Below, in pieces: positions 1 through 64,000 of a DNA stretch of 64,000 nt. This DNA comes from Pohlia nutans. Its lineage: Eukaryota; Streptophyta; Bryopsida; Bryales; Mniaceae. The stretch lies in NCBI GenBank assembly GCA_022496805.1, contig CM040106.1, forward strand, positions 5,766,001 to 5,830,000, written 5' to 3'. The position numbers and the translations under genes are program-made. Under the pieces are notes generated by a model. That model was not told where the DNA came from, searched no databases, and saw only the letters and a list, made by a program, of their open reading frames with translations. Each line of letters starts with the position of its first letter. Within the stretch, counting starts at the first letter, position 1.

Positions 1-350
1 GACACCGGAGGAGAGGAGAAACCTTCCCCATATCCCTTCAAGGGGCTGCCTGCTATTAGTTCAACGCTCAACGTTGTAGTTCTTTAAGAAGAAGTCGAAG
101 GAGTATTTGGAAACCAAGTACTTGCACCACGGAGTGCATCGCCTCGCGGCAGTAATCGACGACATGGAGGTGCATTTAGGAGACGCTGTCCTAAAGGATC
201 CAAGGCATTATAATGCTTCTAGTGCTGAGGGCTATGGACTGTGGCTCCATAATCAAGTGCAGCAAGGCGTGTACAATCCGACGCAGCTCTATGAGACATC
301 GCACCCCGAGGCCATTAAATCCCTAACTACCTCTACACCAGACCGTGCCA
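1..350. other. unassigned flank next to gypsy-B
   Basis: The gypsy-B reverse transcriptase homology stops near position 350, where RNase H should follow, so the element is cut here. The remaining bases carry an open frame on the + strand (107-364, 85 codons) with a plausible protein-like composition, but I do not recognise the family. It may be a fragment of another transposon. Confidence 0.3.
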
Positions 351-1530
351 TAATTTGGGCGTAATCGCGGATAAAACATATATTGAATTGGACTAGGCCG
401 TTGAAGACCTAGATCTCCTTGATGTTGCGAGGGAAGAGCATTGTGACGAGAGCCTCGATTATCTTCAGATCAGGGAACTTGCCCTCGGCGGAGACGACAT
501 CTCCACGAATAACACCAGATCGAACTAAAAAACAACACTTTTCGGGATTGAGATTTATACCAAACTCACGGCATATGGTGAAAACTTTCGGAGTTTGTCG
601 AGATGCATCTCGGTAGTACTATGAACATTGAAGTCGTCGAGGAAGAGTTTCATGAAATCACCGAGATATTCTTTGAAAGCGTTGTTGACTGCACGCTGGT
701 ACGTCGCCGGAGCGTTTTTAAAACCGAACGGCATCACTACCCAGACAAAGGCACCGCAGTCGCCCTCTTGTATCGATCCTCGGGTGCAATCTTGATCTGG
801 TGATATCCGGAGGAGCCATCGAGGAAGGATTACATTTCGTGGCTTGCTATCAAGTTGAGGACTTCGTCGGTAAACGGCAGTGGATATGGATCCCTGTTGG
901 TTGCCTTGTTGAGGCGCCTGAAATCAACACAAATTCGAAGTTTTCCGTTCTTCTTTAGTACCACGACCATTGGTGATAACCAGGTGGCATCGTCCAGTGG
1001 TTCTATAAAGCCGGCCTGCAAAAGTTTGTCAAGATCGGTTTTTACAGCTACGGCATAATAAGGATTCATTCGGTAGTGTACCTCATGGGTTGGGGGAATG
1101 CTGGTGTCGAGTTCGATCTTGTGTTGAGCAGTGTGTTCCGGGATGCCACATAAATCATGATATGACCATGCAAAAACGTCTTAGAAAGCGTGGAATAATT
1201 CTACGGCCTCCGGTAGGAGGGAATCTGGAACGGAAGTACCGATACGAATATTGTTGAAGTCGGTATTGGTACCGAGGTTGAGCTCGCGTAGCTGCTCTTC
1301 CTCGGTCTGAGACCAGTTTGCTACTGAAATAGTTTTTACCTTCTCCCAGATCGGTATTTCATCGACAAGCATGTTGCCTTCCGTATGGGTTATAGCTCGT
1401 AAAGGTCTTAGTTTAGGTCGGGGCGAACTAAATTGTATCGATCCACAAATGTTGAGACAGAGATTCGATCATCATCACAATTTAGGTCGGGCCGAGCTAA
1501 CTTGACCTATAGAATTGACTCCAAAATTCG
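351..1530 (-). pseudogene. Ty3/gypsy reverse transcriptase fragment (gypsy-B)
   Basis: Read on the minus strand from 1530 down, this is the linker and reverse transcriptase of a Ty3/gypsy polyprotein, which would copy element RNA into DNA. The linker has an IPIWEKVK-like stretch. The fingers and palm follow around 1069-830 (LLQAGFIEPLDD, WLSPMVVVLKKNGKLRICVDFR). Then come PFGFKNAPATYQR and the catalytic LFLDDF ([YF]xDD box) near 650-737, and a thumb-like region to about 350. Stops and frameshifts break it (for example near 1181, 830 and 555), so it is a relic. Protease upstream and RNase H and integrase downstream are absent. Codon style, rich in CGGTA/TACCG, resembles the gag pieces at 42.4 and 51-52.6 kb, so I infer one family and possibly one original copy. 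Confidence 0.85.
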
Positions 1531-1563
1531 ATTACTTCATGTATGTACAAGGAAGGGTCCCTT

Positions 1564-2275
1564 AGTTGAATGATTAATACTCTATTTGTACTATGTTTAG
1601 TAACACTTGGACTAGATGCAGGACAATGTTTGATTGCAATATGTAACGGCATTCACGGTCACACTAGTAAAACGACATTAGTTAGAACTAGCGCGAGTAT
1701 AAATTGGTGTTTGTTTTGCTAGTGGTCGCCAAGTCATGGTTCCAAGGTTGGTTGGAGAAGGACATTCGTGTTGTAATTGTACAGTCCGGGTTCGAATCCC
1801 GTTGGGTCCGTTTGAGCGTTTATTGTAATATACGTGGCTTGGTGCTGCTAGTGATTTTATCATAGGCAACCACACATGGTCTATTGATGTAATGTCTATT
1901 TGTGGATCCGCTTTCCATTCGTTTCACTTCATATACAATCATTCTATGGACCACCTTCCGTTCTCTTTCACCTCTACCTTGTATTGGCCATTCATGAATT
2001 ATTCAAGACTATTTTGTTTTAAGATCCAACATATACAGGTGATTTTAGGGAGTGTATTATGTTTCTCACATGGTCACTCCATTCCCACAACCACACCAAG
2101 TATTAATAATTCTCAACACCACAACACCGTGCAAACTCGGGGAAGTCACTCTTTGTATCCTTTGAGTATCACGTGTGAACAAAGGGTATTTAATAGTACC
2201 CAAAGAATTATTATTACACATACTATACATCCTCTTCATGTGTACATGATAATCCAACTACCATGGCATGAAGTA
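1564..2275 (+). repeat. left terminal inverted repeat, about 0.7 kb
   Basis: Blocks shared in inverted order with 41695-42375 include TTTAGTAACACTT, GATTGCAATATGTAACG, CTTCATATACAATCATT, CCACAACACCGT and CATCCTCTTCATGTGTACAT. The outer edge lies near TTGAATGATT at 1564. The middle differs between the copies: this one holds a tRNA-like sequence that the right copy lacks. ORFs across it show no protein resemblance. Confidence 0.75.
1738..1809 (+). pseudogene. tRNA-like sequence, Thr(UGU)-like, degenerate
   Basis: This 72-nt stretch has a B-box/T-loop (GGTTCGAATCC), an A-box-like TGGTTGGAGAAGG, and ends GGTTCCA/TGGGTCC that pair at five of seven positions. The anticodon loop reads GTTGTAA, giving UGU, but the anticodon stem pairs poorly. 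It is therefore a tRNA pseudogene or a SINE head rather than a working tRNA. It lies inside the left inverted repeat. Confidence 0.55.
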
Positions 2276-2508
2276 ATGATTAATAGTTTAAGATTACATT
2301 TTAGCGCGTGACAATATTCACGGCAAATGGATCATGACAAGTAATTGCCACTGAATCATATATTTTGTTAAGGGTTTGAATTGTTTGGGTAACAATTACT
2401 CTTCACCCAATCTCCTACGCGTATACAAATTTTATACTTCTACAGGGTGGTGCTTTTGTGGTAAACAATTACCAAGAATTGAAGAGTATGTCTTTTGTTT
2501 CTAGAATA

Positions 2509-2764
2509 ACTCGGGGGGTTTACTTCCAAAAAATTACAAATGCCGTGCAAAAAAATATAGGGTTTAAATAAATCTTGGAAGGTAATTTCTATAAATGAAT
2601 TACATTAATATAGGATGCTAAAAATTGATTACAAGAATAATTATGAGAATATTCTTGAAATATTACTAATTATAGTAATAATTACTTTTATATTTAAGGG
2701 TACTTTTAAATACCCTTTTTCCACACATGATACGCAAAATATACTAAGAGTAAACCCCCCGAGT
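2509..2764. repeat. foldback hairpin, perfect 16-bp arms
   Basis: ACTCGGGGGGTTTACT at 2509-2524 is repeated as its exact reverse complement at 2749-2764, with about 225 bp of AT-rich loop. A second, looser inverted pair (around 2150-2195 and 2697-2745) flanks it. It may be a decayed MITE inside the large element. Confidence 0.6.
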
Positions 2765-3704
2765 AGAATAATTGTCTGCCAATTGCTATTTTCAATTTTT
2801 CCCCTATATTCTTATGTTCGCTTCAATCCCCTACTCGACTTTGCATGCACAATCCATAAGTCATCGCATGAGACATGTCGAATGAACTCATGATGATGAC
2901 TCGGTGTCAAATGCACACCTATTCAACTTCCGCTGTCTATGCATTTTGCCATCGGCTGAAACTGGAAGAACACGCTGCAAAGTGCATAAAATTTAATCCA
3001 TGTCAAGTTCCTACATCACATTATAGTTTAGGGAAAAATTGAACAACGTAATATGTAAATGATGGAACTCTGCCACAACACGCTTACCTTGCGAAGACGG
3101 TATTCACCCACACATGGTCTATTCTCCTAGAAAATTTCCAAACCCGGTATGTTATCAAAACTCGGTATTGCCACACATTTACAATTATTGTTTATGTTCA
3201 CCAAGTCCTCTAGCGGTCGTCTAGTAATTTGTATAAATTGATTTTTCTGAAGAGCGCTTCCTTCCACCTGTGTTGACGAAAATAAATAAATTCTAGTGCG
3301 TACTAGATTATGGTGGAAGGCGCCTAGTGAATACTTATATATCTACAACTGAAGTTTTCGTGGTGCCCAAATCTTCAACTTCACGCGCCCTACGAAGAAA
3401 CTCAATTTTTCTGTACAGACCGGGCACCATTTCATTCAAAAATGACGCTCACAGCCACTAATCACAAACACCTTCAATGCAATATTACAACAGAAAACTA
3501 TCCTTGTTTTGCCTTGCTGCTTCAATGGCTACATGCTGCCTTATAACATCAGATTCCTGCGGTTGCCATGCAATGTGGTAAGTATCTTACAACCTCCTTG
3601 AATTTAGCATGGAGCATCCAGCAGATGTTTTGAATCAGTGACGGAAATCTATACCTGTGTGGCTGGGATAATGTTGTCTACGGGACCTTCAGATGTGCGC
3701 ACCT
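2765..3704. other. non-coding stretch
   Basis: I see no gene. One short hairpin is present, GCGCTTCCTTCCACC near 3254 against GGTGGAAGGCGC near 3312. The stretch lies between the left terminus and the 3' end of the ParB-like pseudogene. Confidence 0.5.
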
Positions 3705-4294
3705 TCATGTGGACCATAAGGCACCTGCTAATGCAATCGAGGTGGTCTGATGGGTAATGTGCGTGGAAGGAGAGTCTGTGAACTCACTCGCACTCACTTC
3801 CTGACTCATCCAAATTGCCTCTTGCAACTTCATTTGGTTCTGCGTTGCTTCTTCCTTGAGCCTGTCCAACTCCATTCTCAATACCTTGTTCTGCGTTGCC
3901 AGCTCCCTGCTCGCCCGTTGTGCCTCTCGATTTATGGCCAACCTCTTCTTTGAGATCTTCTGTAGTTGTATTCTCAAAGCTCTTTGTTGTAAAACCTTCT
4001 GCTCTCCACCGTCTGCTGGCACAACGTCGTTGGCATCATCTGACAAGTCGGACTGCTTATCAGATGGGAAATCTAACAAGGATTCTCTTTACGCATCGTC
4101 ATCTGATCTGCTATCAATCTTGATGGCATTGTCCTTATTAGACGGCAGGGAGACCGTCACCTCCTCCTTCACCGTAATCAGAGCAGGAATGGATGGAACT
4201 TCAGATGGAGGCACAACAGATATCTCACAAGTTGTGCCCGGAACTGCAGCCAGAACAAGTCCCGCATCGCGGACAGCGTCGTCCTCGATGGTTA

Positions 4295-4317
4295 CCAATG
4301 GGCAATTGACCACTAGC
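4295..4317. repeat. palindrome copy 1
   Basis: CCAATGGGCAATTGACCACT followed by AGC, an imperfect copy of CAGTGGTCAATTGACTACTG. It lies in coding repeat unit 1. Confidence 0.7.
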
Positions 4318-4531
4318 ACAGGAGAGGGAGTGAAACCCAACAAGTCTGCTGACTCAGCGGCCGTTGACAAATTTGGATTTTGCATAGGGGCCACGCGTGC
4401 ATCGTCCACACTTTGCGATACCATCGAGGACTACACGGAATCAACGGCAACTGGCAATTTGTGGATATGTTCAGCGCGCTCGTCAGCAGTGGCACAAGTG
4501 TTTTCGGGAACGGGAGCTTCCTCACTGCTTG

Positions 4532-4554
4532 CCATTGGGCAGTTAACCACTGGC
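4532..4554. repeat. palindrome copy 2
   Basis: Core GGGCAGTTAACCACTGGC in coding repeat unit 2; it keeps the inverted CCA..TGG ends. Confidence 0.7.
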
Positions 4555-4768
4555 ACCAGAAAGGTAGTGAAACCCAACAACTCTTCTGACTCCGCGGCTG
4601 TTCAAGAATTCGGAATTTCCATAGGGGCCACGCGTGCATCGTCTTCACTTCCCGATACCATCGAGGATTGGAGGGAATCAACGGCCGTTGGGAGTGGGTC
4701 CCCATCTCCAGTGAGCTTGTCGGTAGAAAGAAAATGCATCACGGGAGCGGGAGCTTCCTCAGTAGTTG

Positions 4769-4790
4769 CCAGTGGGCAATTGACCACCAG
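4769..4790. repeat. palindrome copy 3
   Basis: Core CCAGTGGGCAATTGACCACC in coding repeat unit 3. Confidence 0.7.
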
Positions 4791-4999
4791 ATACGGAGTG
4801 AACCCCAATGTGTCTTCTGACTCACCGGCCGTTGAGGAATTTGGGTTTTCCATTTGGGCCACGCCTGCATCGCCCTAACCTGTCGATACCATTGAGTGTT
4901 GGACGGAACCAACGGCGACTAGGAGTTGGTCCCCATCTCCAGTGCGCTCGTCGGTAGAAGAAAAACTCTTCACGGGAACGGATACTTCCTCGGTGGTTG

Positions 5000-5023
5000 C
5001 CAGTGGGCAATTTACCACAGGCA
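5000..5023. repeat. palindrome copy 4
   Basis: Core CCAGTGGGCAATTTACCACA in coding repeat unit 4. Confidence 0.65.
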
Positions 5024-5347
5024 CCGGAGAGGGAGTGAACCCCAACATGTCTTCTGCCTTAGATGAAGGTGCTTTAGAAATCCGCACTTGGGCCATGCTT
5101 GCCTTGAGCACTCCAACGCGATGCATAACCACAAATTGTTGGGCAGAGTTCACCTCTGCGCAATCGCCTGCTGCAACAGAATCAGTTCCCAGTTCCTCCT
5201 CAATGTCTGCCGGAGGCGCACTCTCATCATGACGGATTTCCAAATTAATCACAGTATAGTTCATGGGCAGCGATACTGCCGTCATTGACCACGTCGTTCT
5301 CGACTCTACTGCCCACATGCACTGGCAACTTTGCTTGCTCAACAGTT

Positions 5348-5371
5348 ACCACTGGGCAAGTCACTACTGGC
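5348..5371. repeat. palindrome copy 5
   Basis: Core ACTGGGCAAGTCACTACTGG, outside the tandem repeats but in the same pseudogene; it encodes PPVVTCPVVTVEQ on the minus strand. Confidence 0.6.
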
Positions 5372-6236
5372 GGTTGTGCATCACCTGTGGACTCTTCACG
5401 CGCGTGATCAGATGGTACGCGGACTTTAGAAGGGGAGGGTTTGGGTGACATGAGACTAGCATAATCTCCTAGAAGTGCCATTGCTTCGCTCAAGTTCCTA
5501 GATTGACCAGCTGGGCTTAAGGGTTGAGCCGATTCATGATCGCCTTCTGCTTGTTAACGGGGACTGAACGGAGTCAGAGGTACTGGGGTACAGTGTTCTA
5601 CAATCTGTGCTGGTGCATCCCTTTGAGGCAAAAAGTGATGCTCATTCTCTACGTCCATGTCATTGGCACCTGACGCCGAGGCTTCCAGATCTTCTGCCTT
5701 GGTCAATGTCACGGCCGCGGTCTCTAGAGCGTCGTCCTGACCCTGCAACGCACTTTCCAAAGGCTCTTCCGCGTCGCTGTCTTGGGATGGTACAAACAGT
5801 CTGCCAATGGGCTGGCGTTTTAGATTTGTAGATGGTCATTCCCCCTTGCTCCCTGCACCTTCATCACTATGGTCACTGTCACCGTCCTCGCCTGATTCTT
5901 CGCTGCTTGCGCCAGGCTCCACATTCAATGCGTCATCGGCAGTCTTACCACGGTCTGCAAGACTCTTGGACCGGAGTTCTCGGCGCGCGACATTAGAAGT
6001 TTCAGGTTCTTCACTTGGCGGAGTACGCTTCATTGGATACCACGTGCCGTCTTTCTTTGGCTCATCCAAACTTCTGAAGTGCGGAGCCGATTTGGTGGCT
6101 CATGACGATGATTTTGAAGTTATCTCCTGCCAACCCCACTGCCACGGGTTGGATATCAAATATCTGCACATCAACTGATAAGGTTTGAAATTGTCAACAA
6201 TGGTCAGATGTACAGTGAGATAACAGCAGATGGTAT

Positions 6237-6257
6237 CGGTGGTCAATTGACTACTGG
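6237..6257. repeat. palindrome copy 6
   Basis: Core GGTGGTCAATTGACTACTGG in the ParB-like pseudogene, followed at 6343 by a half copy (GTGGTCAATTGA). Confidence 0.75.
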
Positions 6258-7395
6258 CACAAGGAAACGAGCGTACTATGGCCGCGATCATGCATTTCAG
6301 CCCGGCAGCCACGCATAGCACAAATCAGACGCTTTCTCCTCGTGGTCAATTGATGGAAGCTTCATAATGAAATGCAAGTACACCTCCATCCTAAGTTCGT
6401 CTTCGTGCATGTCAACCTCCCTTACAGATCCCACCCACTTTGTGGACTCCGAAGAACGAATTTCCTTCTTCCAATTCACTGCGTTTGCTATCTTGGGAAC
6501 CCATAAGTACAAGATGCTGACACCGTTGCCTTTTTTCAAGATCTGGGGTGAGAAGAAATACGTCTCTGCTAACGCTGGCAGGTATCGGCTCTCCAAATGC
6601 CGATACCCTTTTAATTGGCCACCCACCACCTTCAGCGTCTCATTCTCATTCGTGCAATGGCAAATGACCATCCAATGAGGTGGCCACCTGCTATAGCGGC
6701 TCCGTTGCAGCATCTTAGAGAGGATCGACTTGTAGCTACGATCAATGCCCACAACCTCGCGCTCCAGCCATCAGTCGATTACCCGCATATCCATTATGGC
6801 CCCATCGAAATGATGGTCTTCTGATCTAACAACATCCCATGCTTCAGGATCAGTAACATCCCTCCTGCCAAGAGCATCGGGTCGAAACTTCGCAAATCTC
6901 TCAAGTGTCCTGTCTTTCTGGACCTTGCCTAGTACAGGAGTTATCTTGGAGTCCAAGACGTGCTCTTTCTCCAGTATTCTCTCCATATCCGCCAAGAATG
7001 CATCCGAGGGGGGCATTTGTTCTCTTCTAGGAGTGTTGCTTACTTTCATGGACTTCAACAGGAAAAGTTTTGTCGCCCGCCTGATGAGCTCGTCCATGTG
7101 GGCTTAGTTGGACCCATGCTTGCATCTGAATTCGACTCATGCCGCTCGATCAAAGTCGTCGTTGACCCAGAGTCTCTCGGGTAACTTCTTATTTAGCCAC
7201 CGAACAACGGAATTCTTCACCTTCTTTCTATCCGTCCAGTCCTTCAAGCTAGAACAGTGTTTTTTTCTGGGCCGAGTACTCCCCAAATACACTTTGGGAA
7301 CCGCATTGGACTCCTTATCCAGCTCCCCTTCGGCTGTCAAGCCAACGGTGATTTTCCGCACCAACTCGAGAAGTGAGTCCGTTCCTAAGCCACGC

Positions 7396-8730
7396 TGTCG
7401 CGATGCAAATGCGCATATAGTGTAAAAACTTATAGTATTGTTATTTTGATGAGTTTTAAGATATCTCATTTAAAGAAGAAATGAATAGGGAATATTTGAG
7501 AAAGATTATGAATTGATTCATAATCTCTACAAGGTTTTAATTGCCTTGTGTTTTGACTAATAAGAGTCAAACTTTACATTTATCTTCTTAGAATGAGTTT
7601 TGATATTTAATTTGAGTTTTGATAGTTGTTGAAAAGAAAGGTGAAGATTGTTTTACCTTTCTTTTAGTTTTTTGTGAGTTTATCATTAAAATAAGCGAAT
7701 GGATAGAGGTATGGGAGACTTTTGGGTCACCCAATTAGTTTTAGGGTGCCCATGTGGCTAGGTATGGGCTGATGTGTTCCCCCTTGTGGCTTGATAAGGG
7801 GGGCCTTCTTCTCCCGAACCTCATTCTTCTTGTGTTCATGTTTTAGTTTTCTAGTTTTGTGCCGTGTGTTTGAGGACAAGTGACTTACTGTGTATAGCTC
7901 GGATTTCAATGAAATTTTGAGAGTACGTTCCTCTTCTTGTTGTGATTCCAATGGTGTGTGGCGCTTGTCATTTGGAGTTAGTATGAGAAAGTTATGCCTT
8001 GAGAAGTGAAAGAGGGTTTACTGCCGTCGAAATTCAAAGGCAGTCGCTTTAAACTCTTGTAGAAATTTATATAATGATCGATTAGTTTTGAAATTTGGTG
8101 AGCACATGTGTTATGTTGATAGCTTTCTAAAAAGCTATTAAACTCTTGTTTTGGAGTTAGGACGTGAAAGTTATGCTTGTAGAAGTTTGAGGGTGTGAAA
8201 CTGCCGCTCAATATAGGAGTTCCATTTTTGACGAAGTATAGAAAACGGACAGTATGATATTTTAAGCTAAGATTTACAGGCAACGTAGATGGTGATGTTA
8301 GCTTTCTAAAAAATTATGGCATCATGTATTTGGAGCTTTTATGAAGATGATATGCGTCCCGAAGTGGAGAGATGTACAGCTGCCGTGAATATTTGGAGTC
8401 TCAACTTCAGCACGCTATAAATATTGAATGGTAAATCATTTTCTCTTGAAAATTTTACAGATTGTGTAGCTTTGTGTTAGCTTTCCAGAAAGTTATAGCA
8501 CACTTGATTTGGAGCAAGTATGTGTCTGTGGCATTCATTTGAATGCTGACAGTGTTTTTAAAGGTTTAAGCCTTTACACGGTTTGCTATTTTGCAAAATA
8601 AAACATAGATTTGGGTTTTTAATGGTATAAACAATAAATTACACTATCATATTTCCCCATACCTTGAATTCAAACTAGTTGCAGTTAGAAACCCCGCGTT
8701 TTCCCAGAGCAAAACCCTCTCTACCCGACA
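7396..8730 (+). repeat. gypsy-A 5' LTR
   Basis: TG...CA termini. I saw no difference from the 3' LTR when reading both, so the insertion is recent. The middle holds degenerate internal repeats (around 7960-8540) in which GTTAGCTTTC-like, TTTGGAG-like and CTGCCG-like landmarks recur. Short minus-strand ORFs inside are not supported as genes. Confidence 0.95.
7960..8540 (+). repeat. degenerate tandem repeats inside the LTR
   Basis: Four loosely similar units of roughly 150-200 bp each carry a TTTGGAG(T/C)-type start, a GTTATGC-like stretch, a GAAGTG(G)AGAG-like stretch, CTGCCG and AGCTTTC(T/C)A.AAA.. The same set recurs at +7692 in the 3' LTR. Its position suggests the transcribed R/U5 leader. 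Confidence 0.6.
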
Positions 8731-8752
8731 TTTGGTGCTTCCACTGAGAGAC
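8731..8752 (+). promoter_or_regulatory. candidate primer-binding site
   Basis: TTGGTGCTTCCACTGAGAG starts two bases after the 5' LTR, where the reverse-transcription primer tRNA should anneal. It ends in the expected TGG...-type tRNA 3'-end complement, but I cannot name the tRNA. It is not the common initiator-Met site. Confidence 0.5.
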
Positions 8753-8781
8753 GCTTTGGGGCAATTAGTTTTAGTTAAAGA

Positions 8782-11481
8782 ATGACGGGGGATCATGATG
8801 GGGCTTCCGGAGGGGGCCAAATGAATATGGAGAATATTTTGGGGGCATTGGCCCTGTATATGGACCATCATAGAGCAAACTCTGGTGGGCATGAGGCTAC
8901 CAAAGCATTGAAGGGTGTTGTGGACAAAATTGGGAGATTTGATGGGAAGAATATCACAAACTTTTTGAGGGTATATGTTTGTGAAATGGAAGTGCATCAA
9001 GTATCTGAGGATCGTATGATGTTGACTTTTGACTTGGCTGTGGTTCCCGAAATTCGTGAGAGGGTGCAAGAAATTCGGGAAGATGTGTATGTGACTTCAT
9101 GGGCCACATTTGATGAGAGATTGAGGGATGAGTATTTTGATGAAGATACGGAGAGGATGACTAAGAGGTCTTTCCTTGATTGGGTGGAGCAACAACCCGG
9201 GAATGATATGGGCCCAAATGAGCTGCTCAGAGAATTTGAGAAGAAATATAATCAGTTGCCTTTAGCAGAAAGGCGCCTTCTTGATACAAGAAAGGCAGAG
9301 ATGTTTTTGCAGGCAGCCGATGATGCATTAGAGGATAGACTCCTCTTGCTTCTTGGGGATAGGACCACTGAAGGTGGTTTTACTAATGATTGGAGGAGGG
9401 TGGAAGAAACGGTGACTCTTGTGGCCAAACAACGACGGGTGAGGTCTAGAGGTATTATTTCACGGACTGATGCAAACCCCATGATGGTTCCAAGGGCTCC
9501 AAAATTATCATTGGCTCCTACAACTCTTGGTGAGACATCAAAAACAAGCAAGAGAGTTGAAGAAGACAGTATTGAAGAGCTTATCAAAGGTATCAGAGAT
9601 TTGAGGGTGGAGATGAGTGAATTGAAGAAGGCACGAGGAGCAAGTTCTTCTCAATCATCAGATGGTGCAAAGTCATTTGTGAAGAGATGCATCTGGTGTG
9701 ATGTCATAGACCACACTCTTCGTGGTTGCACTGATTATGATGGTGCACTTAAAGAAGGTATAGTTTCTTTCAAGGATGGGAGGATTCGTGATGCATCCAC
9801 TGACCTGCCTATGGACACTAATTTTGGCAAAGGTGGAATGAAGAAAATAATGGATGAGAAGAGGGGGAAGTCGAGTGCTTTGCGTGCTAAGGGAGTTGAG
9901 TCATATCATATTGAGGTGGACCATCATACTATTGAGGCCTCTTCTACTCCAGCAAGAGAGATTATGATCAGAGGAGCACAAGCTATCAGAAAGGCAACCG
10001 GTTGGGAGGATCCTGTTGATGCAGTTAGCATCAAAGCATTTTTGGGTGAGGTGCAAAATGACATTGAGAATCATGATGCATCTGTTGAAGTAAAACGGGG
10101 TAGACCTGCAGAAGAAGATGATGCTGATGAGCCAACATTAAAGAAGAAAAATCAAGGGCTTAAAGAGGCTGCAAAGGGTGATGGACCTGGTTTTCACACA
10201 CGCCAAAGGCCTGAGAAATCACCTTCTATTAATCATCCTGGAGATGCACCACTTCCAGAGAAGATATGGGAAGATTCAAGCACCAGCAAGAAGGTCAAAG
10301 AGAAGGAAGATTCTGGCAAAGGTAAAACTAAAGGGCCAGCTTACAAGCTTCAATCTGATATCGAGACTTCTATTGACATGAAGGGGATATTGGAGGAGAG
10401 GATTTTGGATGCCAAGATTGAGTTTACATTGAGAGAGGCTCTTGGTATTGCCAAGAAAGATTTTCACGACCTTATCATTGATGTTATCAAGAGAAAAAGG
10501 CAAATGACAGCTGAGACAGTTATGATGCATGCATTGGATACTCATATGACAGAGGATGAGGAGATTGAAATCGGGCAAGTATTTAATATGATGTGTGATG
10601 CAAAGGGTGATGAAGAGAAGATTATGAACATGAATATCGAGGCATTGGAAGAGCAGAAAGATCAAACTGAAGAGATGAAGGATTATCTTACTGATGAAGA
10701 AGAAGATGATATTTTGAAGATGTTTGCTGCAGAGTGTATGATTGACATCAAAAGAGATGTTACCAAAACTGAGCATTCTATTGAAGGTTTGAGCATGAAG
10801 GGATATGAGTTGATGGAAGTGAAGAGCTCAAAGAAAGAAGCCCATTCCATACTAACTCAAGATGAGGGAAAAGAAATGGTGGATGGAATGACTACTGAGG
10901 TGGCATATGAAGAAAGATTTGAGGTGGAGGCAAATGTTTTTGATTGTGGAATTGTTGATGAAATTGATCGTGAAAGAGGAGGAAAGTTGAATTATTATCA
11001 ACCATTTTGGGCAAGGGCCACTACGGAGACACGAGTGAGACTTGGTGAGTTGGATGATTCTATCTTGGCACTTGTGGACCATGGCTCTGAAATAAATATC
11101 ATGTCAAAGAGAATTTATGAGAAAGGCAAGTGGCCGATTGATACTCATCACGGTTGGATCATGAGGGCTGCAAACAATGGAAGAGGAGAATTATATGGGG
11201 CTTGTCCGGCTGTATGTGCAAAAATTGGCGATGTTGAAGTTGAGCAAAACTTTTTTGTTCAAAACTATGGGACATATCCTATAATACTTGGACAACCATA
11301 TATCACAGCAGCTAGAATGGAGACCAAGGTCTTGGATGATGGGTCTCATTATGCACGTATTCGGAGTCGTGATGGCAAGAGGTCTCTGCAATTTTTAACG
11401 GTGAGACCTGATCATGAAAGAAACAGAATCCAACTTAGAGATGCACCTCTAAGATCTGGTGAAGACTTTCAGGATTTCTAA
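8782..11481 (+). CDS. gypsy-A ORF1: Gag with aspartic protease
   Basis: Encodes 899 residues, starting at the first ATG 51 bp after the 5' LTR. Residues about 50-250 form a retrotransposon Gag capsid-like region (GRFDGKNITNFLRVY, DEYFDEDTERMTKR, ELLREFEKKYNQLP). A CCHC zinc knuckle, C-x2-C-x4-H-x4-C, sits at about 303-316 and would bind RNA. A long acidic, charged section (about 450-720) follows. Near the C-terminus is a retropepsin-like domain with the active-site motif LVDHGSEIN at about 764-772 and an ILGQPYI stretch near 835. The protease therefore lies in ORF1 rather than ORF2, and it has DHGS where DTG or DSG is usual. ORF2 begins 53 bp after the stop. The frame is unbroken, in contrast to the relics around it. 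Confidence 0.93.
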   Translation: MTGDHDGASGGGQMNMENILGALALYMDHHRANSGGHEATKALKGVVDKIGRFDGKNITNFLRVYVCEMEVHQVSEDRMMLTFDLAVVPEIRERVQEIREDVYVTSWATFDERLRDEYFDEDTERMTKRSFLDWVEQQPGNDMGPNELLREFEKKYNQLPLAERRLLDTRKAEMFLQAADDALEDRLLLLLGDRTTEGGFTNDWRRVEETVTLVAKQRRVRSRGIISRTDANPMMVPRAPKLSLAPTTLGETSKTSKRVEEDSIEELIKGIRDLRVEMSELKKARGASSSQSSDGAKSFVKRCIWCDVIDHTLRGCTDYDGALKEGIVSFKDGRIRDASTDLPMDTNFGKGGMKKIMDEKRGKSSALRAKGVESYHIEVDHHTIEASSTPAREIMIRGAQAIRKATGWEDPVDAVSIKAFLGEVQNDIENHDASVEVKRGRPAEEDDADEPTLKKKNQGLKEAAKGDGPGFHTRQRPEKSPSINHPGDAPLPEKIWEDSSTSKKVKEKEDSGKGKTKGPAYKLQSDIETSIDMKGILEERILDAKIEFTLREALGIAKKDFHDLIIDVIKRKRQMTAETVMMHALDTHMTEDEEIEIGQVFNMMCDAKGDEEKIMNMNIEALEEQKDQTEEMKDYLTDEEEDDILKMFAAECMIDIKRDVTKTEHSIEGLSMKGYELMEVKSSKKEAHSILTQDEGKEMVDGMTTEVAYEERFEVEANVFDCGIVDEIDRERGGKLNYYQPFWARATTETRVRLGELDDSILALVDHGSEINIMSKRIYEKGKWPIDTHHGWIMRAANNGRGELYGACPAVCAKIGDVEVEQNFFVQNYGTYPIILGQPYITAARMETKVLDDGSHYARIRSRDGKRSLQFLTVRPDHERNRIQLRDAPLRSGEDFQDF

Positions 11482-11534
11482 AATGCACACGTGGAGTTCG
11501 GGGATCCACGGGTGCAGATGCATCTGAAATTACT

Positions 11535-14500
11535 ATGTCCCCAAATGTACAAAATATTGATTGTGGTTTTGTAAGTGTGACGGAGTGTGGATTTTTGAGT
11601 TTTAAGAGTATTAAAGATTTGGACCCTATTTGCAGAAGGGTCGTTAAAAAAGCAGAAAAGAAATTAAAAAAAGTGAAGGCATTATTGGATGATGAATATA
11701 TCAATGGAGTGTTTGAAGAAGAAGGTTTTGGAGATGATGTACTCCATGTTTTGAAGAAGTTGCAAGAGAGTGAGATCAATGGTGATATTTATGATGCTAT
11801 AATTGAAGTTCATTCACGGGCATTATATGATGAAGTATTGAAAGCAGTTACAAGTTTTGATGTTTGTAACAGTTATGGATTGAAGCATGAAGTGATGGTA
11901 CATACAAAGTATAAGACAGTGGCAAAGAAGGTTAAACCAGTAGCAACTCAGTTACCATCTGATTTTGATGAGCATATCAAAGAAGCAGAGAAGGAACCTG
12001 GTTTGAGAGAAGTAAGAAATATTGGACACAAATTTACAAAAGAGACACTCGCAAATATGAAGATTGGAGGGGGTGAATTCTTGACTGAACCAGAGAAGAA
12101 GAAGTTTCAAGACATGCTTCTCAAACATAGTAAAGCCTTTGCTTCTTCATCAGATGAGATTGGGTGTGTGCATCCTAGTGTGGTTGCACCTATGGTGATT
12201 TTCACGGTACCACATGTGCCATGGGATTTGAAGCCTATACCAGTACCTCGGGCATTGCTTCCGAAATTGGTAGGGTTATTAAAAGAAAAGATGCAAATGG
12301 GTATACTTGAACCTTCTATGGCTCCGTATTCGAATCGTTGGTTTACTGTACCAAAGAAATCAGGAGCTTTGAGATTTATTCAAGATATGCAACCGGCTAA
12401 TAAAGTGACAATCAGAAACAAAGGATCTGGACCTATTGTTGATGAAGTAGCTGAGGCATTTGCTGGGCATGCAATTTATTCTATAGGGGACTTGTACTCT
12501 GGTTATGATCAGTTTCAGCTAGCCAATGAAAGTAGAGATTTGACAACCATGAAGACTCCTCTTGGACTTGTACGAATGTGTACCTTGCCTCAAAGTGCTA
12601 CTAATTCGGTAGCACACATGCAAAATGCTATGAATCAAATTTTACGAGAGTTCGTGCCTGAAAAGACTATACCTTTTGTTGATGATATTCCTATCAAAGG
12701 TTGCAAGGAGGATGATAAAAATTTGAGTGTTCAAGATGATGGTTGCAGAATATTTGTGAATGAACATATTGATGATGTTTCCAATATTTTGAAGAGACTT
12801 GAAGAAGTAAACTTGACTCTTTCGATTGACAAGTCAAAATTTGGAATTGATGAAATTTTGGTAGTTGGACATTTATGTGGGTGGTATGGAAGAAAACCTA
12901 ATCCTGAGAAGGTTGATGCTATCGGGAGAATGAAAGCTTGTAGCACCATTACTGAAGTAAGGAGGTTTTTGGGAGCATGTGTCTTTTATCAAATTTGGAT
13001 ACCACATTTTGCACATATGTCTGAACCTTTATACAAATTATTGAGAAAGAGGAACAAGTTTTCTTGGGAACATGATCAAGATTTAGCTATGGACGGGTTG
13101 AAAAATATTTTGAAGTCACCACCAATTCTAAAGCAAGTTGATTATGAATGCGGAAGACCGGTGATTGTGACAGTTGACACTAGTCCAATAGCTATTGGTT
13201 GGGCTGTGGGACAAGATGATGCAGAAGGGAGACGATTTGCTATAAGATTTGGGGCAAGAATTCTCACAGAGCGTCAAAGAGCATATCCACAAGTGAAGAG
13301 AGAACTATGGGGTGCACTTACTGCTCTTAAAGCAGATAGAAATTATTTGATAGGAGCAAATGTGGTGTTGGAGACCGATTGTTTGCCTTTACTTGGTATG
13401 ATAGCAAATTGTTCTTCACCTGATATTGCGATGCTACGTTGGATAGCCTACATCAAATCACTTAATCCGGTATTGATACATATTGCTGGTAACAAGAATC
13501 CAGTGACAGATATGTTATCAAGAGCCCGGTATTTTCACGAAGAAGAAATGATGGCGTTTGAAGGAAGTGAAGAATTTTCTGATGAAGTATATATATCAAT
13601 TACAAATGGAGAAAATTCAAGCGATGAAGTCTTGCCATTTAAAGCAGAATTATATGAAGGAAGATTGAAAGATATTGGCTTTTATTTGAGCACTTTAAAG
13701 AGACATAAAGATTGGTCAGAGAAGACTTTCAAGGATATTAGACATCGTGCTTATGATTATCTTTTGCGAGATGGTTTTCTCTGGAAGAGGGCAAAAAGGG
13801 GTGATGGTATGCCATTGAGAGTAGTGGACGATTCTGAGACTAAAACCCAAGTTCTTAAAGAATTTCATGATACACTTTGGGCCGGTCATAGAGGAATTTG
13901 GGCCACTTATACTAAAATCAAAGAGCGTTATTGGTGGAAAGGATTATATAAAGATGTTGAAGAATTTGTGGCTTCATGTGTTGTTTGTCAATTGCAATCT
14001 AAAGTGAGGTTTAGGGATGAACTACATCCCACTTATCCTCTTGCTATCCATTTTCAATGGATGATTGACTTAGTTGCAATGCCACTTGGACTTTGGGGTA
14101 TGAAATATCTTGTTTTGGCAAGAGAAGAGCTCTCAAACTTTGTTGAAGGTAGAGCTCTTCGAACCAAAGCAACGGAGGGGATTTGCAAATTTATACTTGA
14201 AGATATTTTCAGTCGATATGGGAGCATTGGCAAGATGAGGGCTGACAGAGGAGAATTGGATGCAGCTGAAGCAAGAGAATTTTTCAACCGATACGGTGTG
14301 CAGTTAAGGCTAACAACTGCATATAATCCTGAGGCTAATGGAAAGATTGAGAGAGGTCATCCACCCATTGTTCAAGCATTGGTTAAGGCTTGCAAAGGGA
14401 AACTAAAGTTCTGGCCTAAGTTACTTCCATTTGCTTTATGGGCTGACAGAACTACCCATAGCACTGTTACTGGTTACATGCCTGTGGAACTTATGTATGG

Positions 14501-15044
14501 ACAAAAACCTTTAATGCCTGTTGAGGAGTCTATTCCTACATGGGTATTTTTGTCATGGGAAGATGGTATTACACGAGAAAAACTCTTAGAGCTCCGTATT
14601 AGACAGCTTGGAAAATTACCCGAGGATCAACAAATGGCATTAGAAAAACTTAAAGCTGCGAGACTGAGCAATAAGGAGAGATTTGATAGAACTCATCGGT
14701 TGAGGACCAAAAATATTGAAGAAGGGGATTGGGTTTTAGTGTTTGATAGCACTTTGGAGCATCAACACAGTACACTGAGGAAGTTTGCTAAACGGTGGTT
14801 TGGACCTTATGTGGTAATAAAAGTGCATGATAACGCCACTTATTCACTTCGAGAATTAGATGGTACTCCTTGTAGGATACCAGTGGCGGGCAAACGGATC
14901 AAAGCTTTTCGACGGAGAGATGGAAGATTTAATGAAGAAGACTTAAATGTAATATTGCCTGCATTGCAAGATCGCGAAGTTGATGAAGATGAAGAAATTA
15001 ATGAAGATCAACTCGGGAGTGAAGATGATCAAGAAGATGACTGA
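11535..15044 (+). CDS. gypsy-A ORF2: reverse transcriptase, RNase H, integrase
   Basis: Encodes 1169 residues. The reverse transcriptase spans about 200-470, with GYDQFQLA and the catalytic FVDD at 381-384. RNase H spans about 540-680 (VTVDTSPIAIGWAV with D548; ERQRAYPQVKRELWG; ETDCLPLL). The integrase has an HHCC zinc region (FHDTLWAGHRG...CVVC, about 775-825). Its DDE core follows in WMIDLVAMP, MRADRGELD and PEANGKIERG. A C-terminal WVLVFDS..KRWFGPYVV region and an acidic tail end the protein. The frame is open from 11463, so it overlaps the end of ORF1 by 19 bp in the -1 frame. Translation may use a -1 frameshift or reinitiation at ATG 11535; no classical slippery heptamer is evident. Confidence 0.95.
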   Translation: MSPNVQNIDCGFVSVTECGFLSFKSIKDLDPICRRVVKKAEKKLKKVKALLDDEYINGVFEEEGFGDDVLHVLKKLQESEINGDIYDAIIEVHSRALYDEVLKAVTSFDVCNSYGLKHEVMVHTKYKTVAKKVKPVATQLPSDFDEHIKEAEKEPGLREVRNIGHKFTKETLANMKIGGGEFLTEPEKKKFQDMLLKHSKAFASSSDEIGCVHPSVVAPMVIFTVPHVPWDLKPIPVPRALLPKLVGLLKEKMQMGILEPSMAPYSNRWFTVPKKSGALRFIQDMQPANKVTIRNKGSGPIVDEVAEAFAGHAIYSIGDLYSGYDQFQLANESRDLTTMKTPLGLVRMCTLPQSATNSVAHMQNAMNQILREFVPEKTIPFVDDIPIKGCKEDDKNLSVQDDGCRIFVNEHIDDVSNILKRLEEVNLTLSIDKSKFGIDEILVVGHLCGWYGRKPNPEKVDAIGRMKACSTITEVRRFLGACVFYQIWIPHFAHMSEPLYKLLRKRNKFSWEHDQDLAMDGLKNILKSPPILKQVDYECGRPVIVTVDTSPIAIGWAVGQDDAEGRRFAIRFGARILTERQRAYPQVKRELWGALTALKADRNYLIGANVVLETDCLPLLGMIANCSSPDIAMLRWIAYIKSLNPVLIHIAGNKNPVTDMLSRARYFHEEEMMAFEGSEEFSDEVYISITNGENSSDEVLPFKAELYEGRLKDIGFYLSTLKRHKDWSEKTFKDIRHRAYDYLLRDGFLWKRAKRGDGMPLRVVDDSETKTQVLKEFHDTLWAGHRGIWATYTKIKERYWWKGLYKDVEEFVASCVVCQLQSKVRFRDELHPTYPLAIHFQWMIDLVAMPLGLWGMKYLVLAREELSNFVEGRALRTKATEGICKFILEDIFSRYGSIGKMRADRGELDAAEAREFFNRYGVQLRLTTAYNPEANGKIERGHPPIVQALVKACKGKLKFWPKLLPFALWADRTTHSTVTGYMPVELMYGQKPLMPVEESIPTWVFLSWEDGITREKLLELRIRQLGKLPEDQQMALEKLKAARLSNKERFDRTHRLRTKNIEEGDWVLVFDSTLEHQHSTLRKFAKRWFGPYVVIKVHDNATYSLRELDGTPCRIPVAGKRIKAFRRRDGRFNEEDLNVILPALQDREVDEDEEINEDQLGSEDDQEDD

Positions 15045-15074
15045 GTTTGGCACATACCGGAGGATGTGCAGGTT

Positions 15075-15087
15075 TAGAGGGGGTGAA
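15075..15087 (+). promoter_or_regulatory. polypurine tract
   Basis: AGAGGGGGTGAA lies directly before the 3' LTR, the expected position for priming plus-strand DNA synthesis. Confidence 0.75.
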
Positions 15088-16422
15088 TGTCGCGATGCAA
15101 ATGCGCATATAGTGTAAAAACTTATAGTATTGTTATTTTGATGAGTTTTAAGATATCTCATTTAAAGAAGAAATGAATAGGGAATATTTGAGAAAGATTA
15201 TGAATTGATTCATAATCTCTACAAGGTTTTAATTGCCTTGTGTTTTGACTAATAAGAGTCAAACTTTACATTTATCTTCTTAGAATGAGTTTTGATATTT
15301 AATTTGAGTTTTGATAGTTGTTGAAAAGAAAGGTGAAGATTGTTTTACCTTTCTTTTAGTTTTTTGTGAGTTTATCATTAAAATAAGCGAATGGATAGAG
15401 GTATGGGAGACTTTTGGGTCACCCAATTAGTTTTAGGGTGCCCATGTGGCTAGGTATGGGCTGATGTGTTCCCCCTTGTGGCTTGATAAGGGGGGCCTTC
15501 TTCTCCCGAACCTCATTCTTCTTGTGTTCATGTTTTAGTTTTCTAGTTTTGTGCCGTGTGTTTGAGGACAAGTGACTTACTGTGTATAGCTCGGATTTCA
15601 ATGAAATTTTGAGAGTACGTTCCTCTTCTTGTTGTGATTCCAATGGTGTGTGGCGCTTGTCATTTGGAGTTAGTATGAGAAAGTTATGCCTTGAGAAGTG
15701 AAAGAGGGTTTACTGCCGTCGAAATTCAAAGGCAGTCGCTTTAAACTCTTGTAGAAATTTATATAATGATCGATTAGTTTTGAAATTTGGTGAGCACATG
15801 TGTTATGTTGATAGCTTTCTAAAAAGCTATTAAACTCTTGTTTTGGAGTTAGGACGTGAAAGTTATGCTTGTAGAAGTTTGAGGGTGTGAAACTGCCGCT
15901 CAATATAGGAGTTCCATTTTTGACGAAGTATAGAAAACGGACAGTATGATATTTTAAGCTAAGATTTACAGGCAACGTAGATGGTGATGTTAGCTTTCTA
16001 AAAAATTATGGCATCATGTATTTGGAGCTTTTATGAAGATGATATGCGTCCCGAAGTGGAGAGATGTACAGCTGCCGTGAATATTTGGAGTCTCAACTTC
16101 AGCACGCTATAAATATTGAATGGTAAATCATTTTCTCTTGAAAATTTTACAGATTGTGTAGCTTTGTGTTAGCTTTCCAGAAAGTTATAGCACACTTGAT
16201 TTGGAGCAAGTATGTGTCTGTGGCATTCATTTGAATGCTGACAGTGTTTTTAAAGGTTTAAGCCTTTACACGGTTTGCTATTTTGCAAAATAAAACATAG
16301 ATTTGGGTTTTTAATGGTATAAACAATAAATTACACTATCATATTTCCCCATACCTTGAATTCAAACTAGTTGCAGTTAGAAACCCCGCGTTTTCCCAGA
16401 GCAAAACCCTCTCTACCCGACA
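15088..16422 (+). repeat. gypsy-A 3' LTR
   Basis: Copy of 7396-8730 at a constant offset of 7692 with the same TG...CA ends. It is followed by the ACGC target duplication. Confidence 0.95.
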
Positions 16423-16694
16423 ACGCAGACACTTGAATGCGAATGCCTTTGTGAGTCTTCGAACCCACTTCTCCTTGGAATCGTCCTTCATTTTATTTTG
16501 AGTGTCGGGGTTCACGAGGTCGCTTGTCTCGTACCACTGAAATGCGTCGTGGATGCCCTTGTACAAGTCATCCGGTCCACAAATGATCAAGAACTCACCC
16601 TGGTACTCCTTGGAGGTCTTGTTGGCATGTGAGGATGGCATAGCGTTCAAAGTCTCCACTGCTTTGTCTTGAAAATTCAGTAAAACGCCATCAT

Positions 16695-16720
16695 GCCAAT
16701 AGTCAATTGACCACTGTCTG
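16695..16720. repeat. palindrome copy 7, at an intron-exon junction
   Basis: AATAGTCAATTGACCACTGT. On the minus strand, a plausible splice acceptor (CCAGACAG) cuts within the palindrome, and the coding frame WSIDYWH starts from it. Confidence 0.7.
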
Positions 16721-17618
16721 GTTCAAGTGAGATGCAATGTGAATGCAAATTTGAGATGAACAAACGGCACAAAGTCAGTATACAATTGTACAATCCATGC
16801 CCGCGCACCTTGCAGATATTCTATTCCTGAGACCTTGGTTTGCCGGGTTTCTTTGGATCCGGTCTCCCATAATTGATCCACAGATCTCGGCAGTACTGCA
16901 CGTGCAGAAGATACTCCAATAAATCCCACTTGTGTTGATTCGTGTTATTTGTGCGCCGTGACAGCTCCGACAACAGCATCTTATTCTCGGTCCACACGAA
17001 GTCACACTGCCAGCTCTTGAACTTCTCCTTGCGTTCGGGATCCACTTCTTCAAGTGCCAACAGTTTCTTTGCAGCTGCCACAGAATGTTGCCCATTAATA
17101 ATGTAAAACTCTCTTGTTTTTATATATTCAAAGTAGAATGGCTTCTTTTCTATCTTGGGCATGAGAGTCAAGGTCTGCTTGGGCACGTGTATCCCAGTCA
17201 AGTAAATCTCCAGCAGACTCTTGGCAAGTGATTCGTGGAATGGGCGGTACTTAAATTCTATTGGTGCATTGATCATCTGATCCACATCAATCTCTCTCGT
17301 GAAGTCTTGCCCCCAGATGTACATTGGCGCACTTCTGTCCTTGAATTGCTTGATCTCTTCTCGACAGTCGTCCTAGTCTATCTCCTTCCCCTCAGCCGTC
17401 TTCACCGGGTGCTGATATCGACATTCCTTCTTTCGTCTCTTGAGTGGGCAGGGTGCACCAGGTGTGGCCAATGCATTTCCTCCTTTCTCCGTATTCTCAA
17501 CTGGTATCGTTCCTGCATCGTTCGGAACTAGGGTACTGGAGAACCTCACTGTGGACGTCTGCTTTCACCGGCGTTTTGCTGGTCGAGGTGATCCTACAAC
17601 TATGTCTCCCTCGACGTT

Positions 17619-17642
17619 GCCAGTGGTCAGTTGACTACCGGC
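17619..17642. repeat. palindrome copy 8
   Basis: CAGTGGTCAGTTGACTACCG, in frame in the ParB-like pseudogene, where it encodes GSQLTTGN. Confidence 0.75.
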
Positions 17643-18596
17643 GACGGGGGGAGTAAGTTCGGCGACGGGGGGAGTTAGTTCAAGGTTGTGGTCACCGTTG
17701 CCGACGTTGAAGAATTCCTCAACTTCCAAACTGAACTCCCTCGGCTACTCGGGTGACTCTAAGTTCACTACCTCGGCCTCTGCTTCTTGCACTTCCTTGT
17801 TTGTCACTGGTTGTTTACGCTTCTTTGATTTGGCACGGCTAGGAGCAGGACTACATGACACTGGAGCGGGCGGTGGCCGTTTTCTGGAGTGGGTTTTCTC
17901 CTATACCCCTTCAGTAGGGATTTGCGCACAATTGTACTTATTCAGAGTTTGCACCACGGCCAGCAGCACTCTACTCCATTGCTGGTTGTCTTTCAAGTTC
18001 AAGTATGCAATAGCCTTAGGAGTTAGAAGGCATTGATCTCCTTCCGCCCTAAGGTCTTTCTTCTGCTCAGTAAGGCTGGTTGTGAACGGTCTGGCTTGGA
18101 ACAAATCATCTCTTTCTGTGAAATACAGATTAGCCACCATCCCGGAGATGTTTGCAACCCATAGAATCACGTACTGGTGGAGGTGCTTGACGTTGGTGAC
18201 TAGAAGGTTGGTCACGCACGTAAAAGTTGTGTCCGTTTCTAGAGGGGTTGCAGCATTCACAACCACCCTGAGGCCACACTTGACGGGGTGTGCCTGCTTC
18301 TGCACTTCGAGGTACCACTAGCGAGGTGCGGTGAGGTCTTGCTTTGGCCATGTCTCTTTCCTCCATTCGTCTCTCCTCGCATGTTGACATCAGCGATGGG
18401 ATCGAACAATCTCTTAAACATTCCACCATACGGGACATGAGCCACAGAGTCCGTTGTATCTTTTTCCATGACCTCCAGATCCAAATGTGCGGGACTCATG
18501 AGACAGGCTACTGCATTTGACGAGTGGTTGTCAAACTACATTCTGAATGCTAAGGCTTCACAGCGAGAGGCTTCCTACTTTAATTCAATCACCGTT

Positions 18597-18623
18597 CTAG
18601 TAGTCAATTGACCACTGGCCACC
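18597..18623. repeat. palindrome copy 9
   Basis: AGTAGTCAATTGACCACTGG about 100 bp upstream of the first coding segment of the ParB-like gene, so probably promoter or 5' UTR. Confidence 0.75.
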
Positions 18624-18795
18624 AGAATTTTAGCCCTCTTGTACGTACATTTCTACCGAATGCTATACTCGAGCTATACGGTTTCCTGTACATGCTCTCA
18701 TATTTAATGCAAATATAAATTGGAAAGAAATACTGCCATACGTAAAAGATTAACGCATTCAAACTGAACGACCACAGACGTTGCTCATCCGCTCA

Positions 18796-19732
18796 TATTA
18801 CCTGACTAAGACACGGCCGCCACGGAGGACAAGGAGATAGAAGACGTTGGAATTGGCAGTGTTTTGCTTAGATTACGGACCAGACTTAAGTATAAGAGTA
18901 GTGTACGATAGTGACGAGACACTCTTGGTTTTTGAGACTTATGAGCATTTAGTTATGCTCTAGTTTTGTTGTACCAGGACGTCATTCCTTGCTTATTCCA
19001 TGTTAAACCTGGATTCCATGGTTGTATGTTTATGTAATACATGGGTTCTATTCCTCTATTTAACATAGTTCTGTGGACTTAGTATCTATACTCTATACGT
19101 GCGTTATTACATCCTTGGAATAAATATAAGTTCTTGCATTCTCTATCTCTACTGTTCTGTCTTCACTACTGATTTCACCTTCCTGATATCTAACTTGGAA
19201 GGCTGGGACAACATGTGCTTTCCTGCTTGACTAACTCTAATACAAATGTTTAGGCTAAATAGCTATACTTTCTAACTACTCCTCGTACCAAGCTGTCCTT
19301 GCTCTGAGCTCCGTCTTCAGGGGTATTCTCACTTATACTTTGTCTTTTTGTCTTCAAAACACTCATTAATCCACGGACACCAAGGACGTCTAGGAACTGA
19401 CCCTTACTTAGTTTAGTTACTCCCAGTCTACCTCCTCTATCACACAGCTTTCTCTGACTTTGTGTAACTCGCAAGGAGTCCAAGTATGCCAAGGAAGTCC
19501 AAGACCGTATACCAACGGAGATCCAGCGTAAAAGTGGTATACATTATTGTATACCCTCCTGGGGAACCAAGGTATACAATGGAACTTGGGGCACGTACCT
19601 CCTAAACTAATCACTGACTAACTCAACTTGACTCCTTAACTTCTGCCCTCTTCCCCTTGTCTTCTTTGATTAGGCAGCCTTGCTGGCCTAAGTCTAGTCT
19701 CAGTCATCTCCATACAATTACCCAGACTAACA
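18796..19732 (-). mobile_element. solo LTR of the gypsy-C family
   Basis: This 937-bp segment is the reverse complement of the gypsy-C LTRs (55296 and 62255). It is flanked by a perfect 5-bp duplication, GCTCA at 18791-18795 and 19733-19737. The ends are TGTTAGTC...GGTAATA in LTR orientation, close to TGTTA...TAACA. No internal sequence remains, so it arose by LTR-LTR recombination. Confidence 0.95.
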
Positions 19733-19737
19733 GCTCA

Positions 19738-20350
19738 CACCGCAAGTTCACTACATGCAATTTCTAGATGGCTAATGTTTTTTCAGTAAAGCGAATTAAT
19801 AAAAGTTCTTTCAATCTCTCAGTGAAGCGCTTGTTGCCGTTATTGGAGAAAAAACAACATACCTCGTGATTTCAAAGCTGAAAAAACCCCGGCGTGAACT
19901 CTATTCGGACGACATCCACAAATGCGCAAACCCTTGCTGTACCTCATCCAAGACTTTGCAGCTCTAAAACCGGTATTGAAGAGTAAAAAACAAACCTTTT
20001 GATCTCAAAGGAGCAACAAAAAACCCCGTCTCTACTCTAGTTGTACAACATCCAACGAATAGCATAAATCCTAGCTGGACCACATCCAAAAATTGCAGCA
20101 AGGAAGCATATCTCTACTAGCGGGAAAAATCAGTGTGAGCTAAACCCCAAACCTCCTCATCCGGGCACCAATATGAAGAGGAACGACGTCAATCACACGG
20201 CAATTCTCAAACGTTTAGGCCAAACATGAAGTCTAAGGTGGCTAATTATACCCGAAATGTCCACTGTGAAGGTCATGTGCTCCTTCAAGTGACTTCAACA
20301 AAATAATTGGGCACTCCATAGCATGCACACCCTCGCAGAATCACCATCCA
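19738..20350. other. non-coding stretch
   Basis: I see no gene, RNA or transposon terminus here. It lies in the central spacer between the two outward-facing gene systems. Confidence 0.4.
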
Positions 20351-20800
20351 ATGAAAACCCTAATCCCCGCCACAGTGCGCCGTCTACACCGGAAGCACAG
20401 ACACACCACAGAATCCGCTTCAACAGAAGCTTCAATAATCCGCTTAAGCTTCAATCAACAATCCGCTCAAGCTTCACATAATGCGCTTCAAAATCCGCTC
20501 AAATTGCGGCAATTGAAAAACTCCTCCGGATCTGCAGAGTCTCACGACGCGCCGAGACAGAGCGAAAGACGACGACGAGGAAGAAGGGACAACGGGCTCG
20601 GGGAAGACGACGGATTGCGGCGCAGGGCACTGCAGGGCAGGGTCGAGCCGGGCAGGGCAAGGCCGGGCAGGGCAATGCCGAGCTGGCCAGGGCCGGCAAG
20701 GCCAAAAAATTTCCCAGGCCGTCCGAGCTCTCCAAAGACATTGATTAGGTCCATTCACATAATCGTCAATCGATGATTGATGCACATAAACGTCATCCAT
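20351..20800. other. GC-rich low-complexity segment
   Basis: A local GC peak with repeated GGGCAGGGC-type decamers (20625-20700) produces overlapping ORFs in three minus frames and one plus frame. All translate to low-complexity Arg/Pro/Ala-rich sequence. A real exon is not excluded but is not supported. Confidence 0.4.
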
Positions 20801-20831
20801 TAATACAACGATGTGCTATCATGATGTCATC

Positions 20832-20847
20832 ATCGTGATATCACGAT
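20832..20847. repeat. perfect 16-bp palindrome ATCGTGATATCACGAT
   Basis: Perfect palindrome within a cluster of ATCGTGAT copies (20830-20895). Confidence 0.8.
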
Positions 20848-21015
20848 AATTACGTGAATCTCATCGTGATCTGCCTATCATCGTGATACTATCCTTTGTC
20901 TTCATGATGATATAATCATCCATTCACACGTAAACCCCCTCACAATTTCGAATTTCGCATTCTAACAATTTCCCTAGTATGTAATAATAGTATTTGAGAA
21001 TCTTGAAAACTTTAC

Positions 21016-21040
21016 TAGGGTTTAGGGTTTAGGGTTTAGG
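21016..21040 (+). repeat. interstitial telomere-like TTTAGGG run
   Basis: About three and a half TTTAGGG units, the plant telomere motif. Similar short runs occur at about 30600. They are far too short to be a telomere. Confidence 0.8.
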
Positions 21041-21399
21041 TGTAGAATACTTCAAGTGACAAAAGAAATCCTCGATGGAGTCAGTAGATTATGGATGAAA
21101 AAGATACTGAATTTTGGATAATGTACAATTTTTGGACGATATCCAAATTTCATCCACGCTTTCTCATCCCACCTTGATATTAGGAAGGTAGAAGTGAAAG
21201 CCATCCTAAATTAGCTTTGATTGGAAATAAGAAATATAAGTTAAATTAAACAAACATGAAAATTTACATACAAAAATTTGGTAGAAGTGAAAATGATAAG
21301 TAATTCTGGTCAGTGTACAATTTTTGGACGATGTACAAATTTCATCCACGTTTTCTCATCCGACCCTGATATTGAGAAGATACTGAGAAGGGTAGCATT

Positions 21400-23420
21400 T
21401 TTCAAGTGCATAGGGTCGGTGTGAATAACATGTCAGTTCGGAATGTCAATCACCCGGTGCCCACCGGACAAGGGGACATTGGGACAATACTACTCTCCTC
21501 TTTCGGGGATAAAATGTAATCTCAAAAACACAACCTTGAGAAGGAAAAAAAATAAAAAAAGGATTGAGCAATTGACTTATGTAATCTCAAAAACTCACCA
21601 TTGAATATAAAAAGAAAATTAAAAATAGATTGATTCTAATCTTACGTATACCCAAAAACAGACCGATGAATGAAAATATTAAGAAAAAAGATTGATTCTA
21701 GAATTCCGCAATCTCAATAACATACCCTTGAATAAAATAAAATCCAGTGAAGATTGATTCTATACTTACGTAATCTCATATTAAACACACCCATGAATAG
21801 AACAAATAAAAAAGGATTGATTCTCTACTTTCGTATTCTCAAAAAAGACATCGAACAAATTAAAATAAGTGTGCTCATATAGTTTTAAAACATCATGACA
21901 TACCGTGAAATACAAGACATCATTCAAGAAGCCGTCATGAAATATGAAATCATGAAATAAGCCACCCTTTTGATTTAGTAGACAAGATTCACAATGAATT
22001 GGCGAATCATGGATCCAACATGTGATCTCATTAGATTTTCAAATCTAGTGGTAATGAGTGTTCACCTTCATTATCTAAAACTAAAAATCTAGAACTTGCC
22101 CTTGTATATAAATTCCAAAATATTATTCTAAATACAAGTATATGATTGTTTTATTAAATCCCTCAATTAATAACCTCGATTTTCCCTGAATATGGTCTGC
22201 TGAAAATTACTTTATTGTTGTTAACCATATACACTAAACCTTGCTGGCGTGGTTCCAATATTTCAAGTGGGTGGATGTTTGTGATACAAAATTTTGGACA
22301 ATGTACAATTTTTGGACAATGTACAAATTTCATACGGGATGGGCGGTTAGCTTCCTGCATGTTTACTCCCCAAACGTTCTCACCATTTTCAGATCTGGCA
22401 GTTTTTCAAAGATGCATTATAAAATGCAACTAAGAGGAATATTTTCAAATTGATGGATGAATAAAAGTTGTACACTATGAGTTTTAGATTCTATCCATAC
22501 GGTTAGCTCTGCAAGTGCTATCACCAATACTTGTGTATTCAATTTCTAACTCAAAATTTAACACTCTTTTGTAATCTGATCACAAATAAGATGTTGACAA
22601 TTTAATAGGGAAATTCTTTGTGATCGGTTGAAATGTAATACTGTAACTGTGTTTTTTTATTTTATGAAATATTTATGTCACAAATCATCCCTTTTCTAAT
22701 CGGATCACACATGCATGAAGCCAACGTCCCATAAAAGTTTCGATAAAAAATCCACACTACAAAAACTGCATGACGCATGAGAAAATGAACATCATAACAT
22801 GTTGGATTCATGATTTGCCAATTCATTATGACTCTTGTCTCCTAAATCATAAGGGCGCTTATTTCATGATGTCGTATTCCATGACGACTTATTTCATGAT
22901 GTCTTGTAATTCACGGTGACTCATGATGTTTCATGAGTATATAAGCATATTTTTATTATTTTTTTAAAAGTGTCTTTGTGAGATTACGTGAGTATAGAAT
23001 TAATCCTTATTCTATTAATTTTCATTGACGAGTGTGTTCTTGAGATTGCGTAAGTATAGAACCAATCCTTGTTTTTTTTCTATTCAATGCTTTGTTTTTG
23101 AAATTGCGTAATATAGGCTGGTCATTCTTTTTTTATTTTTCTATTGCAGGGTGTGTTTCTGGGATTACATAAGTATAGAACCAATCCTTTTTTTTCTATT
23201 TCAGGGTGTGTTTTTTAGATTACGTAAATATAGAACCATTTCAAATGTAGGTATAAAACCTATCAATGAAGAGTTTTAAACAAATTTTGAACCTGAACTC
23301 TATAAATTAGATGGAAATTTACCAAATCTATACACTCTATACATTTTTTAGAGCCAAGTCACTTTCAATTATAAAATTCCCAAAAAAATGTAACCAAAAT
23401 CCTTTTAAATTTCAAGTTCC
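21400..23420. repeat. large foldback with tandem repeats in its arms
   Basis: The left arm (about 21480-22130) and right arm (about 22740-23240) are approximate reverse complements. The outer parts are tandem units of about 60-70 bp built on TGATTCTATACTTACGTAAT, and its complement on the right. The inner parts share CATGATGTCTTGTATTTCAC-type and GAAGGTGAACACTCATT-type blocks. A third related copy lies at 32630-33240. It is probably a MITE-like or foldback element. Confidence 0.65.
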
Positions 23421-25070
23421 ACACCCTTTGATTGATTTGCATGTTTCGATGTGCATTATACAATTCATACACATGTCTTATACAGTTACCTTCTATTTTA
23501 ATACATTCTATATCTTGTAGTGTACGTCGTGTTGGAAACAATTAGTAAAGACCAGTGCATCCAGCTATAGAGCCCTCGGTACTAAACGGTTTGAAGTTTG
23601 ACATCCATGAGCATGAGCAGCTAAAGTTGCCATGTTAGAATTCACAAATTGTGCCATATAATGTGGAAAACAAATATGACAATTAGCGGTTGTAATGTTT
23701 CTTTTTTGATCATGGACTCACAGACATGAAGCTAATTTTCCATAAACAATTATGTAAACAAATCACAATACAAAAACCACATGTCGGATGAGAATCTATG
23801 GATGAAATTTGGATTAGTGTACCGGGTATACAGGCTTAGGTTTTTGAAGAACTCACTTGCATGGATGGGCAATTAGTAAGATGTTCAATACTTACATATA
23901 CAACACATATGATCAACAACTCACGATGTACGTACAACTTTATTCATGCATTAAGTTCAAAAGATCCCTCTTATTTGCATTTTATAATACATGTAACAGT
24001 TAGAAGATGTATGTAAACTCAATTTATTATTAGGTGTGTAAGAGCTTGATGGTCTTCAATCTCATGGAAAACTAGGTGAGCCGTCTTTCTTAACAGCCAA
24101 ATACATTTTTTATAAGTTTAAAGTTCTTACATGCTTAATAATGATGATCAACCAAGATTTTTCATGCTCTTTAAACTATTTGAGGTGCACAAATAAAAGT
24201 ACAGTATAGCAAAATTCACAATATCTTATTAAAACAGAAGGTGACTTTCAAAAAGATTCTTATATTTAGGCATTTTACAAAGGCAATGTCTAAGCATTTT
24301 ACTGTATAGTAAACATCACGCGTAACTAATGTTTAAAATATCTTCAAATCATATTGAAAGTTTTGTATAAATATATTTTTGACAATTGGAATAGGAAAAA
24401 TTATATTTAAGGTAAATAAGTGTTATGGTTACACATAGATTAAAAATGAAAGGGAAGAAATTATTAAACGCATGTCAAATGACCACCCTTCAGAAACCCT
24501 TTGTATTTAGAGCACTCAATTTTTCAAATTTCTTGATGGTGTGAAATCTTCATACAACGTCTAATATTCTCTAATTTCAACGGTCGAACAATTCACCCAT
24601 AACTGAACTGTAACACCGAATTAACCCTTTGACGCACTAAAGTACAAAAGTGGTTTATGTGACGTTTCAAACTTAGTTCAAAAAGTGAGGCCTTAAACAT
24701 GATTTTCCATAATAATTAGAATCAAATAATAGACACCATACCATCTTGTAGAGCATGTTATTCTAATTTCATTACAATATTAAAAAACAAACCGTGTTAA
24801 AATTTGGATTTTTAATTGAATTTCAAAAGAAACCCTTGCAAAACTAATTTAAAAATATTAGTATGGCGATAGTAAACTATAATGTAAATAAATAAAGTTG
24901 CAAGGGAGTGATAGCAAAATTGTTGATTTTCCAAATGTACCCCCCCCACCCAAGCGAAAAGGTTGATAAACCCTAACCTGAGTTACTTGACCCCACCCAT
25001 CGAGGAAAGGTGGCCATAACTTCACTTTCAGTTTCAGCACGACCCCCCAAAAGCGAATTAATTGTTTTAC
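23421..25070. other. AT-rich non-coding stretch
   Basis: I see no supportable gene. Fragments resembling the neighbouring foldback (GGATGAAATTTGG-type) recur near 23810. Confidence 0.4.
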
Positions 25071-25159
25071 AGTTTCATCCAGCCGCCATTTCTTCCGCCT
25101 GTATGCATTCATCCAGCGCATAGGGCAAGGGCTCTACATGTGTTCGTCGCAGGTGTTCA

Positions 25160-25400
25160 CATTCCCTTCGCTCCCTAACTGCGGCGCACGGAGGTGCTGC
25201 AGTTCCACTTTGTTGTCTGCCATCGCGGCGCACGAAGCTTGAATGTCCATTCTGCGCACGGAGGTCGTGCTCGTCGCTGTTTGATTGCGACCCTAAACCC
25301 AGTAGGGATTTGCGCACGGAGAGTGTCCAGCGGCGCACGCGCGAAGCTCATTTTTGGATGGGCGCGATCCGGTCAACTATTGCGGCGCACAAAGGTCGTC
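25160..25400 (+). repeat. cluster of GCGGCGCACGAAG-type motifs
   Basis: At least six imperfect copies of (GCG)GCGCACG(A/G)AG or TGCGCACGGAG occur within 240 bp, in a locally GC-rich spot upstream of the DUF7869-like gene. It could be a promoter or transposase-binding cluster; function unknown. Confidence 0.45.
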
Positions 25401-25937
25401 AAAACTCTGGTATGCACAGGTTTCTACGCAATGCCCTTGTTCATAATGTCTTCTCCGTTCAGTCTTTCTTCTCCCCTCGTCCGGATTTCGATGCGCTGGA
25501 GCATCGCATGGCTGCTTCTGTTCTATTTGCAATTTGGGATAGTATCGACTAGTTTTTGTCCTAGTCCAGATCCATTGCATATTATAGAATAATTGCATGC
25601 ACAGACTGAGGGTCCTGGTTTGTGTTTCCATAAGAAGCTTGAGTTTGTTTTTTGGCGAAGTTGGGGATGGTGCATTTCATGGAAATGTCCATTGATTGTG
25701 CACTGAGATGGACACGGATAAGCTGCTAACCATCGACCTCAACGTATTTTTTGTGAGTCGTACATTTCTTTACGCTTGATACTCAATCTTTATACTGCTG
25801 AAAGAAATTGGAATTTGTTGTGATATTTTAATTACCGTATATAGTTGAAATAATTACGGTGGTGAGTACATACGCTATACAGAAATTGTACGAGTACATG
25901 GTAATTTGTAGTGAATAGGTATCCCGAGGGCAGTGCA

Positions 25938-25961
25938 GCCAGTGGTCAGTTGACTATTGGC
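25938..25961. repeat. palindrome copy 10
   Basis: CAGTGGTCAGTTGACTATTG flanked by GC and GC, upstream of the + strand gene. Confidence 0.8.
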
Positions 25962-26115
25962 AGTGCAAAAATTGGTATGATCAACAGAACCGGACGACAC
26001 TGCATAGAATTCCGATGGCAGTCCTAGGAGACTTTGAGTGTGTCTGAATTCGGGTATGCTAGCTTCATAATCTCACAATGTGTATGTGTTTTCGGGCCGA
26101 GGATAAGAAAACCAC

Positions 26116-26349
26116 CACTACTAGAGAGTGCGTAAAAACTAAGACAAAGCCAACTCACATCTGTTGGAACCAACAGAGAATGGGTTTAACGTAGCAAACA
26201 TGTAATCATCTGCACAGGACCAACAAGTTTTCTCTTGGAACCAACAAGTTCTTGTTGATTTTTCGGATTCAACTGTTCCTAACCCGCACAGAACCAACAG
26301 AATTTCTGTTGATTTTATGCGGGTTAGGAACCCCATTTCTCTAGTAGTG
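26116..26349 (+). mobile_element. CACTA-like MITE, full copy A
   Basis: A 234-bp element with 12-bp perfect inverted ends CACTACTAGAGA...TCTCTAGTAGTG. The body is rich in hairpins (GTTGGAACCAACAG-type). The flanking 3-mers are CAC and CAT, an imperfect 3-bp duplication. It is the same length as the copy at 58283-58516. Confidence 0.9.
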
Positions 26350-26569
26350 CATGCGGCACATGAGTGGTTGGAAGTAGCCCAGAATGTTATGGGTTGTCTG
26401 GTTGCATTTTTTGAGTATGTAGACCATAGCGCTGGAGACCAAATTGGCTGTTTATAAGAACCTCTTCAATGAAATACTTTGTCAGTGGTAACGTCCCGAA
26501 CCTTTGGCATTAATCTGTGGACGGTCGTTGTCTATGGTGATGATGCACACAATAATGCATATCAATGTT

Positions 26570-26591
26570 CCAGTGGGCAATTGACTACAGG
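26570..26591. repeat. palindrome copy 11
   Basis: CAGTGGGCAATTGACTACAG upstream of the + strand gene. Confidence 0.75.
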
Positions 26592-26846
26592 TCGAACGCT
26601 TCCTACTGATTTTGGTAGCGTCAAACGTTGAGGAATCAGAATTGGTAGCGTCTCGCGCAGGAACAAGAATTGGTAGCGTCTCACGTAGGATTTTGTCCAA
26701 GGAAACAAATAATGTTGATAGTGCAGAACAGGCGCGCGACGAAATGCAATCTCCAATCTCCCGGTGGACATGTCAAGGGTTTCTAAAACCAGGCATCAAA
26801 GGCTCTTCATATTGTTAGTGAACTAATCGGTGTGTCACTAATCAGA

Positions 26847-26867
26847 CAGTGGTCAATTGACTACTGG
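26847..26867. repeat. palindrome copy 12
   Basis: CAGTGGTCAATTGACTACTG, preceded by ATCAGA, about 330 bp before the first long coding segment of the + strand gene. This is the cleanest copy. Confidence 0.8.
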
Positions 26868-27193
26868 ATAGTGTTTCTAGGCAATCCTCAAATCTAATGT
26901 GGGGATTACTACCTTCTTTACTAATTAAGTACGTTGGCACTAATGTATGATCAACGGTTTTTTTGGCCGTGTTATGCAGGCACGTCGCCGAAATTGAACA
27001 ATGATGGATAGTGATTCTGATTATAGTGATGTGGTAAGACTGTTGAACTAAGTGTGGATCTTCAATCTGTATTTAGCTCTTTTTCAATGTGGCAGCGGAA
27101 TTGCTGGAGGGCTTGAGTTCTATTAGATGGGCACTGTCTATCCTTGTATAGGTTCAGCACTGAAGTATCCTCTACTATGCATACACAACGTAT

Positions 27194-28190
27194 ATGAATG
27201 CAGCTATGATCAATAAACGTTGTGCTTTACAGGGAGTTGACCTTGACGTAGAAGATGCAAATGAGGTGTATCACATTCTGGATGAAGATATGCCAATCCC
27301 CAGCTGCAAAGGTATTTGCAGAGATGATTGGTGTAAGAAGGAAGTACACCTAGTCCACTCAACTAGAGTGTGTGTGGCTACATCGTATGTGGAGTTTGCA
27401 AAACCGTGGCAGTCTATTGATGGTAGATCACCTTTAGGAGAGGAGTTTGTAGGGGTGGTGGTTTGCGAAGTATTACAAGCGGGTGCCTCATTGGAAACTC
27501 GCACCCTTCGCAGATGGTCTACAAAGTTCACACTATTCGAAGGAGTCAGTCTTTACAACCATGAACGCAAATTCAACGAAGATATTAAAATGAAAGTAGC
27601 CAAATTGGGTGATCGCAGGGGAAGTCGTCAATATTCATCATTGCGAGATGCAGAACCCCGTGAAATGTCGCGAAAAGACAGTCTCGTACACAAATAGTCA
27701 ATTCGTGAGACATTACAAACTGCACGTTGCAAGCGGCAATGCTTGAGTCAATTCAACCGTGCAATGGTGGAGACCGTGCGTTATGAAATGGATCACTTGA
27801 CTCGAAGTCAAAAGATAGTATGAAACTTTCTGTGCATAGAAACTTTCAGTGCAAATCAAACACATCTAAAAGAGTGTGTGTTGTGGAAGGGAAGACGGTA
27901 TGTATGCATGAATGGCGTTTTATTTATGGCTTATCAAAGACTGATTTTTATCGGTATCGTGACTATGCCGCCACTGGTCGACGACCTCAACATCATAGAA
28001 CCCTCGGGAAGAAGAAGATATCAAGTAGCTCTGCATAGGCTACACAGACAATGTCCATGATATTGTCGTCAACGGCAGATGCAATGCCGCACAGAAGACA
28101 CACAAAAACAAACGACATAATGTTGTGAGTGAAGCAGATGCCACAAAGGAATTTGCCCGCCACAATTCTTCTATTGTGCAATACTGAAGT
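27194..28190 (+). pseudogene. DUF7869-like transposase-type protein, N-terminal part
   Basis: One frame runs from ATG 27194 through a TAG at 27695 and on to RCKRQCLSQFNRAMVETVRYEMDH. It then shifts near 27815 to KLSVHRNFQ...GKTVCMHEWRFIYGLSKTDFYRYRDYA and, past a TAG at 28036, to ADAMPH and LPATI. The order CRQC..., GK.VC..AW...G.S...F.R....A, then the DAMPH helix matches my recollection of plant proteins with a C-terminal DUF7869 (DDE/RNase H-like) domain. The first 167 codons (27194-27694) are not recognised. The catalytic core that should follow is missing: the sequence passes straight to the C-terminal domain near 28190. A related core fragment lies at 40772. Confidence 0.6.
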
Positions 28191-31100
28191 GGAGTAAAGG
28201 AGGCGCAGGAGGAATGCGAGATGGAAGCAGTGGATGTCTTGTGCATGGGATTTTGGCCTCAAACCAGACAATCATTTGATGTTCAGACACTGTATGATGT
28301 TGACGGTGCAGTACGTGACAAATTCGCCGAGGACGAGCATTACATAGGACCACGTAGTTTGCGTCCTAGACCTTCGTTTTGGGTAGGTAGAGATTGTCAT
28401 ACAGGGTATTTTATGTTAGTACGTCCTGCAAGCAATGGCAATGTACATATTTGGCTCGGTGAAGCACGTTCAGATCCAATAATAACGTGTGGCGATATCA
28501 AGCAGATCTCGAAGCAGCTTATTGGCTTACGGTTCAACATGGAGGACCGTAAGGCCATAGCTAAAGAGGCTGATGAGAGCACAATTTTGCTTCAGCAAGA
28601 TCTGAAGATTGTTGTTGATAAATGTGCCGCCTTAGAAACAGAGGTGTGCAAGATTTAGGGTGCTAGGATTGCTGATGTTGATTAGGGTTTAGGTTTAATT
28701 TTTTTGTGTTCGTTCTGTACAAGTTCGGTGTTTGAGGGTTCTGATTATCTATGGTGCTTACAGATCGCTTCTTTTTTGGAGACGCTGCCAGAGCAACCAG
28801 CAGGGGAAAATGAAACCTTGACCACATTGAGGGCTTTATTGTGCCAGCTCAAAGGCGAGCAGGAATTGCTAGAGCGAAATATTTCAATTTCGCAAACCAT
28901 GCTTGAGGATAAGAGAAAGAGGGCAATTCAAGGAGAGAACATCTTTCAAGATACAGAGATAACTTTATGGGAGACTGAATCCAACTTGCGAGTGATAAAG
29001 GGAGAGGTAGAAGATGTTGAGAGATTGAAGGAAGTTGTTCAGTTCCAACTTCAGGAAATGAAGAAAGGTGGAGGGGTGTCATTGTGGCCCAAACCTGTTC
29101 TTCATCCTAGTTCTCCTAGTTCACTTGATCTTCCATTGCAGATTGATGTCTCTGCATGTGCATTCTGTAGTAGATGGTATTCTTGTATGGACGTAGTGGT
29201 GGTCCTTTGTATGCACATGTTTCACCCGTTTTGCATTGCGGAGCTTGCAAGACACTCAAACAAGTGCAATGCTTGTGATAGGTTGTTTCATCCACAATGG
29301 TGGACTTCGTGGGGGTTTCGTGCCTTGGACGAGGAACTGAAGGTGGAATCAGAGAAGCTGGGTCTGAAATGTCAACGTGAAGACTTGCTACAAGCTTTGA
29401 TTCAAGAGCACAAAGAACAAGCACCAGGCAGTAAGTATTTGATCACCACGTTTCAATGCATCTTGCTTAGAGTGCTGCATACGATTATGTTTTATCTTGG
29501 GATACTCGTTAGAGTGTTGAGTACTGTTGTGCTTCGTTTGGGGTGACTTCTTAGAGTGATGCCACGGTGTTTTCGAACAGTGGTCTGATGGTTACAGTGA
29601 TGGGATGACTCCTTAGAGTGCTGCTATGATTGTGCTTACTAGTGGTTTGATGGTATTGAGTACTGGTATTGTCCTTAGAGTGCTGCTACGGTTGTGCTTA
29701 CTAGTGGTTTGATGGTTAGAGTACAAGTAACTTCTTTAGACTGCTACTACGGTTGTGCTTACAAGTGGTCTGATGGTTAGAGTACTGGGTATTCTACATA
29801 GAGTGCTGCTACATTTGTCAATAAAAGTGGTCTCATGGTTAGAGTGTTGGGTTGTCTCCTTAGAGTGCTGCCACATTTGTCAATAAAAGTGGCACCGTGG
29901 TTAGAGTACTGGTATTCTCCTTCAAGTGCTGCTTGATTTAAGCTCAAAAGTCGTTTGATGGTTAGAGTTCTGATTTTGTGCTTAGAATGCTACTACATTG
30001 AAGCTTAGGATGGTTTGATGGTTAGAGATCTCAAATTTGTGCTTACAGTGCTGCTGCATTATTGCTTACAAGTGGTTAGATGGTTTAGGATACTGGATTT
30101 ATGCTTAGAGTGCTGCTTCATTAGTGCATACAAGTGGTTTGTTGGTTAGGGTGTAGGCTTTGTGCTTAGAGTGCTGCTACATTCAACCTTAGAAGTGGTT
30201 AGGTGGTTTAGGGTTTAGGGTTTATGCTTAGAGTGCTGCTACTTTGAACTTTACAAGTGGTTTGATAGTTATAGTACTGAGTTTTCTGCTTAGAGTGCTG
30301 CTTCATTGACGCATACTAATGGTTTGATGGTTAAAGTACTGAATTTGTGCTTAGACTGCTGCTCCACTGAAGCATACAAGTGGTTTGATGGTTTAGGGTA
30401 CCTGCTTTTCTGCGTAGAGTGTTGCTTCATTGAGGCATACTAGTGGTTTGATGGTTACAGTATTGGATTTGTGCTTAGACTGCTGCTCCACTAAAGCATA
30501 CAAGTGGTTTGATGGTTACAATACTGGATTTTCTGCTTGTAGTATGGTTTAGAGTTTAGGATTTGCTTGTGATGTAGGGTTTTTTTTCTTAAAGTGTTGG
30601 GTTTAGGGTTTAGGGTTTATAATGAGGTTGTGGTTACAAATGGTTTGGGGCTGTGAGCATTGCTCATTTTTTTCAGGTTCAACGGGAGGCTTGAATCGAC
30701 CTTCAGATTTAGGTTCTAGTGCCAGAGTATGTGATGTTGCAGTTAGGAATGGGAATGAGGATCACGGTCCTTTGATGGTGACCGCAAAGTCAGTTGGAAC
30801 GAATACCACAGAGACGGGTATTGCAAGGGCACCAATTCCAAGGCCAGTGGTTGCCATGAGGGTATCTACATCTATGCAAGAGGTCGATTCTCCGGAGAAG
30901 GGTTCCATCCCTTCTAACCATAGATAACGATGAGCCCTTGGAAGTTGTCATGGAGGATGTACCAAGCCAGCCGAAAGAAGGGCATAGAGTACCGGATGAG
31001 TCACAATACTGCAAGCGTCCATTGCTATCAAGCATATTAGGCTTAGAAACTGAAGGTATGGCTGCCACATCAGAAACAGATGAAGGAGGTACCAAGAAAG

Positions 31101-31198
31101 ACCAGACCAAGAAAGCCAAGAGAACGCCCAAAGACAAGAAGAGTGTGCCTGTGCCAACACCAAACACTAGAGCCCAGGCAAAGCCTAAGGGAAATTGA
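28190..31198 (+). pseudogene. DUF7869-like C-terminal region with coiled coil, RING-H2 and basic tail
   Basis: Spliced segments are 28190-28643, 28764-29430 and 30677-31198. The introns are 28644-28763 (acceptor GCTTACAG) and 29431-30676 (donor GTAAGT, acceptor TTTTTTTCAG), and frames join correctly at both. The first part has VLCMGFWPQTRQSFD and FWVGRDCHTGYFMLVRP...WLGEARSDP. The second has a coiled coil, then a C3H2C3 RING-H2-like finger (CAFC...LCMHMFHPFC...KCNAC) at about 29150-29285 followed by HPQWWTSWGF. The last part ends in a Lys-rich tail (about 31080-31195) that could act in nuclear targeting or DNA binding. A one-base shift near 30920 breaks it. RING fingers of this form usually act in ubiquitin transfer; the role in a transposon is inference. 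Confidence 0.6.
29470..30600 (+). repeat. intron minisatellite, 61-62 bp period
   Basis: About eighteen degenerate units containing AGTGGTTTGATGGTTAGAGT and CTTAGAGTGCTGCTAC. Landmarks at 29642, 29704, 29765, 29827, 29888, 29950 and 30011 give the period. The array fills the last intron of the + strand gene. Confidence 0.9.
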
Positions 31199-32620
31199 TG
31201 GTAGTGTAGATATGTTTGGATTGAGGGTAACTAACATATGTTCTAAGTTAGTGAACATGCTTAGGGTTTTTCTACACCAAAATGTGTTACAATTTGTAAA
31301 TGATGTGTGACAAGCTATTGTTAATGGGGTGATTGCAAGCTATGGTCTACCAAGTGGGGAGTGCAGCTTGTGCAGCTAAAGGCCGTGCAGCTCGTGCACT
31401 AGCGTAGTAATGCGCACCTCTCAACTTTCAATTAGATCAAAAATTTCACCATCCCAAATAGGGTTTATGCTAATACTTTCACTTTAGCAATTGTTAAATT
31501 AATTTCAAGACTTAAGGCATTACTCAATAGCCTTTTCTGTTTTTTACCGAGCAGGGGTAATTAGAGCCTTTTTTACATAACATCCTTAGCTAGGTTTTAT
31601 GAAAAATTCATTTCATATCCCACCTCTGAAATTGAACCATTATTTCATTTCCAAAAAAAAAAATCCAAAAAAAAGTTTTAACTGCACGAAAATCTTAAAA
31701 AACAAAAACATCACAAAACAATTCATTAAAAAATAAGTAAGCGTAATACCAAAAAAAAAAAAATATGTAGCTTTGTACACACTTGTGGTATGTTGCTATA
31801 ATTTTTGGAAGTTCAAATTTGACACCCTTCTAGCATTTTCCATAAAATAGGTGCACTTTTGACAAGCGTCACGCTACCAAATGTAAGTAGAAATGCTTAA
31901 TTTGGATAGAAAGATTGAAATTTTGAAAACTTTATTATGGTAGACATCTTAACTTTAGAATTCTAGAAACAATGCAATTTGTTTCGTCACAAAATTCCAT
32001 TCCAATATTTATTGATGATTTTCCAAAGATTGAGTAAGTGCACCAATTTGTAGACCACGACAAAAAGTTTGGGTGACCGTAGCTTGCAACCACCCTATGT
32101 ACTATATGGATCTTCAAGTCCATTGGAAGGCCGTCAAACACCTTGCAATAATTGAATATTCTGAACATCTTAATCAGAGAAAATTGGTGAAGCCTTGAAT
32201 TGGAAATTAAATTAGAAACACAGTTGTAGCTTGTGCCTATGGCATGTATACAATATATGGGTTCAGGGTATACGGCAAGCATACACTACATAGATTCAGG
32301 GTTTATGGCTACAGTAAATGGATGACAGTACACAGTATTTGGGTTCTGTGGATGGGAATGGATGAAATGGATGAAAGTTTGTTAAAATAGACGACCATCC
32401 TTGATATGGATGAATTTATCCGGACACTCCATTCACGCATCCACCGTATTTGAGGTTGTGCTTGGAGTGATTGAGGGATTTCAGATCCACCCATTCGCAA
32501 TTGCATGGATGGGGTTAGATTTCTATACATGCCATTCATACACTTAATCTTCAATGCGTGAACATAGCAATGTGTCCTTAGAATTCACAATTTAATGAAA
32601 ATTGATCATAAACTTCTATA
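31199..32620. other. AT-rich stretch without recognised gene
   Basis: A minus-strand ORF at 31935-32282 (115 codons) has ordinary composition but no family I know. Otherwise there are only A-runs and short repeats. Confidence 0.35.
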
Positions 32621-32629
32621 AAGGATTAA

Positions 32630-33240
32630 TTTTTTGAAGATTATATACAAAAGGCAAGTTCTAGATTGTTGATTTTAGGTAATGAAGGTGAACACTCATT
32701 TCCACCGGATTTGAAAATCCAATGATTGGACATGTCGGATTCATGATTTGGCGAATCATATAGAATTTTGTCTCCTAAATCACAAGGGCGGCTTATTTCA
32801 TGATGTCTTGTATTTCACTATGTCTTATCATATTTAGTAAGTACAGAATCATGTTTTTAACTTATTTTTATATTCAATTGTGTGATTTAGAAGTTTGGTA
32901 AGTATAGAATCAATTTATTTACTTATTTTTATATTCAATTGTGTGATTTAGTAAATACAATATCAATGTTTTTACTTATTTTTTTATTCAAATTGCGTGA
33001 TTTAGAAATTTAGTAAGTACAATATCAATTTTATTACTTATTTTTATATTCAAATGTGTGATTCAGAAATTTAATAAGTACAAAATCATGTTTTTTACTT
33101 ATTTTTATATTCAATTGTGTGATTTAGAAATTTAGTAAGTACAGAATCGTGTTTTTTACTTATTTTTATATTCAATTGTGTGATTTAGAAATGTGGTAAG
33201 AATAGAATCAATCCCTTTTTTGTCTAATTTTTTGTTTGAG
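32630..33240 (+). repeat. third foldback arm with about 60-bp tandem units
   Basis: The start matches the inner part of the 21.4-23.4 kb foldback (GAAGGTGAACACTCATT, GGCTTATTTCATGATGTC). It is followed from 32825 by about six units of TGTGATTTAGAAATTTAGTA plus AGTACAGAATC and a T-rich segment. Confidence 0.75.
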
Positions 33241-33294
33241 GGGGTCCGGAGTTGAATTTACCTATGTAAATAAACTTATATATGTCTTATTTCT

Positions 33295-33480
33295 ACTTTA
33301 TGGGGCTTAAGTCTAAGTAGAATAAGCTTTGTAGTACTTATGTCTAAGTAGAATAAGCGTGGTAGTACTTATGTCTAAGTAGAATAAGTGTGGTAGTACT
33401 TATGGTTAAGCACACTAAGATTACTTTTTTTTATGTCTTTGCGATCTAAGTTTTGTAGTGCTAATGTCTAAACACAATGT
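33295..33480 (+). repeat. short tandem array related to the 62-bp intron array
   Basis: Units of GTAGTACTTATGTCTAAGTA plus GAATAAGC. They are the approximate reverse complement of the 38.0-38.4 kb units (CTTAACCATAAGCACTACAA), so the two arrays are inverted relative to each other, 5 kb apart. Confidence 0.65.
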
Positions 33481-34063
33481 GAAATATATAAGTTTATTTT
33501 CACACTATTTACATCATGCTAAATTTGGAGAACTTTCACTTCTACCGGATTTGGATCGATGTTTGTAAATCTAATGATTAAATGATAATCATTCCTTATC
33601 ATGTTTGAATGTGAAATTTTGGGCTTGGGACCCCTTAGAGTGTGAACTACATAAGAAATAGTTTCTATTTTTGGACAGCCAGTTCTCATCCAACAAAGTC
33701 ATTCAGTGCAAGATGAATTCCCGTGAGCCCAGCTTTTTTGGCGATGAAATTCGTGCCCGCCCTCGCCACAAGGCTGCTTTGGCAGGGTGGCTATCCTTCG
33801 TTTACGCTTCGCGCGCTTGTTTGAACCAGCCGCTTCCCCCCCACACGGCGCTGCAGACTCTGCTCTGCTCAAATGGCGCATACTGGTGGAATCCCAGTTG
33901 CGAGAGGGAGATGGGAGAACTCGCTTAAGTCTCTGGTGTCAGCTTCAACCAAGTCCGGTTATTTTTCAGTGGCGCCGCCCACGACAGGCTTCAGCCTGCT
34001 GTTATCTCTTTCACGGATTGCGGGTGTTTGAAGCTATGTTTTAGCAAGCACGAAAGATCCACA

Positions 34064-34240
34064 ATGGCGGACACGTCGGAGGAGGATGCGGCTCGCAGTG
34101 GAGACTCCGATGAATTTCTGGCGATGATAGAGGAGGAGTGCGCCGCCTTGGACGAAGACGAGTCGAGATCCACAACGCCATCTGAGAGCGCGGACTCATC
34201 CCTGTACGTGGATTCGTCAATTGGGAGCACTTCAGATTAG
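34064..34240 (+). CDS. small acidic ORF, 58 codons, possible first exon
   Basis: The ATG sits in a favourable context (CACAATGGCG). The product begins MADTSEEDAARSGDSDEF and is almost entirely acidic and Ser/Thr. Base composition rises sharply in GC around it (33700-34240) compared with the AT-rich flanks. No homologue is recognised. It could be the first exon of a gene whose remainder was lost to the minisatellites downstream. Confidence 0.35.
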   Translation: MADTSEEDAARSGDSDEFLAMIEEECAALDEDESRSTTPSESADSSLYVDSSIGSTSD

Positions 34241-34869
34241 CAAAATTGTGAGTTTTATTTTGCCCTGGTTTTGGTAAACCCCACTGCGCCTAATTTGCGC
34301 TGATGTGCCTAACTGTCGTTGTTTTGAATGCCATTGGAAGCGTCGGTGTTTAGAACCCGGGTTGTGTCCCCTGTTTTGGATTTAGGGTAGTGCGAATAAG
34401 CTGCCTCCAATGCTCCTAAGCTGCAATGGAATTCGCCTAAGCTGCCTCCAGCGCGCTTCAGAGTCGGTGTTTTCATCCACATTTTGAGTGCTGCATTGTG
34501 ATTCAAGTGGTTTAGGACTTAGGTATCCTTGCTTTCAAGATCCTTACAGTGTTGTGGTTGCTTTTTTGTGTTTGCAGAAGCATGATAGAATTGGGCGGTT
34601 TTTGGTTTTTTTCGCGCTGTGGGTTCCTTTGGTTTGCAGACGCACTTCATTTGTGGATGGCAAAAGCACAGTGTGGGTTCCTTTTTTTGGCAGAAGCACG
34701 GGAGATATGGTTTAGGGTGGCCATACTGTACATGGTATGTTTTGAGCAATGCTTAGCAATTTTGAGCAATTTTGAAAAAACAATGATTGAATTGCTTTAG
34801 GGTTCCTGTGAATGCCATATACATGGTCTTTTTGACTACGTTTGTAAAGTTTTTTGAACCCTCCCTAGT

Positions 34870-35410
34870 ATGTAGAATACACTTACTTGGCAGTTTTGAA
34901 CACTTGTGTGAATTCTATGAATGCCTTGGATTTAGTTTTGAACACTTGTGTGAATTGTATGAAGGCCTTTGGTTCACTTTTGAACACTTCTATGAATTGT
35001 ATAAAGGCCTTTAGTTCAGTTTTGAACACTTGTGTGAATTGTATGAAGGCCTTTAGTTGGCAGTTTTGAACATATATGTGAATTCTATATATGAAGGCCC
35101 TTATTTGGCAGTTTTGAACACTTGTGTTAATTCTATGAAGGCCTTGGGTTCAGTTTTGAACACTTCTGTGTGTTCTCTAAAGGCCTTGGGTTCGATTTTG
35201 AACACTTGTGTGAATTCTACGAAGAATTGTGTGATTCAGTTTTGAACACTTCTATGTGTTCTATGAAGGCATTTAGGGTGCAGTATTGAACACTTGTGTG
35301 AATTCTATGCGTAGCCTTTAGTTGGAAGTTTTGAACACTTGTGTGAATTGTATGAAGGCCTTTAGAGTTCAATTTTGAACACTTGTGTGAATTGTATGAA
35401 GGCCAAGGTA
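34870..35410 (+). repeat. minisatellite, about 41-60 bp units
   Basis: About eleven copies of TTTTGAACACTTGTGTGAAT followed by T(C/G)TATGAAGGCCTT. The intermittent ORFs here are by-products of the repeat. Confidence 0.9.
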
Positions 35411-35740
35411 GTGTTGAACAAATTAGTCCAACTTCAGGTTAAATTGGAAGGTCCAGCTCGAGGCTAGACCCTAAAATTCCCACATTACATTCACTAAGGT
35501 AACCCTGAACACCTTAAAAATCCCACAAAACATTCACTAAGGTAGTGTTGAACAAATTAGTCCAGTTTCAAGTTAAATTGGAGGGTCCAGCTTGAGGCTA
35601 GACCCTAAAATTCCCACATTACATTCACTAAGGTAACCCTGAACACCTTAAAAATCCCACAAAACATTCACTAAGGTAACCCTGAACACTTTAGTGCAAT
35701 TTGGGGTTACATTGGAGGGTTCGGCTCGAGCCTGGACCCA
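35403..35740 (+). repeat. 134-bp tandem duplication
   Basis: AAGGTAGTGTTGAACAAATT starts at 35405 and 35539, with a diverged third copy from about 35673. The segment lies between the minisatellite and the 3' end of the minus-strand transposase. Confidence 0.8.
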
Positions 35741-35808
35741 AAAAAAAGTGCCAACTCCGAAGAGTCGGCACGGTGCTCAATGAACACTTAGGGTGCCACT
35801 AAGTTTAG

Positions 35809-38800
35809 TTACTCAAACAAGCCAGCAGACTGTTCTGCATCCAAAATGATATCCAACATGTCAGTCTGCAGCTCATACGCAGGAAAGCTTCCCTTCACAC
35901 TATGGAGAATGGGGGGCATAGAAAACTTCCCTGTTAGAAGAAGATGTGAATACACCCAAGCAACCGGTTTATCATCTCTCAAACGATAAGTTCGGCTTCA
36001 TGGGCGTGATTGTTCATACCAAAACTCTCTGATGACCATCTCACCAAGGAGGTATTCTTGACCCGCGTCATTAATGAATGCAGCCTCTACAGCATGGACC
36101 CCTTTGTCTATCAACATTAGCCAAAATTACTCATCCGAATTGGGATCAGCCCTCACTGCCACATTGTCATCGACCTTTATGGCATCGACTACGTATTCAC
36201 CCAACAAGATCTCCTCATTATAGTCGTACATGGCCCTCACCTGACTGGCCAATTTTGGTTTCAATCTCCGCAAAGCCCAACTAGGCACATGATCACGATT
36301 ACTACAATCCGAATCAGGATCAATGTCCACGCAAGACACACAAAAACAACTCAATTGCCGAAATTAGATCAACGTGGGGTCCTGGTGTGAGACAGATCTA
36401 ACCTGATGCATGCCGCGACTCCCATTGATAGTCTCATAATCGTACAACTTCTTACAATCAACATCACTACGATTGATTAACCAAAAATGCTTGTTAGTAT
36501 GCCTGCGAGAACCTGCATTTTTTGCATAAACCTTATTAGCTTCGTTACGCAGATAGTTAACCACTTCGGCTGCACATTGAAGTTTCTCGCCATTGGGCTT
36601 TATTTGCTCTTTGCGGAGCTCATGCTTGAATAGAGCTCCAGCCCCATCAACCTCTCTTTTTCCATGACCTGTTGCAAATTAGTTCCACAACATTTGGCAA
36701 CCATCCATGAATTCAGGAGAAGAAGTCAAATTAGGGTACCTTGAAATGAAGTACCATGCTCGAGCTGACTTGAACTGGCCAAAGCACCCATCACTCCAGA
36801 CCACATGGTTAGACGGTGAGACTCCTTTAGATTTCAAATAATCCCAATTCAACATGAAAGCATGTTGGACCAACAAGGTATCATGATTAGGTTCATCAGA
36901 GACATAGTAGTGAACTTCCCTAATGATCAAACGTTCATCACTATCACGAGTCCATAGTGGATTTAATCTGAAAGTAATATGGACTAAAATGGTAACTTGT
37001 GTCTTCCTGAAATGCATACTTTGGATTTCGTTTTGAACCATCATGGTGTAATTTTCACTAAAGTCAATGCAAGAAATAACTGTATCCCTAGGAATTCCAC
37101 ACATCAAATCCTGAAACTGAACCTCCTGCCAAGTAGCAAAATAGTTATGAACAATAAAAGTTTTCAAACGAGGCTTCAAATAAACTATCAAAGCATGAGG
37201 TTGGGTTTCGTGGTACTCAACACATGCGGCCTTTCTCTCCTTCCCTTCTTCTGTGTAGCCCACAACTTCCTGGCCAATGCTCCTCCACTTTATCACTCTA
37301 TCAGAGCTAGCCTCAACGGGGCATATTTTGAGCGTCTCCACGCCACAGTGGCTAAAATCACCAAGCAAACACTCTCGCCAATGCTAACATGCCAATTCAT
37401 CTTTATCACAAAGGACAGAGCTCCACAATTGGGTCATTCTACCATAGACGTTGGAGGTTCCATTACACGTTGATTCCCCAAGACCAGTGCAACATACTAA
37501 GGCACATCCACACAAACAATCTACCCCATGAAGCTCGCATCGCATATCATTAAAACCAGCAAGCAACAAGCCCAATTCTTGATGATACTTGCAACAAGTG
37601 TTCCTGTTTTTTAGCCGCCTTACCCACCAAGGTTTCAGTGATTGAAACGTAGAGAGCTTACACTTCGTGTCAGGGTACTTGTCTTTGAATGCAAAGTAAA
37701 ACTCTAGCTGCAAAAAAAGCAAATGAATTGTTAAACCACTGAGTACTTTAAGGACCCTGAACCCTAAACCACTTAGTACACAAAGGGCTTCTCAAATTCT
37801 GAAAGCACAGAAAGTGCACCTAATTTATTGTAAGCATGTACAAGGACGTGATAACTACTACAAGTGCATATACAAGGACAACAGTACCATTGCAAGTACT
37901 AAATACAACTTAAAGACTTCTAAAATACCTCAAGCACCACAAGAGCTTATTCTACTTAGAAATAATCACTACAGAGCTTGGAGTAAGTGCACCTAAGTTC
38001 TACAAAGCTGAGTGTGCTTAACAATAAGTACCCTAAAACTTAGTGTGCTTAACCATAAGTACTACAAAACTTTTTCTAGTCTGATTTAAGCACTACCGAG
38101 CTTAGTGTGCTTAACCATAAGCACTACAAAGCTTATAAAACTTAGACATAGTTACTACAGAGCTTAGCGTGCTTAACCATAAGCACTACAAAGCTTATAA
38201 ACCATAGATATACATACTACAAAGCTTAGTGTGCTTAACCATAAGCACTACAAAGCTTATAATACTTAGACATAATTACTACAGAGCTTAGAGTGCTTAA
38301 CTATAAGTACTACAAAGCTTATTACCCTTAGACTTAAGCCCCACAAACCTTACAGTGATTAACCATAAGCACTACAAAGCTTATTCTACTTAGACTTCAT
38401 TACTACAGAGCTTGCTTTGCTTTAATCGGCGTTCAACAGTTCAGTCCTTAGTCTAATCAGAGTCAAGCCCTACAAATTCTAGACTACTTAGATAATTCTA
38501 ACATTGCTTTGATATAAATACCACAAAGCTAATTCAGTACTACAAAGCCTAAACAAGAAGGAAAATTGTAATTCACTGCTTCTTTTGAGATTACCAAAGT
38601 CCCCTAAACCCTAAACACAGATTATATGTGATTGATTTACCACAGCAAGTGAAGAAATCGCTCAATAACTCCGAAAATGAATTGTTTACCTAGTTCAAAC
38701 ATACATGACGGACCTGCAAGTAGTGCACCTGGTGCTCCTCGTACTGATTGACTCCTATGCGCTTTCGTACCTGATCTTTCCTATTAGGAGAGATAGAGGT

Positions 38801-39502
38801 TTCATTATTCCACCATTGTCACACAAGTTCTTCCTCAACCTTCATCGTTGCATCTGCTCTCCTGGATCTACTTGTATACAACCAAAAAGCGTGTTTTTGA
38901 GCATCAAGTTGTAACCTCCTCTCAATTCCCTTCTTCACATTTCGTCTATCCAGTCCTAACACACCCTGGATCATCCTGCTAGTGCCCACAGATGAACCTG
39001 CTGCACACGTGCAGATTATGTCTTTGGCCATGACCACTTTGGCCTTACGGGGACCTTTGAGATGACTTGTGACACCATCCTTAATACCAGCCACAACTTT
39101 GGTAGCAACCCTAGCAGCTGCGGGATCTCTTAAAAAAGGGGGCACGATTCTTGAGAGCAAAGGTTGCCCTAAAAAATTTTGAATACACAAATGATGAACA
39201 TCACGACTATGGCCTTGCAAGTTAGACAATGCGTACAGCCCAAGATCTCTAGCTATATCTGCACTAATTCTCTGGGTTTGCCTGTCATACGAAGACCTTG
39301 TTCTCGACCGTGCTACTTCAGCTTGTTGTAGCACTTCAACGTTTGCAATAGCGAAAACTGCGACTACACTCTCCCTACGAGCCCTACATCGCCGTTGATT
39401 CTTAGAGTTGCCTCGTCTTCTCTTCTCTGCATACAATGTTGAGCAGTTAAATCCGCCTTGCTGCTCCAATGATGACGCCATCTCCCACCTGACCTCTCCC
39501 AA
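35809..39502 (-). pseudogene. DDE-like transposase, two exons, six in-frame stops
   Basis: Exon 1 (39502-38705) has a basic start (NQRRCRARRES), a helix-turn-helix-like LGLDRRNVKKGIERRL, then SPNRKDQVRKRIGV and EEHQVHYLQ. The intron (38704-37708) starts GTATGT and ends TTTTTTTGCAG. Exon 2 (37707-35809) has KYPDTKCKLSTFQSLKPWWV, a Cys/His-rich zinc-like stretch, then CIDFSENY, VVWSDGCFGQFKSAR and GHGKREVDGAGALFKHE, which give candidate D, D and D/E catalytic positions. A C-terminal CFCVSCVD motif follows. The pattern resembles a family I recall from non-seed plants and animals; I cannot name its superfamily. One frame holds throughout, but stops occur at 38819 (TGA), 37384 (TAG), 36679, 36364 and 36127 (TAA) and 35998 (TGA). 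Confidence 0.75.
38040..38420 (-). repeat. intron minisatellite, exact 62-bp period
   Basis: CTTAACCATAAGCAC-type landmarks at 38111, 38173, 38235, 38297 and 38359 are each 62 bp apart. The array lies inside the intron of the minus-strand transposase pseudogene. Confidence 0.9.
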
Positions 39503-39539
39503 TACAACCCTAAAAGATCAATAGCCAATTACCCTTACA

Positions 39540-40320
39540 AACCCTTGCATTGCAAAACCCAGTACTTCTAAATACAGCGAGCTGCAAAACCCTGCCCCCT
39601 AATCCCTGTGGATCTAAATTCTTAACCCAAAACCGCTTCAAATTCGTAACATTGCACTGCAAAACAAAATACTGCATACCCTACAGGGTAAACAACCCTA
39701 AACCTTGCTGGCGTTTTCTTCTGCAAAACCTTGCGCTGCAAAACTCCGCCTCCAAAACCCTAGCGGCAGGACAATCACCCTTCTGGTGCTCTAAACCCTA
39801 GCGGCAATGAAAGAAATCTATAGAGCTACAAATGCAAACACTTTGACCCTGCAACCCTAAACCCTGCGCTGCAAGTGCTGGCGGCAAGACAAGAAGAGAA
39901 GGTACCCTAAATCGCTTGCGCAAAAAACTAAAACTGACGCAAATTCCTGAGCGGCAAGACAACAAGACAAGGTTCTCAAACAAGCTCTTGCGGAAAAAAC
40001 CCTGCGCTGTGCATCCTAGCGGCAAGACAGCAGGACGGGGGTACCCTAAACCAAAGTAGAGATGCAAAACATTGCCCTGCCAAACCCTAGCGGCAAGTAA
40101 GCAAGACGGGGGTACCAAACACGGTGAACAAGATCCAAAATATTGCGCTGCAAACCCTAGCGGCAAGACTGCAAGACGGGGGTACCAAACACCAGAGTAG
40201 AGATGAAAAACATTGCGCTGCAAACCCTAGCGGCAAGACGACAAGACAACGAGACGGGGCACCAAATATCAGAGAAGCGATGCAAAACATTGCGCTGCAA
40301 ACCCTAGCGGCAAACAACCC
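39540..40320. repeat. minisatellite, about 70 bp period, upstream of the transposase
   Basis: GCGCTGCAAACCCTAGCGGC followed by AAGAC recurs, with landmarks at 40014, 40085, 40155, 40225 and 40302; units are more decayed towards 39550. It lies directly 5' of the minus-strand transposase, where a subterminal or promoter array would be. Confidence 0.85.
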
Positions 40321-40771
40321 TCTCGAACAGTGGCTGAGAAATGTACAAGTGCCATTGATAGTAGATGAGCATTGTCACACATCCATTCAATAGAACCTCT
40401 CATCCAAAACCCTAACTCCATTCCTTCCTAGAACGGTCACGAAAAATTGTATCTTCGTGATACATAATGAAGAATTCATCTACATATTTCATCCATGTAG
40501 GTGCTTATTAAGGACATAAAGCATTGATGACATGCTTATTTTAGTGCTAAACAAACATAAATATTTATTAAAATAACCAATGAGGTCCATTATATGTTAC
40601 ACAAATAGTACTAGAACTTTAGAATAGAGATAATTCACTTCTTTTCAACTTCTAAGACAAGACAATTCTTCCACAAACCTTTTTCTAAGCACTGATGACG
40701 TCCTTAGTGGCTCGTTTTACCTTGTTTGCACCCTCAACTCCATACCTTGCAAACTCGCCGAAGAAGGGACC

Positions 40772-41033
40772 ATGTTTACGAAATTGCCTCCAATATTGCA
40801 TGTCCAGTTAGATAACTGTTTGGTCGCTTCTAGTTACGAAGGGCATTTTGAAGAAATTCAGGTGTGGTTTATAGTTATTGGCCACACCCATGACGACGTT
40901 GATGCGTCGTTTGGCCGTTGGATCATGAAGTTGCGAGAAAAGGATTATCCAACAATTCCCTTGTTAATGAAATCGTACATGGATTTGGATGACGAACCGT
41001 TCATTCCCGGATTGATTGAAGAAGTACCTGACT
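40772..41033 (+). pseudogene. DUF7869-like core fragment
   Basis: Encodes PPILHVQLDNC, then IVIGHTHDDVDASFGRWIMK, then PLLMKSYMDLD and LIEEVPDSR. QLDN and GHTHDDxD are hallmarks, as I recall them, of the DUF7869 RNase H-like core. About 20 residues normally present after QLDNC are missing, so it is internally deleted. A CACTA-like MITE follows immediately. It corresponds to the part missing from the gene at 27194-31198 and has the same orientation. Confidence 0.75.
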
Positions 41034-41205
41034 CACGACTAGGGAGTGCGTAAAAACCAAGACAAAACCAAGACACATCTGTTGGAACCAACAGAGAATG
41101 GGTTTACGTAGCAAACATTTAGTCATCTGCACAGAACCAACAAGTTTTCTCTTGGAACCAAAAAGTTCTTGTTGATTTTCCTCTTGGAACCAACAAGTTC
41201 CTGTT
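41034..41205 (+). mobile_element. CACTA-like MITE, truncated copy C
   Basis: The start CACGACTAGGGAGTGCG is a mutated form of the 12-bp terminus. The body matches copies A and B, then breaks off after CAACAAGTTCCTGTT. It disrupts the DUF7869-like fragment. Confidence 0.85.
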
Positions 41206-41694
41206 CTTGCTTCATTCCGACTCTTGATGACATTATTTTCCTTTTTACGTTGCGCACTTAATATGATGTTTTTTGACCTTGAAATTGTGCAAGAATGTCT
41301 GATAGGGCATTGTTCTTAGTGATGACAATGGTGTATCGTCTCGAGGGGTGCATTGTATATTATGTTCCTGAATCCCCTTCTAAAAATCCCCTTCTATACG
41401 AGAGGTTATATGTCTAAATACATTTGTATACAAATGTTTTACCTGTTTAAATGTCATTGGAGTATAAATACGTGAATATTATCAGATTCTGAATTATGTG
41501 TTTATTTTATGTATACAAACTTTGCAATGTTCAAATTAATACCATTATTGTGCACTCACATGTACTCGTACATGTTTAGTACCACCCAACCCCCAAGTAT
41601 AAGAAAAAGCAATTCGTAACTATTGTGCAACTAGTGTTGTAGAACATAAAAGTACAACGTCATACTCGAGTTCTTTTTAACTCATTTGAATTAC
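41206..41694. other. AT-rich spacer
   Basis: I see no gene between the MITE and the right inverted repeat. Confidence 0.4.
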
Positions 41695-42375
41695 TCCATG
41701 CCATGGTAGTTGGGTATAGTAAACCATGTACACATGAAGAGGATGTATGTTTTATTCTATCTTGTACGGTGTTGTGGAGTTGGGATGATTTGCATAGTAG
41801 GATCTCCTGAACCGGATGAAAAATGTAATCAAGAGGGGATGCACAGATTACATTTTCTGGCGGGATGACCTGTAGTAGAAAGGCTACAATGGAATTTCAA
41901 AGTGTTCATAATATCATCTAGAAGCCTCTAAATTTTATGAGGTGTTGTGCTCAAATCACATTCATATGCTAGGTTTAAACATTGAATAGGTTTGAATGAT
42001 TTGTGACCAGCCAATAAAAGGCAGAGACAAATGTATCACGGAAGGTAGACAATATAATTATACAATGATTGTATATGAAGTGAAAATGGGGATGTGGAAT
42101 ACAAGAATCAGCACTAAACTTTCCCAAAAATGGTGGATTTAAGTTGGAGCAGATATGCAACCGAAAGTAGAAATTAGCTGTATATAGTATATCCTAAACC
42201 ACTCTGTAGGTTATTATTATACATGAAGCAAAGTCGTAATCACGTATACCCTAATCCACAATGTAGGTGACCGTGAACGGCGTTACATATTGCAATCAAA
42301 GATTGTCGTGCCACGAGTATCAAGTGTTACTAAACTTGGTACAAATAAGTATAAATCATTCAATGAAGGTGCACG
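41695..42375 (-). repeat. right terminal inverted repeat, about 0.7 kb
   Basis: Reverse complement of 1564-2275 in collinear blocks, with a different middle and no tRNA-like segment. The outer edge is near AATCATTCAATGAAGG at about 42355-42375. The gypsy-B gag remnant begins within about 30 bp. Confidence 0.75.
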
Positions 42376-42398
42376 ATGAAAGAGAGCGACCAAAGACA

Positions 42399-42842
42399 TC
42401 ATGCAGCGTCATCGAACATCCTTAGCAGGATTGTTGGATTTTGCCCACTTGACAAAAAGCCCGCAGGTAATTGAAATGCGTAGTTGGTATCTCGGGGGAC
42501 AATTAAGGGATCCAAAGGTGAGAGGTCTTGCAGTTCACGGACCGTCTGTATCATTTCTTCGCGCAGCTGCTCTTTTGCTTGCCAATCGAACGCCTCAGTA
42601 GTGCGAGGTGCTTCGGTAGATGGTGCAGGATTGTCCGGTACTACCGGGTCTGAACGCTGCGTCTGACACCGGGTGCGAGGGCAGACATGAGAAATATCGA
42701 CTGTATGGGCTTCTGTAATAACTATCGAGGATCCTGAGTTTGCAGGTAATTTGTTTTTAATGGCTTTTTTAACATCCCCATCCAATAGAAGTAGGCAACG
42801 ATGTCCCGGGTGCTCTAGTGAGCCACATACATTGCATGGGTA
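42399..42842 (-). pseudogene. gypsy-B Gag C-terminal part with zinc knuckle
   Basis: Reads on from the gag at 51061-52574 once the MULE is removed. It has a second CCHC knuckle (CNVCGSLEHPGHRC) followed by DGDVKKAIKNKLP, a Pro-rich linker and LQDLSPLDPLIVPRD, and stops at 42399. The knuckle would bind RNA. The downstream protease is absent because the right inverted repeat begins here. Confidence 0.75.
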
Positions 42843-42855
42843 CCGTTGTACCGGG
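42843..42855. repeat. MULE target-site duplication, left
   Basis: CCGTTGTACCGGG, repeated at 51048-51060 on the other side of the MULE. Rejoining the flanks restores the gag reading. Confidence 0.85.
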
Positions 42856-42925
42856 ACGACACTTCTATGTGACCGCAGAGCGGAGAGCGAAGAGCAGAGA
42901 GCGCAAATTTGGAGAGCGAAGAGCG
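42856..42925 (+). repeat. MULE left terminal inverted repeat
   Basis: About 45-70 bp, rich in GAGAGCG steps; pairs with 50980-51047. Confidence 0.85.
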
Positions 42926-43438
42926 GGTAGCAATTAAAAATAGTAATATTTTTAGTATTTTTAAGCTAATTTTTTGAAAGATTTGAATATTCCAAAGAAT
43001 ATTCGAGATTCATGTTAATAATAGTATTTTTTTGACCCATTACCGTGGAAATGAGGTCCACAAAAAACAACCACTTTTTTTTGGTACACTTTTGATTGAA
43101 TTTAATTACTTAAAATAGACACATAAATAGATAATTGAGAAATAAAGGTTAAGTATAAAATCAAAGCAAATGGAGAAGTGAAAAAAGGTTTCAATGAGTG
43201 AACAAGATTGATGCTATTGAAGACTAAGTGAATAAAAGGACAAGGCACAAGAGACAAAGCACGTAGTTGTGGCATTCTTATCTCATCAATTTTTTCTTTG
43301 TTCTAGCTACTTGTTGATTTGATTCCTACAACTTGGACTATAGCAATAATTCATTGTGGTAGAAAAAGTTGTCACGACTCAATATATAAGGACGTCCTTA
43401 CACTCAAACACAACAAGATTGTAGACGAGTAGTCTGTG

Positions 43439-43972
43439 ATGGGAGATGAGAGATATATATTTGACGGCCTAGGAGGGGATGAGGAGATAGTAAGTTTAGA
43501 AGATCCCCATATTCCATTTAATCCATTGCCGGAATGTCAGAGGAATGAGAAAAGTGCTGCAGAATGATATTGTCCTAAATATGTGATGACACCCTTCTCA
43601 AAGTGCATGCAAGCTTGGAAGTGGAGGGTGGAGCAGGACGAGTGGCAACGATCTGCGGACTAATTGAGGAAGGAAGATGTGGTGGCAAGAGAAGTAGATG
43701 CAGTGGAGGAAAGAGAAGAGGTGGAGGATGAGGACAACACGGTTGACAAGCAAGAAGAGGTCACGGAGGCAGTGGATTCTTCACAGCCTTTCTCATTTTG
43801 TGAGAGCATGCGAGGGTTATCACCACATCTTTTGCCATTGAGAGAACGGATGAAGGACCAAACCATTAGCTATGTAGATTTACTTCGGCCCAATCTAGTA
43901 AGCACGCCTAACTCAAACGGGGAACATGCAGCAAGTGCTTCAAGGAGCTGGGGACGTCGGAGGCGTAGTTAA
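43439..43972 (+). pseudogene. second MULE ORF, acidic, unknown function
   Basis: One frame of 177 codons runs from ATG 43439 to 43972, broken by a TGA near 43567 and a TAA at 43662. The product starts MGDERYIFDGLGGDEE. It has PFSKCMQAWKWRVEQDEWQR, a very acidic middle (43664-43760), and ends SASRSWGRRRRS. A TATA-like AATATATAAGG lies about 55 bp upstream at 43380. The gene converges on the minus-strand transposase, as second ORFs do in some MULEs. No homologue is recognised. Confidence 0.45.
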
Positions 43973-44189
43973 AACGCGGGAACTCTAGAGTTGGACGGTG
44001 TGAGAGACATGCACGAATTATTGTACTGCAATGATTGGACAAGAATAAATATTATTGAATATGGTGTGTATTATTCGTAGAGTGTAGAAGTACATATTTG
44101 TATTTTTGTGAATGATAGAGCAAGTACACACGTGGTCAACAAACGACCACGTCCATTAGGGACAAAGTATTCCTAAGCCAGGAACAAGT

Positions 44190-46921
44190 CTAGGTGGTAG
44201 AATGTGTCAAAAGGCCACCTTCAAGGATGAGCTTGACCTCGATGAAACTAAAGGTTGGGGCTTGCGTGAACAGATTAACTTCAATATCTAATTTAGAAAC
44301 CTTAACAAATATAAAGTACAAGTGCTTACAATTTAGATAGGAATTGCGCCTGCTCCCAAACTTGATAATGATATCTTTGAAAGCCGCGCAAGTACAGTCT
44401 GGGTGAGAGCTTACCGTCACTTGGTAAATGGCATCCGTAGGAGGAGGTTTGGACTGCAACATGATAACACAACCGAATCGAGGGTGGAGGATCATGGTCA
44501 ACTTCAAAACAGTTCCATGCATGGCTCGAGCAGATCCAACATTCTGCTTGTGTTTTGTCGAGGGTCCAATGCCAGAGCGTCGAGTAGCCTTGGATTTCCT
44601 CGTGGGAGGAATGTAGTGAGGGTTGTCGGGAATTCGAACTCTTGACAAGTCGAGTGGGGAAGCAGAGTTGTTGAAGAGTCGAGTAGGAGTGACGCGCTCC
44701 TTAGGGGGAAGTTGGAATCCTGCATTCTCAAGGGCCATGATCTCCGAGCGAGTGAGTTTAGTACCAAGCATGGCAGGCCACACGAGAGGAATTGGGGGCT
44801 TGTCTTGGGTGTCTAAAAATGGAACAACCCACTTGTGACGCAATCCCTTCACACAACGCTCGATGTCGTCTGGACAGAAAAAGAATTTCATAGGTTTTCG
44901 TTTTTGCATTGTGTAAAAATCCTAGACTCCAGAGTATACCGGGCAAGGGACACTCCAATTGTTGGTGACGAGCTTTGCCATGCATTTCTTCCCAGTACCC
45001 GCATACATGGCCCAACAAGACTTGCCGGAATTGTAAGGGAGACGGGCTATATGCCAAAGCAACTCGTCAACCTTGGTCTCTTGAACAACGGTGACTCGAC
45101 GGAAATCGAGCCCGGACGGTGGAGGCGCTTGAACTTCTTGTACGTCTGGGGAAGACTCTTCGACAATTGTAGGTAGAATTACGAGATTAGATCTAGTGAG
45201 TCCCTTACCGGGACGGGGGCGAGAAAAGTTGATGGTGTCGAGGCGGTGTGTCTCATCATCTCCACCAATAGAGGTATCGGACCTACGCTTCTGCAATCCA
45301 AATACCTCGGCGTCCTCGAGGTGCGGATTGCGAGTGCAGAATTCCTCGCCTCCGGGCATGTCCAACAAGACCTTCTGTAGTACAGTAGGATCACTGGTGC
45401 GCTCGACACGTCGTTGGACGCTACGAAGTTTCAGTTCCTCCTTACTAGGATTTTTGCCACTATTGCCCCCCTTGAGGAATTGATACTGGTAGGCCACCAC
45501 TTGCAAGAATGCTCGAATGTAGTCATCTACGGTGGCAACATACAAATCGCCGCCCTTGTTGCCTGACGCTTAAAGCCTCTTGTTGTGGACGGACTAGGCA
45601 AGATTGTACGAGGGCATTTGAGCAAAGTCCGACTCTGACATGCGATCCTCCTGTTCAAAGAAAATAGAGGAGTGTGAAAATCTGAATATGTCAAAGAATT
45701 GAAGAACTTACAAGACCAGGAAAGCAGGAGACTAACCAGTTCCATGAAGCTACCTCATTGAAGATATCGGAAATGCCAAAACACAAGCCAGAGATCAAGA
45801 TGTCGCAATCCATCGTCGGAGGTACAATTTGATGAGCTCCACCAAGCTTTGATGGCACAATATTGTGTCTCTGCCTCTAGCATTGACGAGGCGTTTCGAT
45901 ACTGGAGGCAGAGATGCTTGTGTTGTTCCTGCAAATCGTGTTTGATATATTGTTTGGTGTAGTTCTCCAATGATTGCTTCCAATGGAAGTAGCACGTCCT
46001 CTCACGGCCCTCCATTATAATTTTGGGATCCCCGGACCCGTAGATGATACGCACGGCGTTCCAGTTGGCCTGCGCACTATCGGCCTTGAATCCTTTAAAA
46101 TTCGGCTTTGGGATTCCGTGTCGGGCCATGACGTGGTTGAGGTTGTGCTAAAAGTGCACTTGGGCATCTTTATCCTCCGACTAGAAGTCAGAGCAGGCAA
46201 TCGTCATGACGCGCTGATAGGTGGCGTCATAGACATGGGCGGCCATGGTTGTCCAACCTGTGACTCGCTTGACATGGTCGGACATGATCCATGCTGCCTC
46301 GAGATCACCGTCGGGCTGCATACGACGAACCAAGTCTACACCACTCCCTAGGCCAACTTTAGACATCTTGAAGACGAAGACCTTGTCCGTGTCATCACCT
46401 TGACCGGGGAATTGGTTTTTTTGAACGCAAGTTCCATCACTAACACCTCTAAGCCGGGCGATGCCATCCATGACTCCGAATCTCCGCAAGTACTTGAATG
46501 AAGTAACCTTGTTACGAAGGTATGGTGAGTTCAATTATTTACAACTGTCGAAGACGGGTTTGAGTTCCTCTAACGATAGAAGGCGATGCGTTTGAGTATC
46601 ATGGCGTAGAAGGAACTCACCTAGAAGATCGTTGCTCGCCTCATGGACGTTCTTGTTGTGTGTGGCTTGAGGGGTTCTTTCGACGTGGTCCTTAATCAAC
46701 GCGTTGATTCGTATGCGACTATCCCTACAGTGGCCAACTTTGATGGGATGTCTATGGACACCGATATGAATGCACACACGTTGGGAGGAGTCTTTGCTGA
46801 GGACATAGAAAATCTTTGCATCACAAAGTGCAAGGCAAATTGGAGGCGCCTTACAAATCCTGCACACAAGGGTAGAGGTAGGAGGCGGGGGACCTTTGGT
46901 TGTGAAAGGGTCTGTAGACAA
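44190..46921 (-). pseudogene. MuDR-type transposase of the MULE, many stops
   Basis: The N-terminal part (46921-46535) contains VCIHIGVHRHPIKVGHCRDS and HVERTPQAT. The catalytic DDE-like region follows with GWTTMAAHVYDATYQRVMTIA (46181-46534) and FKGFKADSAQANWNAVRIIYG...CYFHWKQSLE (45755-46129), then a region with VDDYIRAFLQVV and CWAMYAGTGKKC (44922-45545). The C-terminal SWIM zinc finger, CTCAAF...CKHLYFIF (about 44300-44400), is the usual MULE DNA-binding module. Frames hold over long stretches but stops occur at 46535 (TAA), 46181 (TAG), near 46150 (TAG), 45545-45600 (TAG, TAA) and 44922 (TAG). An intron-like gap lies at about 45600-45740. Inactive copy. Confidence 0.88.
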
Positions 46922-47565
46922 AACTCTATGGTGGCCAATCCCACGGAATCCATGGGACTAGCTACCATGGAGTTTTGTGTAGAGAAAAACTCCATGCAGG
47001 CCTATTCCACGGATCTGCGAGATTAGCCTTTATAGAGAGTTTCTCAATACAAAACTCTATGGTGGTCAATCCCACGGAATCCATGAGATAAGCTACCATA
47101 AAGTTTTGTATATAGAGAAACTCCATGCTGGTCAATCCCACAGATCAGTGGGATTAGCCTTTATGGAGAGTTTCTCAATACAAAACTCTATGGTGGCCAA
47201 TCCCACGGAATCCATGGGATTAGCTACCATGGAGTTTTGTGTAAAGAGAAACTCCATGCTGGCCAATCCCATGGATCCATGGGATTATCCTTTATGGAGA
47301 GTTTCTTAATACAAAACTCTATGGTGGCCAATCCCACGGAATCCATGGAATTAGCTACCATGGACTTTTGTATAGAGAGAAACTCCATGGTGTCTAATCC
47401 CACGGATCCGTGGGATTAGCCTTTATGGAGATTTTCTCAACACAAAACTCTATGGTGTCCAATCCCATGGATCCGTGGGATTGAGCACCATGGAGTTTTG
47501 TGTAGAGAGAAACTCCATGGTGCTTAATCCCACGGATCCAGGGGATTGGCAACCATGGAGTTTCT
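46918..47565. repeat. array of ten imperfect palindromes, 5 x about 130 bp
   Basis: Each unit of about 65 bp is an inverted repeat of the form CAAAACTC(C/T)ATGGT...AATCCCACGGATCCGTGGGATT...ACCATGGAGTTTTG. They alternate in two types, giving a super-period of about 130 bp. The array starts exactly at the 5' edge of the transposase reading frame. The short ORFs inside are repeat artefacts. Confidence 0.9.
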
Positions 47566-50500
47566 CTCATTCCTTGATCATTTTATTTCTCTCATTCCTT
47601 CACCATTTCCCTCCTTTCATATTTTTAACTAATTCTAGTTTTACATTCTTTCATGTTTTGTCTTACTCTTGTTTACCATTTTCAATTCTTTTTTTAATAA
47701 CCCCTTCACGTTTTGCGTTTAGAAACTGGATCATGAACATATTTGAAGCCTTCTAACTTTCTCATACAACCTATGATGATTTCCATCCAAGTCGCCTTGG
47801 AAAGCCTATTAACCCCTAAGTGACGGCTCAACCATTTTATGGTCTCTTTCCTTTTTTTACAAGCTGCCTGAAATAGAGAAAACTTTTTTATAGAAATTAA
47901 AAAATATTGTAATCCAATTTGAATCATGTCAATCCGAGTTAAACTCCACTCGAGAGAAATTTTCAAATTCTACATTGTCTAGTGTTAGAAAACTTACTAT
48001 TTGGAGAAAGTAATGATGTTCTCCTTTTTAAATTTTAGAATAGAGTGTCTAGTTTTATCAAACCTTAAAAAGTTAGTCTAAGTTTTAAAAACCTTAAAAT
48101 CACATAAATTTCATTTTTATTTTAATAACTATGAAAGATCAATTTAACAATAAACTATATGAGAAAAATGCCCCAAAATTATATTTTTTATTTTAAAATA
48201 TGAAACATTTACTGAGCAACTATAATATTCAGATTAAGGGTGAAGGGGATTCCAATGACTTGTATAGGTAGTCTTGCAACTTTGAAAATTTGTAAAATAT
48301 TACCCGAGCGTAAAAAATGTTAATAAATATTTGAAGTTCAATGCTTCTAAATTCATTATGAGAAGATAAAAAGCTAATTTTTAAAATTTGACCGTAGGGA
48401 TAATTACTACACATCAAGCTTCTCATTTTCTCTTTTGGACCAAACTTCATCAAAGTTGAAGAATTAATTTTCAATAACCTATTTATGTTTTGCCCTTACC
48501 CCTTCCGTCATTTAGGGGTTAAATTATGCACCAATAACAATAAATCAATGTGATGGGGACCTCTTGGTTATATTGAAGAGGCCTTCAACTACATTTTTGT
48601 CAGATTTGTTGGGTAGGTTATATGCTCATGTACACCTCATGTGCATCTAAGCATGCTAATATCTACTTTTGACACTAGAATCTACTTGTGTTCAACGGGT
48701 AGGTACATGTAGGGGTTAGACTTTTTGATATCCGGTTTTGGGCGGCGGGTATAGGGACAGGGGCGGGTTTGTTGGGGCCGGTATTGGGTATAGGGACAGG
48801 GAGGGTATCTAGGCTCCTCTGTTCCTGTGCCGATCTCCCCTGTCCTGATCGCTTAAACCATTCCCCTCCCGTTCCCTGCTGCCTCCGTTCCCCTCCCGTT
48901 CCCTTCCCGTTCCCCGCTGTAGATCCGTTCCCGACTAATCCTAGTCGAGCTCCCCACAGCGAATGATACGCGCTGTAGCGGCCACTTGCAAAACCGAGCC
49001 TCCATTCTCCGATGTAGAGCTATTACACAACCTCACGTTATCTTGTCCCATTTTTCTGGCGACGCTCCATTGTCTGGTTTTGAAGGTCACTGTGTGAAGA
49101 TGGTATTTGAAGCTGAATACTTGAAGATGGTCGCTTTGTTGGTTGTGTGTTTGTTTGCATTGTTTCATGCATGAAGATGGTCGCTCAGTTCTTGAGATTC
49201 CCATATGTTTTGGCAGGGTGGTGGGTCCATTCTCCAAAACACGTACCACATAAGTTGTCATCAGTGCTTTTTCCAAGGCATTTTCAATGTGATGTTTGAT
49301 TTAAATTGTAATTAGAGAGGAAAGTGATATGTCAATGTTTCCAACATGTATATAAAACACATAGTACAAAATGAAAGCAATATTGTCAACAATGAGCTAT
49401 CAAAAGCACTAGAATAGCTCTGTCATCAGTGGTTTTAATGACTCACGAAGGACTTTTCCAAATGATAAATAACACTTTTTTAGTATAAATTTTGGGATAA
49501 TTGAATGACAATGACGATCATCTGAATGAAAATTGAAAAAAATACACTACAAAATTGTTCTTTGAATGAAAATCATGACTTTCATGTCTCTAGCTACTTT
49601 CCAAAGGACTCTCCAAAGCAACCAAAAGCAGGCGGGTTTGGTACGTGTTTCGGAGAATGAACCCTGGTGGTAAAGGCAAAACCGCTGGTGCTCGAGGGCA
49701 AACCGGTGGAGCAGGCAGAGCAGGCTCCAGAGTTGAGGCTAGAGGAAGCGGAGGTGATGAAGTTCGAGCCCAAGCGCTTCAGGTTTACAACCTCACGTTA
49801 CCGCTTGAGTTACTTTGTCATATATATGTAATCCCTCCCATAATGCAGGTAACGAAAAGAAACTTAAAAGATGTGGTCTTAATAGAGCTTCAGAGTGATT
49901 TTCGAAGGAAAGCACTCTGTTTGTATATGTAATGGGTCCAAGTATCGATTACCTTGTAGCCCATTTGTATTGGCATCTTTAGATGCTAATAATTTCATCA
50001 ATAGAGTGTCTAGTTTTATCAAACCTTGTGGTTTTGTTTTGTTCATTCATTTTTTTTCTTCTAGGTGCTTCTACTAGTGCGTGTCGTGAGGGTGAGCGCC
50101 ACATTGTAGCTTTGGAGGCGGACACAGAGATCTTTGAGGCCATCCTTTGCCCCATGCGGGATCCCGTACCTCAACCCCAGCCTACTATTCACCTTGAGGA
50201 ATCTGATTCTAAGGAGCCTCCCTCCAAGATTGTACGACGCGAGAGGCACTGTAAGTAAGTTGGTTTGTTCACTTGGCATACCATTGTTCATCTTCTTCTC
50301 TTCTCCTTCTTTACTAATGCTTATGTATCCTCTTATATTCTTGTTTCAAGAGTTCCACGGGCAAGTCCAATCCGTGTTCTCCATCCAAGTTTGTTTAGCA
50401 GCCCTCCAAGGGGATTCGGATTGCCATCGTATGCCGCTGGGGTTGCCCGTCAGTAAGCGCTTGCACATTCACCACCCCCAAGTTGCATCCAGAAGTTTGA

Positions 50501-50979
50501 TAGGGGGGTGTACAGATTATTGGATATAGAGGCTAAACAAGGCAAGGGTAGTGATGTTGAAAGGAGTCCTAGCCCTTTATTAGGCCTCTAGATTGTGAAA
50601 ACTTGAGCTCCTAATGTTTTGGTTTGATTTGGATTTTATATGAGGTTTTCTGTGTTGGATTATTTACATCGGTGTTCACAAGAGTCCTTGTTCTATTTGC
50701 ACTTTTGATGGTTTTTAATGACGACGTCATCCCTAATTTAATTGAAAACCATACAAAAACAAAAATGTATTGTTTTTTGTAAGTAATGCCGCGATAAATG
50801 ATTGAAAATCCATTACTTTGTTTTGAACTAGGATTTCGAGAATTCTACCCATTTCTATGGATTTGGTGTCCCTTTCTTTAAAAATTAACTCAAAATATCC
50901 TAATTTCCAAAAATAATAGCTAAAAATAACCCACTGTCCACGGTCATAGGCCTTTTTCCTACCAAAAATGATTTCTAAA
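47566..50979. other. MULE right interior, no recognised gene
   Basis: AT-rich, with a GC-rich low-complexity stretch at about 48740-48935 (CCCTCCCGTTCCC-type repeats). ORFs at 49645-49932 and 49983-50529 on the + strand have no family I know. Confidence 0.4.
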
Positions 50980-51047
50980 AACGAAAATCTGCGCTCTCCA
51001 AACTCTGCTCTCCGCTCTCCGCTCTACGCTCACACTACTAAGTTTCC
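50980..51047 (-). repeat. MULE right terminal inverted repeat
   Basis: TGCGCTCTCCAAACTCTGCT and on through CCGCTCTCCGCTCTACGCTC; pairs with 42856-42925. Confidence 0.85.
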
Positions 51048-51060
51048 CCGTTGTACCGGG
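51048..51060. repeat. MULE target-site duplication, right
   Basis: CCGTTGTACCGGG, identical to 42843-42855. Confidence 0.85.
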
Positions 51061-52574
51061 GTTCCAACAGGAGAATTACGGCGGTTTTCGGTACTTACCG
51101 GAGTCGGTGTTGGCTGAGTTTGGATCTGATGTACAGAAGCCGTGTCAGTGTTCTTCCCATAGTCACTTGCCGGATTTCGGTAACACGTTCCCCATTCATG
51201 GCCCATACGTCCGCATCCGGTACATTTGAGGTTACGTTGAGGATTGTCTCCGGTAGTAGTCGATAGAAGAGTCGGATGCCAAGATTTGGGTAAGCCTTCT
51301 TCCGCAGTGCCTGCCGAGTCCACTGCTTCGGAAAACGTCTGACCTTGAAGTCCTACCGTGGCTACCTGCATATATTCCAATAAGCCAGCGCGGAAATTGC
51401 TCTACATGAACATATCATCTGGATGTACTGTTAGATTTTCCGCTAGTTGCTGGAGACGTTCGGCGTAGTCGTCGACAGATTCATCTGATTGTTAGTTGAT
51501 TGTACGAAATTGGATGTACGTTTGGTCGTCCGTCTTGATGGTACGGTAGCGCCTTTTGAATGCGGTAAACGCCTCCTGCAATGTATTGGTAGGATTTATC
51601 TGTCTATGATATGCAAACCAGTTTGACTCTTACTCTGTGAGAGAATTACCGAACAATTCTAGTTGGACCATGGTTTCCATTTTGCCATTTAATCTAATAG
51701 CAGATTCAAATTTACGGCAATGTGTTTTGGGGCACTTACCGATTTTGTATTCGGGATATGGTACCGCTTTTCGGGCGGTAGAGGTAGGGCGTCGACCAAT
51801 GGGCGGATTACGGACGCTTGTGTCGCCGAAAGGTCGGTAGGTTGGAGTCGGTACTCGCGGAGCCACAATGCGGCGAGGTTAAAGGTAGTTGTACAGAAAG
51901 GGAAAGGAAGGGTGGTCAGTATGGCCACAACATGTGCAAAACCAAATAGGGGGTCTGGGACAAACCTGATGGTGGTGGTGTGGAGGATGAAATCCAAAAA
52001 ATAGTTGTTGCACCGGATATTGAGGTCCTGGAATCGGTTGTGGTCGAATTGTGTGATGCATGGATGGGGCACGTCCTTGATCTTGTCGAAACTGGCGTAA
52101 ATGTAAATGTGGAAGTTGTAATCGAGACGCAGCTAAATCGAGGTCGAGTTGAGGTCTCGGTTCTAGAGCAGCAATGAGTTCTTGATCCGTTGCGTCTTCG
52201 TGTAGTAGTTGTTGAAGTCGGTCGTGGATTGCCGAGGACTGAAGAAATACCTAGGAACAGAACTGATTTTCCCGTTCTTTGTCTGTCAGGTGTACGTCTT
52301 CCCCGGTAGCTGCTAGGTTGAGGAGTACCACGTCGGAAGACGAGCGCTGCGAGGTAGTCGAGTGTGGATGTCGTGCGGTTTGAAGTTCCCGAGGGATCGG
52401 TAATTCGTTCGCCGTGAGCAAAGGTTGAGGCCGTCATGTCGGATGAGTGGCTCGGAACATCGGTGAAGGTAGCAGATCTTGTACATTGCAGTGAATGCGA
52501 GCGTTAGAAGTCGTGATTGCATCGAGGTCAAACTCGGTTGGTGGTCCTGCAGATCGAGTATGGGGTCGGGCCAT
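51061..52574 (-). pseudogene. gypsy-B Gag N-terminal and capsid part
   Basis: Starts at ATG 52574 (MARPHTRSAGPPTEFDLDAI). It passes through a capsid-like region around 51866-51400 (KFESAIRLNGKMETMVQLELFG, EAFTAFKRRYRTIK, SVDDYAERLQQLAENLT) and a zinc knuckle, C-TG-C-GRMG-H-EWGT-C, near 51190. Stops and shifts, for example near 51630, and an altered frame over 51880-52440 mark it as a relic. Gag would package the element RNA. It joins 42842 once the MULE is removed. Confidence 0.8.
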
Positions 52575-53300
52575 GGGAAAGTCTGGTGTATCGGAATGGA
52601 GATAACCGGACTATGATAACAACTAATGAGCTTGGTAAAACGGATGGTGTAACAGGCGCGGCGTCACACAGATACTAATCAATCATAGAGTACCGGGATC
52701 AGTAACTCCGTGCTTTTAAGCAAACGATTTCTAGAATTTGAACACTAGATAGTTGCCAAATGGTAGCTCCTCCTCGTAAAAACCTATTTGGTGATCAGTA
52801 CCGGAGAGTATGGTAGCTACCAAGAAAGGGAGTTAAAAGAAATTCAATGTGAAACATTCAAAACTAGGTCGGTAGTCACAGACCAAGGAAAGACATACTG
52901 ATCAAAGTATGCAAGTACAGACAGAAAACTACTCGGTAGGCATAAAATCAGAAGAGAATACTTTAGGCAAGAAATCAGTTATCTTGGAAAATGTGGCGTG
53001 CCAATGAGTTTGGCTCTATTGCTTTTATACCACAGTACAACCAGATTTGACCGTTAGGTCAGATCGGTAAAAAAGTGTTTCCTAGATCTATTTGTTGGGT
53101 AACTTGGAAAATTACCGAGTAAAACTCAAACTGGTAGACCTATTGGTAACTCCTAATTTACGGTAAACAGTCCTTTACAAAAACAATCCGAGGATTTGTT
53201 CTTGGGAGTCTTTGTAGTTTAGATTTGCATTTTATTGATTTGGTTTGGTGTATATTTGGAAAGTGTTACTAATGTGCTTTTTAATATATTTCCAATGATG
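52575..53300 (-). other. gypsy-B leader and probable 5' LTR region
   Basis: Upstream of the gag start on the minus strand lies TGTTATCATAGTCC (about 52608-52622), a degraded version of the common initiator-Met primer site. Beyond it is non-coding DNA consistent with an LTR. I cannot place the LTR ends because no second copy is in the window. Confidence 0.4.
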
Positions 53301-53307
53301 TTCAAAG

Positions 53308-54376
53308 ATGGTGAAGAAGACAAATGATGTGCCAATGGTGAAGATTGTATTGGGGGGTGGTGTCGCGGGGGAGCATTGGGCTAATATCTCCACTCACCAA
53401 AAGCCATTTAAATGCCTTGTCCACGGTAATGGGAAGAAATGTCACTGTAGCCCATTCAAGTACCGTCATCACATGACACAACACATAAAAATACATCATG
53501 CCATTTTCGTACCCACTATGAAGCCATGGCCTAAGGTAGATGAAAACAAAAAGGAAATGAAGAAGAGAATTGTCAACTCCAAAGCAATGAATTTGAAGGT
53601 GACGACAAATACCTTTTAGAGGGCGAGAAAGGAGTTTTGGAAGAAACAAAAGCAATGGAAGGAGAGGGCACAGGTGGCATATGAGAAATTAGCAGTGAAA
53701 GTCAATCAAGAAGCAGCTCCAAGATCATGTCCAATTCTCCTATCGCTAATAAATAAGGAAAATAAATTGGAGGAACTCATTGGAATGAAGAAAATGGGTG
53801 AGGGAGTTCTTGACCTATCTAAGCTGGAAAAATTGCATAATTCCAAAGTGCTTGCTAATTTGGTTATGAATACCCCAACTTTGAACTCTAGGGTGACAAA
53901 GTCCATGAGAACAGTGTTTCTTGAAAAAGACTGGTCTAAAAATGAGAAGAAAAAAAAAACTTTAGTGACTCCAATTGTAGAATGGCATCGTGCAAAATCC
54001 ATCAATGACATGTTAGTATCATATTTATAGTTGATATTGACACTTTGTTCTGTGAATATATTTTTACCTTCACATTCTAAATGATATATTAGTTTGAATG
54101 TTTTTTTTATCTAGGTTCATTGCAGGGAAGGACAAATGGATTTCCTGGTACACAAACCTCAGGAAGGAATTTTATGAAATGGAGAATGCCACTCGCATGG
54201 AACGTATTGAGGCATCATGTGATGCTTACCGGACCAAGTTCATGGAGGGTACCACAATTCTCCACAATGATGATCAGGAGGACAATAATTTAGAAGCAAC
54301 ATCTGATGTATTGGCGGAGGATTCACCTACAAATTTGGTGATTGTAGAGGAAGAAGATTGGAATGTTCAAGAATGA
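53308..54376 (+). pseudogene. spliced gene remnant, zinc-finger-like N-terminus
   Basis: A frame from ATG 53308 carries a Cys/His-rich stretch (FKCLVHGNGKKCHCSPFKYRH... with HMTQHIKIHH). It then meets an in-frame TAG at 53617 and continues in the same frame as RARKEFWKKQKQWKERAQ. It runs through a Leu/Lys-rich region to VEWHRAKSINDM. An intron at 54012-54114 (donor GTTAGT, acceptor ATCTAG) joins FIAGKDKWISWYTNLRKEFYEM and an acidic end at 54376. The spacing of Cys and His is not a standard C2H2 finger. I do not recognise the family. The stop could be a single nonsense change or sit in a missed short intron. Confidence 0.5.
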
Positions 54377-55295
54377 GGTCATGAGTTTTGATGATAACCC
54401 ATTTGAAGCATTGAAGTTTGACTAAAAGAGCTTGTTTTGTTTCACTAACTACATATACATATTGGTTTCACAGGGTCCACTTTTGAAAGAAGGCATTAGC
54501 AAGTACCCACTACCCAACAACCCTTCATTCACTGTGGCCCTTCGGACTAGAGTTTTTTTTCCTATGTACATACAGGTTGATGTATTCCAACTTAATTTCT
54601 TTGTGAATTTTGGTTTGCCCATGATAATGTGATATGAACTAGATTGTTCGAACGGGACATGCGTTTGATGCTCTCTAGGTTCAAATATATGATTTTGCCT
54701 TGATGATTGAAATCCAACGTCACATGTTATGTTGATCAATGACAAAAGGTGAAGAATCATAGACATTTAGCCAATTCATGCTTACACCACTTGATACTTA
54801 AGTCCAACCAAGTGTAAGAATAGATGACTTGTTATTAGTATAGGATCCACAATGAGGTGCCAAACAGTTTTAGTATCTTTCTTTTAGTGTAATCCGAAAC
54901 GTTGTTATGCAAGGAACTAGATTCATAGCTAATATGCTCGAAGGAAGTTAAGTGTAGAAAATCTTATATTACCTGCAATTTTGAGTACGTCCTTTGTGGA
55001 CACTCCGCCTGTTTAAATGTCTTTGTTCTCAAATATCACATACAATGTTCTTGATTGATTTAATTTCTTCGATATAAATTTCATTTTTGTTAATGTGATC
55101 AATTGAATTTATCTTTGAAATCCGAAATTCCTTTGTCCTTTAAGGGTTCAGCAATAAGGGTAGTGGCCAATACTAGTAGAGACCAAATTTCTTCAAGGAT
55201 ATTCCAGTAAACCAAAGTATGCCTATTTAAGATGATGCATGCATGGAAAAGGTTGAAAGTTTTATAGGTATATGGTCAGAACCAACAAGAATTTT
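54377..55295. other. AT-rich stretch before gypsy-C
   Basis: I see no gene. The last 30 bp (AACCAACAAGAATTTTTGTT) resemble the hairpin body of the CACTA-like MITE, so gypsy-C may have landed in a decayed copy. Confidence 0.4.
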
Positions 55296-56251
55296 TGTTA
55301 GTCTGGGTAATTATATGGAGATGACTGAGACCAGCCACACGCTAGCAAAGCTGCCTAATCAGGGAAGACAAGGGGTAGGACAGAGGTTACGTGATCAAGT
55401 TAAGCCTTGTCAGAGAGTAGTCTTGGATGTGTAAGTACTCCAGTTCCAAGACGTGCCTTAGTTCCCCCAGGGTAATATATATTTGTGTACACACATATAC
55501 GCTGGGTCACTTTAACATACGGTCTTGAACTACCTTGGCGTACTTGGGCTCCTTGGAAGTTAGACAAGGTCAGAGAAGAATACACTATTACTGAGGCAGT
55601 TAGTTGATTAAGTGGGAGCACTGAACCAAGTGAGAGTCAGTTCCTAGACGTCCTTGGTGCTCTTGGATAGTGCGTGTTTTGAAGACAAAAAAGCAGAGGG
55701 TAGGTGAGTTTGACTTTTGCACATGGAGACGGAGCTCAGAGCAAGGACAGTTTGGTACAAGGAGTAGTTAGAGAGCAGGGATACTCTTCCTAAGTACTTA
55801 CATTAGAATTAGCCAGACAGATAGAAGACATTGTATCCCAATCTTCCAAGTTAGATAGCAGCATAATGGGATTTGTAGTTGGGACACAACAGTAGAGACA
55901 AAGAATGCAAGAACATGCGTTTATTTCAAGGATGTAATAGTAGATTTGTACAATACAGAGGCTGAGTCTGCAGAACTATGTTAAACAAAGGATTTGAACC
56001 TATGCATTACATGAAAGCACAGCCATGGAGTCCATGTTTAACAAGGAGTATGCAAGGAGTGACTTCCAGGTGTAAAAACCCGAGCATAATAAAATACTCA
56101 TAAGTCCCAAAAACCAAGAAGTGTCTCATCTCTATCGTACAAATACTCTTATACTTAAGCCTGGTCCGCTATCTAAGTAAATCACTGCCAGTTCCACCGT
56201 TCTCCTATCTCTTTGTCATCCGTGGCGGGCGTATGTCTTGGTCTGGTAACA
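55296..56251 (-). repeat. gypsy-C 3' LTR
   Basis: 956 bp, TG...CA. On the minus strand its start contains an AGTATAAGAGT TATA-like element, fitting U3. A purine-rich CAAAGGAGGCC lies just upstream on the minus strand as a likely polypurine tract. Confidence 0.9.
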
Positions 56252-57049
56252 TTTTGGCCTCCTTTGCAGAGTGCAATTTGTCTCCAGATTGCTGTTTGTA
56301 GCGCGATCGGCGGGTTGCAGGTCGGCGGTCGGGGCGAGTCTCCTCACGTAGTACCTGTGTGTGGTGTCTTATAGGTGCTTGGTCACCGTAGAGAGCGGCT
56401 ATGGCTGCAGCAACGGCATGGTGCATTAGGTTATGCCTAGTTTTAGAGGTGTTGGCATGCTGATATTGGCCAAACACAGTCTTGCCTTATTTTTTGACTT
56501 CGTTCCTAAAGTTGAGCGTTGGCTGGTTGTGTTCCTTGTGGAAGGCCTGGAATTGGACAATGTACTGCGTAAGAAATGGCCCGGTGGGGCTCTATTAATC
56601 ACGCCTTCTACGGTGTCCACGCAGCTGGAGACAGAAATTATCATCTGGAAGAACACCCCTATTGATTTTTTCCCCTTGACCGGCCAACAATAAAACAGTA
56701 AGGTGCCTCCGCTGAATACTATTACAGTCATTCAAGAAGAAGATCTGACTCGGAGTACCACGCATTCTAGCAAACCATGGTTCGTTCATTATGGCCCCCA
56801 GAGCGTAAACATCGTACCTGCCGTACGTCCGGCTTTGGTTGGAAATCCTTGGCCGCCTCCTTGACATTGGGCTTTGGAGTGGCGCACTCAGCATTCCAAT
56901 TTGTGACTCCCGTGCCATCGCAGCTAAGAAACTAGTGCAGGTACCGCTGTGAGTACTGCACCAGCACGCCATCCACGACGCCCAAGGGATTTTCCTTGTC
57001 CTCACAACGATCTGCCATGGACTTCAAGAATGCCTTACAGCGTGCGATG

Positions 57050-58055
57050 TCAACGGTCCCCGTCAAACGCGTCCAATATCTGATAAGATTGGTGTGGGTC
57101 AGTTAGGCGCCATCGGGTTTTCGCTTCTATTCCTGCATCATGTGCGGAATGAAGATTGTATTGCGCTCGATACTGGCAACCATGGCGTCTAGGATTTCCG
57201 AGGATACTAGAAATCCAATTTCCGAGAAATGGGAGGTGTATCAAAAGAAAAGTGAAGATTTCTGAGAAGGGAGACAGGTAGAAGAGGGCTTGTAAACTTG
57301 GAATGAAATGGAATGAGAGAGACAGGGGAGCAAAAATGCAGAATGCGCAAGTGGCTGAGGGAGGTGAGAGCTGTAAATATAAGTCCTGAAGTTGAAGTTG
57401 TGGTGGTGGCGTAGGATGACATGAGGGCCAGGGGATGGTTTTGGCGACTGATATAGGCTTTTGAAATCCTAGCGTAGAATGTGGCGGCGTTGTTCTATTG
57501 ATGCATGGCTTATCATGGAAGTTGAGTGTCCAATTATCATGGCATTCATGGTGTCCATGGCACATACTGGGATTTATGTGATTAAGGGCTGCTTGGAGGC
57601 TGATTAGATCAATGATGTCGACTGTCTCATGTCCCTGATGTCCCAGATGTCCATGATATCCATGTATATAGCATGGCTCGCTTAGGATTACTTGGAAGTT
57701 CAAACTATTGTTGTTAATTTTCCAATGATTTCCATGACCTCCCTGTTGATTAGGCTCGTACACTTGGTCTGGGTAGTCTAGGAATACTTGGAGGTGGCTT
57801 ACGTGGAATTGAGGAAGGACTGTCCCCATGGCCTCCTGGTTGTCGATGGATTCCTTAAAGTCCTTGGAGTTTCCTTGGTTGTCAATGGTGTCCTTGGAGT
57901 CCTCGGAGTGTGCTTGTTGTGCTCTGATTTTTGCCTCGGCTGACAAGGTTTCATGTAGTTGTCCTAGACTCATGGTAGGAGATACGTCCGGGGATGCAGT
58001 GTGGTTGTGTTTGAGTTTTCGTGAATTGACAATTGTCGCTTGTTTGTCATAGTTG
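57050..58055 (-). pseudogene. gypsy-C Pol C-terminal tail and 3' interior
   Basis: An open frame of 307 codons (57973-57050) begins MSLGQLHETLSAEAKIRAQQ and turns into low-complexity Pro/Leu/His-rich sequence. It follows the integrase end (KFESIWHGPYRVQLVLP) near 58130. It may be an extended Pol tail. A further minus ORF at 56595-57005 is not recognised. Confidence 0.45.
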
Positions 58056-58282
58056 TCATTGTTTACCTAGAGCACAATATTGTTTGGTAGAACTAATTGG
58101 ACCCGATATGGCCCATGCCAGATAGATTCAAACTTGGTTTTCTTGATTTTGGATCTTTTGGACACTAGAGAACTTGGTCGCCTTTTTGGAATGTCCGCAC
58201 TAATTGAGAGGCTTCGAAGTATTTGGCACTAAGTTTTTGTTAGTTCGTAATATTCTTCATAGCGAATGCTCGGACTTCTTCT

Positions 58283-58516
58283 CACTACTAGAGAGTGCGT
58301 AAAAACCAAGACAAAACCAACACACATCTGTTGGAACCAACAGAGAATGGGTTTAACGTAGCACACATTTAGTCATCTGCACAGAACCAACAAGTTTTCT
58401 CTTGGAACCAACAAGTTCCTGTTGATTTTCCGGAATCAACTGTTCCTAACCCGCACAGAACCAACAGAATTTCTGTTGATTTTGTACGGGTTAGGAACCC
58501 CATTTCTCTAGTAGTG
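58283..58516 (+). mobile_element. CACTA-like MITE, full copy B
   Basis: 234 bp with the same 12-bp ends as copy A and a perfect 3-bp target duplication (TCT at 58280-58282 and 58517-58519). This is the size expected for the CACTA superfamily. Confidence 0.95.
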
Positions 58517-58792
58517 TCTAGATGATGGATATCTTGGATGCGGGTTGCTAACACCCTGTGTGGCGTATAATCTCTTGGTTGCATGGATTGGAACGTAGGA
58601 ACAATGTATTCCGTGGGTAATAGTGTTTTCTTTGTGGATAGTAAACCGTGCTAATTCTATGCTTGATGATGTGCTTTTCCATGAGATCCACGATCACTGA
58701 GTTAACAAAGTGCGTACCTTGATTCGAGACGATTTCTAGTGGACACCAAAAACGTGTGATGATGTTGTCGTATATGAATGTTGCTGTGACTA

Positions 58793-58838
58793 CACTACTA
58801 GAGAAATGGGGTTCCTTACCTACACAAAATCAACAGAG
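58793..58838 (-). mobile_element. CACTA-like MITE, end fragment D
   Basis: About 46 bp starting CACTACTAGAGAAATGGGGT, the right-hand end of the MITE in inverse orientation. It has replaced about a dozen codons of the integrase. Confidence 0.85.
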
Positions 58839-59578
58839 ACCAAGATATGTTTATAACCTTGGCGAGTTGCAGGTCGTATGAGACCCACAAAATCTAGTCC
58901 CCAACGGAGAAACAGTCCTAACAAAGGCGTTGACTTCAGGGGAACCTTGCCTTGGTACTGAAAATTCGTGGTAGGCACATGGCAAGCATGGCATTTCTTG
59001 ATGTAGGCATAGACGTCGTTATTGAGTGTAGGCCACCAATATTTTGCGAATAAAATCTTTTTAATCGTGGTGTCCGGGCCTTGGTGTCCTCCTACTGGGC
59101 CGTCATGGAGGTGGGTTATGATCCCTCGCTGTTCCTGGGTAGGTACACATTGTCAGGTTTCTTGCTCAAGGCCGCGGCGGTAAAGCTGTCCTTGGATGAC
59201 AATGTATGGCAAGGTGGTGCGTACAAAGCTAATTTTTGTGGTGCCTGTGAGGTCAGCAGAAACGTCACCTTTTTTTAAGGATAATATGAGTCGTCCAATC
59301 TTTGACTCCTTGGACATCCACGGTGGCAGCTTGGATGTATGGGTCTCTGTTAGGATGGTCATAACTAGTCTGGTAACAATGTTGGCATTCTTGGACATCT
59401 ACGGCGGCAGATTGGATGTATGGCTCATTGAATGAGTCGTCTATACCTTCCTTGGTGGTATTGGTGTCACTGGACAAGTATCAGTGACTATGTGCCGCTT
59501 ACCTAGGATGTATACTACCTCAAAGTCGTATAATAAAAGTATCATAATTTGCCTAGCTACTCTTCCTGTGACTAACGG

Positions 59579-60262
59579 TTAGTTCACCAAATATGAAAGA
59601 CTATGATGGTCAACCATGAAACGAAACTTATTCCCTAAGAAATAGTGGCGGAATTTTTTAACAACATAAATCATTGCCAGGGCTTCCCTTTTTGTCGTGG
59701 AGGAGTTTCGTTCTGCCAAGTTTAATAGACGCGTTGCGTATGCCACGGGTTGGTCATGTTTTCCATCAACATTCTGAGTCAATATGACTCCCACGACAAT
59801 ATTTGGAGGCATCCGTGTGTACATGGAATCGCTTGGACCAATCAGGGGCAATGAGTATGGGTGCATTGGAGTATGCTAACTTGATTTAATCCAAGGCGTC
59901 TTGGGCCGCGGGCGTCCAATCTTGGGAGTAGGTATACTTGGCATGGTTCAACGCAGTGATGGGCGCGGTGATGTGTGCCAGTTTCTCGACGTAAATACTG
60001 TTGAAATGGGATAGACCAAAGAGGCATTGTACACCCTTCTGGTCCTTTGGAGGTGTGATGTCCAAGATATCCTTGATTTTTGCTGGGTCAGGTACCTTGC
60101 CATATTTGCAAACTATATATTCAAGGATGACCCTTGCAAAGAAGAGAAACATGCATTTATCGGCATTGAGGCTGACACCGTTGGTCGGCAGGCATGGAAT
60201 ATTTGTCTCAGGTGAGTTACGTGATCCTTCCTTCGTCCATACACAGTTCCATCATCCAAATA
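59579..60262 (-). pseudogene. gypsy-C reverse transcriptase palm end and RNase H
   Basis: The catalytic YLDD of the reverse transcriptase is at 60251-60262, one frame off from the preceding ORF. It is followed by ILEYIVCKYGKVPDP and the connection region. RNase H is at 59866-59579 (VVGVILTQNVDGKHDQPVAYATRLL, SSTTKREALAMIYVVKKFRHYFLG, FMVDHHSL). Several frame breaks. Confidence 0.85.
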
Positions 60263-61084
60263 AATTCAGAAGAACTGTTTCAAGTATGGCCGAAAAATTA
60301 ACTCCATCACTCGTTGGAACGTAATGGGTGCGTTCTTGGCTCCAAATAACATTCTCTCAAACTGGTACGGCCTCCACTCTGTTGAAAAAGCTGTTTTGTT
60401 TTTGTCTTGTTCTGCTATGGCTACTTGGTAGTATCCAAAGAAATAGTCTAGGAATGAATACATCTCATGGCCAGCAACTTCGTCTATGATTTCTTCCATA
60501 TATGGCAATCGAAAATGGTCTGTCTTGGTAGCCGCATTAAGTTTGCGAAAATCAACACAAATACGTAGTGCTCCATTCTTTTTGGGAATGATCACCATCG
60601 GGGACAACCAAGGAACCGAGTCTACCGGTGATATGAATTTGGCCTGCAATAGCTTGTCCAATTCTGCCTTGACCCTCGTCACATAATTTAGATTCATTCT
60701 GTAGCGCCTCTGTTGCACAGGGGTGGCATTTGGTACCAGGTCAATGGTATGTTCAGCCAAGGTCCATGATATACCTTTGAGGTCCTCGTGACTCCATGCA
60801 AAGATGTCGTGGTATTCATGGAACAAGGCTATAGCAGCTTGTTTAATGGGATTAGGAGCATCCGCGTTAATCTTGATAAATTTGGGATTGTTTGTTGTTC
60901 CAAGATTCACCAATTCCACTCTATCCTTGGCGCAATGGGACCAGCCATTCACTACTTTTTGAAGAGAGAGTGATGCTGGAGTGGTGTTGACATTAACGGA
61001 TTCGCAGACTTCCTTGGAAAATCGTGGCGGAAGGTCCATCTTCTCTGGATAAGTAACCACAGTGGCCAAGTGAATTTCCACCAA
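60263..61084 (-). pseudogene. gypsy-C reverse transcriptase, fingers and palm
   Basis: A 272-codon frame with DLVPNATPVQQRRYRMN, LLQAKFISPVDSVPWLSPMV, KKNGALRICVDFRKLN, MYSFLDYFFGYYQVAI and FGAKNAPITFQRVM. The usual D in FSGYHQ-like form is kept (LDYFFGYYQ). The frame ends just before the YLDD motif because of a frameshift. Confidence 0.92.
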
Positions 61085-61123
61085 AGGTATCAGTCCTGGG
61101 TTGGCATGGAAAAGGAGAGCCTC

Positions 61124-61750
61124 CTATTCTTGGGAAAGGCCCTTCACCCAATTGGTCCCTGCCGAGTGGCGAATTTGATTGGCTTTAGCACGCGTTACGC
61201 ATCCATCAACAGGGATAACCATGGTTTTACCTTGGCGGTGTATGCGAATCAGGTTGCGTGACCAATCATGTATAGCGTTCATGTCTTGGAGCCATGGTCG
61301 TCCAAGTATCACTAGAAAATTACTAATGTCAGGCATGTCAATGATAACAAAAGTGGCCCACGTGGACACTCCATGTGTGGTAATGGCTATGATGGCAAAT
61401 ATTCCCAAAGGGGTCACAAGGTCGTCATAAGCCATTCGGAGTATAAACTTGGTGGTTTTTGGAGGGGGTAATCCCAAGTGTTTTTGTAAATGAATGCTCA
61501 TCACGTTGACACCTGAACCGCCGTCCATCAATACATTGGTTAGCTCATGTTTTCCTCGTTGCAAATGTATCATCGCGGCATCAGGGTCGAGCGTGGTGGC
61601 ATTGACTTCAATGACTGCACGGTCTGACGTAGTGTTAGTCATAGTGGCCCGTTGCAGATATTGTTGCAATTTAGGGCTTAATTTCAACAACTTGGATAAA
61701 GTTATAGTGACGTTTGTCTCGTCTAGTATCTGTTGTATTCCTGGGTCCAC
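61124..61750 (-). pseudogene. gypsy-C aspartic protease region
   Basis: A 208-codon frame. VLMDGGSGVNVMS at about 61540-61500 is the active-site loop, with an extra Gly where DSG or DTG is usual. FLVILGRPWLQDMNAI follows near 61290. The protease would cut Gag-Pol. It is separated from the RT frame by a break at 61124. Confidence 0.85.
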
Positions 61751-61948
61751 CGTGGAAATTTCCAGTCCCTTTTGTAGGTCCGTCCTTATATTGTGGAGTC
61801 TCGTCCAATGATTTGTTGAAAAAACTTCCGATGTTCTACCACGTGTTATGCCGGGGTAGACTTGGATCGTGTGGTTACCGCGGCAGTGCTAATGATAGAG
61901 ACATTCGTCTCAGTTCCATGGACTTCAGTGACTGTTACTACACCCCTT

Positions 61949-62254
61949 CTATTTGGTGCTAGGGATTTTTTGGTTGTCCATGGAAGGAGGTGCAGGTCGG
62001 CTGGGATCCGCAAGTGAATTTGTCTCTGCCCATCGTTGCCTCAGTATTGGGCACTGACTCCTTCTATGAAGTAATGATCCACATTCCCAAAAGGCATCAT
62101 TTCTCCCTAGTTGGAAAACATCAACATTAATTTCCTCGGCATAAATGGCAGCAGTGGTGGTTCTTCGTCGCCGGTTAACTTCAGGGCGACAGTTGCCTGT
62201 TGCAAACCAACATTGCCTATTACGGCCCTTCCCACACGTTCCACAAGGCACTGG
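61949..62254 (-). pseudogene. gypsy-C Gag zinc-knuckle remnant
   Basis: Only the end of Gag survives. A Cys/His cluster, W-E-C-G-SLL-H-RRSQ-C, lies near 62085, with a second Cys-rich stretch (CGTCGKGRNRQC) near 62230. The coding sequence runs directly into the 5' LTR, so primer site, leader and capsid are deleted. Confidence 0.65.
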
Positions 62255-63210
62255 TGCTGGTCTGGGTAATTGTATGGAGATGACTGAGACCAGCCACACG
62301 CCAGCAGAGCTGCCTAATCAGGGAAGACAAGGGGTAGGACAGAGGTTACGTGATCAAGTTAAGCCTTGTCAGAGAGTAGTCTTGGATGTGTAAGTACTCC
62401 AGTTCCAAGACGTGCCTTAGTTCCCCCAGGGTAATATATATTTGTGTACACACATATACGCTCGGTCACTTTTACATACGATCTTGAACTACCTTGGCAT
62501 ACTTGGGCTCCTTGGAAGTTAGACAAGGACAGAGAAGAATACACTATTACTGAGGCAGTTAGTTGATTAAGTGGGAGCACTGAACCAAGTGAGAGTCAGT
62601 TCCTAGACGTCCTTGGTGTTCTTGGATAGTGCGTGTTTTAAAGATAGAAAGGCAGAGGGTAGGTGAGTTTGACTTTTGCACATGGAGACGGATCTCAGAG
62701 CAAGGACAGCTTGGTACAAGGAGTAGTTAGAAAGTAGGAATACTCTTCCTAAGTACTTACATTAGAGTTAGCCAGACAGATAGAAGACATGGTATCCCAG
62801 TCTTCCAGGTTAGATAGAAGCAGAATAGAATCAGTAGTTGGGACGAAGCAGTAGAGACAGAGAATGCAAGAACATGCGTTTATTTCAAGGATGTAATAGT
62901 AGATTTGTACAATACAGAGGCTGAGTCCGCAAAATTATGTTAAACAAAAGATTTGAACCCATGCATTATATGAAAGCACAACCATGGAGTCCATGTTTAA
63001 CAAGGAGTATGCAAGGAGTGACTTCCTGGTGTAAAAACCTGAGCATAATAAAATACTCATAAGTCCCAAAAACCAAGAAGTGTCTCATCTCTATCCTACA
63101 ACTACTCTTATACTTAAGCCTGGTCCGCTATCTAAGTTAATCACTGCCAGTTCTACCAATCTCCTATCTCCTTGTCCTCCGTGGCGGCCGTGTGTCTTTA
63201 TTCGGTAACA
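62255..63210 (-). repeat. gypsy-C 5' LTR
   Basis: 956 bp, collinear with 55296-56251 and roughly 95 per cent identical by eye. Its outer end (63210) reads GGTAACA. The first bases at the inner end are TGCTGG instead of TGTTAG. Confidence 0.9.
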
Positions 63211-63594
63211 GACTACAACAAGTATGACAAGCATCACAAACAAGACCAAGAACACATTGATCATGTGTGGTCCCCAAGAATGTGGACTCGGGCCTCATGC
63301 CACTCTCACAATCAAGCCCCTTGATTAATTTTTTTATCCGTAACAAGCAAGAGTACAAAGAACACCACGATGGGGAAGGCTATAATAAGAATCACATGGA
63401 CCAACTGCATGGGGACGAGCATGACTGGCACCATGACCATGACTAGCACAACCAATATGATGAACACAACACAATTTACGAGTTTGACGACAATTACTTT
63501 GATCAAGTGGGATCTCCAAGTTTGTGGTCTCGGGCCTAATACTACACCTACGGCCAAGTTCCTTGGTAAAATTGGAGCACGATGGGTGGGGCCA
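63211..63594. other. spacer with a diverged duplication
   Basis: Two similar segments (63220-63310 and 63345-63540) share GATCA(T/A)GTG...CCAAG...GTGG(A/T)CTCGGGCCT. No gene is recognised. Confidence 0.4.
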
Positions 63595-64000
63595 ACTTTT
63601 AGTCTGGGTGATTACATGGAGATTACTGAGACCGGAAACTGTTCATAAGAATTGTCTAACCAAGGAAGGTAAGGCAAGTGAATAGCAACAAAGAGCGTGG
63701 AAGAAATAAAATCGTCTTGGGATTGCCGGTCGTGTATGGGCTGGGTTTTGGTGACAAGCATAACTCAAAACCCCCAAGGCTCCTAATGGTTCATTATAAT
63801 ATTCAATATAATTGGTCACCTTTATGATACGGTCCTTAGTCGTCCTTGGATACACTGGACTTGGGAGTTGAGGTAGAAAGACTTAAGAATGCGCGATTTA
63901 GTATAGACTCGCTAGCTGACCTTGGGTTCTTGATGACACACCCTTGGTCGTCCTTGGTGACACTGGACTTAGGAGTTGAGGACAGAGAGAAAGATGGTAA
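63595..64000 (-). repeat. diverged gypsy-C-type LTR, cut by the window edge
   Basis: Starts TTTAGTCTGGGTGATTACAT and continues with GGAGATTACTGAGACC, close to the LTR start at 55296. It then diverges, keeping CACTGGACTT(G/A)GGAGTTGAGG-type blocks to the edge. Confidence 0.6.

Follow-up and report, generated by a model that had tools for sequence, protein, structure and literature searches.

A decayed copy of a large terminal-inverted-repeat transposon with a probable DUF7869 transposase, a ParB-like gene and family-specific palindromes in Pohlia nutans

What kind of element, if any, joins two inverted repeats and the genes between them in a stretch of Pohlia nutans DNA (64,000 nucleotides, hereafter the window)? 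A sequence-only reading had proposed a transposon of about 41 kb ending at positions 1564 and 42375, with 0.7-kb inverted termini collinear over several blocks. The collinearity was confirmed in four inverted blocks: 1560-1662 against 42267-42369 (86%, E-value 4e-28), 1922-2048 against 41950-42085 (69%, 8e-11), 2225-2277 against 41690-41748 (83%, 6e-13) and, more weakly, 2111-2134 against 41762-41785 (0.003).

The same terminal bases, AAGGGCATATTCG..., were found at the ends of other copies in the same genome, and the window almost certainly contains the decayed remains of one copy of a large terminal-inverted-repeat (TIR) DNA transposon that is present many times. Among the at least 100 termini listed, we counted 28 close neighbours, 24 of them in +/- orientation with the termini facing each other and none in -/+, and the spacing was 19-23 kb in 12 of the 24 facing pairs. 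The 4-bp target duplication was exact in 18 of the 25 distinct terminus pairs tested, had one mismatch in four and was absent in three, against 1/380 in the control. Fixed ends and inverted terminal repeats, the marks of a TIR DNA transposon, are thus present in the copies, and so is a target duplication of constant length; the earlier remark that no duplication is visible holds for the window copy.

In the reference copy E, the element spans E 249-19359 and its inverted terminal region measures approximately 1.0-1.15 kb, in blocks, against the 0.7 kb proposed. The arms of the window are indeed element ends, apart from one 210-bp sub-block. The left arm begins at E 375. As the right arm matches up to E 19207, the right edge lies at window position 42515 rather than 42375, and since the element occupies 249-19359 of copy E, the window copy is short of 126 bp on the left and 152 bp on the right. 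The proposed edges are therefore breaks, with the true termini further out (E 249 and E 19359), and the true terminus is reached at 29 other right-end loci.

1560..2277, plus strand: left terminal region, matching E 375-683 and 1005-1633 collinearly at 95%; outer 126 bp and terminus (E 249 in other copies) lost, internal deletion of about 0.3 kb
41205..42515, plus strand: right terminal region, 95% to E 17899-19207; outer 152 bp and terminus lost

The size of 41 kb had to be abandoned. The element is about 19-23 kb long, and the excess in the window comes from insertions nested within it and from rearrangement. Having lost both termini, the copy seen here is a wreck, enlarged by the insertions listed below with the other segments.

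2510..2763, unstranded: nested inverted-repeat insertion of 254 bp with 8-bp duplication TAGAATAA, missing from copy E, junctions read in the sequence
2764..5294, minus strand: stretch to the left of the ParB-like gene, perhaps another exon or a third gene, 91% to E 1626-4156, holding tandem repeats (unit about 237 bp), one palindrome each
7396..16422, plus strand: nested Ty3/gypsy-type LTR retrotransposon with 1335-bp LTRs (100% identical) and the target duplication ACGC
18796..19732, minus strand: nested solo LTR, 5-bp duplication GCTCA
26115..26349, unstranded: nested insertion of 235 bp, with relatives at 41032-41202 and 58281-58516
28505..40733, unstranded: 12-kb stretch with a repeat region, a second candidate transposon and a RING-like ORF, mostly without counterpart in copy E

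The two gene systems of the sequence-only reading were both recovered. One gene plan is common to the four copies that we read in detail and to two from a sister family, with a ParB-fold gene running leftward and a DUF7869 gene running rightward, and both genes, in part or whole, were found in 6/6 copies read.

28119..28505, plus strand: DUF7869 gene fragment, residues 409-537 of the relative P0001, 83% identity, E-value 3e-66
40673..41032, plus strand: DUF7869 gene fragment, residues 179-313 of P0001, 67% identity, E-value 4e-47, Pfam PF25273
16423..18541, minus strand: ParB-like gene, first half, ParB-fold domain at 16821-17372 (tblastn and structure prediction)
6337..7395, minus strand: ParB-like gene, second half, split from the first by the LTR retrotransposon, 91% to E 4162-5218 (tblastn with P0122)

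The DUF7869 pieces of the window match PF25273 with an E-value of 1e-14, and P0001 reaches 145 bits, where the cut-off is 26. The predicted fold of the protein ranked with DDE transposases, and the protein is very probably the transposase of the element. DUF7869 is a Pfam family of no assigned function, and the literature searched does not name it; its link to termini and target duplications and its DDE-like predicted fold would give this domain a probable function, the ends being exact and the duplication 4 bp long.

The N-terminal domain of the ParB-like protein adopts a ParB fold in the predicted model, and this fold, together with palindromes beside the gene, recalls bacterial ParABS and the ParB-like CTPases (ParB, Noc, KorB, PadC). 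Unlike these, it resides in a eukaryotic transposon, and alignment A1 has NGQHSxAAA in place of GERRxRA, the ParB motif as given in PMC7333895. A helix-turn-helix was not recognised by Pfam, the model being of low confidence past the ParB fold, and a non-exhaustive scan of ORFs turned up no recognisable ParA-like gene. A bacterial-type partition fold would thus, if the prediction holds, be placed with family-specific palindromes in a eukaryotic transposon; for the combination of transposon, ParB-fold protein and palindrome array we found no description in the literature searched.

The 22-bp palindrome CCAGTGGTCAATTGACCACTGG occurs at 10-12 sites per copy, both within and next to the ParB-like gene and also upstream of DUF7869. 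The window has 12 sites, with none in 10 mononucleotide shuffles. The shared palindromes noticed earlier are therefore real, but they are more than was noted then: a family-specific array, which is new and the most novel part of the element.

4295..4316, unstranded: palindrome site 1, further starts at 4532, 4769, 5000, 5349 and 6236
16696..16717, unstranded: palindrome site, further starts at 17620 and 18597
25939..25960, unstranded: palindrome site upstream of the transposase gene, further starts at 26570 and 26846

The sister family lacks CCAGTGGTCAATTGACCACTGG and instead has a symmetric variant, CCAGTGTGCAATTGCACACTGG, at 16 sites. Among the sites listed, 42/78 and 38/54 in the two families were within 40 kb of a match to their own family's transposase, and none of the 78 and 54 was that close to a match of the other's. 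With both families in a single genome and their sites exchanged while the symmetry is kept, binding assays could test directly whether protein and site coevolve. We consider the palindromes likely binding sites of the ParB-like protein, and most of them lie in or beside its gene in both families. This last point speaks against a reading that we regard as unlikely, in which the transposase or a host factor binds the palindromes and the ParB-like protein has another role. Three of the 10 sites of copy E lie upstream of the DUF7869 gene and the transposase changes between the families along with the sites (77% identity), as that reading would have it, but in copy E palindromes are missing from the outer 2.9 kb on the left and from position 14475 onwards, the places in which a transposase would have to find them.

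It is quite improbable that the palindromes are a mere peptide motif (e.g. SQLTTG) or a functionless spreading micro-repeat. The translation of at least one site reads AGSQLTTGN, and four palindromes of copy E sit inside the 237-bp tandem repeats; beyond these repeats, however, the flanks are unrelated, and the symmetric change of both half-sites in the sister family is not what a peptide or random repeat would predict. There is only a slim chance that protein and palindromes serve to partition or retain an excised form of the element, which might be circular, as in plasmid ParB/parS. The predicted ParB fold and a palindrome array on one molecule would suit such a role, but ParA was not recognised in the scan above, and the copies are chromosomal with target duplications, for which an episome is not needed. 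Finally, a chance bracket of unrelated short inverted repeats around unrelated genes can be dismissed: a 210-bp part of the left arm (about 1658-1868) is also dispersed alone at 16 scored places, which counts against arm specificity, and the window block is broken at its ends and shows no duplication, but elsewhere these ends and genes come back together as one unit, with inverted pairing and 4-bp duplications.

The best explanation as a whole, and a reasonably probable one, is a decayed 19-23 kb TIR transposon with a DUF7869 transposase and a ParB-like protein acting on its own palindromes. The DUF7869 protein would, with good support, be a DDE/D transposase, cutting at AAGG...CCTT and using a 4-bp stagger on insertion. 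By analogy with ParB on parS, the ParB-like protein may sit as a dimer on the 22-bp palindromes, and it could spread over or bridge gene regions of its element; our guess at the most likely outcome is control of the element's expression from within. KorB is a repressor of genes, and the ParB-like protein might similarly repress those of the element. Alternatively, it might protect the element from silencing, as VANC proteins do for VANDAL transposons, although a role specifically in anti-silencing seems rather doubtful. More tentatively, and with somewhat less than an even chance, this could be a plant DNA transposon superfamily with its own ParB-parS-like system, in which a CTP-dependent ParB-type clamp would load at element-specific palindromes, spread and mark the element apart from host chromatin, protein and site co-evolving with no cross-talk between sister families in one genome.

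VANC proteins of Arabidopsis VANDAL transposons are anti-silencing factors, and PMC5735166 shows three likenesses: a protein encoded by the transposon whose short target motifs (putative ones here) are enriched in that same element, motifs multiplied via tandem repeats, and joint change of motif and protein between related families. The VANC21 motifs have nine bases, a single orientation and mainly non-coding positions, whereas ours is a 22-bp palindrome, partly coding. The predicted ParB fold, the DUF7869 transposase and the 4-bp duplication also set our element apart; it may be a second case, beside VANC, of transposons recognising their own DNA.

Several known groups were considered for classification. 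VANDAL/MULE elements have a MULE transposase and a 9-bp duplication; here we found DUF7869 in its place and 4 bp. En/Spm elements have CACTA termini and a 3-bp duplication, and the termini here are AAGG with 4 bp. The Sola superfamily, reported from lower plants, has a 4-bp target duplication and inverted termini like our element, and DUF7869 may be a Sola branch. In size and extra genes, the element resembles the enlarged En/Spm (CACTA) elements of Chondrus crispus, which measure 16-20 kb and carry extra genes according to PMC6431247.

We searched the genome assembly (698 Mb, 332 contigs; window at C22:5766001-5830000) with the two arms of the window copy, in which inverted, collinear blocks were found as the sequence-only reading had claimed. 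The left block gave 67 matches (40 candidates scored out of 3867), and among the candidates scored its inner part (query 318-712) recurred at 17 other places with 91-97 % identity. The right block gave 40 matches including the window (40 scored of 126), mostly full-length, and those outside the window were 91-96 % identical. Seven loci with left-block matches were retrieved; six share homology with one another that begins about 126 bp beyond window position 1560 and continues at least 2 kb inwards, and the seventh (L003) had other DNA there. At the right side, 29 of 30 fetched loci stopped at one common end, including locus L033, whose alignment was 5 bp short of it yet the end was legible; the window's own right end is truncated. 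As the fetched loci share homology both outwards and inwards, the blocks are the ends of a longer element, which has other copies in the genome and ends lying beyond the edges of the window copy. A 30-bp terminus pattern (up to 3 mismatches) matched the genome 216 + 222 times, and its reversed control gave 0 matches genome-wide at the same threshold. Among 100 matches listed, neighbouring termini within 100 kb were oriented +- in 24 cases, ++ in 2, -- in 2 and -+ in 0; twelve of the +- pairs spanned 19.1-22.8 kb, four 4.4-16.3 kb and eight 25-61 kb. A left-arm piece of about 210 bp (query 95-305; window 1658-1868) is a dispersed short repeat in its own right, occurring also solo at 16 scored places (91-92 %).

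The element had been proposed to be a transposon of about 41 kb (1564-42375) with inverted termini. The inverted termini were retained, the size was not: copy E (C22:1551900-1571500), read whole, holds the element at 249-19359 (19.1 kb), with four paired blocks.

Inverted blocks of copy E
249-327 / 19282-19359, block 1, 92 % identity
322-477 / 18959-19115, block 2, 86 %
1031-1172 / 18642-18790, block 3, 71 %
1349-1401 / 18382-18440, block 4, 85 %

Alignment of copies revealed common ends and a 4-bp target duplication, exact in 18 of 25 distinct terminus pairs, with one mismatch in four and absent in three. The pairs came from two sets, of 8 (7 exact, 1 one-mismatch) and 20 (13 exact, 4 one-mismatch, 3 none), with three pairs common to both. 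Agreement over 5 bp was seen in 0 of the 20 pairs of the larger set, and mismatched terminus pairs, used as a control, agreed in 1 of 380. The 4.4-kb pair L059/L060 (C1:50804848-50809250), with one palindrome inside (C1:50807909) and one mismatch in its 4-bp duplication, is a candidate non-autonomous copy.

Two further copies, B (C18:20971300-20992700) and C (C7:3205600-3226700), align collinearly with E. The suspected joint occurrence of two gene families between the termini was borne out in all four family 1 copies (window, E, B, C), where a ParB-like gene runs leftward and DUF7869, as a gene or as fragments of one, rightward, and in both sister-family copies. In copy C, DUF7869 is open over 634 codons, and the ParB-like gene has two open frames (587 and 448 codons), which we infer to be joined by splicing; DUF7869 is interrupted by a single stop codon in B and by four in E. 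Its dN/dS was 0.26 for B-C, 0.40 for B-E and 0.42 for C-E. Across the genome (70 scored of 2315 candidates), 29 DUF7869 matches had 87-98 % identity, nine of them stop-free, and 41 had 73-79 %. In public data we found 238 related proteins (E <= 1e-3), and two of the 120 matches listed name an organism, in both cases a moss (Ceratodon purpureus and Physcomitrium patens); the ParB-like query had 11 relatives. These matches point to a moss as the probable source of the genome.

The palindrome CCAGTGGTCAATTGACCACTGG (up to 5 substitutions) has 12 sites each in the window and in C and 10 each in E and in B, and first-order Markov models of E and C each gave 1 match in 100 simulated runs. Of E's ten sites, four fall within 237-bp repeats to the left of the ParB-like gene, three inside that gene or at its start, and three upstream of DUF7869; the outermost 2.9 kb on the left and everything to the right of 14475 hold none. 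Outside the 237-bp repeats the flanks of the sites are mutually unrelated. Window and E differ at 11 of 220 site positions versus 90 of 800 flank positions (56/720 once one flank is left out, in which a length change has shifted the alignment and produced 34 of the 90). Genome-wide, CCAGTGGTCAATTGACCACTGG gave 826 + 796 strand matches and its reversed control 0. Among 100 matches listed (C1-C5), 63 of 78 distinct site positions had a terminus, a right end or a transposase match no more than 50 kb away and 15 did not; stretches that close to one make up 0.9 % of C1-C5.

Two copies of the 73-79 % group (C13:19205200-19233199 and C5:38748500-38776500) represent the sister family. Their gene arrangement is that of family 1, with the genes about 17 kb apart and a related right terminus; identity is 77 % for DUF7869 and, against its nearest queries, 54-56 % for the ParB-like gene. 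The family 1 palindrome (up to 3 substitutions) was absent from both. Each has 16 sites of CAGTGTGCARTTGCACACTG (one of those in copy S1 falls within a hairpin of other origin), which had 0 matches in the four family 1 copies. Both half-sites, GGTCAATTGACC versus GTGCAATTGCAC, changed together between the families and symmetry was kept. Genome-wide, CAGTGTGCARTTGCACACTG gave 188 + 183 matches and the control 0. Among 100 matches listed for each site, 38 of 54 family 2 sites lay within 40 kb of a scored transposase of their own family and 0 of 54 near one of family 1; for family 1 sites the counts were 42 of 78 and 0 of 78, and one lay 47 kb from a family 2 transposase match. Conversely, among matches listed, 16 of 29 family 2 transposase loci (C1-C15) lay no more than 40 kb from an exact family 2 site, and 5 of 5 family 1 loci (C1-C4) were as close to a family 1 site. 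In S1, terminus-like sequences paired in inverted orientation over 175 bp (L097-L099, joined coordinates 17630-17805) are possibly a short element derived from sister-family ends.

The element probably moves as a DDE transposon, and DUF7869, conserved in both families, is the sole candidate transposase recognised. The ParB-like protein is most likely the natural reader of the palindromes, a prediction made because its predicted fold is that of proteins acting on specific sites, because seven of the ten E sites are in or beside its gene, and because site and protein differ jointly between the families. The position of the sites within gene regions, away from the ends, favours a role in controlling expression or chromatin over one in synapsis of ends. 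The closest working parallel is the VANC system, in which related proteins and motifs coevolve (PMC5735166); KorB-like repression would be the main alternative to a VANC-like role. In a literature search with most subscription journals, preprints and Repbase beyond reach, no paper found named DUF7869, and none, judged by listings, dealt with a ParB-bearing transposable element in moss; 'ParB' is absent from the main text of a giant-transposon review (PMC6431247). To our knowledge, this TIR transposon's combination of parts is not known from elsewhere.

Compared with E, the window copy lacks the outer 126 bp on the left and the outer 152 bp on the right. It is flanked by fragments labelled gypsy-B in the sequence-only reading and contains several insertions.

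Nested insertions in the window copy
7396-16422, LTR retrotransposon, LTRs of 1335 bp, 100 % identical
18796-19732, solo LTR
2510-2763, 254-bp element, duplication TAGAATAA
26115-26349, 235-bp repeat

The retrotransposon has two long open frames (8779-11481 and 11463-15044), and its identical LTRs indicate a very recent insertion. Two further segments, 5295-6336 and 25014-25609, were rejected as insertions; they have length counterparts in B and C and would rather reflect deletions in E. The DUF7869 gene is scrambled, with residues 409-537 at 28119-28505 and residues 179-313 at 40673-41032, separated by about 12 kb of mostly other DNA. Autonomous transposition of the window copy is unlikely. 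Within the 12-kb stretch, 31-bp tandem repeats in opposite orientations (33275-33491 and 37944-38484) surround two paired minus-strand ORFs (36679-37791) with the motif SDGCFGQFK, and 33275-38484 is a candidate second, nested transposon. The open frame after the DUF7869 fragment (28686-29546) weakly matches a RING finger, at a Pfam E of 0.005 that falls short of the cut-off, and is possibly a captured gene. Three related short-repeat copies with AACCAACAAG/CTTGTTGATT segments lie at 26115-26349, 41032-41202 and 58281-58516, two of them inside the element. Tandem repeats of 131 bp, each near-palindromic, occupy 46904-47568. An older gypsy-type element (55296-63210) has an LTR pair 94 % identical, to which the solo LTR at 18796-19732 is about 75 % similar in opposite orientation.
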